This document shows positions 1 through 64,000 of a stretch of 64,000 bases of DNA, one piece after another. Both the position numbers and the translations under genes were made by a program. Origin of the DNA: Capitulum mitella. Taxonomy: Eukaryota > Arthropoda > Thecostraca > Pollicipedomorpha > Pollicipedidae. Location of the stretch: NCBI GenBank assembly GCA_030062745.1, contig CP099840.1, positions 5,268,058 through 5,332,057 of the forward strand, given 5' to 3'. The stretch's first letter is position 1. Every line of letters starts with the position of its first letter. The notes below the pieces were generated by a model. That model was not told where the DNA came from. It did no database searches and worked only from the letters and a program-made list of their open reading frames with translations.

Positions 1-108
1 CGATTGTTCTTTGCCGTGGTGACATTCTGTTCCCCGTAGATTTGACTAATTATTGCGTGATGACAAACATGAATATGCGAACATCCGAAGGCGTATAGAA
101 CAGACAAC

Positions 109-355
109 ACGAAGAGAGAAAGCGAGGGAAAGAGGGAGAAAGAGAAAGCGGAGAAAGAAAGAAAGGAGGAAAGAGAGAGGGAGACAGGGAGTGAAAGAGA
201 ACAAAAGAAAGCAAAAATGAGGGAGAGAAAAAGGGAGAGGGAGATGAAGAGAGGGAGGGAAGAGAAAAGAACGAAAGAAACAAAAATAAATGAGAAAGGG
301 GAGGAAGAGAGAGAGAGAGAAAGAGAGGAAGAGAGAAAGAGAGAGAGAGAGGGAG

Positions 356-444
<89 letters not shown>

Positions 445-478
445 CAGAGACAGAGACAGAGACAGAGAGGGAGAGTAG
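109..478. repeat. Purine tract with pure (GA)38 core
   Basis: An impure GA-rich purine tract runs from about 109. It becomes a pure GA run at 361-436 and ends in a short CAGAGA-type variant. The open frames it produces (Arg/Glu on one strand, Ser/Leu on the other) are repeat artefacts, not genes. Confidence 0.97.
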
Positions 479-732
479 CAGCAGACAGAGTGATACAGCA
501 GTTCCCAGTCGCATGAGAGACAGTTCTTCTTTGTTGCCCTGCTCTGTTTATCGGTCTCAAACTTTTGGATGCATCGAATAAGCCACGGGCGTTATATTCA
601 ATACACTTAGTCATTTTGGTTTCAGTTTTTTCGGTGACTGCAATTCAATAAAACAAAACAATGCTTTGAAGCCAAAAGACAAGCAGAACCTGACTGTTCT
701 ACGACTGATTGTCAAGCAGCACTAAAGACGCA

Positions 733-774
733 ACAACAACGTACGGACCATCGACAACAACGTACGGACCATCG
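733..774. repeat. 21-bp unit repeated twice exactly
   Basis: Two identical adjacent 21-bp copies (733-753 and 754-774), each containing CGTACGGACCATCG, lie just before the first CpG island. No function is evident. Confidence 0.9.
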
Positions 775-825
775 ACGCGCCAAAAAGGAATGACTGTGCA
801 TGACAACGCGCATGACGCCCCTGTC

Positions 826-1305
826 AGCAGCCGTCTTCGGCGCGCCGCACCTTCATGTCCGGCCGTCACCGTCACCCGTCACAGTTCGTGACCGGACGTC
901 AGATAGCGTTCGCCGCCGGCGGCGCGTGCATTACCGATGACAGCCGGCCGGCTCCTGGCGGCGCGGCGCGGCTGGCAGTCGCCCCCGTCCCATCGACCTG
1001 GTGACGCCTGTCACCTGTCACCGCGCCGTGACGGCCGGCCGTCCCCTGACGCACGGCGACGGCCGCGCTCCGAGCGCCAGTCTCGAGCCGCGCCACAACC
1101 GCCTCCGGCCCGCGGCCGCGCTCCGCCGCCATTCACGAAATAACGAACGGCTCGATAGTCGTCTCGGGCGGCGGCGGCTTTGTCTTCGGCCGGAGTGGCG
1201 CGAGCCTCGAGGGCCATGCTGATGGCGGTTCAAAAGGCCGCCGGGACGCGGACGCGGCGCCGATACTGTCAACGCACGGCGGTCGGACGGCGCGCCCGCG
1301 TGAAT
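826..1305. promoter_or_regulatory. CpG island 1 with clustered CGTCA sites
   Basis: This stretch is strongly GC- and CpG-rich against an AT-leaning background. Between about 785 and 1050 the CREB/ATF half-site CGTCA or TGACG occurs at least seven times, including three CCGTCAC copies in a row near 865-885. A GCCGCCATT word at about 1127 reads on the minus strand as an ATGGCGGC start overlapping a YY1-like motif. A CpG-island promoter is the simplest reading. Orientation is probably minus if the minus-strand start is real. Confidence 0.5.
1015..1132 (-). CDS. Candidate first coding exon in CpG island 1
   Basis: On the minus strand an ATG at 1132-1130 opens a frame beginning MAAERGRGPEAVVARLETGA. 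It can end at a TGACAG|GTGACA donor (GT at 1014-1013), leaving phase 1 after 39 codons. The ATG sits in the common ATGGCGGC context of CpG promoters. Against it: the base at -3 is T, the donor is mediocre, and GC-rich DNA gives open frames by chance (the same frame stays open to 899). The product is not recognised. This is a hypothesis from start context and donor only. Confidence 0.2.
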
Positions 1306-2500
1306 ACAGATGTTGATCGACGCTCGGCTTCAAAGGAGGGCGCGTAGAGGCCACGCAGATCGTTACGTGCCGACCGGGACGAGTCGGGGGAGGAGGCTCT
1401 TAAAAACGCTGCTTTTAGCGAGGGCGTTAAAATTCGTCACCGCGGCTTTTTTACGCAGAGTTTCACTCAGAAACTGGAGAGCGAGATATCATGTCTCTAA
1501 GTAAAATCAGATTTGGCTCTTTAGACTCATTATTAGCACATTCCAAGGTAAGGAGACGTTCCTTTTTTTAATCCCCGTACCCGTTAATGAATCGGCAGGA
1601 GTGCCCTTCCATGTCCATGTGACCCAGTTACGTTAAATGCCATCGTTTCTATACTTCTTCAAGAATCACTTCGGGTCACACCACTCCCCGTGACTTTTTT
1701 TTCTGAATCTACTCCCGCCACCGCTAACAGTTAGTGATGGGCGTCGCCAACCGGGCAAGCAGGTAGCAGGCTAGCAACGCCGCCCGGTTCGCGAGGAATG
1801 ACGTACTCCGTTATAAACTGAGGTTAGTTAAAAAACGCATACTAAAAAAAAGGGAAAACAAGGAAACAAAAAGGAAGTGAAAAGGACGAGCATATATAGT
1901 ATACTTTTGGCTTTATACTTAAGTTAACATATTTATTTATACATATAAGGTTTTGGATGTTTATATACGACATATATTATATATCATAATATATATGGCA
2001 TATATATACAAGTTCCGCGACAAGATGTGGAAAAGGTATAAATTACATGATTCCATTGATTGGCTTGATCAGCCACTGAAGTTGCTTTATGGCTGACCTC
2101 TGCATTTGTACAAAATAAACTTCTTTACAACTCCTTTGAGGGTTATTTTATTTCTTATCACTGTACATTACGCTGCCACTGGGCTTCTCTGGCGATAAAT
2201 TTTAATTGTCGTGAATGGTGGAGTGGCGTTTTTAGAGACTGCAGAAAGCAAGTGCATCTTTAACCAGATTTTGTATGTAACGTCTTGGGCAAATGGTCAG
2301 TCTTGAAAGACGGGACCACTGACCATTCTGCCTCCTCCTCCCCTTCTGACGTCCCTGTTTCTATTACCCGCGGTTCACTGTCAGATTTTTTTCCTGTACT
2401 GGCGTCAATTAATTCGTACGCTCTGGTGGTTTACTGTATATATAACAAAACTGGCAATAGTTGGTGCCGGTTTGCAAATCAAAATAAAAAGTTACTAATG
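1306..2500. other. No gene seen
   Basis: This intergenic-looking DNA turns strongly TA-rich around 1890-2000. No coding region, RNA gene or repeat family was recognised. Confidence 0.6.
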
Positions 2501-3388
2501 TTAACCCTATAGGTGCGGGCCTCAGACGCACCTTATTTTTTCCTACTATTCCAAGGATTTTTGAAGAAGCTTCACAAAACTTGGGGATTTTTCTATATAT
2601 TCTTCCTACGTATTATGACAATTTTTATAATTTTATTTTGTTCAGGGGCGAAGTCAGGCCACGATTTTGGGAGGCATCTCATGCAGTTTTTGGCACTGTT
2701 GAAAGCAAAAGAAAAATGGCTGGTAAACATAAGTTTTAAGAAACAACTTGGAATTTTATATGAATGCATATATAAATAACCTGTCAAACATACAAAAATG
2801 TTTGTGCCGAACTGAGGTCACTTCAAAAGGTCAGATCAAGGTTAAAAGTCACAGTTAAGTTTTATGTGGGAAACTCTGGGCCAGTTTTAAAAATGGAAAA
2901 TCAGACAAGTATGACTCATTACGGTACCTATATCTGTTTTTGAATTTTCAGATATATATCAATTTAAGTTACGGAGATATGGCCTAGAATATTCGCACGC
3001 CTACGTTATTTCACGATGGCCATAATAGGAGTTTGGATGTATGGTGAATGAAAATGATTGGAAACGCTTCTACGCGCGCACTGGAAGGGTGTGAGTTTTG
3101 TGCCCCCCACCTATTTTTCTCGAAAATCTCGAGAACGGATCGGAGCTGGTTGCTGCTATTTTGTGACATTTATGAAATTTAATAACTTGTCGATTAACGC
3201 AGAAAAATCGAAAATAGGCCGGAAATGTTTGGAGTTTCATGCATCTGAAATCAAGCAAACATAACGAAAATAACGGTTGTCGTTGACAAATGGGAACTTT
3301 GTAAAAGGACTAGCGTTTTAGGTAAGATTACTGCGAGAACACAGCCAGACGACGTCATTCGGGCATACGTGATAGATGCACCAAGACC

Positions 3389-3690
3389 AAAGTCAAGGCC
3401 AATAAAAGTCAAGGTCATCAAAGGTCAAGGTCAACCAGCTTGTGACCTGATCCAGATTTGCTTTGCAACATGTCGATTTGTGTGAAAAATGCATTCAGAT
3501 ACACCAATAAAAACACTTGTCCGCACACTGCTACGCTTACATATGCCAGGGTCAGTAAAGGTCAAGGTCATCAAAGGTCAAGGTTAAATATATTGCGACC
3601 TGGTCCAGATTTGCTTTGCAATATGTCGATTTGTACCAAATATGCATTGAAAGACCCTAGGAAAAACGCGTTTGACACACTGATGCTCAT
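3389..3690 (+). repeat. Internal ~155-bp duplication inside copy A
   Basis: Two diverged copies (from about 3390 and about 3545) each hold an AGGTCA cluster followed by a CCAGATTTGCTTTGCAA block and ATGTCGATTTGT. Copy B at 29859-31057 has only one such unit. Confidence 0.8.
3412..3433 (+). promoter_or_regulatory. DR4 plus DR0 of AGGTCA in copy A
   Basis: AGGTCA-TCAA-AGGTCA (DR4) is followed at once by another AGGTCA (DR0). A similar set lies at 3559-3586. The embedded TCAAGGTCA is the extended half-site known for FTZ-F1/NR5A and ERR receptors. Binding is not shown; only the sequence match is seen. Confidence 0.45.
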
Positions 3691-4856
3691 GTATATATAT
3701 ACATACATACACATGCATACATAAATATAAACACTGAAAGTGATCAGATGTATCAATGTTTGCTGCCTTTACTGAAAATACGCCAAAAGATGAGTGCAGC
3801 GCTCTCGTTTACACCACTCCCGTGTTGCTCGAAATCTGATCTGCAAAAGATGAAAAAATGACGCCATAGTCAATGATCTGACATGGCTTCGACCCGAATT
3901 GCTCAGTCAAGACGTCAGATGAATGGAAGTTGTCGTATTCCACGTTTTGACGCTCAAACAAACACCCTTTTCCCGCCTCGTTCGAAAAGTTGCACAGAAT
4001 GGCCTGCCTACGGGCCGAGAAATTGTCCCAAGTTAACGTTTTCGATCCCATTTGACCTAGAAGATAATGACCTAGGGTCATGAAAATTGCACACCATGTA
4101 AATTTTTCTAAACCCACCATATCCATAAAATTCCATGACTCTAACTCTTTCTGTTTTGGAGATCAAAGAAAAGCACTTTTATTCCCCCTTCCAGAGCGCG
4201 AAACCGAAAGAGCGAAACCCCTTTCCATTGCGCGGGTTAAAACATTATGATATGACCTCAGGGCAATTCCGTGTGACTCCGAGGCCATTAAAGGTCATTT
4301 AAGTCAGAGGTCGTAAAATGACCTATAGCATGCGACCATGTCAATTACCCCTTTTCTTGTCCCTGGCGCTGCCAACATTACAAACATGGTATGTGAGACG
4401 GTTTGTTTTGATAAGTATAGCATGACCAATAAAAGGTACGAAATATTTTTGTCTTTTATGTTTTTATTCCTTTTTCAGAAAATATTCCTCCCATCTTCCA
4501 AACTTGCAGACTCCTATGAATTTTCTAAAAATTCCAAACGTAAAGGCGATTGGGAAATTCCCATTGATTAGTTCTCAGTTCATCCTAATTGCATCAACGT
4601 CGGTCGATAAACTGCAGCGGAGGCATAATAATTCAGGAAATACCCTGTTTAAGATTTTTCGTCTACACCTTTGCATCTATTTTTTCAAGATTTCCAAACT
4701 TCTGTTAATAAAAATGCAGTTTGCGTCATGCCATATTGATTGTCGTTTATTGCCACGAAATCTGACACATAATTCTCGAGATCTCAAGGGGGGTCGAATA
4801 AGTACCCCCCCATACGGGAATGCGCCCCATTGCTATGGGTAGTGGAATAGGGTTAA

Positions 4857-5552
4857 GACTTCTCATAGGCCCGTAAATAGCGACAACCTGTAGACCCGGC
4901 CATGTCCCACCTTATGTGCAAATGGGGACTCCAGCTGGCCATAAGACATCCACGTGACGCCAGACACGTCTTCCCTCCGCCTGGAGGGAAGACTCTGGAG
5001 CGCACAACGCGCCTGGACACGTGACCCAATTTCTCAGAGGTCTCCGCATCATTCCATTCAGCGTGACACGGCCATATATAACGGCTCGTACCAAGTACGG
5101 GTGGACGCGTCTGACAGCCGATCGACAAAGGAAAGAGCGTCTCATGAGTTATCGAACAACGCATGAGGGAGACTTATTGTGTTTCTGTTCAGCTTTTCCT
5201 GACAGCCTGGTTGAGTCAATCGTCTTTTGATAAAAGATGAATAAAATCATTGTTCTTACGGTTCTGAGAGAAACAATTGAGTTAAACGCTACTAATGAAC
5301 TTCTCTCTTTGAGAAGATGATTGTGAAGAACTGATAGTAATGAAAAGCGGTGTTAGTCGCCTTAGGAAATATTATGTTTCTAAGTTTGTTCTTTAAACTG
5401 AACATGGCAATATGGACACAACTTTATGTAGAACAATGCCCTTTTCATTACATTATGGTGACCTACAGGAACGGAAAGCATGTGTACAAACGATGCCATC
5501 GCCTTATAAAGAACAACGAGCTTAGTAATTTACGTGGACAACATGCATGACC
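4857..5552. other. No gene seen
   Basis: No feature was recognised. A few short open frames overlap on both strands without protein-like bias. Confidence 0.6.
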
Positions 5553-5622
5553 TTTACCACCACCAGACTGAACCAGATTTACCACCACCAGATTGAACCA
5601 ATTTACCACTAGGCACCAGATT
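5553..5622. repeat. ~25-bp minisatellite, about 3 units
   Basis: Three tandem units share TTTACCACCACCAGATTGAA; the last carries a small insertion. Confidence 0.85.
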
Positions 5623-5924
5623 GAACAGAGCATGTCGAAAACCGTCTGTTTATTGTCTGGACCTTTCTCAGTACCCATGACGGTGAAGGATGCACGACAA
5701 CATGAATATAAGCCGCGCCGCTTCCCATTCCATTGGTTTTAACAGTTAGAGACTTAAAACTTTCGACAGTTTACTTTGCTTGGAACTACGTAGGACGAGA
5801 AGCACCCATCAGGCCTTGCCATAGATACAAAGGAAGGGCAAAGCCAACACGTATGACCTCAACCGATGCCACAGCAGAGGTCAAAGTACAACAGGCAACA
5901 AAGTGCTGGCCTGCCATCCGTGGC

Positions 5925-6185
5925 GAAGGTTGCACGCAGATCACTCCGCGAGAGCTGGAGCCGAAGAGGCGGGTGCGAAGCGATGTCGAGATTCAACCTC
6001 TCCACTGGCGATGGGCGGCGCGTCCAAACACGGCCACCGGAAGCGGAAACGGCCGGCGGAAATGGCGGTCGATCGGGGCCGGAGGCCGGCCACGACCTGA
6101 CGAACCGTCCCGGCTGACATGGTCGTGACGACTCCCGGAATCGTCGCCGGTCGTGGTCGCCGTGTTCGCAGCTGAGGTCCCCGAT
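5925..6185 (+). promoter_or_regulatory. GC-rich patch with ETS and YY1-like sites
   Basis: The patch contains ACCGGAAGC at 6036-6044 (ETS consensus) and AAATGGCGG at 6060-6068 (YY1-like, overlapping an ATG at 6062). This pair is typical of TATA-less promoters. The ATG frame stops after 12 codons and no donor lies inside it, so no coding exon is called. Confidence 0.35.
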
Positions 6186-6423
6186 GATGGAACGAACATG
6201 CTGAGGAGTTCAGCGAGGCCGCTGGTTGACCTCGATGACGGAGGAAGTTCTAATAATGGTGTCCAGTTTCTGAGCCTAGGGCTGTGAAATCGGACACCTC
6301 GGTCCTCAGCATCTTTTTATGATCGGGGCTAAAAAATGCAGAACTGGAATCATATGTTTCAAATGCGTAGCGACTTCTGCGTTTTTACCCGTCACGTATT
6401 ATCAGGAGACTAGGTGTACATCC

Positions 6424-6475
6424 GCCCCAAACCATTCATGCCCCAAACCATTCATGGCCCGAACCATTCATGCCC
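6424..6475. repeat. 16-bp minisatellite, three units
   Basis: The unit GCCCCAAACCATTCAT is repeated three times with two substitutions in the third copy. Confidence 0.92.
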
Positions 6476-7715
6476 CGGACCCCAAAGCGTTCAAGTGCAG
6501 TGCAGTTAGCTTTAAACATTCAAACGCTTAACATGCGAGAGGAACTATGGACTCTTTCAGCTCACACATCCTTATCATTACCAACTGCCATATCTACTCT
6601 TTCGCGGAATGTTATGGACAGGGCTCTTGTTAGGTTATGCTTTTAACCATGATCGGGAAAAACCTTCAGATTTAACCAACTAAGTTATGTTCTGGTTGAG
6701 CCATGCACTTAAAGTTCTAGGTCAGATTATGCTTTCCTGTCCCGGATCCTCCGGCCGTGCGTAAAGATTCTTACTAGATGCGTCACAGACGTCAAACGCA
6801 GTAGTATCTTTCGAATCTGTCATTTCTGCCACTGGGACGAGAGTTGCTCTGTTCGACACGCTATGTGGGTCTTCTTTCGAAACCCCGACATCGCATTTCG
6901 TCCTTCCCACTACATCAGCACGTGCTAGTCCCACAAGTGACGCGACTCGGGAGAAGCAGGGCTCACGCGGCGGTTTCAGACTTCAGAGAGGCGGAGGGAT
7001 CCTCCGACGGTGTCGCTGCTGGTCGTGTCGGCGCCCGGCCGAAAACGGGCAGGCTTTCGCCGTTTGGTGGTTCCCGGGGAGGAATTCGCCGGGATGGTGG
7101 AGCTGCAGCACAGGTGCGTCGACGGTCCGAACGGGTGACACGTGACTCGTTGCACCTGATGCCGTCCTGGAGCTGAAGGTCTGCCGAGCGCATAAAAAGG
7201 TGAGCACGGATGGTGTGACTTGAGGCGAGGGGAGGCAGGGAATCTTGGGACACCGACGGTGTTGGGGCTGAAAAGGCTGCTTTTGCTAGATGACTGGGCA
7301 ACATCTATGGACTGCCTGATTAAATAGCCAACCCGGGGTAGCATCCAAGCAAGTCTTGAGGCTTGCTCTAACTTCCACTGAATGAAAAACGGGTTTCACT
7401 GACCTGCGCAAATATCTTAAATATATTGATATATTCCCTGTTTAGACCCGAAGCCATTTCATTGTTCATCGTATGGCCCCGTGCCGCACCATTGTTCAAA
7501 AATACCATTACTCGCGCTCGCAAAGGTATTACTGAAGTGAGATGTGTTAGCGTTGGATCTTTGTTAATAGGACTCGTGAGATATCCATCTCCAGTATTTG
7601 CTCTACATAATAAGTCTACTGGAACTTGGATTTCAGCTTTTCAGCGTATGGGGAGGATGGCTGTCCTGTTGTATTTTAAAACAGACACCATCTCTTGGGA
7701 AGAAGCAAAACAATG
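6476..7715. other. No gene seen; mild GC-rich patch 6950-7160
   Basis: The moderately GC-rich patch at 6950-7160 gives overlapping open frames on both strands, as expected from composition. Nothing was recognised. Confidence 0.5.
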
Positions 7716-8045
7716 TCAGGCCTCGTATGAAATCGACACGTTCTTTTGAATCGGTATGAGATCCTGGCAGCTAGGCCAGGCGAGCCGGGTTGACTCAGTG
7801 CAGGGCAGAGGGAACTCGTTAAATGCAAGAGGATTTCGAAAGTTCTTGACTGATGCGATTGCCTCGACCAACTTTTCGTTCTCTGGAATGCCGTTGACGT
7901 ATTCTGTCGCCTCTGATGAATAATCGATGGCCTTTTCCAGCACCAGTCAGGGATGTCTGACGCAAGAGACTGTATCAACCTGACGGTCCAGGCAGACGTC
8001 AAAGAGAGGCTGAACGTTCTCTGCCTTGGTGCCCCTGCACGTCTT
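7716..8045 (-). pseudogene. Unrecognised coding-like fragment, possibly a broken gene or exon
   Basis: On the minus strand, 7716-7943 reads as a frame with natural-looking codon use, including LEKAIDYSSEATEYVNGIPE and then NEKLVEAIASVKNFRNPLAF. Just upstream in the same frame, a piece reading NVQPLFDVCLDRQVDTVSC ends at a TGA immediately before the fragment. This could be a decayed coding segment or chance. I could not place it in a family. The low-GC surroundings make a chance frame less likely than in the islands. Confidence 0.25.
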
Positions 8046-8116
8046 GTTTTGTGTTCTTCAGTGATTATCAAGATGGCTCTTAAGAACGCAAAAAGAGATG
8101 CATCGATTTGACCCAT

Positions 8117-8660
8117 GAATGAGAAGGCGTGCCAGTCCTGAAAAATGCCCTATATTCTTTAATATGTAAAATACAATAAAAAAAAACGCAATACAAGTAT
8201 ATATACACAGTGTTTACCATTCAAGCTGTAGTTTTGCACAAAGCGAAGACATTTTCAGACACGAGATCCGTCAGATTTGTAACATTCAACCATCCTTGAG
8301 CCGGAAAACTCGTAAATCTGCACCAGGAACGTGCACTCATGGTCCGGGGGATTCTCCAGTCATTGATATGTAATCCTAGGCGACGAAAAACTTATCCGCA
8401 CACACTCAATGGACAGTCTATGCACTGCTGATGCACAAGACACCAATTTAAAATTCGCGAGGCTTTCCCTTCCGAGCGCAGAACACGTTCACATACAAAG
8501 ACGGCGACCTCCTGCCCTCGTCTGCGTGAGGCGTGACATAATGCATGGCCTGATAAATGTGAAAAACCTTTGTCATGCGAGCTGATGTTCGTTCTTGGAT
8601 AGCAAAGATGCAGCGGGACTCACATAAAACAAACGTGATACGAATCGATCAGTAGCGTCG
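8117..8660. other. No gene seen
   Basis: AT-rich sequence with a short poly-A at about 8180; nothing recognised. Confidence 0.55.
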
Positions 8661-8664
8661 GAAG

Positions 8665-8817
8665 CTCTGTGAGATGGAGCGGGGGGGGGGCAAAATTGAT
8701 TTTTACCTCGTTTCTTCCCATGCACCGTCATTGGGTTAATGTTAAATGGTGCCCAAAGTAATGGGGCGGCAGACCTCCGCCCAGCCCCCCCCCCCTCCCC
8801 CGATTACTAAACCCCTG
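8665..8817 (-). mobile_element. Possible hAT-like MITE remnant (one end)
   Basis: Reading in from 8817 on the minus strand, the end CAGGGGTTTAGTAATCGGGG followed by a G-run has the layout of many hAT-type MITE termini. A G-run at about 8682-8691 marks a possible other end, but no matching terminus or 8-bp target duplication was found. Confidence 0.3.
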
Positions 8818-8981
8818 GAAACAATCTAATGGGAAAGTTTCTAGAAAATTACAACAGTAAACTGAATAACAACGCAGAATTAAAGTGGGCTTCGCACCAT
8901 GGCAGCGCATAACGTTTTTTTCATGGACGTATGGATACAGCACAGCCAGAATCGGCCGGTGGGAGGGGTGCTGACGCTCAC

Positions 8982-9047
8982 ACTGTCTCCAGCCCAGACG
9001 TCGGCGCCGGGCGGCTCCGTGACGTCATCTGGCGTCACCGCCGCCAT
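8982..9047 (-). CDS. Candidate first coding exon in CpG island 2
   Basis: On the minus strand ATGGCGGCGG starts at 9047 (G at -3, G at +4) and reads MAAVTPDDVTEPPGADVWAG then DS. It reaches a GACAGT|GTGAGC donor (GT at 8981-8980) in phase 0. The frame would otherwise continue to a stop after about 55 codons. The non-G base before the donor weakens the call. The product is not recognised. Confidence 0.22.
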
Positions 9048-9308
9048 CGGCCGCCCGACAGGCCGACGGGCGAGCTGCGGGCCAGGCGGAACCTCACGGC
9101 TCCGTCGCTGCCGCCCGCACTCTCGGCGGCTCCGCGGCCAGCGCGCTCCGCTCCCCGCGCGGGTGATTATCTAATTAGAGCGTTTAACAAACAGACCCGG
9201 CGGCGGGACCGGGGAGCGCATCTGTGAGCGGTCGGCGGACTGCCGGCCGCCGGCCATCGATCGCCGCAGGGAAAAGGGCCGCCCACCGAGCGTGTTTGAC
9301 CCCGGCGA
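8988..9308. promoter_or_regulatory. CpG island 2 with perfect CRE and homeodomain word
   Basis: This GC-rich island holds a full palindromic CRE (TGACGTCA, 9020-9027), a second CGTCAC at 9033, GCCGCCAT at 9040 and an AT-rich core GATTATCTAATTAG at 9165-9178 containing TAATTAG. CREs in CpG islands are usual promoter elements. The TAATTA core suggests homeodomain input. Confidence 0.5.
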
Positions 9309-11095
9309 GATAACACTGGCAGCCTCCAGTGGGCCCATTCGCGGGCGATGTGGCGTGAATGAGCGCTCCGAGGGCATCTGAGACCAGATCAGAGGGGGGG
9401 GGGGGCTCTTGAGCCGCGGCCAGCTGTCGGACAGTCTGTGGGGAAGTCTGGTTCAGTTTCAGGCCTTGGCGTGCTTCCCGATGTCTGGCCTCGGGCCGCG
9501 AGCGCTGTGGTTCGATAGCGGCGTTAGTAACGCCAGAGTCGCCGGCGAAATGGAAGCCTATCTCGAGAAACATCTGCGGTTTAATGCGAACCGGAGTGAG
9601 CCCGATCGGGCGTGACATCGTGTCAGCAACATCAATGCTTCAGCGTGGATATTTCGGGATCAGCAGCTGCCAACTCATCCGGCTACTGAAGGTCGCTTGC
9701 GTTTTGTCAATGTCAAGGATTTCTCAAACGTTCACCGAAACCACGAGGAATTCCGTGAATGAATCATATAATTTCATCGTAAGTTTGATTCGCCATCAGA
9801 ACTCTGCCGCATGACAGATCAACTGACCAACAGGCACAACCAACAGACAAATGGGACGGTGCGAGGCTTTCGTACTGATTCTGGGAAACGCTCCGCGCTG
9901 TGTAAGCCGAGAATAAGAGTGTCGTGTTTGGGAATAAGATCCTGGTCTCCTGGCCAGGGACATCACCAAGCAGCGGATCCTCGCGTTGTCAGAGCTTTGG
10001 TCTCTGATGGCATGTGGGCGAAGATGTGCTTTCAGCAAGGGACTCAAACAAAAGAGATATGTTTCAGAAGACGGCGGACGACGTGTCCTAAATTAACCCT
10101 ACATACCATGCTCCATCAAGGTACCCTACTTCTGGACGTGGTCTCGTTACATCATTTTTTGTCGCCTGCAGCGTGACGATTTTTCCAACATAAGAACATC
10201 TTCGAGGTTAGCTCAACGCACTGTCATTCTAGAATATACATTTTCTGACTGCCTAGGAAAATAAGACATGCAGATAGGGGAGCACGGAATGTTACACGTC
10301 CTTAGACGTCTCTGTGTCGCTTTAGCGGCCATTCCTGCGCCATCCTATACAACCAGAAGTCAAGATAAATGGAACGGCAGTTCAAATAAATTGGTCTGAA
10401 TCTACGAAGGTGGGCTCCGATCCCACTAAATGAAGCCATTAGATGCAATTTGAAAACATCCGTTATTGGCCAAAACCTTAATGGTCCCGGCATTCTAAGT
10501 AATATTTTGAGAAAATGTTAAGATGAATGTTTGTTTCGAAAAATCGCAGCACGAAACAAGAATGGCGCTGTTGGTAAACGCTACCAAAATTACAGTTCGT
10601 CAGACAATAGCCAGCACGGAAAACATTTCATCTTCATCAATAAACTGTTCAGACGGTGTTGCTAAAAAATGGAAAACCCAAATGCAAATCTTGGTCTACT
10701 TTTCACAAGAGGATCTAGTTCGTTCCAGAAAAATCACTAGTGATGATTTACGTTCGCAATGTTCGGAAAAATACCTAGGATCCTTATAAAGTGTAATTGT
10801 TTAAAAAGTATATTCTGCGGTCATCCACCGACATGATACAATGTGTGCCTGCGCAGCGCAATGAACGCCAGCGTTTATCAGCCTGCGCGCTCGTGACGTT
10901 ACACCATGGCTGTAAAAAGGACGCGGCCGAATATGACGCACAGAAGAACCGTGGGAAATCGTTTTTTACCTCTGAAAGTGGAAAGTTTCGAGACGAGGTA
11001 TGCATTACACATTGGCAACACATATTTGTCTTCTAGGACTGCAGGCCACATATATTGGCTATTGGTCAAAACCCGGGTTGAAATGGAGCACTCCC
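9309..11095. other. No gene seen; G-run near 9395
   Basis: A poly-G stretch lies near 9393-9405. The rest shows no recognisable coding or repeat feature. Confidence 0.5.
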
Positions 11096-11129
11096 TTTAG
11101 CCTGCGCACTGATGGGTCCCCAAAATTTG

Positions 11130-11450
11130 CAGAAACTGATGAGGTGAGGGAGGTTGACCACACGCAAACCTCAGCTGTTTGTCGACGTACCCGGGTGAAA
11201 TTTTGCACGCAGAAAGCTTGCAGTATTGCGACAGCAATGATGCATACAAAATACGTGTCATCACCGACTAAGGTCAGCGCTAAGGTCAACATAGGTCAAT
11301 GACGCTGACCGCCCGTATCTCAGCTGTTTTTTTGACATATTTGCGTGAAATTTTGTAGGCAGCATCCTGGCTTCATTGCTGTGATGTGTGTCAACTGTAT
11401 TGCTGTGATGCCTGCTGTGATTTCCTGTGATGATGTGTAAAAACAACGTG
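11130..11450. repeat. Two ~150-bp tandem units with AGGTCA sites
   Basis: CTCAGCTGTTT followed by GTGAAATTTTG recurs at about 11169 and 11318. AGGTCA half-sites lie between the copies (about 11270-11300). This is an old segmental duplication or an unclassified repeat. Confidence 0.6.
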
Positions 11451-11619
11451 TGTGCTCTATTGAGGTCATCTTAGATGACAGTGACAATCAATGACATTGC
11501 TAGCGAGCTGCTGGCTCCTGTTGTCTATTTTCTACCATATTCTCAAATAAAAGATGTCCAGTTATCTTCCCCACCTCTGTTTTTTTTAACAAGTATTTAA
11601 CAGTCCTTATCTCGTCCCA

Positions 11620-11791
11620 CCGGAGGCGGACCTAGGATTCTGAAAATGGGGAGGCACTGCATGGCCAGTGTAGGAACCAGTTGCATTCAGCTGGTGATTG
11701 CCACGTACTCTGGCGTAGAAAATGGAAAAGTACAAGCGCCCCCTACCCCCACCCTACCCCTTTTCTCTGTGGATTCGCTACTACCAACGCA
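11620..11791. mobile_element. Possible short hAT-like MITE
   Basis: The left end CGGAGGCGGACCTAGGATTC and the right end, read inward as GTAGCGAATCCACAG then AAAAGGGG, are similar to each other and to the common hAT-type GGCGGATCCAGG terminus. No clean 8-bp duplication is visible. Confidence 0.3.
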
Positions 11792-11905
11792 TGGAGGGAG
11801 GGGCGGCCGGCGTGCCGAGTCGCCCGGCCAGATTCTGCCGCTCGGTCCGTCGGCCGGCCGCCGATGAGCCGGCCGACCGACCGGCGGGGACCGAGCTTGA
11901 TTTTA
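11790..11905. other. Small GC-rich patch
   Basis: A short CGGCCGG-rich patch, too small to call a promoter. Confidence 0.5.
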
Positions 11906-12458
11906 CCGTACTGTGCACAATTATGGTACGATTGCAGTGATTTTTTTGGACGTTCTAAGTACGATTGCTTAGGGAAAGAGTATTGTGAAAGATCTTACCC
12001 AGACTTACTTCCTTTTCCACATATTTAAGAAAAGCCACAGATGTAGCCAAAAACAATCCACCTTTAAACGCGACGGTTAATGCAGAGTAATTATTGAACA
12101 AAAAAGCGAAAGCAAAAAAATTGTAAATATCTGCTTATAGAGTTTTTTCGAGTCTCAAAACAAAATTTCATTTGGCGTTTTTTTAAGATTTACGGGCTGC
12201 TGAGACGCTGCAAAACTATAACCTCGAGTGACATCACCCCCTCAGTATGCTATATTTTTATACTGAGTAACTGGGATACGAGGACGCCTGCGTATCGTCT
12301 GGCGATGTTACGCACATTCATGAGGCTTGCAAGCTTTTGAGGAGTGGTTAGGACTTAGCGTCGTTCAACAAGGAATCGGCAAAAGAATAGAAAGTTTGTG
12401 TCATAGGTCCAATCAATCCCACTCTGTCTTTACAGCTGCTCCATATTTTCCTTCGAAA
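11906..12458. other. No gene seen
   Basis: AT-rich, featureless sequence up to the mariner-type element. Confidence 0.55.
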
Positions 12459-12460
12459 TA

Positions 12461-13739
12461 CAGGCTGCACAGAAATTAAGGTAGCGCTCTTTTGACACTT
12501 CGCCGGGAGGTCACCAAGCAATACACCCCGTTTACGGTTTTGTTTTCTTATGGCATAAGCTCACGTGTCAAAGCAAAATTATTCCGCTGCTGTTATTTTC
12601 TAGCCAAGGACCTGGCTGTAAGGCAGCTTATGGAACACCGTCTCCGCGCCAGTGCGAACACGTCCGACAGCACCAAGGTCTTGCATGTGTCGGGGGAGAG
12701 GGTGAAGACGGTGCGGGACTGCTGACTAAAAGCGGCAACCTTGAGAGAGCTCAAGGGCGGGAGAGGAAGAGAGAAAAGAGAACGCTGAGGACAATCAAGG
12801 CTGTGAAGACTGCTGGAGCAGCCAGTGCGAGGAGATAATGAGGGACATGGCAAATTTATTCAACATAAGCAGCGCCACAACGAGACTCATAAAAGAGGTT
12901 CTCAACATGATCTCAACTCAACATCACCAAAGAAAAGGACAACCCAGCTCAAGAAGAAATCTAGACTCGAGCGGTGCAAGGAGCTGATGATCTGGAGGAA
13001 GAGTCCCAAGAACTGCAAGACAGTCAAGGTCTTCCAAGACTGGAAACTGTTCGCCGTTGCCCGGTCCTGAACAGAAGGAATGACGGCTACATTTCTGACG
13101 AAAGGCTGAAGGCGTTGACTCTGCCATCAAGTACAACCCGACGACGAAGCATGCATCAAAGATCATGGTCCTGGGTGTCGTCGCCAGTGACAGACAAAAA
13201 TGTCTAGCCATCTTTACGAGCAAACGAGAAAATCAATACGGAGAAGTCCATGGACATTCTGGAGAAGCACATTCTGCCCTGCATAAAACGCAAGTGCCCT
13301 AACGGCAACTACGTGTTCCAACAGTACGCTGTCCCGGCTCACACCGCAAAGAAGACTCAGAAGCTTATCCAGGAGAAGACGACGGACGTTCGGCCGAAGG
13401 ACATGTGGCCCCCCTTGTCACCGGACATTACCACCCCCTCGACTATGTACTGTGGGCGCATATAGAGCCCGATGCCTGCCCTGCCTCCCTCCCGAACCTG
13501 AAGTCGCTGAAGGCTGCCATCTCTGAGAGCTGGACAAACATGGACCTACAGTATGTCCGGCGTGTTTGCAAGACCTCCAGACCAAGGGCGGAGAACATCG
13601 TGGAAGCTGACGGCGACTTCCTCGAGCGACTGGTGCTCACATGCTCAGAAAAATATATACCCGATATACGTTTTTTCTTCCACTTTCTCACAAACGTTAT
13701 CTGGCGCTGAAAGCGCTACCCTAATTTTTCTGCACCCTG
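12461..13739 (+). mobile_element. Mariner-type (Tc1/mariner superfamily) element, 1279 bp
   Basis: The element lies between TA dinucleotides (12459-12460 and 13740-13741). Its inverted ends are CAGGCTGCACAGAAATTAAG on the left and CAGGGTGCAGAAAAATTAGG inward from the right (16 of 20 match); both then continue with GTAGCGCT. The inside encodes a broken transposase. Ends and target duplication are intact, so the element limits are firm. Spacing between the last two catalytic positions fits a DD37D-like group, counted across a frameshift. Confidence 0.9.
12600..13655 (+). pseudogene. Broken mariner-type transposase
   Basis: Family blocks appear in order but in changing frames. An N-terminal helix-turn-helix region (about 12630-12720, STKVLHVSGERVKTVRD) is followed by a stop at 12723. 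A second helix-turn-helix reads MRDMANLFNISSATTRLIKE from 12838. Next come SRLERCKELMIWRKSPKNCK, then VFQDWKLFAV with the first catalytic Asp. Then NRRNDGYISDERL, then IMVLGVVASDRQK near 13162. MDILEKHILPCIKRKCPNGN leads to FQQY, where the second catalytic Asp is Tyr (13325-13327). PLDYVLWAHIEPDACPASLP carries the third Asp (13441-13443). At least five frame changes are needed, so the copy is dead. The C-terminal end near 13650 reads VEADGDFLERL. Confidence 0.88.
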
Positions 13740-13741
13740 TA

Positions 13742-14190
13742 GAACCCGCGGCCGCCTTTTCAAATACTCGCTAAAGATGATTTGACACGAGATGAGACGG
13801 CCTGAGTTAGTAATACTATTTGTTACAAGATCTGAAGCTTTCCAATGTCTAACAGCGACTGCAGCTGGGTTTGATTAGGCCCGGAACAATTTTCGTTTAA
13901 TGAAGCCCGGCTACTAAGTTCAGTCGGTGACCGTTCCAGCCAGCTGTAAAAGGCCAAGGGCATTTGCTAGGCCATACGCGTCCTAATAAATCTCGTGGAA
14001 TTGACTGGCGGCGTCCGACGATGGTGGTACAGAAGTATTCGTCTTGGGAGCTTTCCGGAACTTGTCGCGGAAAGGGGTGGCGCACACTACATGAGAGGGC
14101 CGTCAAGCAGAGCACTCGATTTATGAGAAGAACAGCCGCCTGTCAAACGTCGACTGCGGAGTCCGTATTCCGCACCTCGAAGCAGACAAA
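13742..14190. other. No gene seen
   Basis: Nothing recognised between the mariner-type element and the tandem duplication. Confidence 0.55.
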
Positions 14191-14192
14191 TC

Positions 14193-14690
14193 AAGTTTGG
14201 ATGTTTCTGCCCTGATAAACATATGTTGCAATACTTGTAGACACTTTTTCGCCATTGTGCCAACGTTTAGGAAGTATTAGACAATACAAAGCTTTGCCTA
14301 GGTATACCAAGGGATACAACCTTGGATATAACTGCGTGCAGCGAATCACTTATGTTAGGTTGTCACAGGCATGGTGTCCATAAAAAGCAATGTTATGCAA
14401 ATGTATGCTGTGTGGAGAATTATACATATGAAGATGCATATATAATATGACAATGCATGTAGAAATAACAAGTCTAGTTTCCATGCTTTTGCCCTGATAT
14501 GTACATCGTTACAATACTTGTCAACATTTTTTCGCCGTCATGCGAACGGTTAGGAAGCATTAGAGAAATGCAAAACTTTGCTTAGGTACCAAAGGATACA
14601 ACCTTGGGTAAGACCGTGCTTAGCGAATCACTTATATCAGGTTGTAAGTGGCATGATGTTTATAAAAAGCAATGTGATATGAAACGTAAG
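14193..14690. repeat. Two ~285-bp tandem copies
   Basis: The blocks CAATACTTGT, GGATACAACCTTGG, GCGAATCACTTAT and TATAAAAAGCAATGT occur in the same order from about 14193 and again from about 14478. This is a diverged segmental tandem duplication. Confidence 0.88.
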
Positions 14691-14699
14691 TGCAACATA

Positions 14700-17600
14700 T
14701 AAAAAAATAGTAGGCAATGATCAATACTGACGCTCTGCAATTGGCGGAGCGGAACGGTACTGCCATCACAAGTCAGAACGTATCTGAGGCAGGGTTACTT
14801 GCGTTACTTGTTACCGAAACGTTTGCAACACAGTCTGCTGTAAGCAATCACACCCTTCATCTGGCACTGGAAGTTGATTACGTTTATGTCCAAATAACAT
14901 CCACTTGAAAATCATTTTTCGCTTCTGGGGCGCCACATGCCACCATCCAAGGAATAGTACCAGCGGCTGAACTGAATCAGAACGGCACAGCCATCATCCA
15001 ACTCTCGCTATAAAGTCCGACAACACTGATCTGTCTTCTTGTCTGATTTGCTGAGCGATCCGTTTAGTCATTGCAGGCGCAAGAGGAGGGGGAGGATCGG
15101 CGGATCATGTAACCGGGCCAACCCCGGGTCACTCTCGCTGACCTTTAATGGCACAAATACAGTCAAATGGCGGCGGAAGAGGGGCTGGGTGCAAGGGTAA
15201 CAGCTGCATCCCTCCATCAATCGCAACGGCTTCTGGGAAAGACTGTATTTCTTCTCCTCCATTTATGAGGTTCGGGGACCTCGTAAGAAATAGAACAAAA
15301 AATAAAATGGGGGCAGCGACATTGAGAAAATATTTATACCCCTACGTGAAAGCAAAACTAAATGACACTATAAAGACTCTCCTGAAAGCCGTACCAATGT
15401 CGCCAAACACCCATTACGATGGTTGGTTGGCCTAACTCGTTCGAATAGCCTCACAAATTTATCATGCGGTTCTTACGTTGAAATACGTGGGTGTTACCTA
15501 AGCAAATGGGTTCACACCATCACATTCACAATTAAGCACAGTTCACAACACCTGCTTTGGGTGCAGAGAGAGCGAAAGGCGGGAACTTAAGCAGGAGTGT
15601 GGGTGCTGAGCTTTTGCGCAAGCGCAAACAGGCATGACCAATCACATTTCAGCGTTGACGGCGACCTTCCATTAAGCACCGTGTCACATGGAGGAACGAC
15701 GACAGTCAGCAAACGTAAGTAAATTCTGCGCATTGAATTCAAATTACACGTATCCTTGTCCGACAGTTCGCGTAAAACGTACGGTGAACTCGATTGAAGT
15801 GAAGGGAGTGATGACACTAATAAGCTACTGCGTGATAACCGTATTATCTTCAGCGTTCGTTGCAATGCAATAGCTGGTCAATGGCGCCCATACATGTGCA
15901 TGGCGGAAGGCCACCCCATTACACTGGCGGGGAGATGCGTTCAAAATCGTAATTATAAGTCGTAGGAATAAGGACAATACGACGCAATGAATAATTTAGA
16001 TGTCAGTAATCATGGGTCAGATGGTTCAGGAACAATCCTTTAATCCGCAAATTCGCTATACATATATTTATATATTTATATATATGTGAGTGTGTGTATG
16101 TTTTTGAAGAAAAAGATGACTGATACCTAAAAGCGCAATCTGATGTAGGCCGCATTGCCAGTCCCCGCAGGATCTGCGTCAAACTCACGTGGGCCCCGTG
16201 CTCAGTCGGCCGGCACCATATTTTTACGGCGTGGCCAAAGTTACGTACAAGCCAATAAAGGCCGTGTGGAAAACTGCAGTAAACACGGAAGTTTCACTGT
16301 TGCTTTGCCTTATGGGAAGCAGGACTTAGGGAAATGGGCCCAAGTTTCACATGAGAAAAGGAGCAGAGCTGCCACTTTTGAGCCTGCATGCCCACATGAC
16401 GGTAACCGAAAATACATTTCTTTGTGAGCTTTTATATATCAAAGAAAATAACAAAATATTAGTTGTAGTTTGATTAAAACTACACAAAGCTGTGTTTAAA
16501 TTTGGCGATTTTGCTCATAATTCCGGTTTCAGCGCATCATCACAATTCCCAGAATGAGTTTAAAATACTTGCAAATGTGATTTTAGCGTCAAATTCAAAC
16601 TCTGCAGTTTTAACTGTGGTCTTTCGTGTTTTTTTTTCAAAACTTCCAAGTGGACCGGCTTTCGGGTGATAGCTTCAGAAGTGGGCGTATGGGCGTATAT
16701 GGTTCCACTTTAAACATAAATTGCACTCCAAAATTTTACCTGAATGGTTGGTATGGGTGGCCTCGGGTTCAGAGCACGTTCTGACCAGTTTTATGGTTGT
16801 CTCTTAAACCCACCATCCGGCAACGCGACGGATGGTGGATTTTATAAGTTCCACTGATGATTTTGCCGTCAGTCTTTTTCGCCAGATGGGACCCGGACTT
16901 TTTTGCGAATTCTTTTCCCTTCAGCAAATCTATGACCTCGCGTTTTGCCTGCCTTCTAAATTTCATTCATTCAATAGAATTTGGTCTGCTTCGACGAGTA
17001 TCATACGGGCCTCTCACCTCCCGCATCCCGTAACCAGATGATGCCGGACATCAATGCTAATGCATTTATCTTTCTTTGCTTATGAAACTGCCGACGATGC
17101 CATGATTTATAACCACTGCGTCAACTTGAAGGGAAATTCCGCCAGGAGTTTTTTAGAAGTCGGCCTATGGGCAATTTCCCTTCGCCCGTTTCGACGAGCC
17201 CGGGCCCCGCGACCGTACACTAGGCAAGGATCCAGTACTCCCGTACAGAGGGACGAGCATGCTGACTTTTAATTTTTCCGACAAAACTTCCTTTTAATTG
17301 GGTGCAGTAGTCGCAAGTGATACGATCGCCAGCAAAGTAAGCAATGCAGGCCCTACGCACAAGTATGGCTGGCCAGCGCCGTCGCCGTGCGAGGAATACA
17401 GCGTCGGAACTGGTCGAAGCAAGCCGAGTAGATACTCCCTATTGCTCACCCATTCGTACTGGTTTACGGCACCCGCACTGTCCGGGTGCTAGGCCCGTGC
17501 TCGTAAACAGGGGCAAATAATGATGTATCTAAATCTTCGACAGCTATAGCCCATACCCAAAGCATGTCAAATTTCCTTTCGCCGCTTTTCGGCAAGTACG

Positions 17601-19335
17601 GCTTCCGCACTCACACTCCCACATCGAGGGGCAAGTAATTTCAGCGAGTACTACGGACGCTACACTTTCCCTCAAAATATGTTTATAGAAATTCAGCCGA
17701 AAGCTTTGCAGGGACAGATGCGTGATCAGAAGTTTTGGCATAGTCTGTTGGAAGACCCTGGTTCCACCACCCCGGAGGCGAAGTTTTCTTTTTTTCTGAA
17801 AACTTTTCACGTCATGACAACTTCCCCCCAAAAAATCCAACGAAGCCCGGAAAAATGTAGGGCATTTTAAAAACATTCTGATTGTTTTTATGTTCCATTC
17901 TCCCTGCCCCTGCCCTCCAAAAAAACAACGAAAACAAAAGAATGCTGTGTGGTATAAATTATGAGTAAAACATGTGGGCAATGTAGTATAGCGTAACGGA
18001 AATTTCAGAAATATTTAGCATATTCCGCGTAGCAATTTTTCATGGGAACGGCTCACATAACTTAATTCGTTGCCTAACTTCTGAGGACATTCAAGGGACT
18101 GGGAGGAGCGCACAGAAATATACCTGTTGCCAAGCTGGTGGAGACTCGTCTATTATTCACGTTCATTGGTAGATATTTATGTTTTCCTGCTGTGAACGTT
18201 TTATATCGCATTATCAGAACCTTACGTTTCAGTCAGACATGACCAGTACATCTGAAGGCCTAGCTGCGTTTTCACATGCTATCATTCGGCTAAAGCAGGA
18301 TAAATCTCATCCATTCGGCGCACCACTCCATTGCAATATTGCCACTAACAAAAATAAGCGACTGTATCACACCCCTCTTTACCGATTTCGACAACAAACC
18401 TCAATCCAGAGTATGCTCTTCACAGGAAGAAACATTAAACAAACTGAAGAAGCCAGAAGTACATGCCTAATTTTGATGTTTTGCTTTTTAGCTCACGGAC
18501 CATCCCGTTGCCCTAGTGGACTAAACGCGCGGTTCCGTCCCAAAGCCATGGTGGCCAATGCTCGGGGCTTAAGGAAAATCGTCACAGTGGATCGATTTCC
18601 TCTGACGCGTCGCATTTTCCCGAGAATGAGAGGAGGCGTCTGCCACAAACGACTGCACGGTGGGCTTGACCTAACATTGAATATCGTGCCGAGACTTTGG
18701 CTGAGGAAGAATTGTTCCATATCTCGGAACACTTGGGCGGCGGCATTTGATTATTAACAAGCTACGCTCTGTCCGGCCTCTCATCCCAATTCTGTCCCGT
18801 TAAGACACACGGAATAAATGTATGGATTCAGAACAGAACACTGCCAAGGTCCCACCAACACCCAGTCAGATTTTTTACGAGGGTTCTGCCCATGAGTCAT
18901 GACCCTTCTTTTCCCTGCCAATGTGTCTTTACGTTAAGAATGTGCTAGAAAATTCATTCGAATTCAAAATTGCCACTTCGTTATCGTTTCTACGATGAAG
19001 TGCACACATTTGGGTCCAGGTTGATTTGGAGTATGAAACTGGTTCGTGCTGGAAAAGGACTGAAGACCACTGCCTTAAACTCACAATTCGCTCAACGTTT
19101 TCCTCTGGCCGTCCGACTCCGCTGTACATACAGCTGAATTTATAGTACACTGCCATGGGATTGCTGGGTCCTCGCCAGGCTTTAGTTAGTTTCACGCGGG
19201 AGATGCAAAATTTCGTAACCGTTTATTTGAAAGTCAGCATCTTAGGTTATAAAAATGATTTCTTCCCACAAAATATGATATCAGCAAACGAAACATACCC
19301 TCGGAATGGCAAAGTGTTTTCAGGTTAAACAATGT
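14700..19335. other. No gene seen
   Basis: A long unique-looking stretch. The longest open frame (18179-18757, plus) has no recognisable domain and a length expected by chance. The sequence holds only short simple repeats, such as TATATATTTATA near 16065-16090. Confidence 0.45.
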
Positions 19336-19339
19336 TTGA

Positions 19340-19369
19340 CCTGTGGATTTCACCCTGGAACCGCCCCTG
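19340..19369 (-). mobile_element. hAT-like terminus fragment
   Basis: Read inward from 19369 on the minus strand, CAGGGGCGGTTCCAGGGTG matches the usual hAT/MITE terminal style. The partner end was not found. Confidence 0.3.
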
Positions 19370-19589
19370 GATATGGGTACTCGTCGAACCCGACCGAATG
19401 GAGGCTTTCTGTGCATCCGATGTCTGTGGAACCCAATAACCGAAGAGTCCTTTTTCGCTTACATCGCTCGTAAGCGTTTTTAAATTTTTTGGGGATACAA
19501 AATTTACTGCTTACCAAAACATGTTCCGCTAATGCAGCTTTCGTTGTTTACGTCGATACATCTGTGGTACAGCCGCCGCTTTCGAGCTC

Positions 19590-19975
19590 GCATGCCCACA
19601 AAGGGCGGGCTGGAAAAGCCTCGCCGAGCTTTTGTGGGCTTTCCAGGCCAGATTGAATGATTCAGTGGGCTTTTCGTGGGTTTTCAGAAGGCATACATGC
19701 AAGCAAAATAAGGAAATTGTGTTCAAAACTGGAAGATTTGACCAATGTTCATGGCGTTAACAATGAAATAAAGCTTTTTGATATCGATCTGAAACAAGCT
19801 TAGTTGTTGTTTTGAGCTCAAAGTTAACCCATGGGGTTGTTAATTGTGAGTTTATGGACTTTTTCTCTGGAAACTCCCATGCGGGGCCAGCGAGCTTTCA
19901 GGCTTGGGCTGCGGGACCGGGCAGGCTTTCAGATTTGGGTTGCGGGGCGGGGCGGGTTTTCAGAATTCAAACAAA
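19590..19975. repeat. Scattered GGGCTTTTCAGG-type words
   Basis: Variants of GGGCTTTCCAGG or GGCTTTCAGG recur at about 19635, 19670, 19890 and 19925. This may be a decayed minisatellite or part of an unknown repeat. Confidence 0.35.
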
Positions 19976-20730
19976 AGTGGTGGTTTAAGTCTATGTTCGG
20001 GCCTCGACGCTATTTTGACAGAGCTCTTATTCCTGTGTTTTGTGTATACAGGACGAAGCAAGAAGATCTCCATTCGGAATAATTTTGGAAATCGTGGTAG
20101 CTATGGAGGTTGCCCCTGAATTTGTTGATACCTTCCCGATCGCCTTCAGCATAAGTACTACGAATAGAAGGTTAACCGTACCAAAAAAAAAAAACAGCTG
20201 ACGCAGCTCCCGCTCTTTACGTTTACCCCCGTGCAAACCAGTAGGGCGTCCCGTACTGGTTAGTACTTGTTTATACGGCGCCCTGTTTGCATGTGCGGCG
20301 CACGTATGGGCTGCCGGTAGTTCGCTGCATTTATCTGCAGGTATTTCTGTTACCTTGGTTGTAGGCTGGGAAGGTTGTAGGGTTCCGGGTTGTGGACTTT
20401 GTTCCGGGGTCGGGTTCTGCGGACTCAACGGCTTAACCCGGCACGACTTGGGGGTGTCATATAGGGCACCCCCTCGATTTTTCATGAACGACTGCTGAAC
20501 CATAACAGCCAGCACAACCAAACTTCCAGTACCTGTTCACCAACCAGTTTTACATATTTTGATATCAAAACCATTTCCATGCTAGGTCAGGTCATGGAGA
20601 TATGACATACGTGAACCCTTGCGAGCATGTTTTCGCCTCGTCGGACGGTGACTCAAACATGCTTTGTTTTTTATAATATTCGCGAATATAACGCCTGGAT
20701 TATTCGGATTTGCGCAGGACATGGTCCCGT
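19976..20730. other. No gene called; overlapping minus-strand open frame
   Basis: A minus-strand frame (20027-20521) has protein-like patches such as GATSIATTISKIIPNGDL but no recognised family. A 12-base poly-A lies near 20182 on the plus strand. Confidence 0.4.
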
Positions 20731-20733
20731 TAG

Positions 20734-20749
20734 AGGTCACGATAGGTCA
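20734..20749 (+). promoter_or_regulatory. Perfect DR4 of AGGTCA
   Basis: AGGTCA-CGAT-AGGTCA, the spacing known for RXR/USP heterodimers with several partners. Sequence match only. Confidence 0.45.
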
Positions 20750-21664
20750 CATGTATGATGACAACTGGACATGATCTGCATTGTGGGTGAAAGCAGTGGC
20801 TGCCGCTGACCTTCTCCATCGTTCAAGCCAAACAAGCAAATCTATATGCGTCTCTTAGCAAGGTTCACCAAATACAACGTGAGGTCATGTTAAGTCACGT
20901 CATGGGTAGATGTCAAAACTCAGAACGAAATGAAATACAGCATTGTCTGTGGAAGATGTTCAAAAGAAACAGAGAGCAATTATTATTTCTAGTCAGAAAA
21001 AAGAAAAATGGCTGTTTGTCCTGGCCTAGCTTGGTGTTGACGTGGTAAAAAGCAGAATGAGCAGATACGATCGTCACGAGAATTCAGGTCAGCTCTGCAC
21101 CTGACACAGGTAACGAGTCCCAGCTGGTAATAATTGCTCTTTGACAGGAAGACTAATCCAAATTCATCTGACTTGACCTAGACCGACCTTGACTGGATGA
21201 CAAGTAGATAACGCAAAAATGATCATCAGAAGGTTTCGCTTCCTTTTCGTGGCGAGGGCCAAAACGGGTGCGAATAATTAAAGATATTTGGCATGTAAAG
21301 TAAGGCCAATATTTTACTTGACCTAGGCTGACCCTGACCTGACATTTTTCAACATTTTGGCGTGCTTCTGATGTGGACGATCGTGGCGTTTCGTATGATA
21401 CCCAGTTGAAGGCTCTAAGACCACTGTTGCTGAATATTTGACGTACGAACCGGTATCAGTCTTTCCGACGTTGTATAATGCATTTTAAGTAACCTGCGAT
21501 GTCATCAGTCACGTGACCAGGGCTGACAGTATTTTCTGAATCGCAAGACGCATGGCTACCGATTGGTGATAGACCAGTTCAGATCTGATGGTAAGATCCT
21601 GAGGTAAAAGGGAGTGCCCTTTTTGACTGTCCCAGGCGATTGCGGGTATAAAAACACCAGCAAA

Positions 21665-21690
21665 AATCCAGCACCAGGCGGTGCTGGATT
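21665..21690. other. Perfect 11-bp-stem hairpin
   Basis: AATCCAGCACC (21665-21675), loop AGGC, GGTGCTGGATT (21680-21690). No U-run or flanking gene supports a terminator role. Confidence 0.85.
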
Positions 21691-22058
21691 AACCGTGCCC
21701 CAGCGCAAACATTGTGAAGAAAAACGTAACAATGGTTTTATGATGTGTAGGGAATTTTTGAGGTTTCTGCTTTCACACGCATCCGGGTGGGGGCCTCCCG
21801 TCTGACCCCCGTGAGGTTTTTCAGGAAGAGGCCTGAAACGGTGCGGTGCAGCCAAACCGAATTTGGCACAACTATATCATATTAAACAGCGGATTTTGAT
21901 GGTTTTTTTACATTAAGGTCTTCCAGGATCATCAACTTGGAGCGGGTCAAAGCCAGGGCATGACTTTCAGAAATGGTCATTTTTGGGGTAAAATTCAAAC
22001 TGCTGCCACGAACATTGTTTTAAAGATAGACTTTTAAAGTTTTTAAAGGCGCGCAGAT

Positions 22059-22151
22059 AACTAACGCTTAAACTAACTAACGCTTACTAACGCTATACTA
22101 ACTATATACTAACGATAACTAACGCTTAACGCTATAAAAAAACTAACGCTT
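22059..22151. repeat. Cryptic ACTAACGCTTA repeat
   Basis: About seven irregular copies of ACTAACGCTTA-like words, with ACTA/ATAA slippage. Confidence 0.85.
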
Positions 22152-22478
22152 GATCTGGGGTCAGATCATGAGGTAAGATCGAGATCAAACGCCAAAAATT
22201 ATTGTCTAGCAAAGAACTTCTATTGTTATAATCTCAGCCGAAAAATCGTAACATATAAAAAAGATACTTCTTCCTCTGTTGATGTACCAAGTTTCAGGTC
22301 GGGATCAGGTCAGATCACTAAGAGATGGCGTTCGCGCGTACTCGTTCTCTGTTGGGGCAGACAACGAAGCGCCACCAGTTTGTTATAAAGTGCCTTATTC
22401 AGGGCTAATATGGTAAAAAGCAATGTCAAAGATGACTTAACAAACTTCTGATGATTTTGATCTCTTCTAGATCATTTC

Positions 22479-22491
22479 AGGTCACTGACCT
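22479..22491. promoter_or_regulatory. Perfect IR1 AGGTCA-C-TGACCT
   Basis: This 13-bp palindrome matches the ideal IR1 element bound by the ecdysone receptor/USP dimer in arthropods and by other RXR dimers. The same 13-mer occurs at 41674. Confidence 0.45.
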
Positions 22492-25105
22492 AAGATGAAC
22501 TTTATTCGCCTTGGTACACCGGTTTCTGTAACTACTTGCTCTCTAGGATGTTTCTTGACGCTGATTTTGGATTCAGAGCTCCAAATTTTGTATGTACGGT
22601 ACACGTTGCAGTAAACAGGTGTCAAAAAGAAATAGATCAGATGGGTTTGACATGAAGATGACAATGATATAATATATAACAACATTGGCATAAGATAAAA
22701 ATCTAGTGATGTTATAATTAGACAAAAATTAAAATTACGTTTCCATTTAAAGAATACAATATTTATTTATGCGGCGTCTTAAATCGTTTTAAAGCTGTGC
22801 ACGGTCCTCGCAGATCCTCAGAGTAAACAGAGCCTTAACCTTGGTTGTTTGCAATACGTTTTTTCTCCGCAGAGTACTCGGTGGGGGGGGGGGTCCGAAT
22901 GGCCAGCAGCGGCGCATATTTTACTAATATTGATCCACGGCGATTGTATATTGCATCCATCATGGATGTTTAGGTTGGTTGTGATGACTGTGTTGTTACT
23001 TGAGTCATCGAATGGACAGTGAGTGCTTGTGTCATGAATTCGTCACAATTTTTCAATGTGATGGTACATCTATCAACTTATCCATGTAATTGTGCTGCTC
23101 GGAATGGCTTAAGCAATTTAATTGCCCCCAAACATAAAAAAACATGTCATACTGTGTCGCACATTTATCAAGATATCACCCTTCCCCTTAAAGCCCTGAG
23201 TGGCAGAACAGCCCATAGTGGGCTAAATAAATTACTAGCACGGTGAACAACCACAAGAGATGGATTCCCTGGTCCTCAGGCCTTGCCAATCTTAAACAGT
23301 TTTCAGAACCGCCTCGGGTCTCTTACTTTATTTGGGCCCCTACTGCTAAGAGGTGGTGGATCCCATCGTCCGTGAAGTGGACCCTTATCCTCAAGTGGTC
23401 AGCATGCAAACAGTTGTAATCGTCATGACTCACTGCACATTTGAACGTTTCGGGGGACTGGAGAGATGTGCCTGGTACCTATGAGTTTTCCCGCACACTG
23501 GATCCGACTGGCAATAATTTGTCATGCACCGACAGCCTTTTCAAAACTTTTCTAAAGTATCTTTGACCTCTGTTGACCTTTAAAACACTCTGTCATCAGA
23601 TTCTGACTACTATGCAAATACGAATGATGAATAAGCCTTATTTGGTGTTCAGCGAAGGTTTTGAAAAGTTGCTTCAAAAATTGAAACCAATGAAACGTGT
23701 TTTTTTCAGAGCGTGAGTTCATCTGCAGTCCGCGGTTACAGATGCTGGCTTTGCCCTTTCTAACACAACAAGTTTGAACTTTATGTCAAACAGGTAACTT
23801 ACCACAGCAAAAATCCAGACTTTCTCCTGTAATGCAATTTTTTTTTACCAAGCAGTTCTAAAACGTGAGATCCTGGCTCAGGCATCAGAAGAAGGGCCAT
23901 CAGTTTGCATGTAGAGGAATATCATAGGATGATGAGCTTGTGTCTAGACTGAGCCCAGCATGATCGCCCGAGCAGTACCTATGGGAGCACCCCATGCACT
24001 GTCAAGGGTAATGTTGCACGCTTCATAAACATCCTCCGTGAAAACGGCTTGTCGGAAGTAGTTTGTCCTATGGCTATGCGTGAAAGTTCAAGGGTTGATG
24101 ATGATGAATGATGAAAGAAGATGCCGTTAGAGAGGTTCAGTCATCCCCGACCGAATTACAGGGCTTCTGAGCAATTGCAAGTTTGAGGAATATGTCACAC
24201 ACAAGTTACCGTACGTAGGTTCAGAGACTATGAGGCTTGGAACAAACGCCAGTGGTGTCCCACAGTCACGCCAATATGTGTCCCTTCTTTCTCGAATTAA
24301 GAACCTAGTGGGTTTGTCTCACGTGCATAAACATTTGGGGCTCAAAACGGATCAGGAAGATGCGTACGCCGTTGCTTTGGACGGCGTGTTGCATAAAGAT
24401 ACGTGCAAGCTGTAGTCAGTGATCTTCTATGACTTCTATGACTATTCATTATAGTAAACCAATTGGGGAAGAAGGTTGCAAAGACCAAGATATGTGCAGT
24501 GTACTTTCCTGTATTGAACATGCCTCGGGGGTTAGATCTCGAGCTTATAGCTTTTTCTCACTCTAGCTGTACCACCCCAGTTACGTCAAGAAGTATGGAC
24601 GGGCGGCTGTCTTGAAGCTTTTGGTCGATAATTTGAAAGTGCTGGAAACTGTGACGTTGAAATGACGACAGGTGGTCAGTCGGTTGCGATTCGTGAAAAA
24701 CTGGCGTTCATAACTAGCGATAACCTCGCCAGCTCATGGCCAACGAAGGTACTAGTTACACACTGTTTCAGTATGCGCTGTGAAAGCGCGTTCCAGACGG
24801 GCGCCGCAGCCACAAACCTGACCCGTAAATAATCCATGCGCGTTACTAATTCACGTGTGAACTGTTCTGACATATGAAACATTCCGGAAGTACGAATGCG
24901 GTCGCGCAGTGGGGCGCATGTATGATTTCGTCATTTTTTTGAACCGATATCGGCGTTCGTGTTGTAGTAGTCAGCAAAAATCGTGTTGTGGTGTCCTTTC
25001 GAAGCGTGGTCCCGACGCATTTGGGATCTAACCGCTGGCCCACCCACGAAGGTAATCTGCAGAAGGTCGTTCTATGTTGGCGGCGAGTAGTATGATCTGG
25101 TGCGG
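22492..25105. other. No gene seen; G-run near 22884
   Basis: Short open frames only. No repeat family was recognised apart from a poly-G run near 22884-22893. Confidence 0.45.
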
Positions 25106-25111
25106 ACCCAC

Positions 25112-25390
25112 GGCTTTGATTCGGACTCAGACTCAACAACTGAAAAGTATCGCGGTGGAAACGAACCTGAACTCAGTACTCATTCAAAAACGGCTCATTG
25201 ACCGTCCTAATTATTCATGGGTCTAAATCCAACCGGTCTCATAATTTGGCGCTGAATCACGGCTTTGTTGCATCGCACCCCGTCTCGAACTCACTAGTTT
25301 CAAAAAGATTGAATTCAGAATCGGACTCAGATCCACGACATGGCTCAGACTCAGACAGGGGCTGAAGTTTTTGGACTCGGACTCGTGTTA
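25112..25390. repeat. Scattered GGACTCAGACTC words
   Basis: GACTCAGACTC or GGACTCGGACTC variants occur at about 25118, 25325, 25350 and 25373, suggesting a decayed simple repeat. Confidence 0.45.
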
Positions 25391-25399
25391 GGCCCATAA

Positions 25400-25545
25400 C
25401 GATAACCGTTCAATGGCTGAAGGGATAATATGGAGGATTTCGGTTATGCGGCACTGGATTCGAATCCCAGAGAAAACCGGCTGTCTGGCCCGACCACTGT
25501 ACAGTGGATAGCTGGCAGCTTGCCAGAGAGGGTTAATCTGAGGCA
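25400..25545 (-). mobile_element. Possible tRNA-derived SINE fragment
   Basis: On the minus strand an A-box-like ACAGTGGTCGGGCC (25500-25487) is followed 32 bases later by a good B box, GGGATTCGAATCC (25468-25456). The spacing is shorter than in a true tRNA and no acceptor stem pairs, so this is not a tRNA gene. No poly-A or target duplication was resolved. Confidence 0.3.
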
Positions 25546-25973
25546 AGGTGGCCGTGTCGCTTAGCAGGAAAACACAACAAATCCCTTCGTGGTCATTGAC
25601 AGGGCGTAAAAGACTATGCATGACTATATGAAAAGTCTATATGGATGCAGGATTATCTACTGAACTGAAATTGTTTTACTGCGTGGTTGGTCCAGGGTAT
25701 TAATAACAATTTGCACTGCTGCGTTTGTACTCTGTGTCCATGGCCATTCCTGGATGTTCCTCAAAATACGTTTTACTGAAGTGGTTTGCATGGATGGATA
25801 TCTTCGGCTAATATTTCAAATAACGGTTTTCCCAAGGCTACACCCCACTTCTGAAACGGGTGTCATGACACACCCATGTAAGAGCCAGATTTTTGGCTCC
25901 GATGAACAAACGGGAGTAGCGCCGATTTTCAGCCGGAATGGGTGTGGCTTTTGCATTCCTGGGACTTTTTGAG

Positions 25974-25974
<1 letters not shown>

Positions 25975-26025
<51 letters not shown>
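25975..26025. repeat. (AT)n microsatellite, ~50 bp
   Basis: Pure TA run flanked on both sides by TTTTGAGTATA. Confidence 0.97.
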
Positions 26026-26029
<4 letters not shown>

Positions 26030-26193
26030 TATTTTGAGTATAGTATATGTATTTTTATTTTTTAATTATTTCTTTGAGAATTGTACCAGGTGCTGCAATG
26101 GGCGTTGTACACTGATAATGATTCTCAAACAAGCCATTTCAGTTGTCTCACCTCTTTTAAGGGCGTCAATGGAGCCGTCAAAGTAGAACGACA

Positions 26194-26390
26194 TTATTTG
26201 AAGTCGAGCCAAACGGCGAAAACGATACCCATAATGCCATTGAGATACTCACTTGACTCTTCATAAAGGCGATATTTTTGTACTAAAATTTCCTGCGCCA
26301 TGGAACATTTCTTAGTGAGCGACGAACACGCCAAAAACGAAATAAAAAAGCAAAACGTAACTACGCAGGCAAGGAAGCTGACACTTGGCA
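26194..26390 (-). CDS. Small open frame with signal-peptide-like start
   Basis: A minus-strand ATG at 26390 opens a 65-codon frame beginning MPSVSFLACVVTFCFFISFL, a hydrophobic stretch like a signal peptide or membrane segment. It ends with RLYEESSEYLNGIMG, where a G|GTATCG donor would also be possible. Codon use looks natural. No family was recognised, and a chance frame cannot be excluded. Confidence 0.2.
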
Positions 26391-26399
26391 TGCTTGTTC

Positions 26400-27575
26400 T
26401 TTCAAGTTTTCCTGGATCAGAGGCCTCAGCTTTCTTCCGGTAGGGGCCTCGAACAGGTTCCACCCAAAAGTGACCAGAGACCGCGACATGGACTCGTCCG
26501 GCTTACCTTTGCCACAGAGTATGACCCCTGCTAGGGGCCCGGCATCCATTCAGTAGAGGGCTCCGAGTCGACTACTCTCAAAGGTGCCCCGGCGACCATG
26601 ATCTCACAATATTCATGGGGGCCTCACGGAATTAATGGACTGGGGTGGCCTGCGCTAAAGCGGGGTTCGAACTCCGCTGTAGGGCCCCTTTCAGGCCCGC
26701 GAGAGGGCCCCGTAACGATTACACGAAGGTGGTCCAGGGACCAGGACCTCATAGTTTTCAGGGGGCTTCACGGAAGTAATGGAACCAGGTGGCCTGCGCC
26801 AAGCCGGGGTTGGAAATCTGTTAGGGAGCCCCGGCTTAGGCTCGAGAGAGGGCTTCGTACCGATTACACTCAAAAGTAAACCAGAGCCCGGGATCCTACA
26901 GTTTTCCGAGGGGCCCACAGAATCGCTTCAGGAGGCCTTCGCTTAAACCAGAGTCCGGGTATCCGGGGGAGGGGAGGGGGAGGGTGCGCCGCCTCGTACC
27001 AGTTGCACTCAAAAGTGGCCCAGAGGTCTGGAACTTGCAATTTTAAGGGGCCTCACGGAATAGATTCGGCAGGCTTGCCCTGAAAAAGAGTTCGGATCAT
27101 GCTAGTGGCCCCGGCTTCCATGCAAGAGAGGGTCTCTTGTCGACTGCGCTCAGAAGTGGTCCAGAGGCCAGGAACTGATGATTTTTAGAGGTCCTAACAG
27201 AATGGACCTGGGTGGCCTGCGGGGGGTTTGGGGGGGGCGGGTTTCCTTTCCCCCCGGGGGGGTTTTTCCATAAATATTAAAAAAAGAAAAAGAGGGGAGG
27301 TTTTGTTTTTAGGGGCCCCGAAAAAGACCTGGGGCCCGCTGAACCGGAGCCAACTCCACCCTGCTAAAGGGTAAAGGCCCCAGCTTCTATTCGTGAGAGG
27401 GCTCCAAGCCGTTTACACCTAAAAGGAGCCTAGAGGCCGGGAACCTGACATTTTTTAGGGGTCTCAAAGAATGGTCCTGGGTGACCTGGGTCCAATCTGT
27501 TACTGGACCGTAGTCCCGACCTTGCCTCGGGGCCTCAGCTTCCGTCCGGAAGAGGGTTTGTTTGGTTATTAGGTT
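26400..27575. repeat. Diverged ~145-bp tandem array, about eight units
   Basis: The word GAGAGGGCTCCGTACCGATT and its variants mark units at about 26436, 26553, 26701, 26845, 26990, 27128, 27396 and 27556. Each is followed by AAAAGTGGTCCAGAGGCC-like and GGGGCCTCACGGAATG-like blocks. The gap 27128-27396 is about two units long and holds a G/C-run insertion near 27220-27260. The unit at 26662 has GGGTTCGAACTCC, a B-box-like word. No open frame spans several units consistently. Confidence 0.85.
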
Positions 27576-29225
27576 CGTTAACGGCGTTCTGGACCAAAAG
27601 TGAGGATTTGTATCCCCTGCAAGGGCCGAAGTCCCTCCTCCCCTCCCTCCTTCATGGTTTGGAGATTTAGCATACGCCTTTGGGTGATGCATGGCAAGAA
27701 ATGCACTGCAAACACATTTACCTCCCAATCATTTTAAGAGTTTTCCGCTCGATTACCACGGCCATTCGCGTCGCGGGCGGGCAGGCCGGTTATCGCGGGG
27801 GAGGGCGAAACGCCACACCATTACCCGAACACGAACCGGTGCCGGAAATGGGTCCCGCAGTCATTACGTTTATTGACGATCAAGAGACCACGGAGCCATG
27901 ATTCCCTTTTGACATTCCTTTGGGTACGTCTCTGAGCCGAGGAACTTGCAGTTTGTAAGGGGAACTAAGTTACCCGGCTACAAAGACAGCTGCAGATGGA
28001 TGGACCCACAGGCCGGCTCACCGTTAAGTTGTATATTTGTGGTGTAAAACACCTATGTGCCGCGAAATGTTATGCACTCATTTCAGGTTCCAATATTATA
28101 CTCGTGCTTTCATGGCAAATTTCTTGACCACAGGCTCAGTTTTCACCATAACCATTTCTGGTTCCACTGTTTCGATAATGTACGTTGCCATCAAATCATT
28201 ATTTGCTGCGGCTGTATCATTCAGATTATTTGCTAGGCAAAAATTTCCATGTAACTTTCACAAAGACTGTTCCAGTTGCTTCCAATCTGATCTAAATTCT
28301 ATGATGATCTGTGCTGAGATTTGATCTATATTTTATCTGAGGTATGATGTACCTTTCCGGAAAAAAAATGACAAAATGCAAAAATCTCGGCCGACGAATC
28401 TGATTCGGCACAGGCAGACAGAAAAACCGACAGAGCTCTTCTGTGATTCTTGTGGATGCGTGTCTTTTTTAAAGTCCGCTTCTCAGAAACAGGTGATTTA
28501 ATCGCCTAATCGATTTATGTATAGTGCACAGTTCATTTTCAACATTGCGTTACGTGCTAGGTTAATGTCAGAATACCTTAATTTGTGTACCACAATTCTG
28601 TCAGCACGAAAATTAGACTTTGATTCCGTTGCCACCGCGCGAAACGTCCTGGCTTCCAACCAACTGTCTGTGGCCGTCAGCGATTCATGGCGGGACCTAG
28701 CTGCAGCGTACCTGCCGAGGCGCGCGCACCGTTTTGCTGGAAAACTGGACGTGATTTGCTCCCGGCAACAGATGGCCAAACGGTGCGCCGAGCTACACAC
28801 ATGAATGGTCGAGGCCGGCGATATGTGTGCGGAGCTGTTCAGTACGCACTGCACTTTTAAAGTGGTTTTCAGTTGCGGAAAATACACTGGTGGTAATGGA
28901 GTTTTGAAACAATACGTCCTTGCATTTGCGTGCGTTGCGTCCTCGAGTTTGCGTTTAGTTAAATTGCGCATGTGCATCTAGTAAGCAATGGACCACTGAT
29001 GCCAGTCAAATCAGTGTAAGCGTAGTCCGTCGCTCAGCCGTTATGTGAGCTTAGCGGTTGAGTGCCAAAATTCACACAACGCACGACATCATCGGCTTAT
29101 CCCGTCCGGTCGGCCGAAATACGATTCCCATTAGGCGGCCTCACGGCAAAAGTTTTCGTGCAATATGGACTTTTTAGGAGATGAGGTACCGTTCATAGAA
29201 AACAGGCCTCTCAAAATCAAGGATC
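27576..29225. other. No gene seen
   Basis: Overlapping open frames on both strands at 28498-28977 show no protein family. Nothing else recognised. Confidence 0.45.
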
Positions 29226-29275
29226 CACCTTCTCCCTTTTCTTCTTTTCTTTTATTCTTTTTCTTTCTTTGTTCA
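29226..29275. repeat. Polypyrimidine tract
   Basis: About 50 bases of C/T-rich DNA with TTTTC repeats on the plus strand. Confidence 0.8.
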
Positions 29276-29313
29276 GAATACAGACAGCGAAAAAAAGTTT
29301 CCGATGTTCATGG

Positions 29314-29346
29314 GTGCTCAGGCACCTATAAAGGGTGCCTGAGCAC
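29314..29346. other. Perfect 13-bp-stem hairpin
   Basis: GTGCTCAGGCACC (29314-29326), loop TATAAAG, GGTGCCTGAGCAC (29334-29346). No mismatch in the stem. Confidence 0.9.
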
Positions 29347-29450
29347 AAATATTGTGCAAGCGTCGACGGTAACGCAAAATTTGGACCTTATCCATGTTTA
29401 CGTGGAGCGCTAACGGTTCTCGCAAAAGACTGCGATTCTGAGGTTCTTAC

Positions 29451-29516
29451 GGTAACCTTCACCACGCTCTTTTTGTTTGGATCCTGAAACTGTGACGTGA
29501 CATCCACAGCAGGCAT
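29451..29516 (-). CDS. Candidate first coding exon beside CpG island 3
   Basis: The minus-strand ATG at 29516 reads MPAVDVTSQFQDPNKKSVVK then VT, ending at a GTAAGA donor (GT at 29450-29449) in phase 0. Codon use is natural and the CpG island at 29535-29800 lies directly upstream on that strand. Weak points: C at -3 before the ATG, C before the donor, and a frame that stays open upstream. The product is not recognised. Confidence 0.27.
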
Positions 29517-29534
29517 CCGGAGTGTGAGTTCCGA

Positions 29535-29840
29535 GAGCTCCGTGCCCGAGACCGGGCTCGAATGCGGCGCACCCCTCCCGTGGATCGGACTGCCGTTCCG
29601 CCGATCGCCGCCGCCTGGCGTGACCTGTCGACATCGGCGCGCGGCCGTCACTCGTGACGCACTGCCGCGTGACGAGGCGCCGGCCGGCCGCGCCGCGCAC
29701 TGTGATCCATTGCCGCTAAATTACACGCCGCGGCCGCCGCGGGATCTCGGCCACGTGGTGTTCGCCGCGCGGCCGGGTGATCGTGATTTCAGGGTGGCGT
29801 GAGGCAACAAGCTGATGACTGACTGTCCCCGCCCCCCGCG
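29535..29840. promoter_or_regulatory. CpG island 3
   Basis: GC-rich with CGTCAC/GTGACG half-sites near 29620-29675 and a CCGCGGCCGCCGCGG palindrome-like core near 29730. It resembles islands 1 and 2. Confidence 0.45.
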
Positions 29841-30199
29841 GAATGTGAGGACGTTCAACACGCGCACTGGAAGAGGGGTTACTTTTGTGCCCCACCTATT
29901 TTTCTTGAAAATCTCGAAAACGAATCGGAGCTGGTCACTGCTGCGTTGTGACATTTATGGTTATTTAATAACTCGTCGACTGACGTGAAAAAATTGGAAA
30001 TCGGTGGTAAATTTTTGAAATTTGAAGTATTTGAAGTCAAACTAGCATGACAAAAATCACGGTTGTCGCTGACAAATAGGCACTTTACGAAAAGACTAGC
30101 GTTTTACGTAAAGTTGCTACGGTTGAACATTATAAGCTTACATCATTCGGGAATAACTGATGGATGTACCGACACCAAAGCCAGGGCCAGTAAGGGTCA

Positions 30200-30221
30200 A
30201 GGCCATCAAAGGTCAGGGTCA
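30200..30221 (+). promoter_or_regulatory. AGGTCA cluster in copy B
   Basis: AGGCCA-TCAA-AGGTCA-GGGTCA, the counterpart of the DR4/DR0 cluster at 3412-3433 with two changes. Confidence 0.35.
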
Positions 30222-30323
30222 ACCAGTTTGTGGCATGATCCAAATTTGCTTTGCAACATGTCGGTTTGTATGAAATATACATTCAAGAACCCTAATAAAA
30301 ATACGTTTGCTCGCATTGCTACG

Positions 30324-30324
<1 letters not shown>

Positions 30325-30380
<56 letters not shown>
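30325..30380. repeat. (AT)n microsatellite inside copy B
   Basis: A pure AT run after CTACGCTT. In copy A the same site reads CTACGCTTACATATG, so the run expanded within the element. Confidence 0.95.
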
Positions 30381-30384
<4 letters not shown>

Positions 30385-31061
30385 TCTACCTTTTACAACA
30401 ATCAAATCATGTAATCGGGTTCGTTATAACGAAAGACCTTTAGCGCAAACAGTTGACATAAAACCTACTTTGGACCAAAAACTTTATTCAGGATCAATGA
30501 CCTCTCTTCACTTCTTTTGGCCTTGAGGAGATCAGTAGGCGCTGGAAGTAATCAGGTGCACCGCTGTTGACTATCTTTATTGAAAAAAGGCTAAAAATGC
30601 GTTTAGCTCCCATATTTACACCTCATGCTACTGCAGTATCCCGTGTTGCTCGAAATCTGATCTGCATAAAAAAATATAAAAAAACATGGCGCCACAGGCC
30701 AATGACCTGACATGACCTCGATCCAAAACCTCGCTAAAAACGCCAGATGGATAGAAACAGTAGATGTCCACGTTTAAACGCTCTAACACCCACACCTTTC
30801 CCGTTTCGTTCGAAAAGCCGTGCGGAATGTGGTCTGTGCGGACCGAGAAATGTCCAAAGTTGACATTTTTGACCCCATTTGGCCACAAAGATATTGACCT
30901 AGGGTCATGAAAATTGCACACTATATAAGCCGATATAGTCCTATCCTACCCTTAAAATTTCGTGTCTTGAGCTCTTTTTGTTTCTGAGATCGGAGGGGGT
31001 CGCTTTTGTGCCCCTTTCCAGGGAGCGTTTGCGCGAAACGCCATTCCACTGCGCGTGTAAA

Positions 31062-33040
31062 AGCTCCGTGCGGTTTTGAAATGATTAAGGCCATGGTTTG
31101 AAGTCCCGTAAAAAGCACACAAGCACAAGTGTTAAGCGTCTCAAGAATACAGGTGTTCTGTCCTCTGTAACTACTATTTATCTGAGGCGCATGTTGCCGA
31201 GTAAAGTTTCTGCGCTGGTGTGGGAACAACATCGAATATTCTTTGACATCATTCGCGCCCTACTGTCGTTCACTGTCGTCTCTGAAAAGTTCAAGATCCA
31301 ACGGAAAGACGCCTAAGAGCAAAAACATCAATTCCAGAGCAGTTTTGTAACATATTGAGGATGCCAATGCAAACATTTAAAGAAATGGGCTATCTTGTTG
31401 TGGACGATCAGGCTTTCAGTTGCTGCGAAGTTATGTATTAAGCCTACAGTAAGTGTTATGGCCAGGTTAAGCCAGCCGAACGCTCAGTTTGATTTCTTCT
31501 GCTGTTAAAACACACTCCACTTGGCCTTCGATCTCGCCTGTAATAAGACAATGAATTGTGCAGAGGCAGATGCACTAGTATGGCTTCCACGACGTAAGGT
31601 CCTCTCCGTGGTGACGCAGCTGGCGGTCACTGGGACCGCGAAAAAGAAAAAGAGACCAGCGATCATCTCACTACTTTAGTCTTCCCGTGGAGTTCGAGGC
31701 TCCCAATTTAATGCAATAAAAACTGGTGTCACCAAGTATATTTGCGTCTAGAAACCAAGGAAAGAACAATAGCCTTGGTCTAGAAACCATACCACTCACC
31801 AAAAATGAAAGGCCATTTTGAAGACGCTGACCACTAATGCAATCACGCCAACGCACACTGGAGCAGATAACTTTTGCATTCACTCTTCATGCGTCCGAAA
31901 GTAGTCGGGAGACGCACAGCAAACTTCCTTGTGATGTTACTATCCTCTGCTTTCTTACGGGCTGCGTACATCGAATATGGCGTGACTGACTACGCTATAA
32001 AGAATGGGCTGTCGGAACTTTTTAGTACGTTGTTTGACGATACGAAACACACATTTTCCGGAAAGAGAATAAGAATAGGATGGACTATTTTGGTGTCAGC
32101 CCTTGTATTGCGATTGAACAGACCGTGCGCAACAGCTGTAATGAAAACATTGAATCTAAAACTGACGCATGTAATGCGTTTGAAGTCGAAAAATGCGGAC
32201 TAAAGATTCCATATTCTTCAGAGTTATGGGCACGGCACTCTTGCCAGTTGGGACTCATGACATTAGCATAGACATGACAACATTTAATGGTCTGTTGCGT
32301 CCATAAAAGTACCGACAAAGGAAAGAAAACAACTTGACTTTCCATCTGAATGATTTAACTGTCTGGGAATTAATGTCCTTGTCACCATCAGTTGAAGCTG
32401 AATGTTCAGGGATGATGCAGTATTCGCGCGGGTAATCGGGAGTACCTGTGACGACGTTTGATTTCTTGTGCTTCAGATTAGTGAAAGTCGCAGTAAACTT
32501 TTGCAGAACGTTTCAAAAAAGCATGAAAGTTGCAGACGTCACTCAGTTACGAGATCCTTGTCACGCCATATTTTCTGTCGTCTGTGATGAAGAAAATATA
32601 TCCTCGAACGATACCGAAAAACAAATGCTTCTTTCTCGACATGGTTTCTTCTTATTAATGCAAATCCTTCGTACAAAATTAGGATAATCAAACAAATGCT
32701 TCTAAATTCCTATCGAAATTTGAAGCATTTCTAATACCAGTTGAGTTGAAGGGCACATTTTCTGCATGTTTAACGTCATTTAGATTTCATGACTTCAGTG
32801 GATGACGTCATGCCGGCGTATGTTGTTTACAACGTTGAGCTGTGAAAGTCTTATCGCGTATAACTCTATAACGATTTGACCAAGAAAGAATCTCTGCAAC
32901 AATCAGAAATCGAAACAACAGGAAGGGTACGTGTTAGAAAGGAAAAGCCACCGAGTGTTCTCGTCTAGCATTGGACATGATGGCACAAAACGTATCATAG
33001 TTCTTACCAAGTGCACAGGAACGGGATACTAACTATATTA
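31062..33040. other. No gene seen
   Basis: Moderately AT-rich, with only short open frames. Confidence 0.5.
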
Positions 33041-33045
33041 CTATA

Positions 33046-33046
<1 letters not shown>

Positions 33047-33084
<38 letters not shown>
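33047..33084. repeat. (AT)n microsatellite with flanking repeats
   Basis: A pure TA run between two ACGGGATA...CTATATTACTA-like words (about 33021 and 33084). Confidence 0.93.
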
Positions 33085-33085
<1 letters not shown>

Positions 33086-33103
33086 GGGATATATACTATA
33101 TTA

Positions 33104-33455
33104 CTAACCTTCTTCCACGCTCCTGCCCGTTATGTACGATTCTGTGTTGGGGAATGGGCGAAGTCCGCCCCCAACGATCTCGAGAATTATTGCTCCGATT
33201 TCTTAGCGGGAAACGGTGTTCGATAGCCTGTAGCGAGATCTACGTTTCTGAAAAAAGAAATGTTGACAATTTCGGAAATAGGAATAGGAGGTCAAAATGA
33301 AGGTATAAACAGTGGTTAATTTATACGAGCTTTTTGACCACATTTTATGGCTGATTTTGTTGTACTTCATGCCATTCTACCGACAATTGATAGGTCTGTC
33401 ACATATATTAGGACGAGGTCGATTTTCAAAATTTATAGGCGTATCCAGGTCACGT
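33104..33455 (+). mobile_element. TTAA element, left part of a split copy
   Basis: Starts CTAACCTTCTTCC, a decayed TTAACCCTATTCC terminus, and aligns with 56693-57045 (shared TACGATTCTGTG, GATCTCGA, TTATACGAGCTTT, GATTTTCAAAATT). The alignment stops near 33455 and resumes, almost without loss, at about 37155. I read 33104-38255 as one copy interrupted by about 3.7 kb. Confidence 0.65.
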
Positions 33456-35078
33456 GGCGGCGGAAACGGAAGGGGGAGGAGCAACGGGGGCAAAGTGTCT
33501 CCATGCAGACATCGGAGCAAACGTATCTTTTTGCCCCGCAAAAAGGTCGCGTGTCACGTACAGGTTTTTGGCATTCGAGTCTTCAAACAGGAACTGGTTA
33601 TCGCGTTACGCGATTTCAGACTTTCATTGCTCATACCGCTGCGCCACTGACTTCCTTGATCAAGTATGTACACCTTTGTAAAAATTCTTGATCATGCTGC
33701 TTTAAGGTTGACTCAAATGAAACTGTCTAAAAAGCTTCCACGTCGCGTTTTGCGTGTTTCTGCCGACCGTGATCCATGCCAGCTCATTTTGTTTACAGCT
33801 GAAAATGAAGTTTCTCGACTGTTCTGAATTGCACCCTCCGATGTCAAAGATAGACTCTGGACCAAAGCAGAAGCAGAGGAAGATGATTTCGTCTGTGACT
33901 GTAAGTACCCGTATGCCTCCCTGTGCACGAGTACTTGAACCAGCAGCGTAGCGAATGAGGTCTTAGGATCCCAGGACAGTAAATTTTTGTGGCACATGAA
34001 GGGGCTTCCTAGCATCTGCCTAAACGGATTCCCCAGTCCGGGAAAGGTAAACCCAAGCCTCCGCAAAGGGTCCCAGTCCACAGATAAAGACCCATCTGGT
34101 AGGTGACGGGGTGCCCTGACCGGGAAAGGTAAATGGGCCCCCAGCATGACATATTCTCCTGCCATGGGATGGTGTCGGCGTGTCGGGAAGGGAGCCCAGT
34201 GACGTAACCTAAGCCAAGGGTCTTAGTGGCTTTATCATCCCAACTTGATCCAATTCTCAACCAACCAAAGTCCCAACCAATAACACAAATACATAACGAG
34301 ATATTTTGATCATTCTTAGAGACAGGTGTAGACATGGATGCCCGTAATGGAAATTTCTCGATGTGAGGAGGGCACTTGTGTCTGACTGCAGTCGCACCAA
34401 CACGACAAGGCCTCCAAAGTTGAGCAGGGTACTAGTACGTCTGACGCACTGCCCACCTACTTGCCGTGGAACGATACAGCCTCGCTATAAATGTCACCGT
34501 AATGCTGGTACGCTGCGCCGCTACCGTGCCCTGCAACTCCACTTGTTATCACCATGGCGCGGGGAGTCAGCAGCTCTGCCGACGTTTCGCACCACAAACC
34601 TGGCTTAGGCGTGGACCCGTCCCGGGCTGGGAATGTGTATGAGAAGAGGGCATTATTTTCAAGACGTTCGTAACATTTTTTGCACTGTGAAAAAACGGAT
34701 CAGATCTATGTGTCGTCCAAATGTGGTGAACCAAGCATATGGGAATTTCGCCCTTGTTTTTATGCGCAATTTCTACATTGACATAATTACTCATATTTAC
34801 CAATCGATGAAAGCTGTTATGAACTCTTGAAGCATATCTACATGTGGGTCAGGCCCAGGGACAGCGTACATTGTCCTGGGCAAATGCCTGCACAACATAA
34901 TTAAATTCGGTCCCAGCGCCCTAAAACACGAGTAACTTAAGTAGTGCTGATCGTATAATTCACCTCTACAATTTACAAGGTTTTTGAGATGCGGGATGCA
35001 CCGGTGGATAAAACAGGAAACGGTTCGAAACCTCGCTGAGCACGGATCACAAGTCATACACGTGGAATTCCCATATGT
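33456..35078. other. Inserted unclassified DNA
   Basis: This lies inside the split TTAA copy. A 14-mer CCGGGAAAGGTAAA occurs twice (34038 and 34120), and two minus-strand open frames overlap it without a recognised domain. It may be part of an unknown repeat. Confidence 0.4.
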
Positions 35079-35629
35079 TTAACCCTATTCCCGGAGGGCT
35101 AGACGGTATGGCCGATTCCCGGCAGGAGGGGAAGGATTCGGCCCCCCCCTGAGATCTCGAGAACTACTCGTCCAATTTTATCCCAACAAACGGCAATCGA
35201 TTTGCCGTGACGTGAACTACATTTTTATAAAAAGAAATTTTCAAAATTTTGAAATTTGTGGATACAGGGGGGCAAAAATGTCAAAATGGGGGGTACTTTT
35301 GGACTTCTTATAACTCCATTGTTTATGGACCGATTTCGATGAAACTGACATGAATCGAGAGATTATGGATAGGGCTTTTACCATGGGTCCCCAAATCTGA
35401 AATTTTGAGAAAATTCATGGGCGTTCACAGGGTTTCAAAAATAGGAGGATTAATTTTCTAACAACTGGATGAACAAAAGAGGCAAACACCCTTTTTTGGC
35501 TTCTGCTAGTCATGTTATACTAAAGAAGTACAAATCGCATTACAATGTTTGTATAATGTTAGCATAGGCGGTGCCAGGGACATGAAAAAGGGGGAACTGT
35601 CATGGTCATACGTTTCTCAGATCAACTTG

Positions 35630-35642
35630 TGACCTTTGACCT
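35630..35642 (-). promoter_or_regulatory. Perfect DR1 of AGGTCA in TTAA element
   Basis: On the minus strand AGGTCA-A-AGGTCA, the ideal HNF4/RXR-type DR1. More TGACCT copies follow to 35665. Confidence 0.45.
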
Positions 35643-35938
35643 TAAATGACCTCCAGTGACCTTGGGGTCACTTGGAATGATCTCCTGTGCATTTAATATT
35701 ATCTTTAAACGTTTCCAATCATTTGAATTCACTCTATTTCAAAAATTTTGTTTTATGGCTATTGCGATATAGGGTACGCGCACTGACATTTTAGGTCATA
35801 GCTCCGTGGCCCGACCTGATATCAAGCTAAAACTTGGCGCACAAGTAGAAGACACTCCTTCCACGTCATATGTATTCCGGGTTTGGCATTTGAAAAAACG
35901 GCCCCGAAATTATAGCGAAAAAAACAAATTTTGACTTT

Positions 35939-35950
35939 TGACCTTGACCT
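35939..35950 (-). promoter_or_regulatory. DR0 of AGGTCA in TTAA element
   Basis: TGACCT-TGACCT with an adjoining GACCTT. Its counterpart in copy 1 (about 2825-2850) is decayed. Confidence 0.4.
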
Positions 35951-36374
35951 GACCTTGTAAAATGACCTCAGGAGAACAAAACTACATCTGCACATTGCCC
36001 AACTATTTTGCTATACATCCGTATAAAGTTTGAAGTTCTGTCTTAAAAACTCTGTTTTTGGCAGACATTTTCCTTTTACCCTTAACATGGCCAAAAATGG
36101 CATGAGGTGCCTCCCAAAAACGTTGCTTGGCTCCGCCCCTGAGCAAAATAGAATTTTGAAATTTTGCCACAGCACGTATAAAGAATAGCTAGGAAAAGTC
36201 GCCAAGTTTCGTGAAGCTGCGTTAAAAAGCCCTAGAATTGGCAAGCAAAAAACCCGAGGGGGGCGGATTCCGCCCCCCCCCCCTGCCGGGAATAGGGTTA
36301 AGAGCTGTCGGTGTCAGGCACACTCATTCTTAATGGCACTGAGAAGGAATTCCACGTGTCATTAATACCCTATT

Positions 36375-36501
36375 TTTTACCACATACCCCTAGCGTTTTA
36401 GCTATGGGGGCCCCGTAGTCTTCAAGGGGTCCCCTCAGTGCTGGGAGCCCCCTCACTCTCTGGGACCCCCCCCCCAAAAAAAAATCCTCGCTACTCCACT
36501 G
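36375..36501 (-). mobile_element. hAT-like MITE end
   Basis: Read inward from 36501 on the minus strand: CAGTGGAGTAGCGAGGA followed by a T-run and a G-run, the common hAT-type CAGTGGCGTAGCCAGGA terminus. The other end is not resolved. Confidence 0.4.
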
Positions 36502-37154
36502 ACTTGAGTTGTCTTGACTGGTGTTAAATATACCCTTATTAAGCCATGTTTTTTTGTCAAAGAATTTGCGCTATGTCCTACATGTATGAGAACCCGATTT
36601 TCATTTTAAGCGTTCGCTTGCAGACTGCAGTCCCAGTCCTTTAAGCATATGAAACCAGACGAACTGTTTGCGCGACAACGAGAAAGTGGGCAAAAATAAA
36701 CGCTGACAACATTATTGTTTAGACGGCATTTTTCGCGAATTCGACGCGCCAGACCAAACAACCTCAAATGAAGCGATATGTATTTGCGTATGTCCGGATT
36801 ATGTGTAAAACGTGAAGTGAATTGATAAGACCTCATTACAAACCAAAAACACTGTACCAGAGGACGGTATTTCTCTATGTCATACAGTGTGGAGTCCAAT
36901 AACTCACTGACATCAGCACTGCAGTTTCGTCACATTCATTTCCTGTCATGTCTTGTCTGGACCCAAAACAAAGTAACCGAAATCCGATAACAAATCAGAG
37001 CTATGGGTCCTTTAGATTCCGCCGAATGGGGCGGCTGGACCCGCGAACAGTTTGCCTTCACTTCCGTCCCGCAATGATTTGCTCCGCCCCAGTCCAGGGT
37101 GCATGAAATGTGGTGCACATTTCTGGGAGATGTTCACTTTTCTACAACACATTT
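36502..37154. other. No gene seen
   Basis: The last part of the DNA interrupting the split TTAA copy; unclassified. Confidence 0.4.
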
Positions 37155-38255
37155 TGAATTTGGCGAGCTTATTTATGTTTGGAAAGCACTTTCATATGTT
37201 TCACATGTCATATTATGCACAGACGACAAATGCTCAAAGGCGGATCCGGATACCAGACAGTTGATCAATAACTACATGGTGATAGCTGTGTTTTGTTCCG
37301 TAAATCGAGTGAAAACTTCTCAGAAATAAGAAAAAACAAAATTCCCCTTTTTACATTATCCCGCAACCGCATCTGATTCCTATTTTCGCTGAAATATATG
37401 GCACTTGATCATACTATATGAGGAGCTTACAAATCCAAATGTCTGTTAGGCCCACTGAGCACGTTATTGAACGAAATATGCGACGAAAAACCCACGCCTG
37501 AAGACGCTTTTATCAATGGATATGGGTGAATCATAAGCGTGAATTAGGGTAAAGATGTTTATATCACACCCTAACTTTGTTTTATTTATACAATGAGTCA
37601 TAAATTCTTATGAACACGAATATATAAACACCCCGTGCATATGAACCTGTATTCGTCACTGACCAACACAGGCACGCAGCCATTTCGGAGCCATGGGGGC
37701 TATACCCCCCTGAGCCGAGTGGTCTGCACTAGATATTTAGTGAGTTCGCAGAAATACGGAATAATGGTCAAATATATAATGTAAAAGCATACATTATATG
37801 TTTCCTTGTGCGGTAAAGATAAGTTCGTTTACATAAAATTGCTGCTTTTCCTACAAATTTTGACATGCCAGTGGCATGAGACCGAATTTGACATTTGCCC
37901 CCACCCCCACCGAGGAAAATCCTGGCTACGTACCTGAACCAGCATTTTTTCCTAAAAATACCTGAAAATGTGCAGGCTAGAAACGTGACCACGACGAAGT
38001 GGGCGATCCCCAGAAAGCGACCTATTTCTCAAACATGCTTCCCAAAAACCCGTGCTGGAACGATATGGTTTACGGTGAACCATATGGTCTACTGCCTCTG
38101 GAAGAGGTGATTTTTCGAAACATCGTCGCAACATGTCCAAAACATTTTAAGGAAAAGTCAACAAATTTCGTGAAGCAGCTCCCGAAATCCCTGGAATGGA
38201 GAGCGAAAAGCCGGAGTGGGAGGCAAAATTTGTCCCCAGCACGGAACAGCCTCAA
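37155..38255 (+). mobile_element. TTAA element, right part of the split copy
   Basis: Aligns with 57065-57823 (shared TTTCACATGT, GACAAATG, ATATGAGGAGCT, CAATGAGTCAT, TTCGTGAAGCAGCTC) and ends ACGGAACAGCCTCAA, a decayed CGGAATAGGGTTAA. A 268-bp MITE interrupts it at 37669-37936. Confidence 0.7.
37669..37936 (+). mobile_element. hAT-like MITE, 268 bp, nested
   Basis: Inverted ends CAGGCACGCAGCCA and (read inward) CAGGTACGTAGCCA. It is flanked by GACCAACA (37661-37668) and AACCAGCA (37937-37944), an 8-bp duplication with two changes, as hAT elements make. A second, reversed copy lies at about 50183-50462. Confidence 0.8.
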
Positions 38256-40436
38256 GAAATAAGTGTTCTAATCGAAAAAAACACTTCAGTGCTCCTTTAT
38301 GCAATTTTTCGGCAAATTGTCGAGCTAAGATAGTTGACCTTTCACTACTGGTCGCTTACTGCCTTTTGAACTGCAAATGAGAGCAGAGGAGCTTATATGT
38401 TTATAGTGAGTGCTTGAATAACGCACTTGCATTGCCATAGAAACTATGTTTTGGTTGACCTTACCGCTGGCTGAGCAGTTCAAGGTAAAGTGGGCTGGCG
38501 TCGGTTGCGCTTGGCGTACACCGTGAACTCGATTTCTTACCCTCCCTCCTGCCTGGGAGAGATCCGTCTACTTCAGAAACCGATTGCCGTGGTCTCAGGA
38601 TCTACAGAAAAGCTTATACTTTCAGCCAGGTTATACCTCAACGCCACCCTAGGCAGTAATGCTAACAGTGTGAATGCCAAGAAATTGCCTTGGAGAATGG
38701 AAATGGAAACAAGGGCAGAGACGGTGCTGCATTGGCTACACACTCCACAAAACAGAACATTTCATCTGACTCTGAAACATTAAAATGAGAAGTCCCCTAT
38801 CTAAGTAAATTAATTATACATTGTGCATGCAAATTACAGAAGTATAAAACCGTCTTTCGTACACCAAACGGCATTACAATGCTGCTGCTGGCATGCTCGT
38901 TTGATATCATTTGCTGCATGGAAATGTGGAAACATGCCAACAGTATGCAGCAAAGGAATGACACGTAGCAGTCTGTCGTGTTTGAACATGGGCAGCTACT
39001 CTATCCAGTGCGGGGCTTTATGACTTAATGATAGTCTATGAAACATTTCGGCGCAATGCAGCTCCAGCATTACTGGCGTCATTGCACTACCGTCGACAAC
39101 ACTTTTGTTGATTAAGTCGAATTTGGGGATAATCATAAGAAACTCTGATCATATCAGGCTTTTTCTTGTTAGTTCTGTACGGCGATCATGTTTGTTTGTA
39201 ATGAATTTATCATGATATTGCTCTTCTATTAATTAAGCTTCTCCTGCCAATCAATAGGTCTTGTTTCGTCCTTTGGGCTGTGCAGTCAGTTGGCATGGAC
39301 CACAGCCATAGCTGCGGCACACACGCTTGCGTGTAGAGTTTCCATACCCCTACGTACCCATACGTACCTAAACCAGGGTAGATGCACACCAGGAAACACA
39401 AAAGGAGAACGACAAATATGAACAATTCTTCTTTACCTTTTCTTCTTTCTAGCGCCGGGTGCAAAGATGCTTTTGTTTCATCTTTACATGCTGGAATATC
39501 ATGAGTCGATCCGTCAGTGATGACGAATGATGACACGTAATATGAAGCCTGCTGCACATTCCTCCCCTGGCTGAGCTACTGGATGAGGATTTCAGCGATT
39601 TCATATCTAGGTAGCATCAGTCGCGTAAACAAGGATTTCCTACCCGAAACGTGGCTTCGCCATCCTCGACTGTGTCGTTGGACGATAAAGCCTGGCACAG
39701 TTTGGTGTCCGCCACCTTTCACGGGTCACCGAAACCGCCACGAAAATGCGCCATAATAGAAAAAAAACAATATTTAGTAAGCATTCGGCAACAATCACAT
39801 TTCAGATGGCATCATACATTACGGATAAACAAGGTTCAAAGGTCCTCGCAGTTTTACCGCTGTCAATACTCGCTCACCATGGACCGTTGCCTTTGAAACA
39901 ATGCCTGATTTTTTAAAGCTAGTGAGCATCTGACGTCAAACCAGAGGTGTCGATTTGCGCACTTTTGAGAGGGCCTTGCCTCCCATCCCCGATGTTGATT
40001 TGGGTCCCCTATGTTGGTTTGGGTCCCCAATATTTTCTGCCGGTTTCAAAGGGAAATGGACAATAATAACGAAGAGAACGATCGCAATAGATAAGAGACA
40101 GGCAAGAAGTGTAGAATAAAGCATAAGATGATGCATCTTTCTACCTTTCTACCTTCCATCTAAATATATACGTACATACATGGGGATATATGCAATTATT
40201 ATTTGATAAACAGTAACAAGAAACTTACAAATTTCCGTTGATCAAAATAAAATAGGCTAAGTCCGTTGAAAAACCTACATTTGGGGGAGGTTAGGTTGTC
40301 GAGCCCTCGGCCTAGCCTCGGCAAGCATTTACAGAAATCGACGCCCGTGCGTCAGACTAAAAGAATTATGATCCACTTCGGCCACGCTCATTTGTGCCCA
40401 CAAACTGCCGGAGACCTTAATCTTGTCGCTGGAATG
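38256..40436. other. No gene seen
   Basis: Unique-looking. GTTGATTTGGGTCCCC and GTTGGTTTGGGTCCCC lie side by side at about 39993-40030. Nothing else recognised. Confidence 0.5.
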
Positions 40437-41035
40437 TAAAACAACCAGGAGCCTGCTCCCCAGGGCGACGCGAGGCGTCGTCGACGCTGCATCGAATTTC
40501 AACCGCCGCTCGGCCGGCGCCGGCTTCGCCGCTCGTCCGCTAGGGGCGCGGCGGGCGGTCGGCCGTCCACATCGACATTCTGGCCGCAAAGCGGTCGGCG
40601 GCGCTGGCGAGCGCGGGCGCGCAGCGCGACACCCGGGCCATCACGGCGACGTTCGCGACGCTCCGCGTCCAGGCCGGGTAGGATGCGCGGCGAGCTCGCG
40701 AGGCCGCCCGAGCCGGCGACGTAAGCGACGTGGCGGTCTTGGCCGGAGCCCACCGGGAGGTCGGGCGTGCTCGTGGACAGGGGGACAGGTGAGCGCGCGG
40801 ACACGTGGAGGCGGGCGCCGGGTCGGTGCTGCTGACAGCCGAGGCGGCCGGGGGCGGCGCCGGTGCGATGCGATGATGCGCGGGTTCCCTCCGCGGCCGA
40901 GTCTGCTCTTTGTCGTCAGCCTCAGCGTCCTGCTTCATAAAGGTCAGTGCTCGGTGGCGGCGGATTCGCTGTCGGAACTCGCGCCGCGGCCGTGGCCTTT
41001 TGCGGCGTCGAAAAGACGCGTGCCTGGGGACTTTG
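40437..41035. promoter_or_regulatory. CpG island 4
   Basis: About 600 bp of very GC- and CpG-rich DNA (CGGCGCCGG-type words). It contains a candidate signal-peptide exon on the plus strand. The long open frames on both strands across it are composition artefacts. Confidence 0.55.
40873..40942 (+). CDS. Candidate first coding exon with signal peptide
   Basis: Tandem ATGs at 40873 and 40876 (G at -3 for the first) begin MMRGFPPRPSLLFVVSLSVL, then LHK: a short basic start followed by a hydrophobic core, as in a signal peptide. The frame meets AAAG|GTCAGT (GT at 40943-40944) in phase 1, the usual intron phase after a signal-peptide exon. It sits at the downstream edge of CpG island 4. A secreted or type I membrane protein is implied. 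Downstream exons were not found in the window. The open frame continues past the donor to 41064, so an intronless short frame cannot be excluded. Confidence 0.38.
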
Positions 41036-42880
41036 AGGGGCATGTGATGACGGAAGAGACATGATCGTGTCTAGCCCGATTTGTGATGCGTCATGTAATG
41101 CAAATTATTGGTAACGTTGCTCAAGATGTCAATATATGTGCTCGGCCGCCTCTAATAATCATCCAAACGTGGTCTTTTGCCCGCTTTGAAGAGAGAAGGT
41201 GGGGAGGGGGTCGAAGCATGCAGATTTACATACATACAAAATCGGATTTACGACGCTGTCATCTATCCGAGTCAGAAAATCGTTTTAACGACTGGTGAAT
41301 GGTTGACAGTGTTTCCACTGTTTTTTTTTTGTAATTTAAAAGTTTTATAATAGTTGTCCGTAAGCCTTGGGGGTCGAATATCTCACATTTATTTTCATTT
41401 ACTCATGGCTGAAACCACAAGTCTGAAATTTACTATAGCTGTAGCTGGTGTGATACTCTTTCTGACGTCTAAAAACGTTCCCTTGGAGTGTCAGAACGGG
41501 TTTTGACGTCACCATTAAAGGCGCATGCGATGGCCGTGAGTGAGATTCATTTTAGTTTCTCCCTCACCACATTTGGAGCGGCTAGATTTGAGTTTTTTTT
41601 TCCAAAAACAAAAAATGAAATATTCAAACTATGTTATCGAAAGAGCCCAATTTACCTGTTACCAAGTTAGCTGAGGTCACTGACCTTAGCTGACCCCAAA
41701 ATGAGACCGGACAGGTTAGCGAGTATTTTTGCCATGCCCCATTAATGACCGGATTGCTCATTGCTTGCGAAAGAAGATATCACAAATATCATTTTCAATG
41801 GACCCTACACGGTTTTGTCTGTTGAAACAATACCGTGTCTACTATAATCCTGCTCTCTCCTCTACACTAAACACGAAACCGCCTCATGGAACTAGAGCAG
41901 GAAAATGGAGGATAATGTGCATTTGCACACAAACGGTGTTAACAACGCGGCACTTTAACGAGGGTCTTTTAAATCTGAGCGATTAGAAAATTTTGTTCCA
42001 GAGCTATATATGACAACCGTACAAAATCACCAGGTCAAGGAATCCAAAGCTGCCTCTCAGCTCAGAGCGACTTCATCTGAAAGCGTGTTTACTCGTGGAC
42101 TACTACTTCCAGTTTCGTAATGGTATTGGTCTGAGGTATAAAAGCCCCTGAAAGCCCGCGAAATTGGCGGAAAAATCGGGGGCTTTGGAGTGCTGTTTTG
42201 AGACTGCCTTTCCAACGGTATACCTCGCGGATCCGTGAGTGGATAATGTTTCTCTTGAGCTGCGCTCGCGAAAAATTGTGCTGCTTTCTGTTGGTCGTTG
42301 TGGCAGCTCCTCTCAGGGCAAAAGTTCGTCTGAGAAGACTCTTTCAATTGTACGGTATATGGAGTCATTGTGGAACATTGAGAGACAGACATTTTCCTGG
42401 ACAAAGATCCTTACAGGCTAGATGGGACTAAAAGGCGTCTGTTAAAGTCCAGATGCCATAGGCAGAATAGACGTTTTGGGCTGGATGTTCCTGTTGCAGA
42501 ACCGTTCAAGGGCCACTGTCATGCCATTAATGATCCTTGGTGCAAAACCAGTGGCTGCACACCATCGACGCCATGCAATGATTTTCCTCCAGCCCGGATG
42601 GAACGGTAGGCTGTTACTGTGTTACATCGATTCCCGCCGGTCGGCGTAAGTGCATTTATAGAAAATGTCACCCACGAACCGGAGCGTGTGGCGAGGGAAG
42701 AAATGTCTGGCATTCTCTTCGAACTTCGAAACTTCACTTAGTGGAGAAGCTGTTATATTGCTTATTTCATTACTGCACACCAGACCAGATTCAATGGCGA
42801 GGGGTCATGCAGTTAAATTATGGCTAAATGCTTGATGTTTCTTGTAGTATGCAAAATGTTGTCGGATGAATGCATGCTCA
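41036..42880. other. No gene seen; contains a perfect IR1
   Basis: Featureless apart from the AGGTCA palindrome at 41674 and further TGACCT copies next to it. Confidence 0.5.
41674..41686. promoter_or_regulatory. Perfect IR1 AGGTCA-C-TGACCT
   Basis: Identical 13-mer to the one at 22479-22491, with another AGCTGACCCC just after it. The flanking sequences of the two sites are not obviously alike. Confidence 0.45.
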
Positions 42881-42889
42881 TTGAGGTGA

Positions 42890-43494
42890 TGCACTTTATT
42901 TTAACCCCTGAATACGACGAAAGCATACCGCTCACCTCTCCTTTCATTTGGCCTCACGCAACGCAAATAACCCCCAAAAAACGACAGCCTGGAGCCGTCT
43001 ATGGTGAATATTTTACTTTTTTGAAAGTCTGATACAGCACGCGCATTAAGGAAACGAGCTTAATATATGCCGGTAGTACCTGCAAAAAATTGCAAGTATG
43101 TGCAAATATAGTGCACCAATGTGCTCCCCCGTTTTTCAGTACCTGAGCGCGCCTCTGTCAGGAAATCTGTGTACATACACAGTGCCTTTGATGTATATGG
43201 TCATATGAATGAATCTGCGGTCTTTATTTTACCCCAAAATACGACGGAAGTGTGCTGCACAATCCTGTGTTTGTTACCCTTCACGCACAGCAGATTACCT
43301 CCCGAAAACGACAACCTGGGAACCGCGTCCGCGACACCGGTGTTTTGTTCTCTTATTTTCATGCAACACGCTTATATCAATTCCACGAAAACTCACAAAA
43401 TTTCGTTGCGCTGCGACGAGCGGTTTAGGAGCAGCAAGCAAAAAAAGAAAACACTAGGGCGGGCAGAACCTGTCTCCTGAGGGAATAGGGCTAA
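42890..43494 (+). mobile_element. TTAA element, truncated copy with internal duplication
   Basis: The right end GGGAATAGGG-CTAA (43481-43494) and the preceding GCAAGCAAAAAA block match the right ends of the other TTAA copies. CCGAAAACGACAACCTGGGA near 43303 matches CAAAAACGATATCCTAGAA at about 57617. A ~330-bp segment is repeated in tandem (from about 42893 and about 43223). The left end is missing or unrecognisable. Confidence 0.6.
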
Positions 43495-43654
43495 GATGAA
43501 GACAGACCCTTTTGAAGAAAACACATGTTTTTCATGTTCATTCAACATCAAAGTTCCGGTGGTTATGCACTTATTTCATTCAGAACCTCCTGAGCCCACC
43601 ACATACCGGTCGGACTTGAAGCATACTTCCGCTGCCCATCACCTTACCTCTCAC

Positions 43655-43705
43655 CTGACGGCAGCCCAGCGAACCGCGACGTGAGCCGGCGGCACGGGGC
43701 GCCAT
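43655..43705 (-). CDS. Candidate first coding exon in CpG island 5
   Basis: On the minus strand the context GCGAAAATGGCG (A at -3, G at +4) starts at 43705 and reads MAPRAAGSRRGSLGCRQ. It ends exactly at CAG|GTGAGA (GT at 43654-43653), phase 0. A second good donor, GAG|GTAAGG, lies 7 bp further (GT at 43647-43646) and would give phase 1. The start overlaps an AAAATGGCG YY1-type site inside a CpG island, a classic TATA-less promoter arrangement. This is the best-supported gene start in the window, but 17 codons do not identify a product, and no downstream exon was found leftwards. Confidence 0.42.
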
Positions 43706-43960
43706 TTTCGCCTCCCGCAGCCGCCGGGCGCCGAGCTCGGGCCGAGGTCTGCCGGCCACCGGGCGCACCCCCTCAGGCCCCCTCGCTGCGACAGCCGTAA
43801 ATCATGCAGCCGGGCCGTCCCGTCCGGGCGGCCAAGGTCGGGCCGTCGGCGCCGAGTTCGTCTCGGCGCGTGCGGCCGCCGCCGCTCCCTGATTGGGAAC
43901 CGGAGAGGAGAGCTGCCCTCGTAATTGGCGCGTTGGCGGCCGACGTTGGGAGGGACGTGT
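43675..43960 (-). promoter_or_regulatory. CpG island 5, promoter-like
   Basis: Contains GGCGCCATTTTCGCC (YY1-like plus E2F-like core) at 43698-43712 and GTAATTGGCGC at 43921-43931, an 11-mer also present in the island at 58160-58910. A poly-G run follows at about 43967. Confidence 0.5.
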
Positions 43961-43965
43961 AAGTA

Positions 43966-46160
43966 GGGGGGGGGGGGGATGCGTGAGGGTGGATATAGGA
44001 GAGTCCCACGGGAGTCGGCAGTCACTGACTCCTTTCAGCGCGGTGTGAAGGCCACACGTGGGTACGACAGCAGGGGGTTGTCCCCTCCCCCGCCCAGTGA
44101 GGGAAATGTCATTTTATCGTCATGGGTTAGACCCATTTGTTGCTGCATGGAGAGAGGCAAGGCTTTTCCCGGTACTCAGCTGGGAAACTGTTCTTTAACC
44201 AGTTATGGCGGTCGGTAAATCACATAGCATTTGGGGACGAAGAGTAAAAGTGTGGACAGGGCGGCATTGTTTCTTAGTGCCAGCCGAGCCCTGATTTCGT
44301 TTCTGGGGATTTAAACATGTGGGGAGTTGTATTCTTAACACGTTCGTTCAGTCTCGTAGCGCGGTCAACGAAAACCAACAGAAAAGCCGCGTGGCTGGAA
44401 ACGAATGAATCCTGATCTGGTGCTGATAGCTTGCGCAAGCCCTTCAGGGGGTTCCAGGAATAATCTGGCTCTAATCTGGCGCCGACAGAATGAAAAAGCA
44501 TTCCATGGACATATTACACTTTTTTGGTTCTTCACTGGTTGCGTGAAGTGGTATTACGTAAATACGAGATGTTCTTGTTGAATATTTCTGTTACTGCTGC
44601 GTGCCGCGGAGCTTATTGCGGGGCTCAGCGGGGCGGCGGGTCTGTTTTTTCAGTATGTCATCCTGTCGTCGGGCTTCGTAAAGGCGGATTTACTTCAGCC
44701 GAACGTTCGCAGTGCACAAATAAATGGAACGGCTGGAAGGTCCTGAGCACTGTTATGAGAAGCACAGGCGCTGACTACTGTTCGTTTATTTCCCCTTGAC
44801 GTTCACTGACATCTATTGCTAATAAAAACATTTTCGTTCGGAGTGGGACCATGAAATACTAGTGCACTAACCTAACTAATAGGAGCACATCATTCTGGGA
44901 TTAAGCTAACATCTATACGTTTTTATACACGTTATATACGTTTATATACATTTATATACGTTTTTACCCGTGGGATCAGATAACAACACTTAAGCACTGG
45001 CTTAAGCGTCGGTCCCACAATTTGCATGAGTAATGACTTGAAACATATAAATGCTGGAATACACACAGGATATATATTCTTGAAGCATGTAAATACGAAT
45101 GCATATAGGAAATCGCAGAATAACGCATATGGCCATCTCGAAGTGTTCCAAAGAATGATAGATACTATCAGCTTTAATCTTTCATGTTTCAAACAACCAC
45201 TATTTTTGTGCTGAGTTGTAAAACATGATCTTTGTGTTGAACTTTGTGCTGGACTGTTCATAAGGGAACTTGACAGTTGTCCATAATTAGTATAATATTG
45301 CATTGAAATGATTATAGTTTTAGTAAATAACGCAAGGAAGTATTATAATGTTATTAAACAATGATATTATAAACAGGTGAATATTATTATATATACATGT
45401 AATAATTATAATTATGGGTCATTATAACGTGGTTTATAATTATTTCCTGGCAATTTTTGACCGATACGATATCGCGTGCATGTGTTCACACAACATTTCA
45501 TGTAAAATGTGGAGGAAAGTATCATTTTTTACTTGAAATTCAGGCATTGGCATTTCGCAGAATCAGCTGACAGCAGATCAATATCACGTGTCATTAGTCA
45601 TTTCTAAACAATGAATCTGACCACTTCGCGACTCAAATAATCTAGAGAACTTAAAACAAGACTACAATGTAGACGAAATATAACGAAGGGAAAAACCAAT
45701 TCAGCGTGGCCGAGTGAGAAAGGAAGTCGCTAATCCAAATCACCAGTAATGGACAACACTCATCTCCACGTTTTTTGGCTTGCAAATTTTGGATAAAGTA
45801 TTCAGGGGTAACCAGCATTGACGAAGTAACGAATGGGATGAATAAAGCGAGAAGCCGCTCGGCGAATTTGAATTATAAAAGCACAAGAACAAACGCGAAT
45901 ATTTCCTTTTTTCGTGTGATGTGAAGAATGGTTCGGTGACCGAAGGAACGACCACGGACAGCGATTCCTACTCCGCGTATTTGGAGTCAAATCAGCAAAA
46001 TCTTCACAATGTGAGCTTTCTCGAAAAATAGTCCCCAAACATCCCTCTCATTCTGGCTTCAGCACTCAGGCGAGAGTAAGTCAAATGCAAAGAGCCTCGC
46101 TAGTAAAAAAGGATTTCGTGGGCCTGCTGTTACCGCAAACGTTTTCCAGGTGAAGCTTAA
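43966..46160. other. No gene seen
   Basis: AT-rich DNA, apart from a TATACGTTTA minisatellite annotated separately. Confidence 0.5.
44914..44966. repeat. TATACGTTTA-type minisatellite
   Basis: Four irregular units of about 12-13 bp built on TATACGTTTTTA / TATACATTTA. Confidence 0.8.
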
Positions 46161-46186
46161 ATATTCGTGGCATTCCCGTTGCCCCA

Positions 46187-46547
46187 ATGGATGCGCACTG
46201 CTTGTTTTAATGAGACAGTCTCAGCTACGTCCATGTTTGCCCAAGAGATTGTAATCATCTCGACCTGTCATTCCATCGCACTATCCTGTCCACCATATTT
46301 CATCGCGACACTTCCCGCCGATCGGATTGGCGATGTGCTGCTCTTGACTCCCACGGCAGGGAAGGCGATCATTTTGGTCTCAGTCGACACGTGTAACGAA
46401 CCGGTGCCTGCGGCGCGCGTGATAAATGAATGGCCGCTACTGGAGGTCCGCCGTTCTCGAGACGGTGCTGGCCCGTCCTGGATAGACGTCGGACAGTTCA
46501 GCGACGGTGGCCTCACGGCGCCCCTCGGCGCGGATCTATCGGGCTGA
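46187..46547 (+). CDS. Unrecognised open frame entering CpG island 6
   Basis: From an ATG at about 46188 a frame of about 119 codons runs to a TGA, with stretches such as PPYFIATLPADRIGDVLLLT and GKAIILVSVDTCNEPVPAAR. Composition and codon use look fairly protein-like. The opposite strand is also open over much of it, as happens with GC-rich RNY-patterned DNA. No domain was recognised. Confidence 0.18.
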
Positions 46548-46745
46548 CTGCGGAGGGGATTGTCCTGCTTCGAGGCTCCGAAACGGGATGCACTACGGTC
46601 GGTCCCCATCCCACGGCGTCCGCCGAAATGCCGATCCACTCTCCTCCACGCGTTCGTCCCCTGGGCCGGCCGGCCGGCCGACTCGACCGTGTGCTCGGAT
46701 TTGGGCGCGTCGGCCGGTGCGTGCCGCTGAAAGAAATAGCGAAGC
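46380..46745. promoter_or_regulatory. CpG island 6
   Basis: GC-rich with a run of GGCCGGCC at about 46661-46680. A TATTTAAG TATA-like word lies downstream at 46948-46955. Confidence 0.4.
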
Positions 46746-48835
<2,090 letters not shown>

Positions 48836-49125
48836 ACACCATTCGCGCTACACGCACCGCCGCAGGGAAGCACGCCCGCGAACCGACGCCGGGCTCGGTT
48901 TGACACGCAGCCCGAGCGGTCGCCAAGGCCAATATTTGCTCTCGGAGCGTGGGCCGAGGCGCCGGGCGAGAGCGTCCCCGTGTGTTTACCGTACAGCCAC
49001 GTAGGAGGGTCTCGGCCTCACGGGCCGTCCGGCCGCGGGCGCGGAACAGGGGTCGGTCCTTCCTGCTCCCGTGCTGAGGGTGACGAGGACTTCCCACGAG
49101 GGGAGGACGGGCAGACGGAGCAGAT
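48836..49125. promoter_or_regulatory. GC-rich island 7
   Basis: A moderately CpG-rich patch with GCGCCGGGCG and GGCCGCGGGCGCGG words. It is open on both strands without a recognised product. Confidence 0.35.
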
Positions 49126-52100
49126 TGTGCTGTTCTTCCCGTTCTCCATTGCAGTGGACAGTCTTTGCTAAGCTGGGTCTTTGCCGTGACATTTTTGCAA
49201 GCTGCCTGCGTGGCACGTTTGTTAAGCTTACGGTAGTTTAGGTATCGAGATGATGCGTGAAGCATCTGTGTTCTTGGAGGGAAGTAAATCTAATGAGAAA
49301 ACGATAATCCCGGAACCGCAAAAAAGAAGGAAAGTGAAGAGAAGAAGAAAAAGTATTGTCTTTTTACACTGTTTCACTGTGTGTTCAGGCTAACTGTTAT
49401 ATCAGGAAACATCGTGAAGAGGTAAATTGACAGCTATCGTCCTAATGGCTATTTCACTCTACGGTTCGAAAAGTTTACCTCCTGAAAACTAATTTTAAAC
49501 GTTTAGCATATGAAATACATTCTTTGGAGACATGTTATCGACGAGGAGCGTCACAATGAGTCAAATCGCATCAGAAATCATTGACCAATCCCAAAAAACC
49601 TTGTGCATGAAGTACACCAATACTGCGGCGTTATAAAATTCATTATTTGGGTCCAGCTAAAGTCGTGTGGGGCTTAAAGTATTAAACATCTGGCGAAGAC
49701 TAGGTGGTGAATTGTCGTTCATTCTATAAATAAATGCAGACCTTCCCAGTATCACAGCAGTATCCGCTTTTCGGCGTCTGCATTTCATCAGTGTTGTCTT
49801 CCTTGTTCATAGTTAAGTGTTACACGCAGAACGTGCATGACCGGAGCTTGCGATGCTGCTGTAAGTCATATCTGTCTTGTGAAGATCTGAATTACTTTTA
49901 AGACCTATGCAATTTCTGGCCTTTCTTGAAGTCGTCTGATTTGTGCGAAGCCTTCTGTATGGCTCAGGGGACACATGCAAATGTTTTGTCATTGAATGTT
50001 TCATGAATGCTCGAAATCAAAGGAAACCGTGTGAAACACGGCTTGCAAAAAACATGCCAAGCCGTTCTACCTGTGCCTGGAATACCTACGTGCCTTCTGC
50101 GTGTCAGCGAGCAAGTTGCCTTAGATTGCCTTATAGATTCAAAAATCTCAGTCCCCGCACTTGGTTTCTTGGAAGTCCGGATCAATATACCGCGCTCCGA
50201 GATCGCTGTTCTTCGGGGGGAGGGGAAGAAATGTCAAATTTTGCCACATGTCACCGGCATATGACAAAATTTGTAGGAAAAGCAACAATTTTGCGTAATT
50301 AACCTCATATTTAATGCACAGGGAAAACATATAATGTTTGGTTTTGTAGCACATATGTGATCACTACTCCGCATTCCCGCGAAATCGCATAATATTTAGT
50401 GAAAACTGCCTTACTCAGGCGGGCTTGGCCCCATCGCCCCCCCCCCCCCGGCTACATGCCTGCATGCAGTGAGATACAAAGCAATAGGCAACGTGTTTCC
50501 GGAGACATAAATCATGACGGAATTTCTTAAAGTATCCAAGACCCACAAGCACTTCATATTTATTGATCCCAAGCAACCTCGTCGACCATCATATTAACTG
50601 TTAAAGTCTCCAAGCTCTTGTTATGGCTCTCAGCGAGAGGCTTTCGGCCCATGAAGTGCACCACTTCAATGCTGGGTCGAGATTGCATTGTACATGGCGA
50701 GTCTCCTAATCCATTTGAAGCTCACATCCTCCGAAATTGCCACGATGGTCACGGGCTGCAGCGGCGAACTTATCAGGGTTACCATTTGACGTTGGATCGT
50801 GGGCGGGGCCGTAGCTGAACAACTGGATAACTTTGCGAGTTGTCGAACGGTCTGAACTTTGAACGGCTATGGCCGCACGTCTTCCAGCGACGAATCGCCC
50901 CGTCAGGTGGAAACAGAATACGTGCTGCGAGCTCTCAACCGGAACGATTTGGTGTCGCACCGTTTGTTTCAAAGTGTGCTGAAGATGCTATGCACACTTT
51001 GTAAATTTGCACTCCCCGTACATGTTCATGATTCATCCCTGCAAATTTCCCAGAGAATCGGATACCAGTCAGGCACGAGGATCGCTGATCACACCAGTTT
51101 CTGGAGCCCATAAGTCGTCAGTTTTCCAAGTGAAACCATTTTGTTTTTAGTCTATGTTACTGGATACGATGGGCATTTTCCTTAAAAAAATCGTAACTCT
51201 TCTATACGATATACAAACCCAGACGTATGAGACGGAAGGACATTTCACTGAGATCTGATTTACGACCCATTGTCCAGATATTGAAGGTCCAAATATTTCG
51301 ACATGTCGGTACCCTTTTGGAAACTGACTGGTCGTTGGACATCTGCCATTTTGGCCTTCTTGCGTCATTTTACGAGAACCTACTGATATGCACATCTTAT
51401 GCATCTGTCGTCAGTACCTTAACACACCCAAAGCTTAACAACTTGGTCGTTCTCAAAACGGCGAAGCTACATACTTGGCCGAATATGACTTCTTACATTT
51501 TTAGCTTTGGCAGCGGAAAGAAGAATCACTGACAACCATAGTACTGTGAATTATCTGGAAGTGTTGTTACGCTTAAAGCTTTGGAGTAAGAAAATACAAC
51601 TACGAATTTACGGGCTTATTTCGGGACACGAGATGCATGTGGGACAATCTTTATAAGCCGACGGCTGTGAAAAGGGCACTTGTGATTAGCTCTGCAACCA
51701 TTCGTGTTCTCGTCAGCGTGCAAAAAGAACACTAGAGGTTTCGCCAGCATTTCATAAATATTACTCATAGTCCATGTTCATTTTAATAGCGGATGAAGCG
51801 CATATCGTCACAACCTTGACACATTTTAGCGGAGTTTGTGCCAGTGATGAAACCCAGACTCGTTCAAAAAGGCCAGGAGACTAAAAGATGTTCCGAAACG
51901 TGTGAAACATCCGTCCAGTTAAACCCGTGTAATGACAAATAAAAAAATGGGACTGAGGTCCACTGAAGAGGTCAGCGTCCTCACCCAGGCTACACCTGCG
52001 GGTCCACGTTCGGAACTGAACAGGTTTTGGAACGCTGTTCGTTCCCATATTGTTGGCGAACTGCCTTTCAATATGATTGCCTTTGGGCGGTAAATAATTG

Positions 52101-52775
52101 TACCCATGTTACCCCTTGGTGAAATGCATAACGCAGAACCTTAAAACTGGCCAGAGAGACGAATAACCGACGATCTCATTACTGGCTGCTGGCAAAAGAC
52201 TAAATCTGCGCTACTTTATTTCACGACTCCGCGACTTAATTTCCAGCGGGTGTGTCTTCCTTTGATGGAAGTGGCAGCAAGTCTGAACCTTCATTGCGGT
52301 CCGGTAGCCAACGTTTCTTCCGGAAAATGGAAACAATTCCCTCGTCTGCCGACGTCTGACTGAGCAAGAAAGGAGAATCTGGTTTGTGCTGGTTTGCGAC
52401 TCTAAGTTGACCTGAAAACCTCACTACCAAAGGCTGGACGTGGCTGTACAATGTACAGTTTACAGCTTAAAACATCACAGGTATTTTTGGAAAACGCATT
52501 CCACTGGTCAGAAATTACACCTACATTTTTGTGAATGTTCTGTACAACGTCGAGCAACGTCTTGTTTGCAGTGCAGTCACCTATGACGAGTTGCGTACAC
52601 CCTACACTTGTTTTGACTTCATGACTTCAGTCTAAGCTCTTCTCCTTTCGTCTTAAAGCAACCGCCCGTCAAACCACCCTACAAACCTGTCAAAAGCAGG
52701 ATGCAAAACACGCACCTCGTGGGCAGCCGTTCTTCATCCAATAGAAAAACAAAAGACATTTTTCACCGCTTCACC
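49126..52775. other. No gene seen apart from one MITE
   Basis: Mostly unique-looking sequence. The MITE at 50183-50462 is the only repeat recognised. Confidence 0.45.
50183..50462 (-). mobile_element. hAT-like MITE, second copy
   Basis: Aligns in reverse complement with 37669-37936 (shared ATGTCAAATT, CAAAATTTGTAGGAAAAGCA, AAACATATAATGT, CTCAGG). The right end GGCTACATGCCTG is preserved; the left end is worn and no target duplication is clear. Confidence 0.7.
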
Positions 52776-52779
52776 GAGC

Positions 52780-53720
52780 GACTCCGCGGACCGACTGACG
52801 GTCCCTGACCGAAAAAAAAACACTCAGCGCCTGCCCGGACCGACCAAACGGCCGCTGACCAGCGCCGCGGCCTCCGCGCCATCGCGCCCTCACGGCTGAG
52901 CAGCGCGCCACCGTCCGCGCCCATCGATGGCGTGCACGCGGCTGGTAATGGTGCGGCCGGGACGGATCCGGCCTATCAGCCGCGAGATGATCGGGCCGGC
53001 CCGGCCCGGCCCGTCCGATCTGGAGCACGGCGGCAGACTCTCATTACTCCAACTGGCCGCCTGCCATCTCATAAGCCGCTCTCGCGCCGGTGAGCACCGC
53101 GGCCAATCAGATGACGATCGGAGACGTCCGAGCGATGCCCCCGGCGGTTTTTCGGTCGGCGGCCGGCTCGGCTGCTGCCTGACTGATGGTGCACGGCCAC
53201 CGTCGCCGCCTTAGCCCGACGACGTCCGACTGAACGTGGGCGGGCGTGGCAATCAGACTCAAGACGTATCCTGAGGCTGCCTGTTTGGAGCTTGAAGTAG
53301 AACGGCTCAAGAGCGCTGGTTGTTCCCCCGTCCGGAGAGCGCGCTGGACAAGTGGTCGACGGTGTCGCTGTCCGCGAAAAGTTCGGCGGCCGGCGACGGG
53401 AATGAGCAGCGATGTCTCGAGGACTCACCGCAGGGGGTGATGTCCGTCCCCCGGCCCCTGCCGCGACCGGACCCCCGGCGGAGCGCGACCTTTGGCTGAT
53501 CGGCCGGAGGGCGTCAGTGGATGAGACATTGATTGAGGGGCCCGGCCGTCGCTGCTGGCCGGGATTGGCAGGAGCATTGGTTTATGGCCGTGGTAATGGC
53601 CCGCGCTGAACGGCCTGAGACTATCTGCCGAACGACAGGAGGGGCCCTCTGACAGCCCGACGGAGGGGCTGGCGGTCCGAAGGGGCCCCAACAAGCCGTA
53701 AGAGGAAACGTGCGTGCATT
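52780..53720. promoter_or_regulatory. CpG island 8, ~900 bp
   Basis: The longest GC-rich stretch. It holds CCGCGGCCAATCAGATGACG at 53096-53115 (CCAAT box beside a TGATTG-type site) and ATTGATTG at 53529. A pair of AGAGGAAACG words lies at 53700-53730. Several overlapping open frames reflect composition. Confidence 0.45.
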
Positions 53721-54490
53721 AGAGGAAACGCCGTGCCGTCAGAAAAGTTGGATGACAGTCGGAAAGGAAGGGTTTGCTGTTCGATGGAGGAGACGGTGGA
53801 CGATGAGAGGCGCTCCCGGTCCGCTGTGAGCACGAGCATCCGATTGTGGATTGACATCCTGTTACAAGAACAACCTTCTTGACCGGTGCGCGCAGTCTGT
53901 CAGAGGGACTGGCATTAAGAGGAGTATTCAGTGTGGAGAGGAACTATTGGTGCAGGGACTGAGATGTTGGTTTTGGAGTCGTTCGGCAGAGGTGCTCTGT
54001 ATCTCCGTCCAGACAGTCTTGCTCATGAGCAGTCAAGCGAAGAAGGTAACTATCTGATGGGGAAACTGACTTTCCAATGGTGAAACTCGCTGTCCGATGA
54101 GGGAATGGCTAAATCCGATGGCTATCCGATGAGAAGTTGCCAGATGACGTTACTGGCTGCAAAATGCTGAAGCTGAACGCCTCAATGCTGAATGGGTTCT
54201 GCGCTACAAGCCAGACTTACTGTAGACTGTAGACCACGTATAGACTCTATAACGCTATCAGTTCAGCAAAGTGGGCCCGAATTTAACGACTGTAAACAAA
54301 TATGTGTGGTAGGAGAGTTGTCAGTCCGTATGACAGTTCCGAAAACAAATCCTTTAGATGAATTCTTGAAGATACAACCGTCTCCCAGGCGCAAACTGCT
54401 TTGCGTTTAGAGATGAGTGAGGGCCATTTATAACTCTGCGCGGCCGAGGGTAGCAAAATAAAACAGGAGGTAGGATTAGTAGTTCCCGCT
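53721..54490. other. No gene seen; CCGATGAGG-type words
   Basis: Degenerate TCCGATG repeats at 54050-54150. Otherwise nothing. Confidence 0.45.
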
Positions 54491-54499
54491 CCACGATCC

Positions 54500-54960
54500 G
54501 TTAGCACGCTGCCAACACTGACCGGTGAGCGGAACGTGCTGCCCACGGTCCACCCGTCAGCGGACGGCGCGGCGCCGAACGCGGGTCCGCCGCCGACCGG
54601 CGACCGGCGCCGAGCGCGGGTCCGCCGCCGGCCGGCGACCGGCGCCGGCTGACCACGAGAGCCGTCTGTCGACCCATTACAGGCGGTCCCGGTGGTCCCG
54701 ACGGCCGGACGCCGGCAGCGCTGCCGTCTCATTAGTGGGAGTGGATGCACTCCCAGTCATGGGACATTGGCGCTCACCGGCCAGACGCGCCGCGAGCCGA
54801 CCGCCGGCCGCCGCCGGACCTGGCGGCGAAAACAACAGATCGATGCCCGGCCGAGACCGGTCAATCCGGTTATTGCGCCGCCTATCGCCAATATGGCCGG
54901 CAATCTTTCTACGTGCGCGGCGTGCCGACGCGATGTTCGCAGCCGTCGAAAACAAATGAA
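54500..54960. promoter_or_regulatory. CpG island 9 with 35-bp tandem duplication
   Basis: Two 35-bp copies (54570-54604 and 54605-54639) differ at two positions. At 54866-54905 lie GTTATTGCGCCGCC and GCCAATATGGCCGG, i.e. CCAAT and homeodomain-like words. AATAATTAG follows at 54960. Confidence 0.45.
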
Positions 54961-55169
54961 AATAATTAGTGCGAATTTATGTCTTCAGGAGTCCGGTAAC
55001 GACTGCACCTTCTGCTCCGTTACTGTGTGCTCTTTCCGCGCAGACAAATACATCACTGACGACCGACGCCAAACGTAGCTTTGGGCGACTTAGCCCTGAT
55101 GCTCATACCACTACCTCATCCTCACGAGATGGGCCGTCTTGTGATGCACTGACACGGCTGAGTCCTTGC

Positions 55170-55410
55170 CAGGCCACATGCCAGCTTCCGCGAGGGTGGC
55201 GCGCTTGTTGCCCGCGTGCAGACACGTCTCCAGCGTCCGGCTCCGGCGACCAGAAGCCGTATCCGGGCGCTGATTTCGCCACCTCCTCGCCTCGCCTTTC
55301 CGCCCGGAAACCCCGGAATGCCGGCCGGGGAAAAATTAACGGGCGCGTTCAAGGACGGCTCCTGTCTCGCTTCTCGCACGAGGCCCGACGGTCGTGGCGG
55401 TCTTCGAAAA
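55170..55410. other. GC-rich patch followed by GGTTAAATC pair
   Basis: A GC-rich patch. Just after it, CGGTTAAATCTCGGTTAAATC (two units) is bounded by CTCGG/CCGAG, near 55429-55460. Possible regulatory cluster; low certainty. Confidence 0.3.
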
Positions 55411-56692
55411 TTTAGCTGACTTTGACGCTGCGGTTAAATCTCGGTTAAATCAGCCGAGAGGAGCAGATTTATTACGGTTTTAAGTGGGAAAATGACATAT
55501 CTGATGCGTACATTTGTCTTTTCCTTGAAGAGATTCAGAATCTGGGTAACTCCGCCCTGGAGGTTTGAGCGGTATTTTTTGCGGTATCTTTTTGTGGCGT
55601 TCGCCTTATGGCTCGGCGTAATGACATGCCATTATACGCCCGCTGACAGGGATCATGCGGTAATTAGAATAACGACATCGTTGTTACTCGCGGGCTTATT
55701 AAGGTCAGCGGAACACAGCACCACGCCAAGAGCATCGACCCAGGAGGCGTCACGAGAACGTCACAGGACCGTGCGCCACCGATGCTGCGGCCGCTCCGAT
55801 ACGAGACCAGACGATGCGGCGCGGAGAGGGAGGGGCAGCACCTTCAGTGCGAATGGTGTCCGGTTTGATCCGTGGGCCCTGCAGGGAGGGCTAATGGTCA
55901 CAGCTGTCCATCGACCGTGGGCATTGATTCAACCGGCGGGCACCGGCGGCGGTGGGCTCACGGGAACCTCGTGCATTGGCGTGACGTTAGTGGTTTTTGA
56001 TGCACGCTTGGCAGTGGTACCGAGCGGAGCCGGCCTTACCAATCAGTGAAATGGACGCAGGAAATCGTCAACACTGTTTAGTGAAGCCAGTCATTTGGAC
56101 CACGCGTCGATGTACTCACACAAAGGAAAACAGTATTAACACTGAAACAAGTTTTTGATTCAGGATTGCGAGATGCGCCTTCATCACGATGCCTTTTCCA
56201 AAGAACGTTCGCATGTTTTTAAGGCAGAGCGGCGGAGGGCTGACGCTGAAATTTCTCTGCAGGAGTGCCGTTTGGACGTCTGTCATTGTGAAGTTCCACC
56301 TCCGTAGCGGACATAACGCTACGCTTTACGTACTATAAGACGTATGCAAAACGAGCATGTTTGTGCTCCAAGGTCGCGGACGCCGTCGAACCAAAACGCA
56401 CGTCGTCGGTCAGTCATGCTGAGCTTTGCATGAGTAAGATAAATGACTCAGCCTCAGCACACTGCCGAAGTCGGTCCCCACCATTAATTCTTCTTGCTTC
56501 AAGCGAACTAAATGATCCAGCGGTAGACGCCTCCCAAATCGCCTCGTCTCTGACATGGAGGTGTTCAGATTTACTTGTTTCTCACGTTCCCACTCTCTGC
56601 GTTGCTAAAACATCCATCGGGAACAGACGGAACGTATGAAACGCACGTTGATTATTGGAGAGCGATGCTTCGACATGCTTGTCGCGGATGAA
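55411..56692. other. No gene seen; Runx-like words and GC patch
   Basis: TGCGGTATCTTTTTGTGGC at about 55578 holds Runx-like TGCGGT and TGTGG words. A GC-rich patch lies at 55720-55990. No gene recognised. Confidence 0.35.
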
Positions 56693-57823
56693 TTAGCCCT
56701 ATTCTGTGCTGCCGCTCATTACGTACGATTCTGTGCAGAGGGGGAATAGAATCTGCCCTCTTCCGCGATCTCGAAAACTGTCGGTCCGATTTCCCAGCGG
56801 AAAAGGCCTTCGGCAGCCCATGGCGAGATGTGCATTTCTAGAAAGGAAATGCTGAAAATTTTGAAAAGGAGAGGATGGGGGGTTAAAATAAGGGTATATG
56901 TAAAGGTTTACTTATACGAGCTTTCTGACCGTATTTCATGACCGATTTTGTGCCACTTCTTGTCATTCTGCTGACAATGGATTCTATCACAGATATTAGG
57001 AAGAAGCCGATTTTCAAAATTCATAAGCGTATTCAAGGCAAACAAAAATGGATACATGCTTTTTTTTGGAAACGAGTTTGAAAAACATTCCCATATGTGT
57101 CACATGTTACGCTATAGACATATGACAAATGCCCGTAGGCAGATCCAGTTGCCATAAAAAGGGTCACTAACCACATGGTAACGGCTGTGTCTTATTCCGA
57201 AAGCCCATTCATAATTCCTCAGGAATGACAAGAAAAAATACATAAAATACCCGTTTTATATTACCCTGGAGTCGCCTTTGATTTTCATTGTCATTGAAAT
57301 ACATGGCATTTGATCGTAGTATATGAGGAGCTAACAAAACCAATCCCGCAAATCCGGATGTCTGTTATGCCCACTGAACACGCTTTTGGACGAAATATGC
57401 ACCTGAAAACCGATGCCTGGAGACGTCCCTGACAGTATGTGTCAGCAAATTATATGGATAAATTAGTACAGGTATGCCAAGAACACAGTTCGTCTTTATT
57501 TTGTTTATACAATGAGTCATCTATTTTTGGGAATAAGAAAATATGAACGCCCGCTTATACAATGTGAAAATATGAACACCTCATGAGAGCGCACTCTTCA
57601 CCAAACATGTCTGCAAAAACGATATCCTAGAACCACATCTGGAGGAGGTAAATTTTTAAAATTTTGTTACAGCGTGCCATATTTAACAGAACCGTCGAAA
57701 GAAATATTTAGGAATAGTCACAAAGTTTTGTGAAGCAGCTCTCAGAAGCCCGGGAATAGCAAGCGAAACACTGGAGGTGGCAGAATCCGCCTCCGCCCTT
57801 CCCCCAGCGCGGAATAGGGGATA
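56693..57823 (+). mobile_element. piggyBac-like TTAA element, near-complete copy
   Basis: TTAG-CCCTATTC at 56693 and CGGAATAGGG-GATA ending at 57823: both target sites are decayed TTAA. It matches the split copy (33104-38255) along its whole length and the termini and outer regions of 35079-36301; the centre differs, so at least two subfamilies exist. No transposase frame. Confidence 0.78.
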
Positions 57824-58155
57824 CCGTGGGCGGGGAAATTTGCGAAAAGGAGGCCATTTCTTTGATGAAATCGTAGTGGAGATCCTTTGCTTTCCCTCTT
57901 TTGGTCCTGGATATGACATGCTAATGAAATTCATGCCTGTCAGTTGCGTGAGGCAATCAATTATTAACTGCAGGGAACTGACATCTATGGGATGACACCA
58001 TATTGTTCGCTAAAAGCTTCGACTCATTTTTAAAGGGGCTGCATAAAAGCGTCGCTCGCCGTCGTCGTGTGCCATTCTGATGATAATCGACGCGGAGATT
58101 TAGCGTGACTAGAAAGCCAGTCACTGTCTCGACGGACCGGAAACAGGTTTCAGTC
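57824..58155. other. No gene seen
   Basis: Short spacer between the TTAA element and CpG island 10. Confidence 0.5.
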
Positions 58156-58159
58156 TTGC

Positions 58160-58910
58160 TTTGCTCTTTTGTCTCAGTGCGCGGCGCGGCCGTGCGCTGG
58201 CACCGAGGATCACGTTACGCAGCTCGCCGGCCCGGGCCGGGCCGGCGTCGCGGAAGGTCGCGAGGCACGTGGATCGATCGGTGTCGCCGCAGGGTGAATC
58301 TCGGCCTCCGCCGGCGGGGGGGGGGTGCGTGGCGGCAGCTGTCTCCTCCGCCGGCACGGCCACTAATTGCCGCCGGCTAGTCGGAGCAGCCGGCGCCGCC
58401 GCCCTGACCGGCCGCCCGACGGCGGGAGGAGGGAGGAACGGGGAGTCGCCGCCGCCGCCCACGACGCGGGGCCGGCGTTGGGGGCGGGGGCGGGGGCGGC
58501 CCGAGCCCGTCGCCGATTACCGTGCCGCTGTAATTGGCGCTGACTCGGGCCGGCCGCCACGCGGGGTCGATCGGCGTCGCTTCCCGAAGGCCCTTCAATT
58601 AAGCGCTGGCGCTGAGTTCAGCCGGAGTTGGCGCCGGCCGGGCCGGCAAGTTATGGAGCCCCTCGCGGCCGGGCCGTATCTCAAATGCGACCGTCCCGCC
58701 GGGCGGGCGGCGGGCCGGGCGCCGCCGGCGGGCTGCGGTCGATTCGACAGCGCGCCGACCATGAATAGGGCCTTATTGGATCGATGTGGACATTGAAAAC
58801 CGGGGAGGAATTCGCGACGCGCGCTGACGCGTGGTGCCGTGTCTAAGGATGCGTGCGCGAAAATTTGCCGGGCGGTCGGTGCCGAGGGCATGGCAGGCCC
58901 CCCCCCCCGC
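58160..58910. promoter_or_regulatory. CpG island 10, ~750 bp
   Basis: Very GC-rich. Contains GTAATTGGCGC at 58530-58540 (shared with island 5), GATTACCG at 58515 and CAATTAAGCG at 58597: AT-rich homeodomain-type cores set in GC-rich DNA. Overlapping open frames on both strands are composition artefacts. Confidence 0.5.
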
Positions 58911-59600
58911 CCACCTCGCCACGACCGAGAGCTAGTGTTAGGCTTACTGTTCAGGGGTGTAGTCGCACTTTGCAGCACGCGGACTCGAGATGAAAGGAGA
59001 AGAGCCTGCTGTACTTTGGTCCTTAACGGGCATGCATTCCGTCTAGCGTGGGGAAGCGAGATGTAATCTTCTAAAATGAACGTCCGCTGTGCTTTTAGTG
59101 AATTCCTCACAGGGGATCCAGCGCATAACGCGGATCCAATCGAAAAAACAAGCTAATAAATAAATATCTGAAATCAGCTAAGGGCATTTTCAGACCTAGT
59201 GCATTAAGTATCTAATAGATTCTTCTCTCATCAGCCCGTAAAGCAGCGAAACGTTGTAACATATATTGATGGGGACATTTCAACGGAGCTGCGTCATTTA
59301 ACTGCCAATCAGGCGCAGTTAACTGCTTTTGTCGGCCCGTTGGACCGCATGCGTCGTTGCACTCAATCAATGGTGTTTGCTGATCGTGTGTTGATACACG
59401 GCTAACTGCCGGTCGGCTGGAGTTCTTAAATCGCCGAAATGGCATGAGGTCGACCACCCCCTTCGGCTGCGGATCTCCGAACCCGAAAATACGCCGCCGA
59501 ATTGGCGTCCGTGGCCGCCAGCTTTGACCACCCGCCGACAACTTTACCGTCACTTATCACGAGCTCGGTGGACTTTCCTCGTTTGCTGGCACGGCCAAAC
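58911..59600. other. No gene seen
   Basis: Ordinary sequence becoming GC-rich again near 59410. Confidence 0.4.
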
Positions 59601-60160
59601 ACCGGGCGCAATTAACGCCGTGACTTTTAACAAATGGCCGCGCCGTGTTTCGCGGTGGGAACGAGTGCACGAAACCCGCACGGACACCGAAATAAGAGTT
59701 TGCCAGGCAAAACTGTTTCGATTTTGGTCGTCCTCAATGTTGGAAGAACGCTGACACAGACACACGGAGTGGGAAAACTAAGCAAAGGCATTTTTGGAGG
59801 CTGGCCACGTTTTGCGATCCCTTCTGAGCTTTCCCGTGAAGTTTTGCGCCGTTCGTCGAAGACTGTCGCTCTGCGTTTACGGAATCCGCGAATGACAGAC
59901 TTTCTGTTCGGTGTCATACCCCGCCCCAGCAGGTGGCGAGAGCGCCGTTGGAAAGCAGTCACGACCCTCCGGGACAACAGAGCCCGGTTTCGAGAGCCTC
60001 TCTACGGCTGATTAGACGGCTGCCGGGCGGCGCGTGCCAGCTGCGACCGCCGCTCGAGGTAAACCCGGAACTGGTGACGGCACGTCAGGCCGGGCACGGC
60101 GACCGATCGCCGCCCGAGGGCCACGGAGTCGGCCGACGTTCCGGACAAACGGCGCCGGGA
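59600..60160. promoter_or_regulatory. GC-rich region with CTCF-like site
   Basis: CGCAATTAACGCCG at 59607-59620 is a homeodomain-type core. A 125-codon frame starts at ATGGCCGCG (59634) with no recognised domain; its base at -3 is C. A CTCF-like core lies at 59926-59938. Confidence 0.35.
59926..59938 (+). promoter_or_regulatory. CTCF-like core motif
   Basis: CCAGCAGGTGGCG matches the conserved bilaterian CTCF core (CCASYAGRKGGC). It lies between islands 9-10 and the AT-rich right end, where a boundary would be plausible. Sequence match only. Confidence 0.4.
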
Positions 60161-60375
60161 CTCAGGTCAGGAACCACCGGGGCCTGATAGGGAGCCCTCT
60201 GGGAGGGCCGGGGTCAGGGACCGAATGTAGGGACTGCCGGGACCTAAGTGGGGTCCGGCAGGCCCTGGGTGGGCCGGGGTCAGGGACTCAGGTCAGGGAC
60301 TCCCCGGACCGTGTGAGAGACTCGCCGGGAGGGCCCGCGTCGGGAACCCAGGTCAGGACTCGCCGGACCGTGAGA
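60160..60375. repeat. GC-rich minisatellite
   Basis: Irregular repeats of GGGACTCAGGTCAGGGACT and GGGAGGGCCGGGGTCAGGGA, about six rounds of roughly 35-45 bp. Confidence 0.8.
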
Positions 60376-60459
60376 AGGGTCCGTTGCCCGGATCGGTGGC
60401 ATCTGTCTGTAGGCAGACCGCTCTAGGACAGTCAGATCTGCACACGTGCTTAACGGGTT

Positions 60460-61675
60460 CGGCCTTAACGGAATTAACAGTCTTAACGGGAACACCTCGC
60501 ACTAGCTGGGGGGTGGGAGGGAAGTATCATATAGTATGGCATCACCCTTACATCCACGAAGAAATAATAATCACAAACGACATATTCAGCTCTTTCTCAA
60601 AATGTGCTGGTTATTCTCCAACATTTAAAGCGACGTCCATCTAAAGACACGAAGAAAATCGACAATGGGCAATTATTTTCTCGAAAAAGCGAGAAAGTCT
60701 TGGAGTCTGTTTAATGGATTCGGAAGCAATTAATTTACTTTCTGAGTCAGGTTTACTCATGCCAGGCACCGGCGGCTGCGTTATTCCGTCTGTTGTGGCA
60801 TGTTGGTTTTCAAAGCGTGCTTTGCAGACTGCCCTTGAGAAACTGCTTCCGTCAAAATGTGCCAACGGACGCATTCAGCAGCCATAACCGACCGGGCCAA
60901 ATGCGACAGTGCTGCACCCAATAGCAATTTTCACTACCACTCAGGCGATTAGATGAGTTCATCGCGACAACGAGGTGCATTCATGCGTCATCTGGCAAAG
61001 AGCTCCATCAGACGTATGGGCTGTCTGAACAGAGTTGATCATGAGAATCATGAAACCATTAAAACCGCCAGTGAATGATTATGGCGGCGAAATTTCAGGG
61101 TTTTGTTTTAGCAAGCTACTTGTAGAAGTGGCTGCGGTCATCAAAGATCTGTTAATTCCAGTGACAGAAACGCGGCAGTTGTAATGGTTTTGGGTGCAAA
61201 TGTTTTCTAAACGCCTTAACGAAAAAAATAGATGTCGAGGTTTACACCGTCAAACTGACTTACAACATAACAAGACATGCGACGTGACATGTTAACACTA
61301 ACAACATATATTCATTGTAAAATCGCAGTGGTAAAAAGAAATGATAGTGGAACCAAAAGTTTGTGGTTTGGCAGTTGCAATCTTGTTTTCTTTTCTTGGG
61401 ATGCAACCTAAGTCATCCTTTCCTGGCACGCATAGCTCCATCACAAATCTCATGAAAGCTTTTAATTCCGGTGCGCATTGGACCAAGGTGCCTGAGTGTT
61501 AGCTTCAAACTGAACTAAGAATATGACTCTTTCTGGAGATGATACTGCAAAACAAGACCACCATTAAGGTAAAGTGCATTGAGGCTGGTTGCGAAATTCG
61601 CCCTTCAAACTTTTCGAACTGAGTTTCATCGCGTGTATATGCCTATATTTCTGCATATTTGTGTGTATATATATA
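60460..61675. other. No gene seen
   Basis: AT-leaning, only short open frames. Confidence 0.5.
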
Positions 61676-61716
61676 TTTAAATATATATAAGTATATATAT
61701 AAGCAATAATATAAGC

Positions 61717-61777
<61 letters not shown>

Positions 61778-61855
61778 CGATAGCATAAGTAACTCTGTAT
61801 ATATATATATATATATAAGTATATATACATATACATAAGCGATAGCATAAGTAAC

Positions 61856-61893
<38 letters not shown>

Positions 61894-61931
61894 TATATAT
61901 ACATATATATATAAGCGATAGCATAAGTAAC

Positions 61932-61973
<42 letters not shown>

Positions 61974-61989
61974 CTTATATTATCGCCTG
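61676..61989. repeat. Compound (AT)n locus with repeated and inverted 22-mers
   Basis: Long AT runs (61720-61774 and others) are punctuated by three copies of AAGCGATAGCATAAGTAACT plus CTG (61775, 61837 and 61913). The locus closes with an inverted version, TAGTTACTTATATTATCGCC (61968-61987). Tyr/Ile-rich frames here are artefacts. Confidence 0.93.
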
Positions 61990-64000
61990 CAATAATAACG
62001 TAACCAAAAAGATTCCGGCGTCACGTGCATAACATATGAGCATTTGAGTAAGCACGTTATTATTAGGCAAAGAACAAATAGCCTAAAACTCATAATTACA
62101 TGAGAAAAAACGAAGCCGATTAATTCATCCTATAAATCTGCTACGGGCCTTACTCAGGGCCGTGGTAGAATATACCTGAGGATGACCCGTGGTCGCAAAT
62201 CATAATAATCTTTTTTTTAACATTAAACTCAAGGCTTTTTGTTCTTAACCCAACTGCAACAACAATGCTCACTGCAGCAGTGCGGTATTTTAAAAGTACA
62301 TTACTGTTTTATCAGTTTTCATTGTTTTGGTATTTAATATTTCAGATTTAATATAAAAAAACAAATGGAGCAAGCTAAAGAAAAACATTAAATGAAAAGC
62401 AGATTAAAACGATTTTAACAGTTATCATGACGCATAACATTTTCAGAACATTTAACATTATGCTATTGAAGGAAGCGTTATTCCTGCCATACATGCAATG
62501 AGTAGAACAGGCATCTGCACATGGCTAGCTGTATCATCCCCAGCTGCCATTCTCAAAGTTGCGTTTGGCTTTCTGTTCCGAGGACCATGATTGGAGCTAC
62601 GCAACGCATATTTGGCAGATAATTCAGTGTGTGCTCCAAGCTTTCAAATATCGTGTTGATAGCGAACAACAGATGTACTGCTAGCACTACAAGAAGCTTT
62701 GTTCTCACGCCGCGCGCAATTAATATTGCATGAAAACGATTACCAATTCTTTTCAGTGACCAAATGGATGGCAAAAAGACCTTTTCACCGCACCCTTCAA
62801 AGAAAAGATAAAAGTGGCGCTTCATCGAAACGAAATGACATTCCGTTGTCAGCACTGTCACATATTCTTGACAGTCGCCTCCGCGATTTCAAAAGTCGGG
62901 GAAGCCTTGTCAACGCTGCACAATCCATTACGTGAGGAGTGTGGTGATAGAAAAGGTAGCGTCGCCCCGCATTATGTCTACGACGGCGAGGAGGACTGTC
63001 ACGTCACTTAAGCCTTACAAATTGTTCCGCAAATGAAATTTCAATCTAATATTGAATTTCATCGTACTCTATCCGACGACTTATTATGCCGTTACATTAA
63101 ATGTTTCAAAACGTTAAACTCAGAAATAAGAAGGGTTTAAACACAAAAGAACACATAATGCATCATATGCCGTAGTCTTTATTTCAGTTACATTGTCTCA
63201 ATCATGCTTTAAGTTATAGATTTAAAAGACGGGGAGAACTTAGTCACTAGCTGTGGCTGATGATATGACCCATATTTACTTTTATGCGGTACTTTTTCAC
63301 ACCCTCGATGAGCTCATACTATTATTCTTATGTACATACTTGGCGCCACTAACACTGCTGTTTTGGATTTCGACAAGATGTAAAGATTTGCTGTGTTTTT
63401 TTATTGTTCGATGGCTAATGCATCATAACATATCATACCATTTATTTTGGCAAATCTACACAATTGTTGCTATTCCTCGCCCACTTCACAAGATCAGAAC
63501 ACAGGATAAAAGACATTCAAGAACGAACCGGCCTGAATAATTCAGTCATTTTTGTCACTTCAGTCACTTGTCAAGTAAAAAAAACGCCTCAGAGCGCGGT
63601 AAAAACCCTGCATTTCGCGCATCTCGGCTGCCAGTGCATTATACATTACCTGTCCATGACGACGAAACCGGCGTAAAATTGGAACCAATTACTTTGAGTC
63701 GCCGTTAAATTTTAGTGGGACACGAAAAGGTTTAACGTCAATTAGTGACATGCTGTAATACATACGGCTCTCTTATGTGTTGTTATAACAACCTCGGGAT
63801 AATAACCCTAGGTTTCATAACAGTCCAGTGCATAGTTGCTCACCACATTTGTTCCTGCTTCGACGTCGCCCGCAGAATTTTTCGCCTGCTAAACTTGATA
63901 TTCAGCGTCCACGTCAAGCAATATCCCGAGGTTTGAAAGCCATTCGTCTGGAGTCAGCTTAATAAGAAAATACTCGCCAACAACCGCGAACGCCTACACT
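61990..64000. other. No gene seen
   Basis: AT-rich end of the window. A hydrophobic open frame at 63253-63540 (plus) has no recognised family. Confidence 0.5.

Follow-up and report, generated by a model that had tools for sequence, protein, structure and literature searches.

Transposable elements in this 64,000-nt stretch of Capitulum mitella DNA, the whole of which we call the window, carry pairs of the hexamer AGGTCA at spacings of the kind used by nuclear receptors, which raises the question of whom such sites serve: the element that spreads them or the host that inherits them. Counts in the window were compared with 100 blockwise dinucleotide shuffles. The hexamer occurs 77 times (shuffle mean about 26.3, maximum 44), pairs at most 20 bp apart occur 32 times (mean 0.29, maximum 3) and DR4 occurs 8 times (mean 0.01), with diverse DR4 spacers (TCAA, ACAT, CGAT, ACAG, TGTC, TTTA and CTGG). 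Pooled, the mapped families A, C, E1 and D hold 29 sites in 6,847 bases, or 4.24 per kb (shuffle mean 2.6), and the remaining window holds 47 in 57,153 bases, or 0.82 per kb (shuffle mean 23.7, with 34 as the maximum); this split loses one site at a boundary. Since 47 sites stand against a shuffle mean of 23.7, the hexamer is roughly twofold enriched outside the mapped families too. The highest density is that of two families, A and C, of non-coding elements of about 1.2 kb. The form TCAAGGTCA, which we take to be the FTZ-F1/ERR monomer form, is present as a sequence-only reading of the window had proposed, but it accounts for a minor share of the sites (4 of 77).

Family A has two copies in the window, with the following features.

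3068..4241, + strand: copy A, inserted in E1 (an old relative of family C, given below); matches 29854-31062 in three pieces at 78%, 77% and 70% (self-BLAST)
29854..31062, + strand: copy B, BLAST match to copy A
3412..3433, + strand: AGGTCA-TCAA-AGGTCA-AGGTCA (DR4 and DR0) in copy A; exact sites at 3412, 3422 and 3428
3559..3586, + strand: AGGTCA-AGGTCA-TCAA-AGGTCA-AGGTTA (DR0, then DR4) in copy A; exact sites at 3559, 3565 and 3575
30200..30221, + strand: decayed array AGGCCA-TCAA-AGGTCA-GGGTCA in copy B; exact site at 30210
30703..30718, - strand: DR4 AGGTCA-TGTC-AGGTCA in copy B, decayed in copy A

Copy A has TTAA at its right end (4237-4240) and TTCT on its left flank, probably a decayed TTAA; the flanks of copy B are not clear, and the family A majority ends in ...GTGTTAAA yet begins with TTCAACAC. 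BLAST revealed repeated units of about 153 bp in family A elements, and the array at 3559..3586 sits in the second copy of such a unit. Tandem Repeats Finder, run on the single family A locus L034, returned no array at the threshold used. The family A majority holds 14 half-sites (shuffle mean 0.41), and its longest stop-free frame is 74 aa. It also contains AGGTCAATGACCT twice, an IR1, and one of these runs into the DR4 that matches 30703-30718; IR1 is a classic EcR-USP site. The first look gave 3,980 family A candidates, 40 of which were scored.

Family C and its older relative E1 supply the remaining features.

35083..36297, - strand: family C element; TTAA at 35079-35082 and 36298-36301; ends CCCTATTCCCGG...CCGGGAATAGGG
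35630..35662, - strand: AGGTCA-CTGG-AGGTCA-TTTA-AGGTCA-A-AGGTCA (DR4, DR4, DR1); exact sites at 35630, 35637, 35647 and 35657
35793..35798, + strand: single half-site, column 501 of the family C majority
35939..35968, - strand: array with DR7, a one-base overlap and DR0; exact sites at 35939, 35945, 35950 and 35963
2505..4852, + strand: E1, old relative of family C; TTAA at 2501-2504 and 4853-4856; split by family A copy A

TTAA flanks the element at 12 of the 12 family C loci shown, and the inverted ends begin with CCC; piggyBac-like inverted ends begin with CCY. The longest stop-free frame of the family C majority is 69 aa, which leaves it without coding capacity. By its TTAA target, its ends and its non-coding body, family C is a piggyBac-like non-autonomous DNA transposon, and a DDE_Tnp_1_7 transposase with matching ends would be expected to mobilise it. 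Internal AGGTCA arrays are not a known feature of piggyBac elements. The family C majority carries 9 half-sites (shuffle mean 0.51), all at least about 330 bp from either element end, and 8,551 first-look candidates were found for the family, 40 of them scored. E1 matches parts of 35143-36238 at 68% and 67% (self-BLAST) and has half-sites at 2815, 2828, 4253, 4292 and 4319; its identity to the family C majority is 47/52 in half-site columns and 688/1042 elsewhere. Families A and C have different ends, and BLAST of one majority against the other, which bears on whether their arrays share an origin, gave short matches only, the best (E 0.015) at the motif and none below E 0.1 outside it. The 10 open frames of the window chosen for a Pfam search gave nothing over the cut-off, and a scan of viral contigs with a 24-base array word gave no match.

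The exact sites above and their enrichment over shuffles bear out the claim of the sequence-only reading that AGGTCA pairs at receptor-type spacing lie within TTAA elements (clearly so for C, probably for A), and its expectation that such families have spread the sites through the genome is supported too. Sites which it had left unlisted are the two DR4s within 35637-35662, the half-sites 2815 and 2828, and the DR4 at 30703-30718. The enrichment of DR spacings, which had been set as a check, is strong genome-wide as well when the reversed pattern is used as control. Pairs of AGGTCA with 0-20 bp between them total 106,058, whereas the reversed pattern gives 3,951; DR4 alone accounts for 32,896 (499 reversed), and DR0-3 pooled for 22,529 (679 reversed); the first 100 DR0-3 places listed comprise 52 DR0, 41 DR1, 3 DR2 and 4 DR3. 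The spacing is thus far from random in both the window and the genome. AGGTCA at receptor spacing, as expected of a nuclear-receptor response element, is thus present above chance. The genome does contain nuclear receptors: 64 zf-C4 exon candidates were found and all scored, giving 49 matches, all over the cut-off.

DR4 is not confined to the two families. With one period-5 array set aside, the initial 1.24 Mb of contig C1 has 22 DR4s on the + strand, of which 5 lie in family A, 8 in family C or a relative of C and 9 in neither. At 17 loci that do not belong to the large repeat-linked component, DR4 makes up 6 of 22 locus-spacings (p 0.0004 against uniform spacing), and DR4 with other spacers recurs at loci matching neither A nor C. 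One such locus, L080, has three AGGTCA pairs and adjoins a repeated unit of about 160 bp, for which 40 of 384 first-look candidates were scored; the stretch that the scored copies have in common does not include the L080 array. Locus L019 holds a (CCTAA)10 run, which is arthropod-like. Period-5 telomere-like repeats, (TCAGG)n, or tandem arrays of another kind produce AGGTCA and a 10-bp spacing automatically and could have left the pairs as a by-product, and one such array does supply 12 of the 34 DR4s among the first 100 pairs listed. However, 15 other DR4 spacers agree with GGTC no better than chance would have it (12 of 60 positions), and the arrays of A and C are not of period 5; we consider this origin extremely unlikely in general, and for the A and C arrays their spacers rule it out.

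Another explanation is that the sites are passengers: AGGTCA clusters were present in the source elements by chance, and the genome-wide excess is due to copy number alone, as with the DR2 of Alu. Both families are abundant, and in the Alu study a single word makes up 82,319 of 102,359 consensus DR2s (Laperriere et al. 2007, PMC1785376). Against this stand the numbers of half-sites per 1.2 kb, 14 in A and 9 in C where shuffles have about 0.5, and the DR4s with other spacers at loci that match neither family.

The passenger explanation agrees with what happens after insertion. In family A the share of intact hexamers, counted with alignment pieces shorter than 90 columns dropped, is 0.480 for half-sites compared with 0.456 for the others, and on terminal branches the values are 0.098 for half-sites and 0.082 for other columns. 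Terminal branches of family C show 0.060 changes per half-site cell and 0.064 elsewhere; being averages over copies, such figures would hide a minority of retained copies. Young C copies had been found by whole-element similarity including the arrays, and old copies by the array-free part of L093. Loci picked by the motif (L001-L008 and the 46 C1 loci) entered neither the decay tests nor the tree tests, and L093, likewise motif-picked, was displayed beside E1 and the old copies but left out of the pooled old-copy count and the internal-branch tree. Slower decay of half-sites after insertion was thus looked for in A and C, by plain decay tests and on terminal branches, and was not found: in either family the sites of inserted copies decay at the rate of the element that holds them. 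The nuclear-receptor reading is supported for the elements, the spacing and the spread; of the two outcomes that it had named as refuting, equal decay of half-sites and element did occur, and a lack of DR enrichment did not. The same decay values make it highly unlikely that inserted copies are retained by the host as hormone enhancers, although the spacing types are those that receptors use and transposable-element-borne response elements are known in human (PMC1785376).

The internal branches of the family C copy tree give a different picture. Here we counted 13 changes in 53 half-site columns compared with 624 in 1,075 others, so that half-site columns changed less than half as often, and 0 of 1,202 circular shifts were as low; this test was post hoc, conceived after the null plain decay tests and after E1 had been seen. 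CpG columns were excluded from this rate and from the E1, old-copy, deep-copy-removal, family A and per-array rates; extra flank copies entered the tree only with more than 400 columns, and one of the two L068 split-copy pieces was kept. AGGTCA is the second slowest of 21 words having at least 4 occurrences, and the identity of E1 to the family C majority, higher in half-site columns than elsewhere, points the same way. Single old copies vary, L116 (0.811 vs 0.818) and L099 (0.800 vs 0.796) being without a half-site excess. The signal rests mainly on the DR4-DR4-DR1 array at 35630-35662 (columns 637-669; 3 internal changes in 24 columns, 3/1,202 shifts as low). The half-site at 35793 has no internal change in 6 columns (97/1,202), and the array at 35939-35968 (columns 332-361; 10 changes in 23 columns, 448/1,202) is not measurably constrained. 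The constraint weakens without E1 (19/1,202 shifts as low) and without the four deep copies (36/1,202). Several of the slowest 30-bp windows, at about 691 to 770 near the 637-669 array, contain no half-site, spacers within that array are faster than its half-sites only at p 0.07, and repeated half-sites may have been aligned onto each other. Family A showed no constraint on internal branches (32 changes in 84 half-site columns, 423 in 947 others). What is new here is that the half-sites of family C look constrained in the transposing lineage, and such constraint suggests that it is the element, not the host, that has a use for them. This slower change also argues against the passengers, which we regard as a somewhat unlikely explanation.

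Constraint in the transposing lineage would also be expected if the arrays were internal repeats to which the transposase of the element binds, and TTAA is used by C and perhaps by A. However, the C sites lie at least about 330 bp from the element ends, the two majorities share neither ends nor BLAST similarity outside the motif, and DR4 recurs at loci tied to neither family; a transposase rather than a host factor as the binder seems quite unlikely. We tentatively favour the reading (probability about 0.42) that the sites serve a host factor which binds AGGTCA and is probably a nuclear receptor, and that they are kept because they help the element to spread. Source copies of A and C, as non-autonomous DNA transposons, would hold docking arrays for this protein, which is most likely a dimeric nuclear receptor with a preference for DR4. 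The factor may open or mark element chromatin, or recruit a partner, in cells where the transposase acts, and source copies that lose sites would leave fewer offspring. In an inserted copy the sites would go unmaintained, decay neutrally and add to the many DR4 sites of the genome. A broader form of this reading, which we find doubtful, is that several unrelated DNA transposon families spread with a host nuclear receptor as cofactor and have gained or kept DR4 arrays convergently, so that transposition would be coupled to hormones (e.g. moulting or germline hormone pulses) with a DR4-filled genome as by-product.

The closest known case is Alu, likewise a high-copy mobile element that multiplies receptor direct repeats, about 100,000 per genome (PMC1785376). 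Alu is a SINE with a DR2 of mostly one sequence, and receptor binding was demonstrated for some of its sites, whereas the present elements are TTAA DNA elements with candidate sites centred on DR4, with many spacers also outside A and C, and family C, unlike Alu, has signs of constraint in its source lineage. DR4, DR0 and DR1 of AGGTCA are shared with the ecdysone response elements of EcR-USP, as is the IR1 of family A, but the candidate sites here lie in transposons rather than promoters. EcR-USP of three insects drove yeast reporters, the chosen elements being IR0, DR2 and DR4 (AGGTCACAGGAGGTCA) (PMC5494300). In a literature search of partial coverage, AGGTCA arrays were not found described for TTAA elements of invertebrates.

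When mobile elements spread receptor sites, these are usually seen as raw material for the control of host genes. This one genome separates two questions, whether the sites serve the spreading element and whether the host keeps them later, and the family C data favour service to the spreading element over later host retention. Should a receptor be confirmed, hormone state and the activity of the transposons could be linked, and any genome-wide map of its binding would need to be judged against a background of over 30,000 exact DR4s, part of them in transposons.

The sequence-only reading had placed AGGTCA pairs at receptor spacing within TTAA transposons, and the sites were found where it located them. 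The window holds 77 AGGTCA half-sites compared to a mean of 26.3 in blockwise dinucleotide shuffles, and the proposed spacing excess was borne out by 32 pairs no more than 20 bp apart compared to 0.29 in shuffles. Among direct repeats (DRn, n being the spacer in bp), DR4 is the top class, with 8 occurrences. Self-BLAST gave two array-bearing families in the window, A and C.

Elements, arrays and related stretches in the window.
3068-4241 and 29854-31062: family A (self-BLAST)
35083-36297: family C (self-BLAST)
2505-4852: E1, an older relative of C, interrupted by the inserted family A copy A
33119-33447; 37177-38220 (pieces 37177-37633 and 38135-38220); 56701-57820: family D, a third family (self-BLAST)
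35630-35662, minus strand: DR4-DR4-DR1 array, C majority columns 637-669
35939-35968, minus strand: array of C majority columns 332-361
20584-21340 and 22307-22491: a further stretch rich in AGGTCA, belonging to neither family A nor family C
22479, within 22307-22491, and 41674: identical inverted repeats with 1-bp spacer (IR1), AGGTCACTGACCT

Family C has the ends CCCTATTCCCGG...CCGGGAATAGGG, and TTAA flanks its copies at 12 of the 12 loci shown. The majority sequences have no long reading frames, the longest being 69 aa in C and 74 aa in A; they carry 14 half-sites in A (0.41 in shuffles) and 9 in C (0.51), the C shuffle comparison scoring 8 since overlapping sites are missed in that count. 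The IR1 AGGTCAATGACCT occurs twice in the A majority, and the DR0/DR4 array of A sits inside units of about 153 bp that vary in number. Scanning the 477-Mb genome yielded 3,980 first-look candidates matching A and 8,551 matching C, which are not copy counts, and 40 were scored per family. The first 40 rows for C were all full length or one base short, with the window's own copy at 100% identity and the others at 93-95%; the scored A matches are older, longer pieces being roughly 70-84% identical. Family D shares end sequence with C; a stretch of about 3.7 kb, the family C element included, splits its first copy, and its copy at 56701-57820 lacks AGGTCA. At locus L068 (1480-1545) a family C copy is inserted at a TTAA resembling that in the DR4 spacer (AGGTCATTTAAGGTCA) of a second C copy, pieces of which flank it on both sides.

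The suggested test of whether half-sites outlive neutral decay after insertion came out negative in both families, where they did not differ from other sequence. For family A, in 70 aligned rows from 29 loci and copy A, 0.480 of half-sites were intact compared to 0.456 of other CpG-free hexamers, and 422 of 1,170 circular shifts of the half-site columns were at least as high. Eleven young C copies had changes at 10/583 half-site and 264/11,163 other positions (297/1,155 shifts as low).

Change between source lineages of family C gave a different picture. E1 is identical to the C majority in 47/52 half-site columns, compared to 688/1042 (66%) outside them; columns no more than 15 bp from a half-site agree in 58/97. 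Over 18 C copies, picked independently of the motif, identity was 796/888 at half-sites and 14,076/17,279 elsewhere (3/1,202 shifts as high), with single copies differing and no half-site excess in two of them (L116 and L099). The older-copy and young majorities differ in 102/1,214 columns, of which half-sites contribute 1/53. A tree of 36 C copies, none picked by motif alone, was ladder-shaped, as expected for one evolving source. Along its terminal branches half-sites were no slower to change than other columns, with 105/1,744 half-site and 2,183/33,902 other positions altered (575/1,202 shifts as low). For the internal branches, in a post hoc test devised after the null decay results and the sight of E1, there were 13 changes over 53 half-site columns and 624 over 1,075 others (0/1,202 shifts as low), less than half the change of other columns; per hexamer, the values were 1.4 and 3.5 (p 0.002, the hexamers overlapping). 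The signal weakened to 19/1,202 shifts without E1 and 36/1,202 without four deep copies, and these counts may carry further error from parsimony and from aligning repeated motifs. The signal is carried by the 637-669 array (3 changes/24 columns) and not by the 332-361 array (10/23). Another slow stretch on internal branches, about 691-770 of the C majority (window about 35529-35608, minus strand), has no half-sites and contains the slowest 30-bp window of all. The star-shaped family A tree showed no half-site constraint, terminal change being slightly faster in half-sites.

Genome-wide, same-strand AGGTCA pairs 0-20 bp apart number 106,058 (3,951 for the reversed pattern), DR4 32,896 (499) and DR0-3 pooled 22,529 (679). 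The first 100 listed DR0-3 places comprise 52 DR0, 41 DR1, 3 DR2 and 4 DR3, so that DR4 is far more frequent than DR2 or DR3; they include 22 DR0/DR1 partnerships separated by 290-312 bp, an arrangement also seen in family C. The AGGTCA excess persists outside mapped families, with 115 per 101,610 bases of flanks (shuffle mean 47.3, maximum 68) and 10 per 12,413 bases of background (4.6, maximum 9). In family-masked sequence (167,023 bases, window included) AGGTCA ranks 13th among hexamers by excess, below AT-rich words, GC-rich words and CAGCTG; DR4 accounts for 7/15 same-strand pairs there, and telomere-type words exceed AGGTCA in pair number.

The first 100 listed AGGTCA pairs lie in 46 stretches, 28 of which form one repeat-linked component including the matches to A, C and D. 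Excluding a period-5 array, the 46 stretches hold 22 DR4s: 5 fall within A, 8 within either C or a relative of C, and 9 in neither, one of the nine (L049) lying in the large component without matching any of the three families. Among the 17 loci remaining outside that component, the period-5 locus excluded, DR4 makes up 8/25 pairs (p 0.000014 against uniform spacing), or 6/22 with each spacing counted once per locus (p 0.0004); these loci are not fully independent, two being linked mutually and one to the period-5 locus. Telomere-repeat-like TCAGG-type runs, which generate AGGTCA at 5- and 10-bp periods, were seen in L044 (364-684) and, as short runs, in L051, L062, L079, L082, L085 and L089. 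Another AGGTCA-bearing repeat, a 29-base word (AGGTCA, CAGGTG-type core, TGACCT or TGACCC, AGGTCA; L051-L053, L055, L076, L078 and L082), yields spacing 17 at several places on the contig holding these pairs. At L080 (about 483-527) an array of DR5, DR4, DR4 and IR1 adjoins a repeated unit of about 160 bp and is apparently absent from the scored copies of that unit.

Judged from sequence, the half-sites look useful to the element while it spreads and not to the host later. A transposase could be what binds them; a host factor is preferred, because A and C, whose ends differ, have the word and DR4 in common with each other and with loci that match neither family. The natural candidate for this predicted host factor would be a nuclear receptor, since nuclear-receptor genes were found in this genome and EcR-USP of insects is able to act from DR4 in yeast (PMC5494300), though some unrelated protein that binds AGGTCA would be equally compatible. 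Alu provides a precedent for mobile elements that multiply receptor sites (PMC1785376), so the kind of phenomenon is known. The literature searched, partial in coverage, gave no report of a DR4-centred form shared by more than one family, nor of internal-branch constraint.
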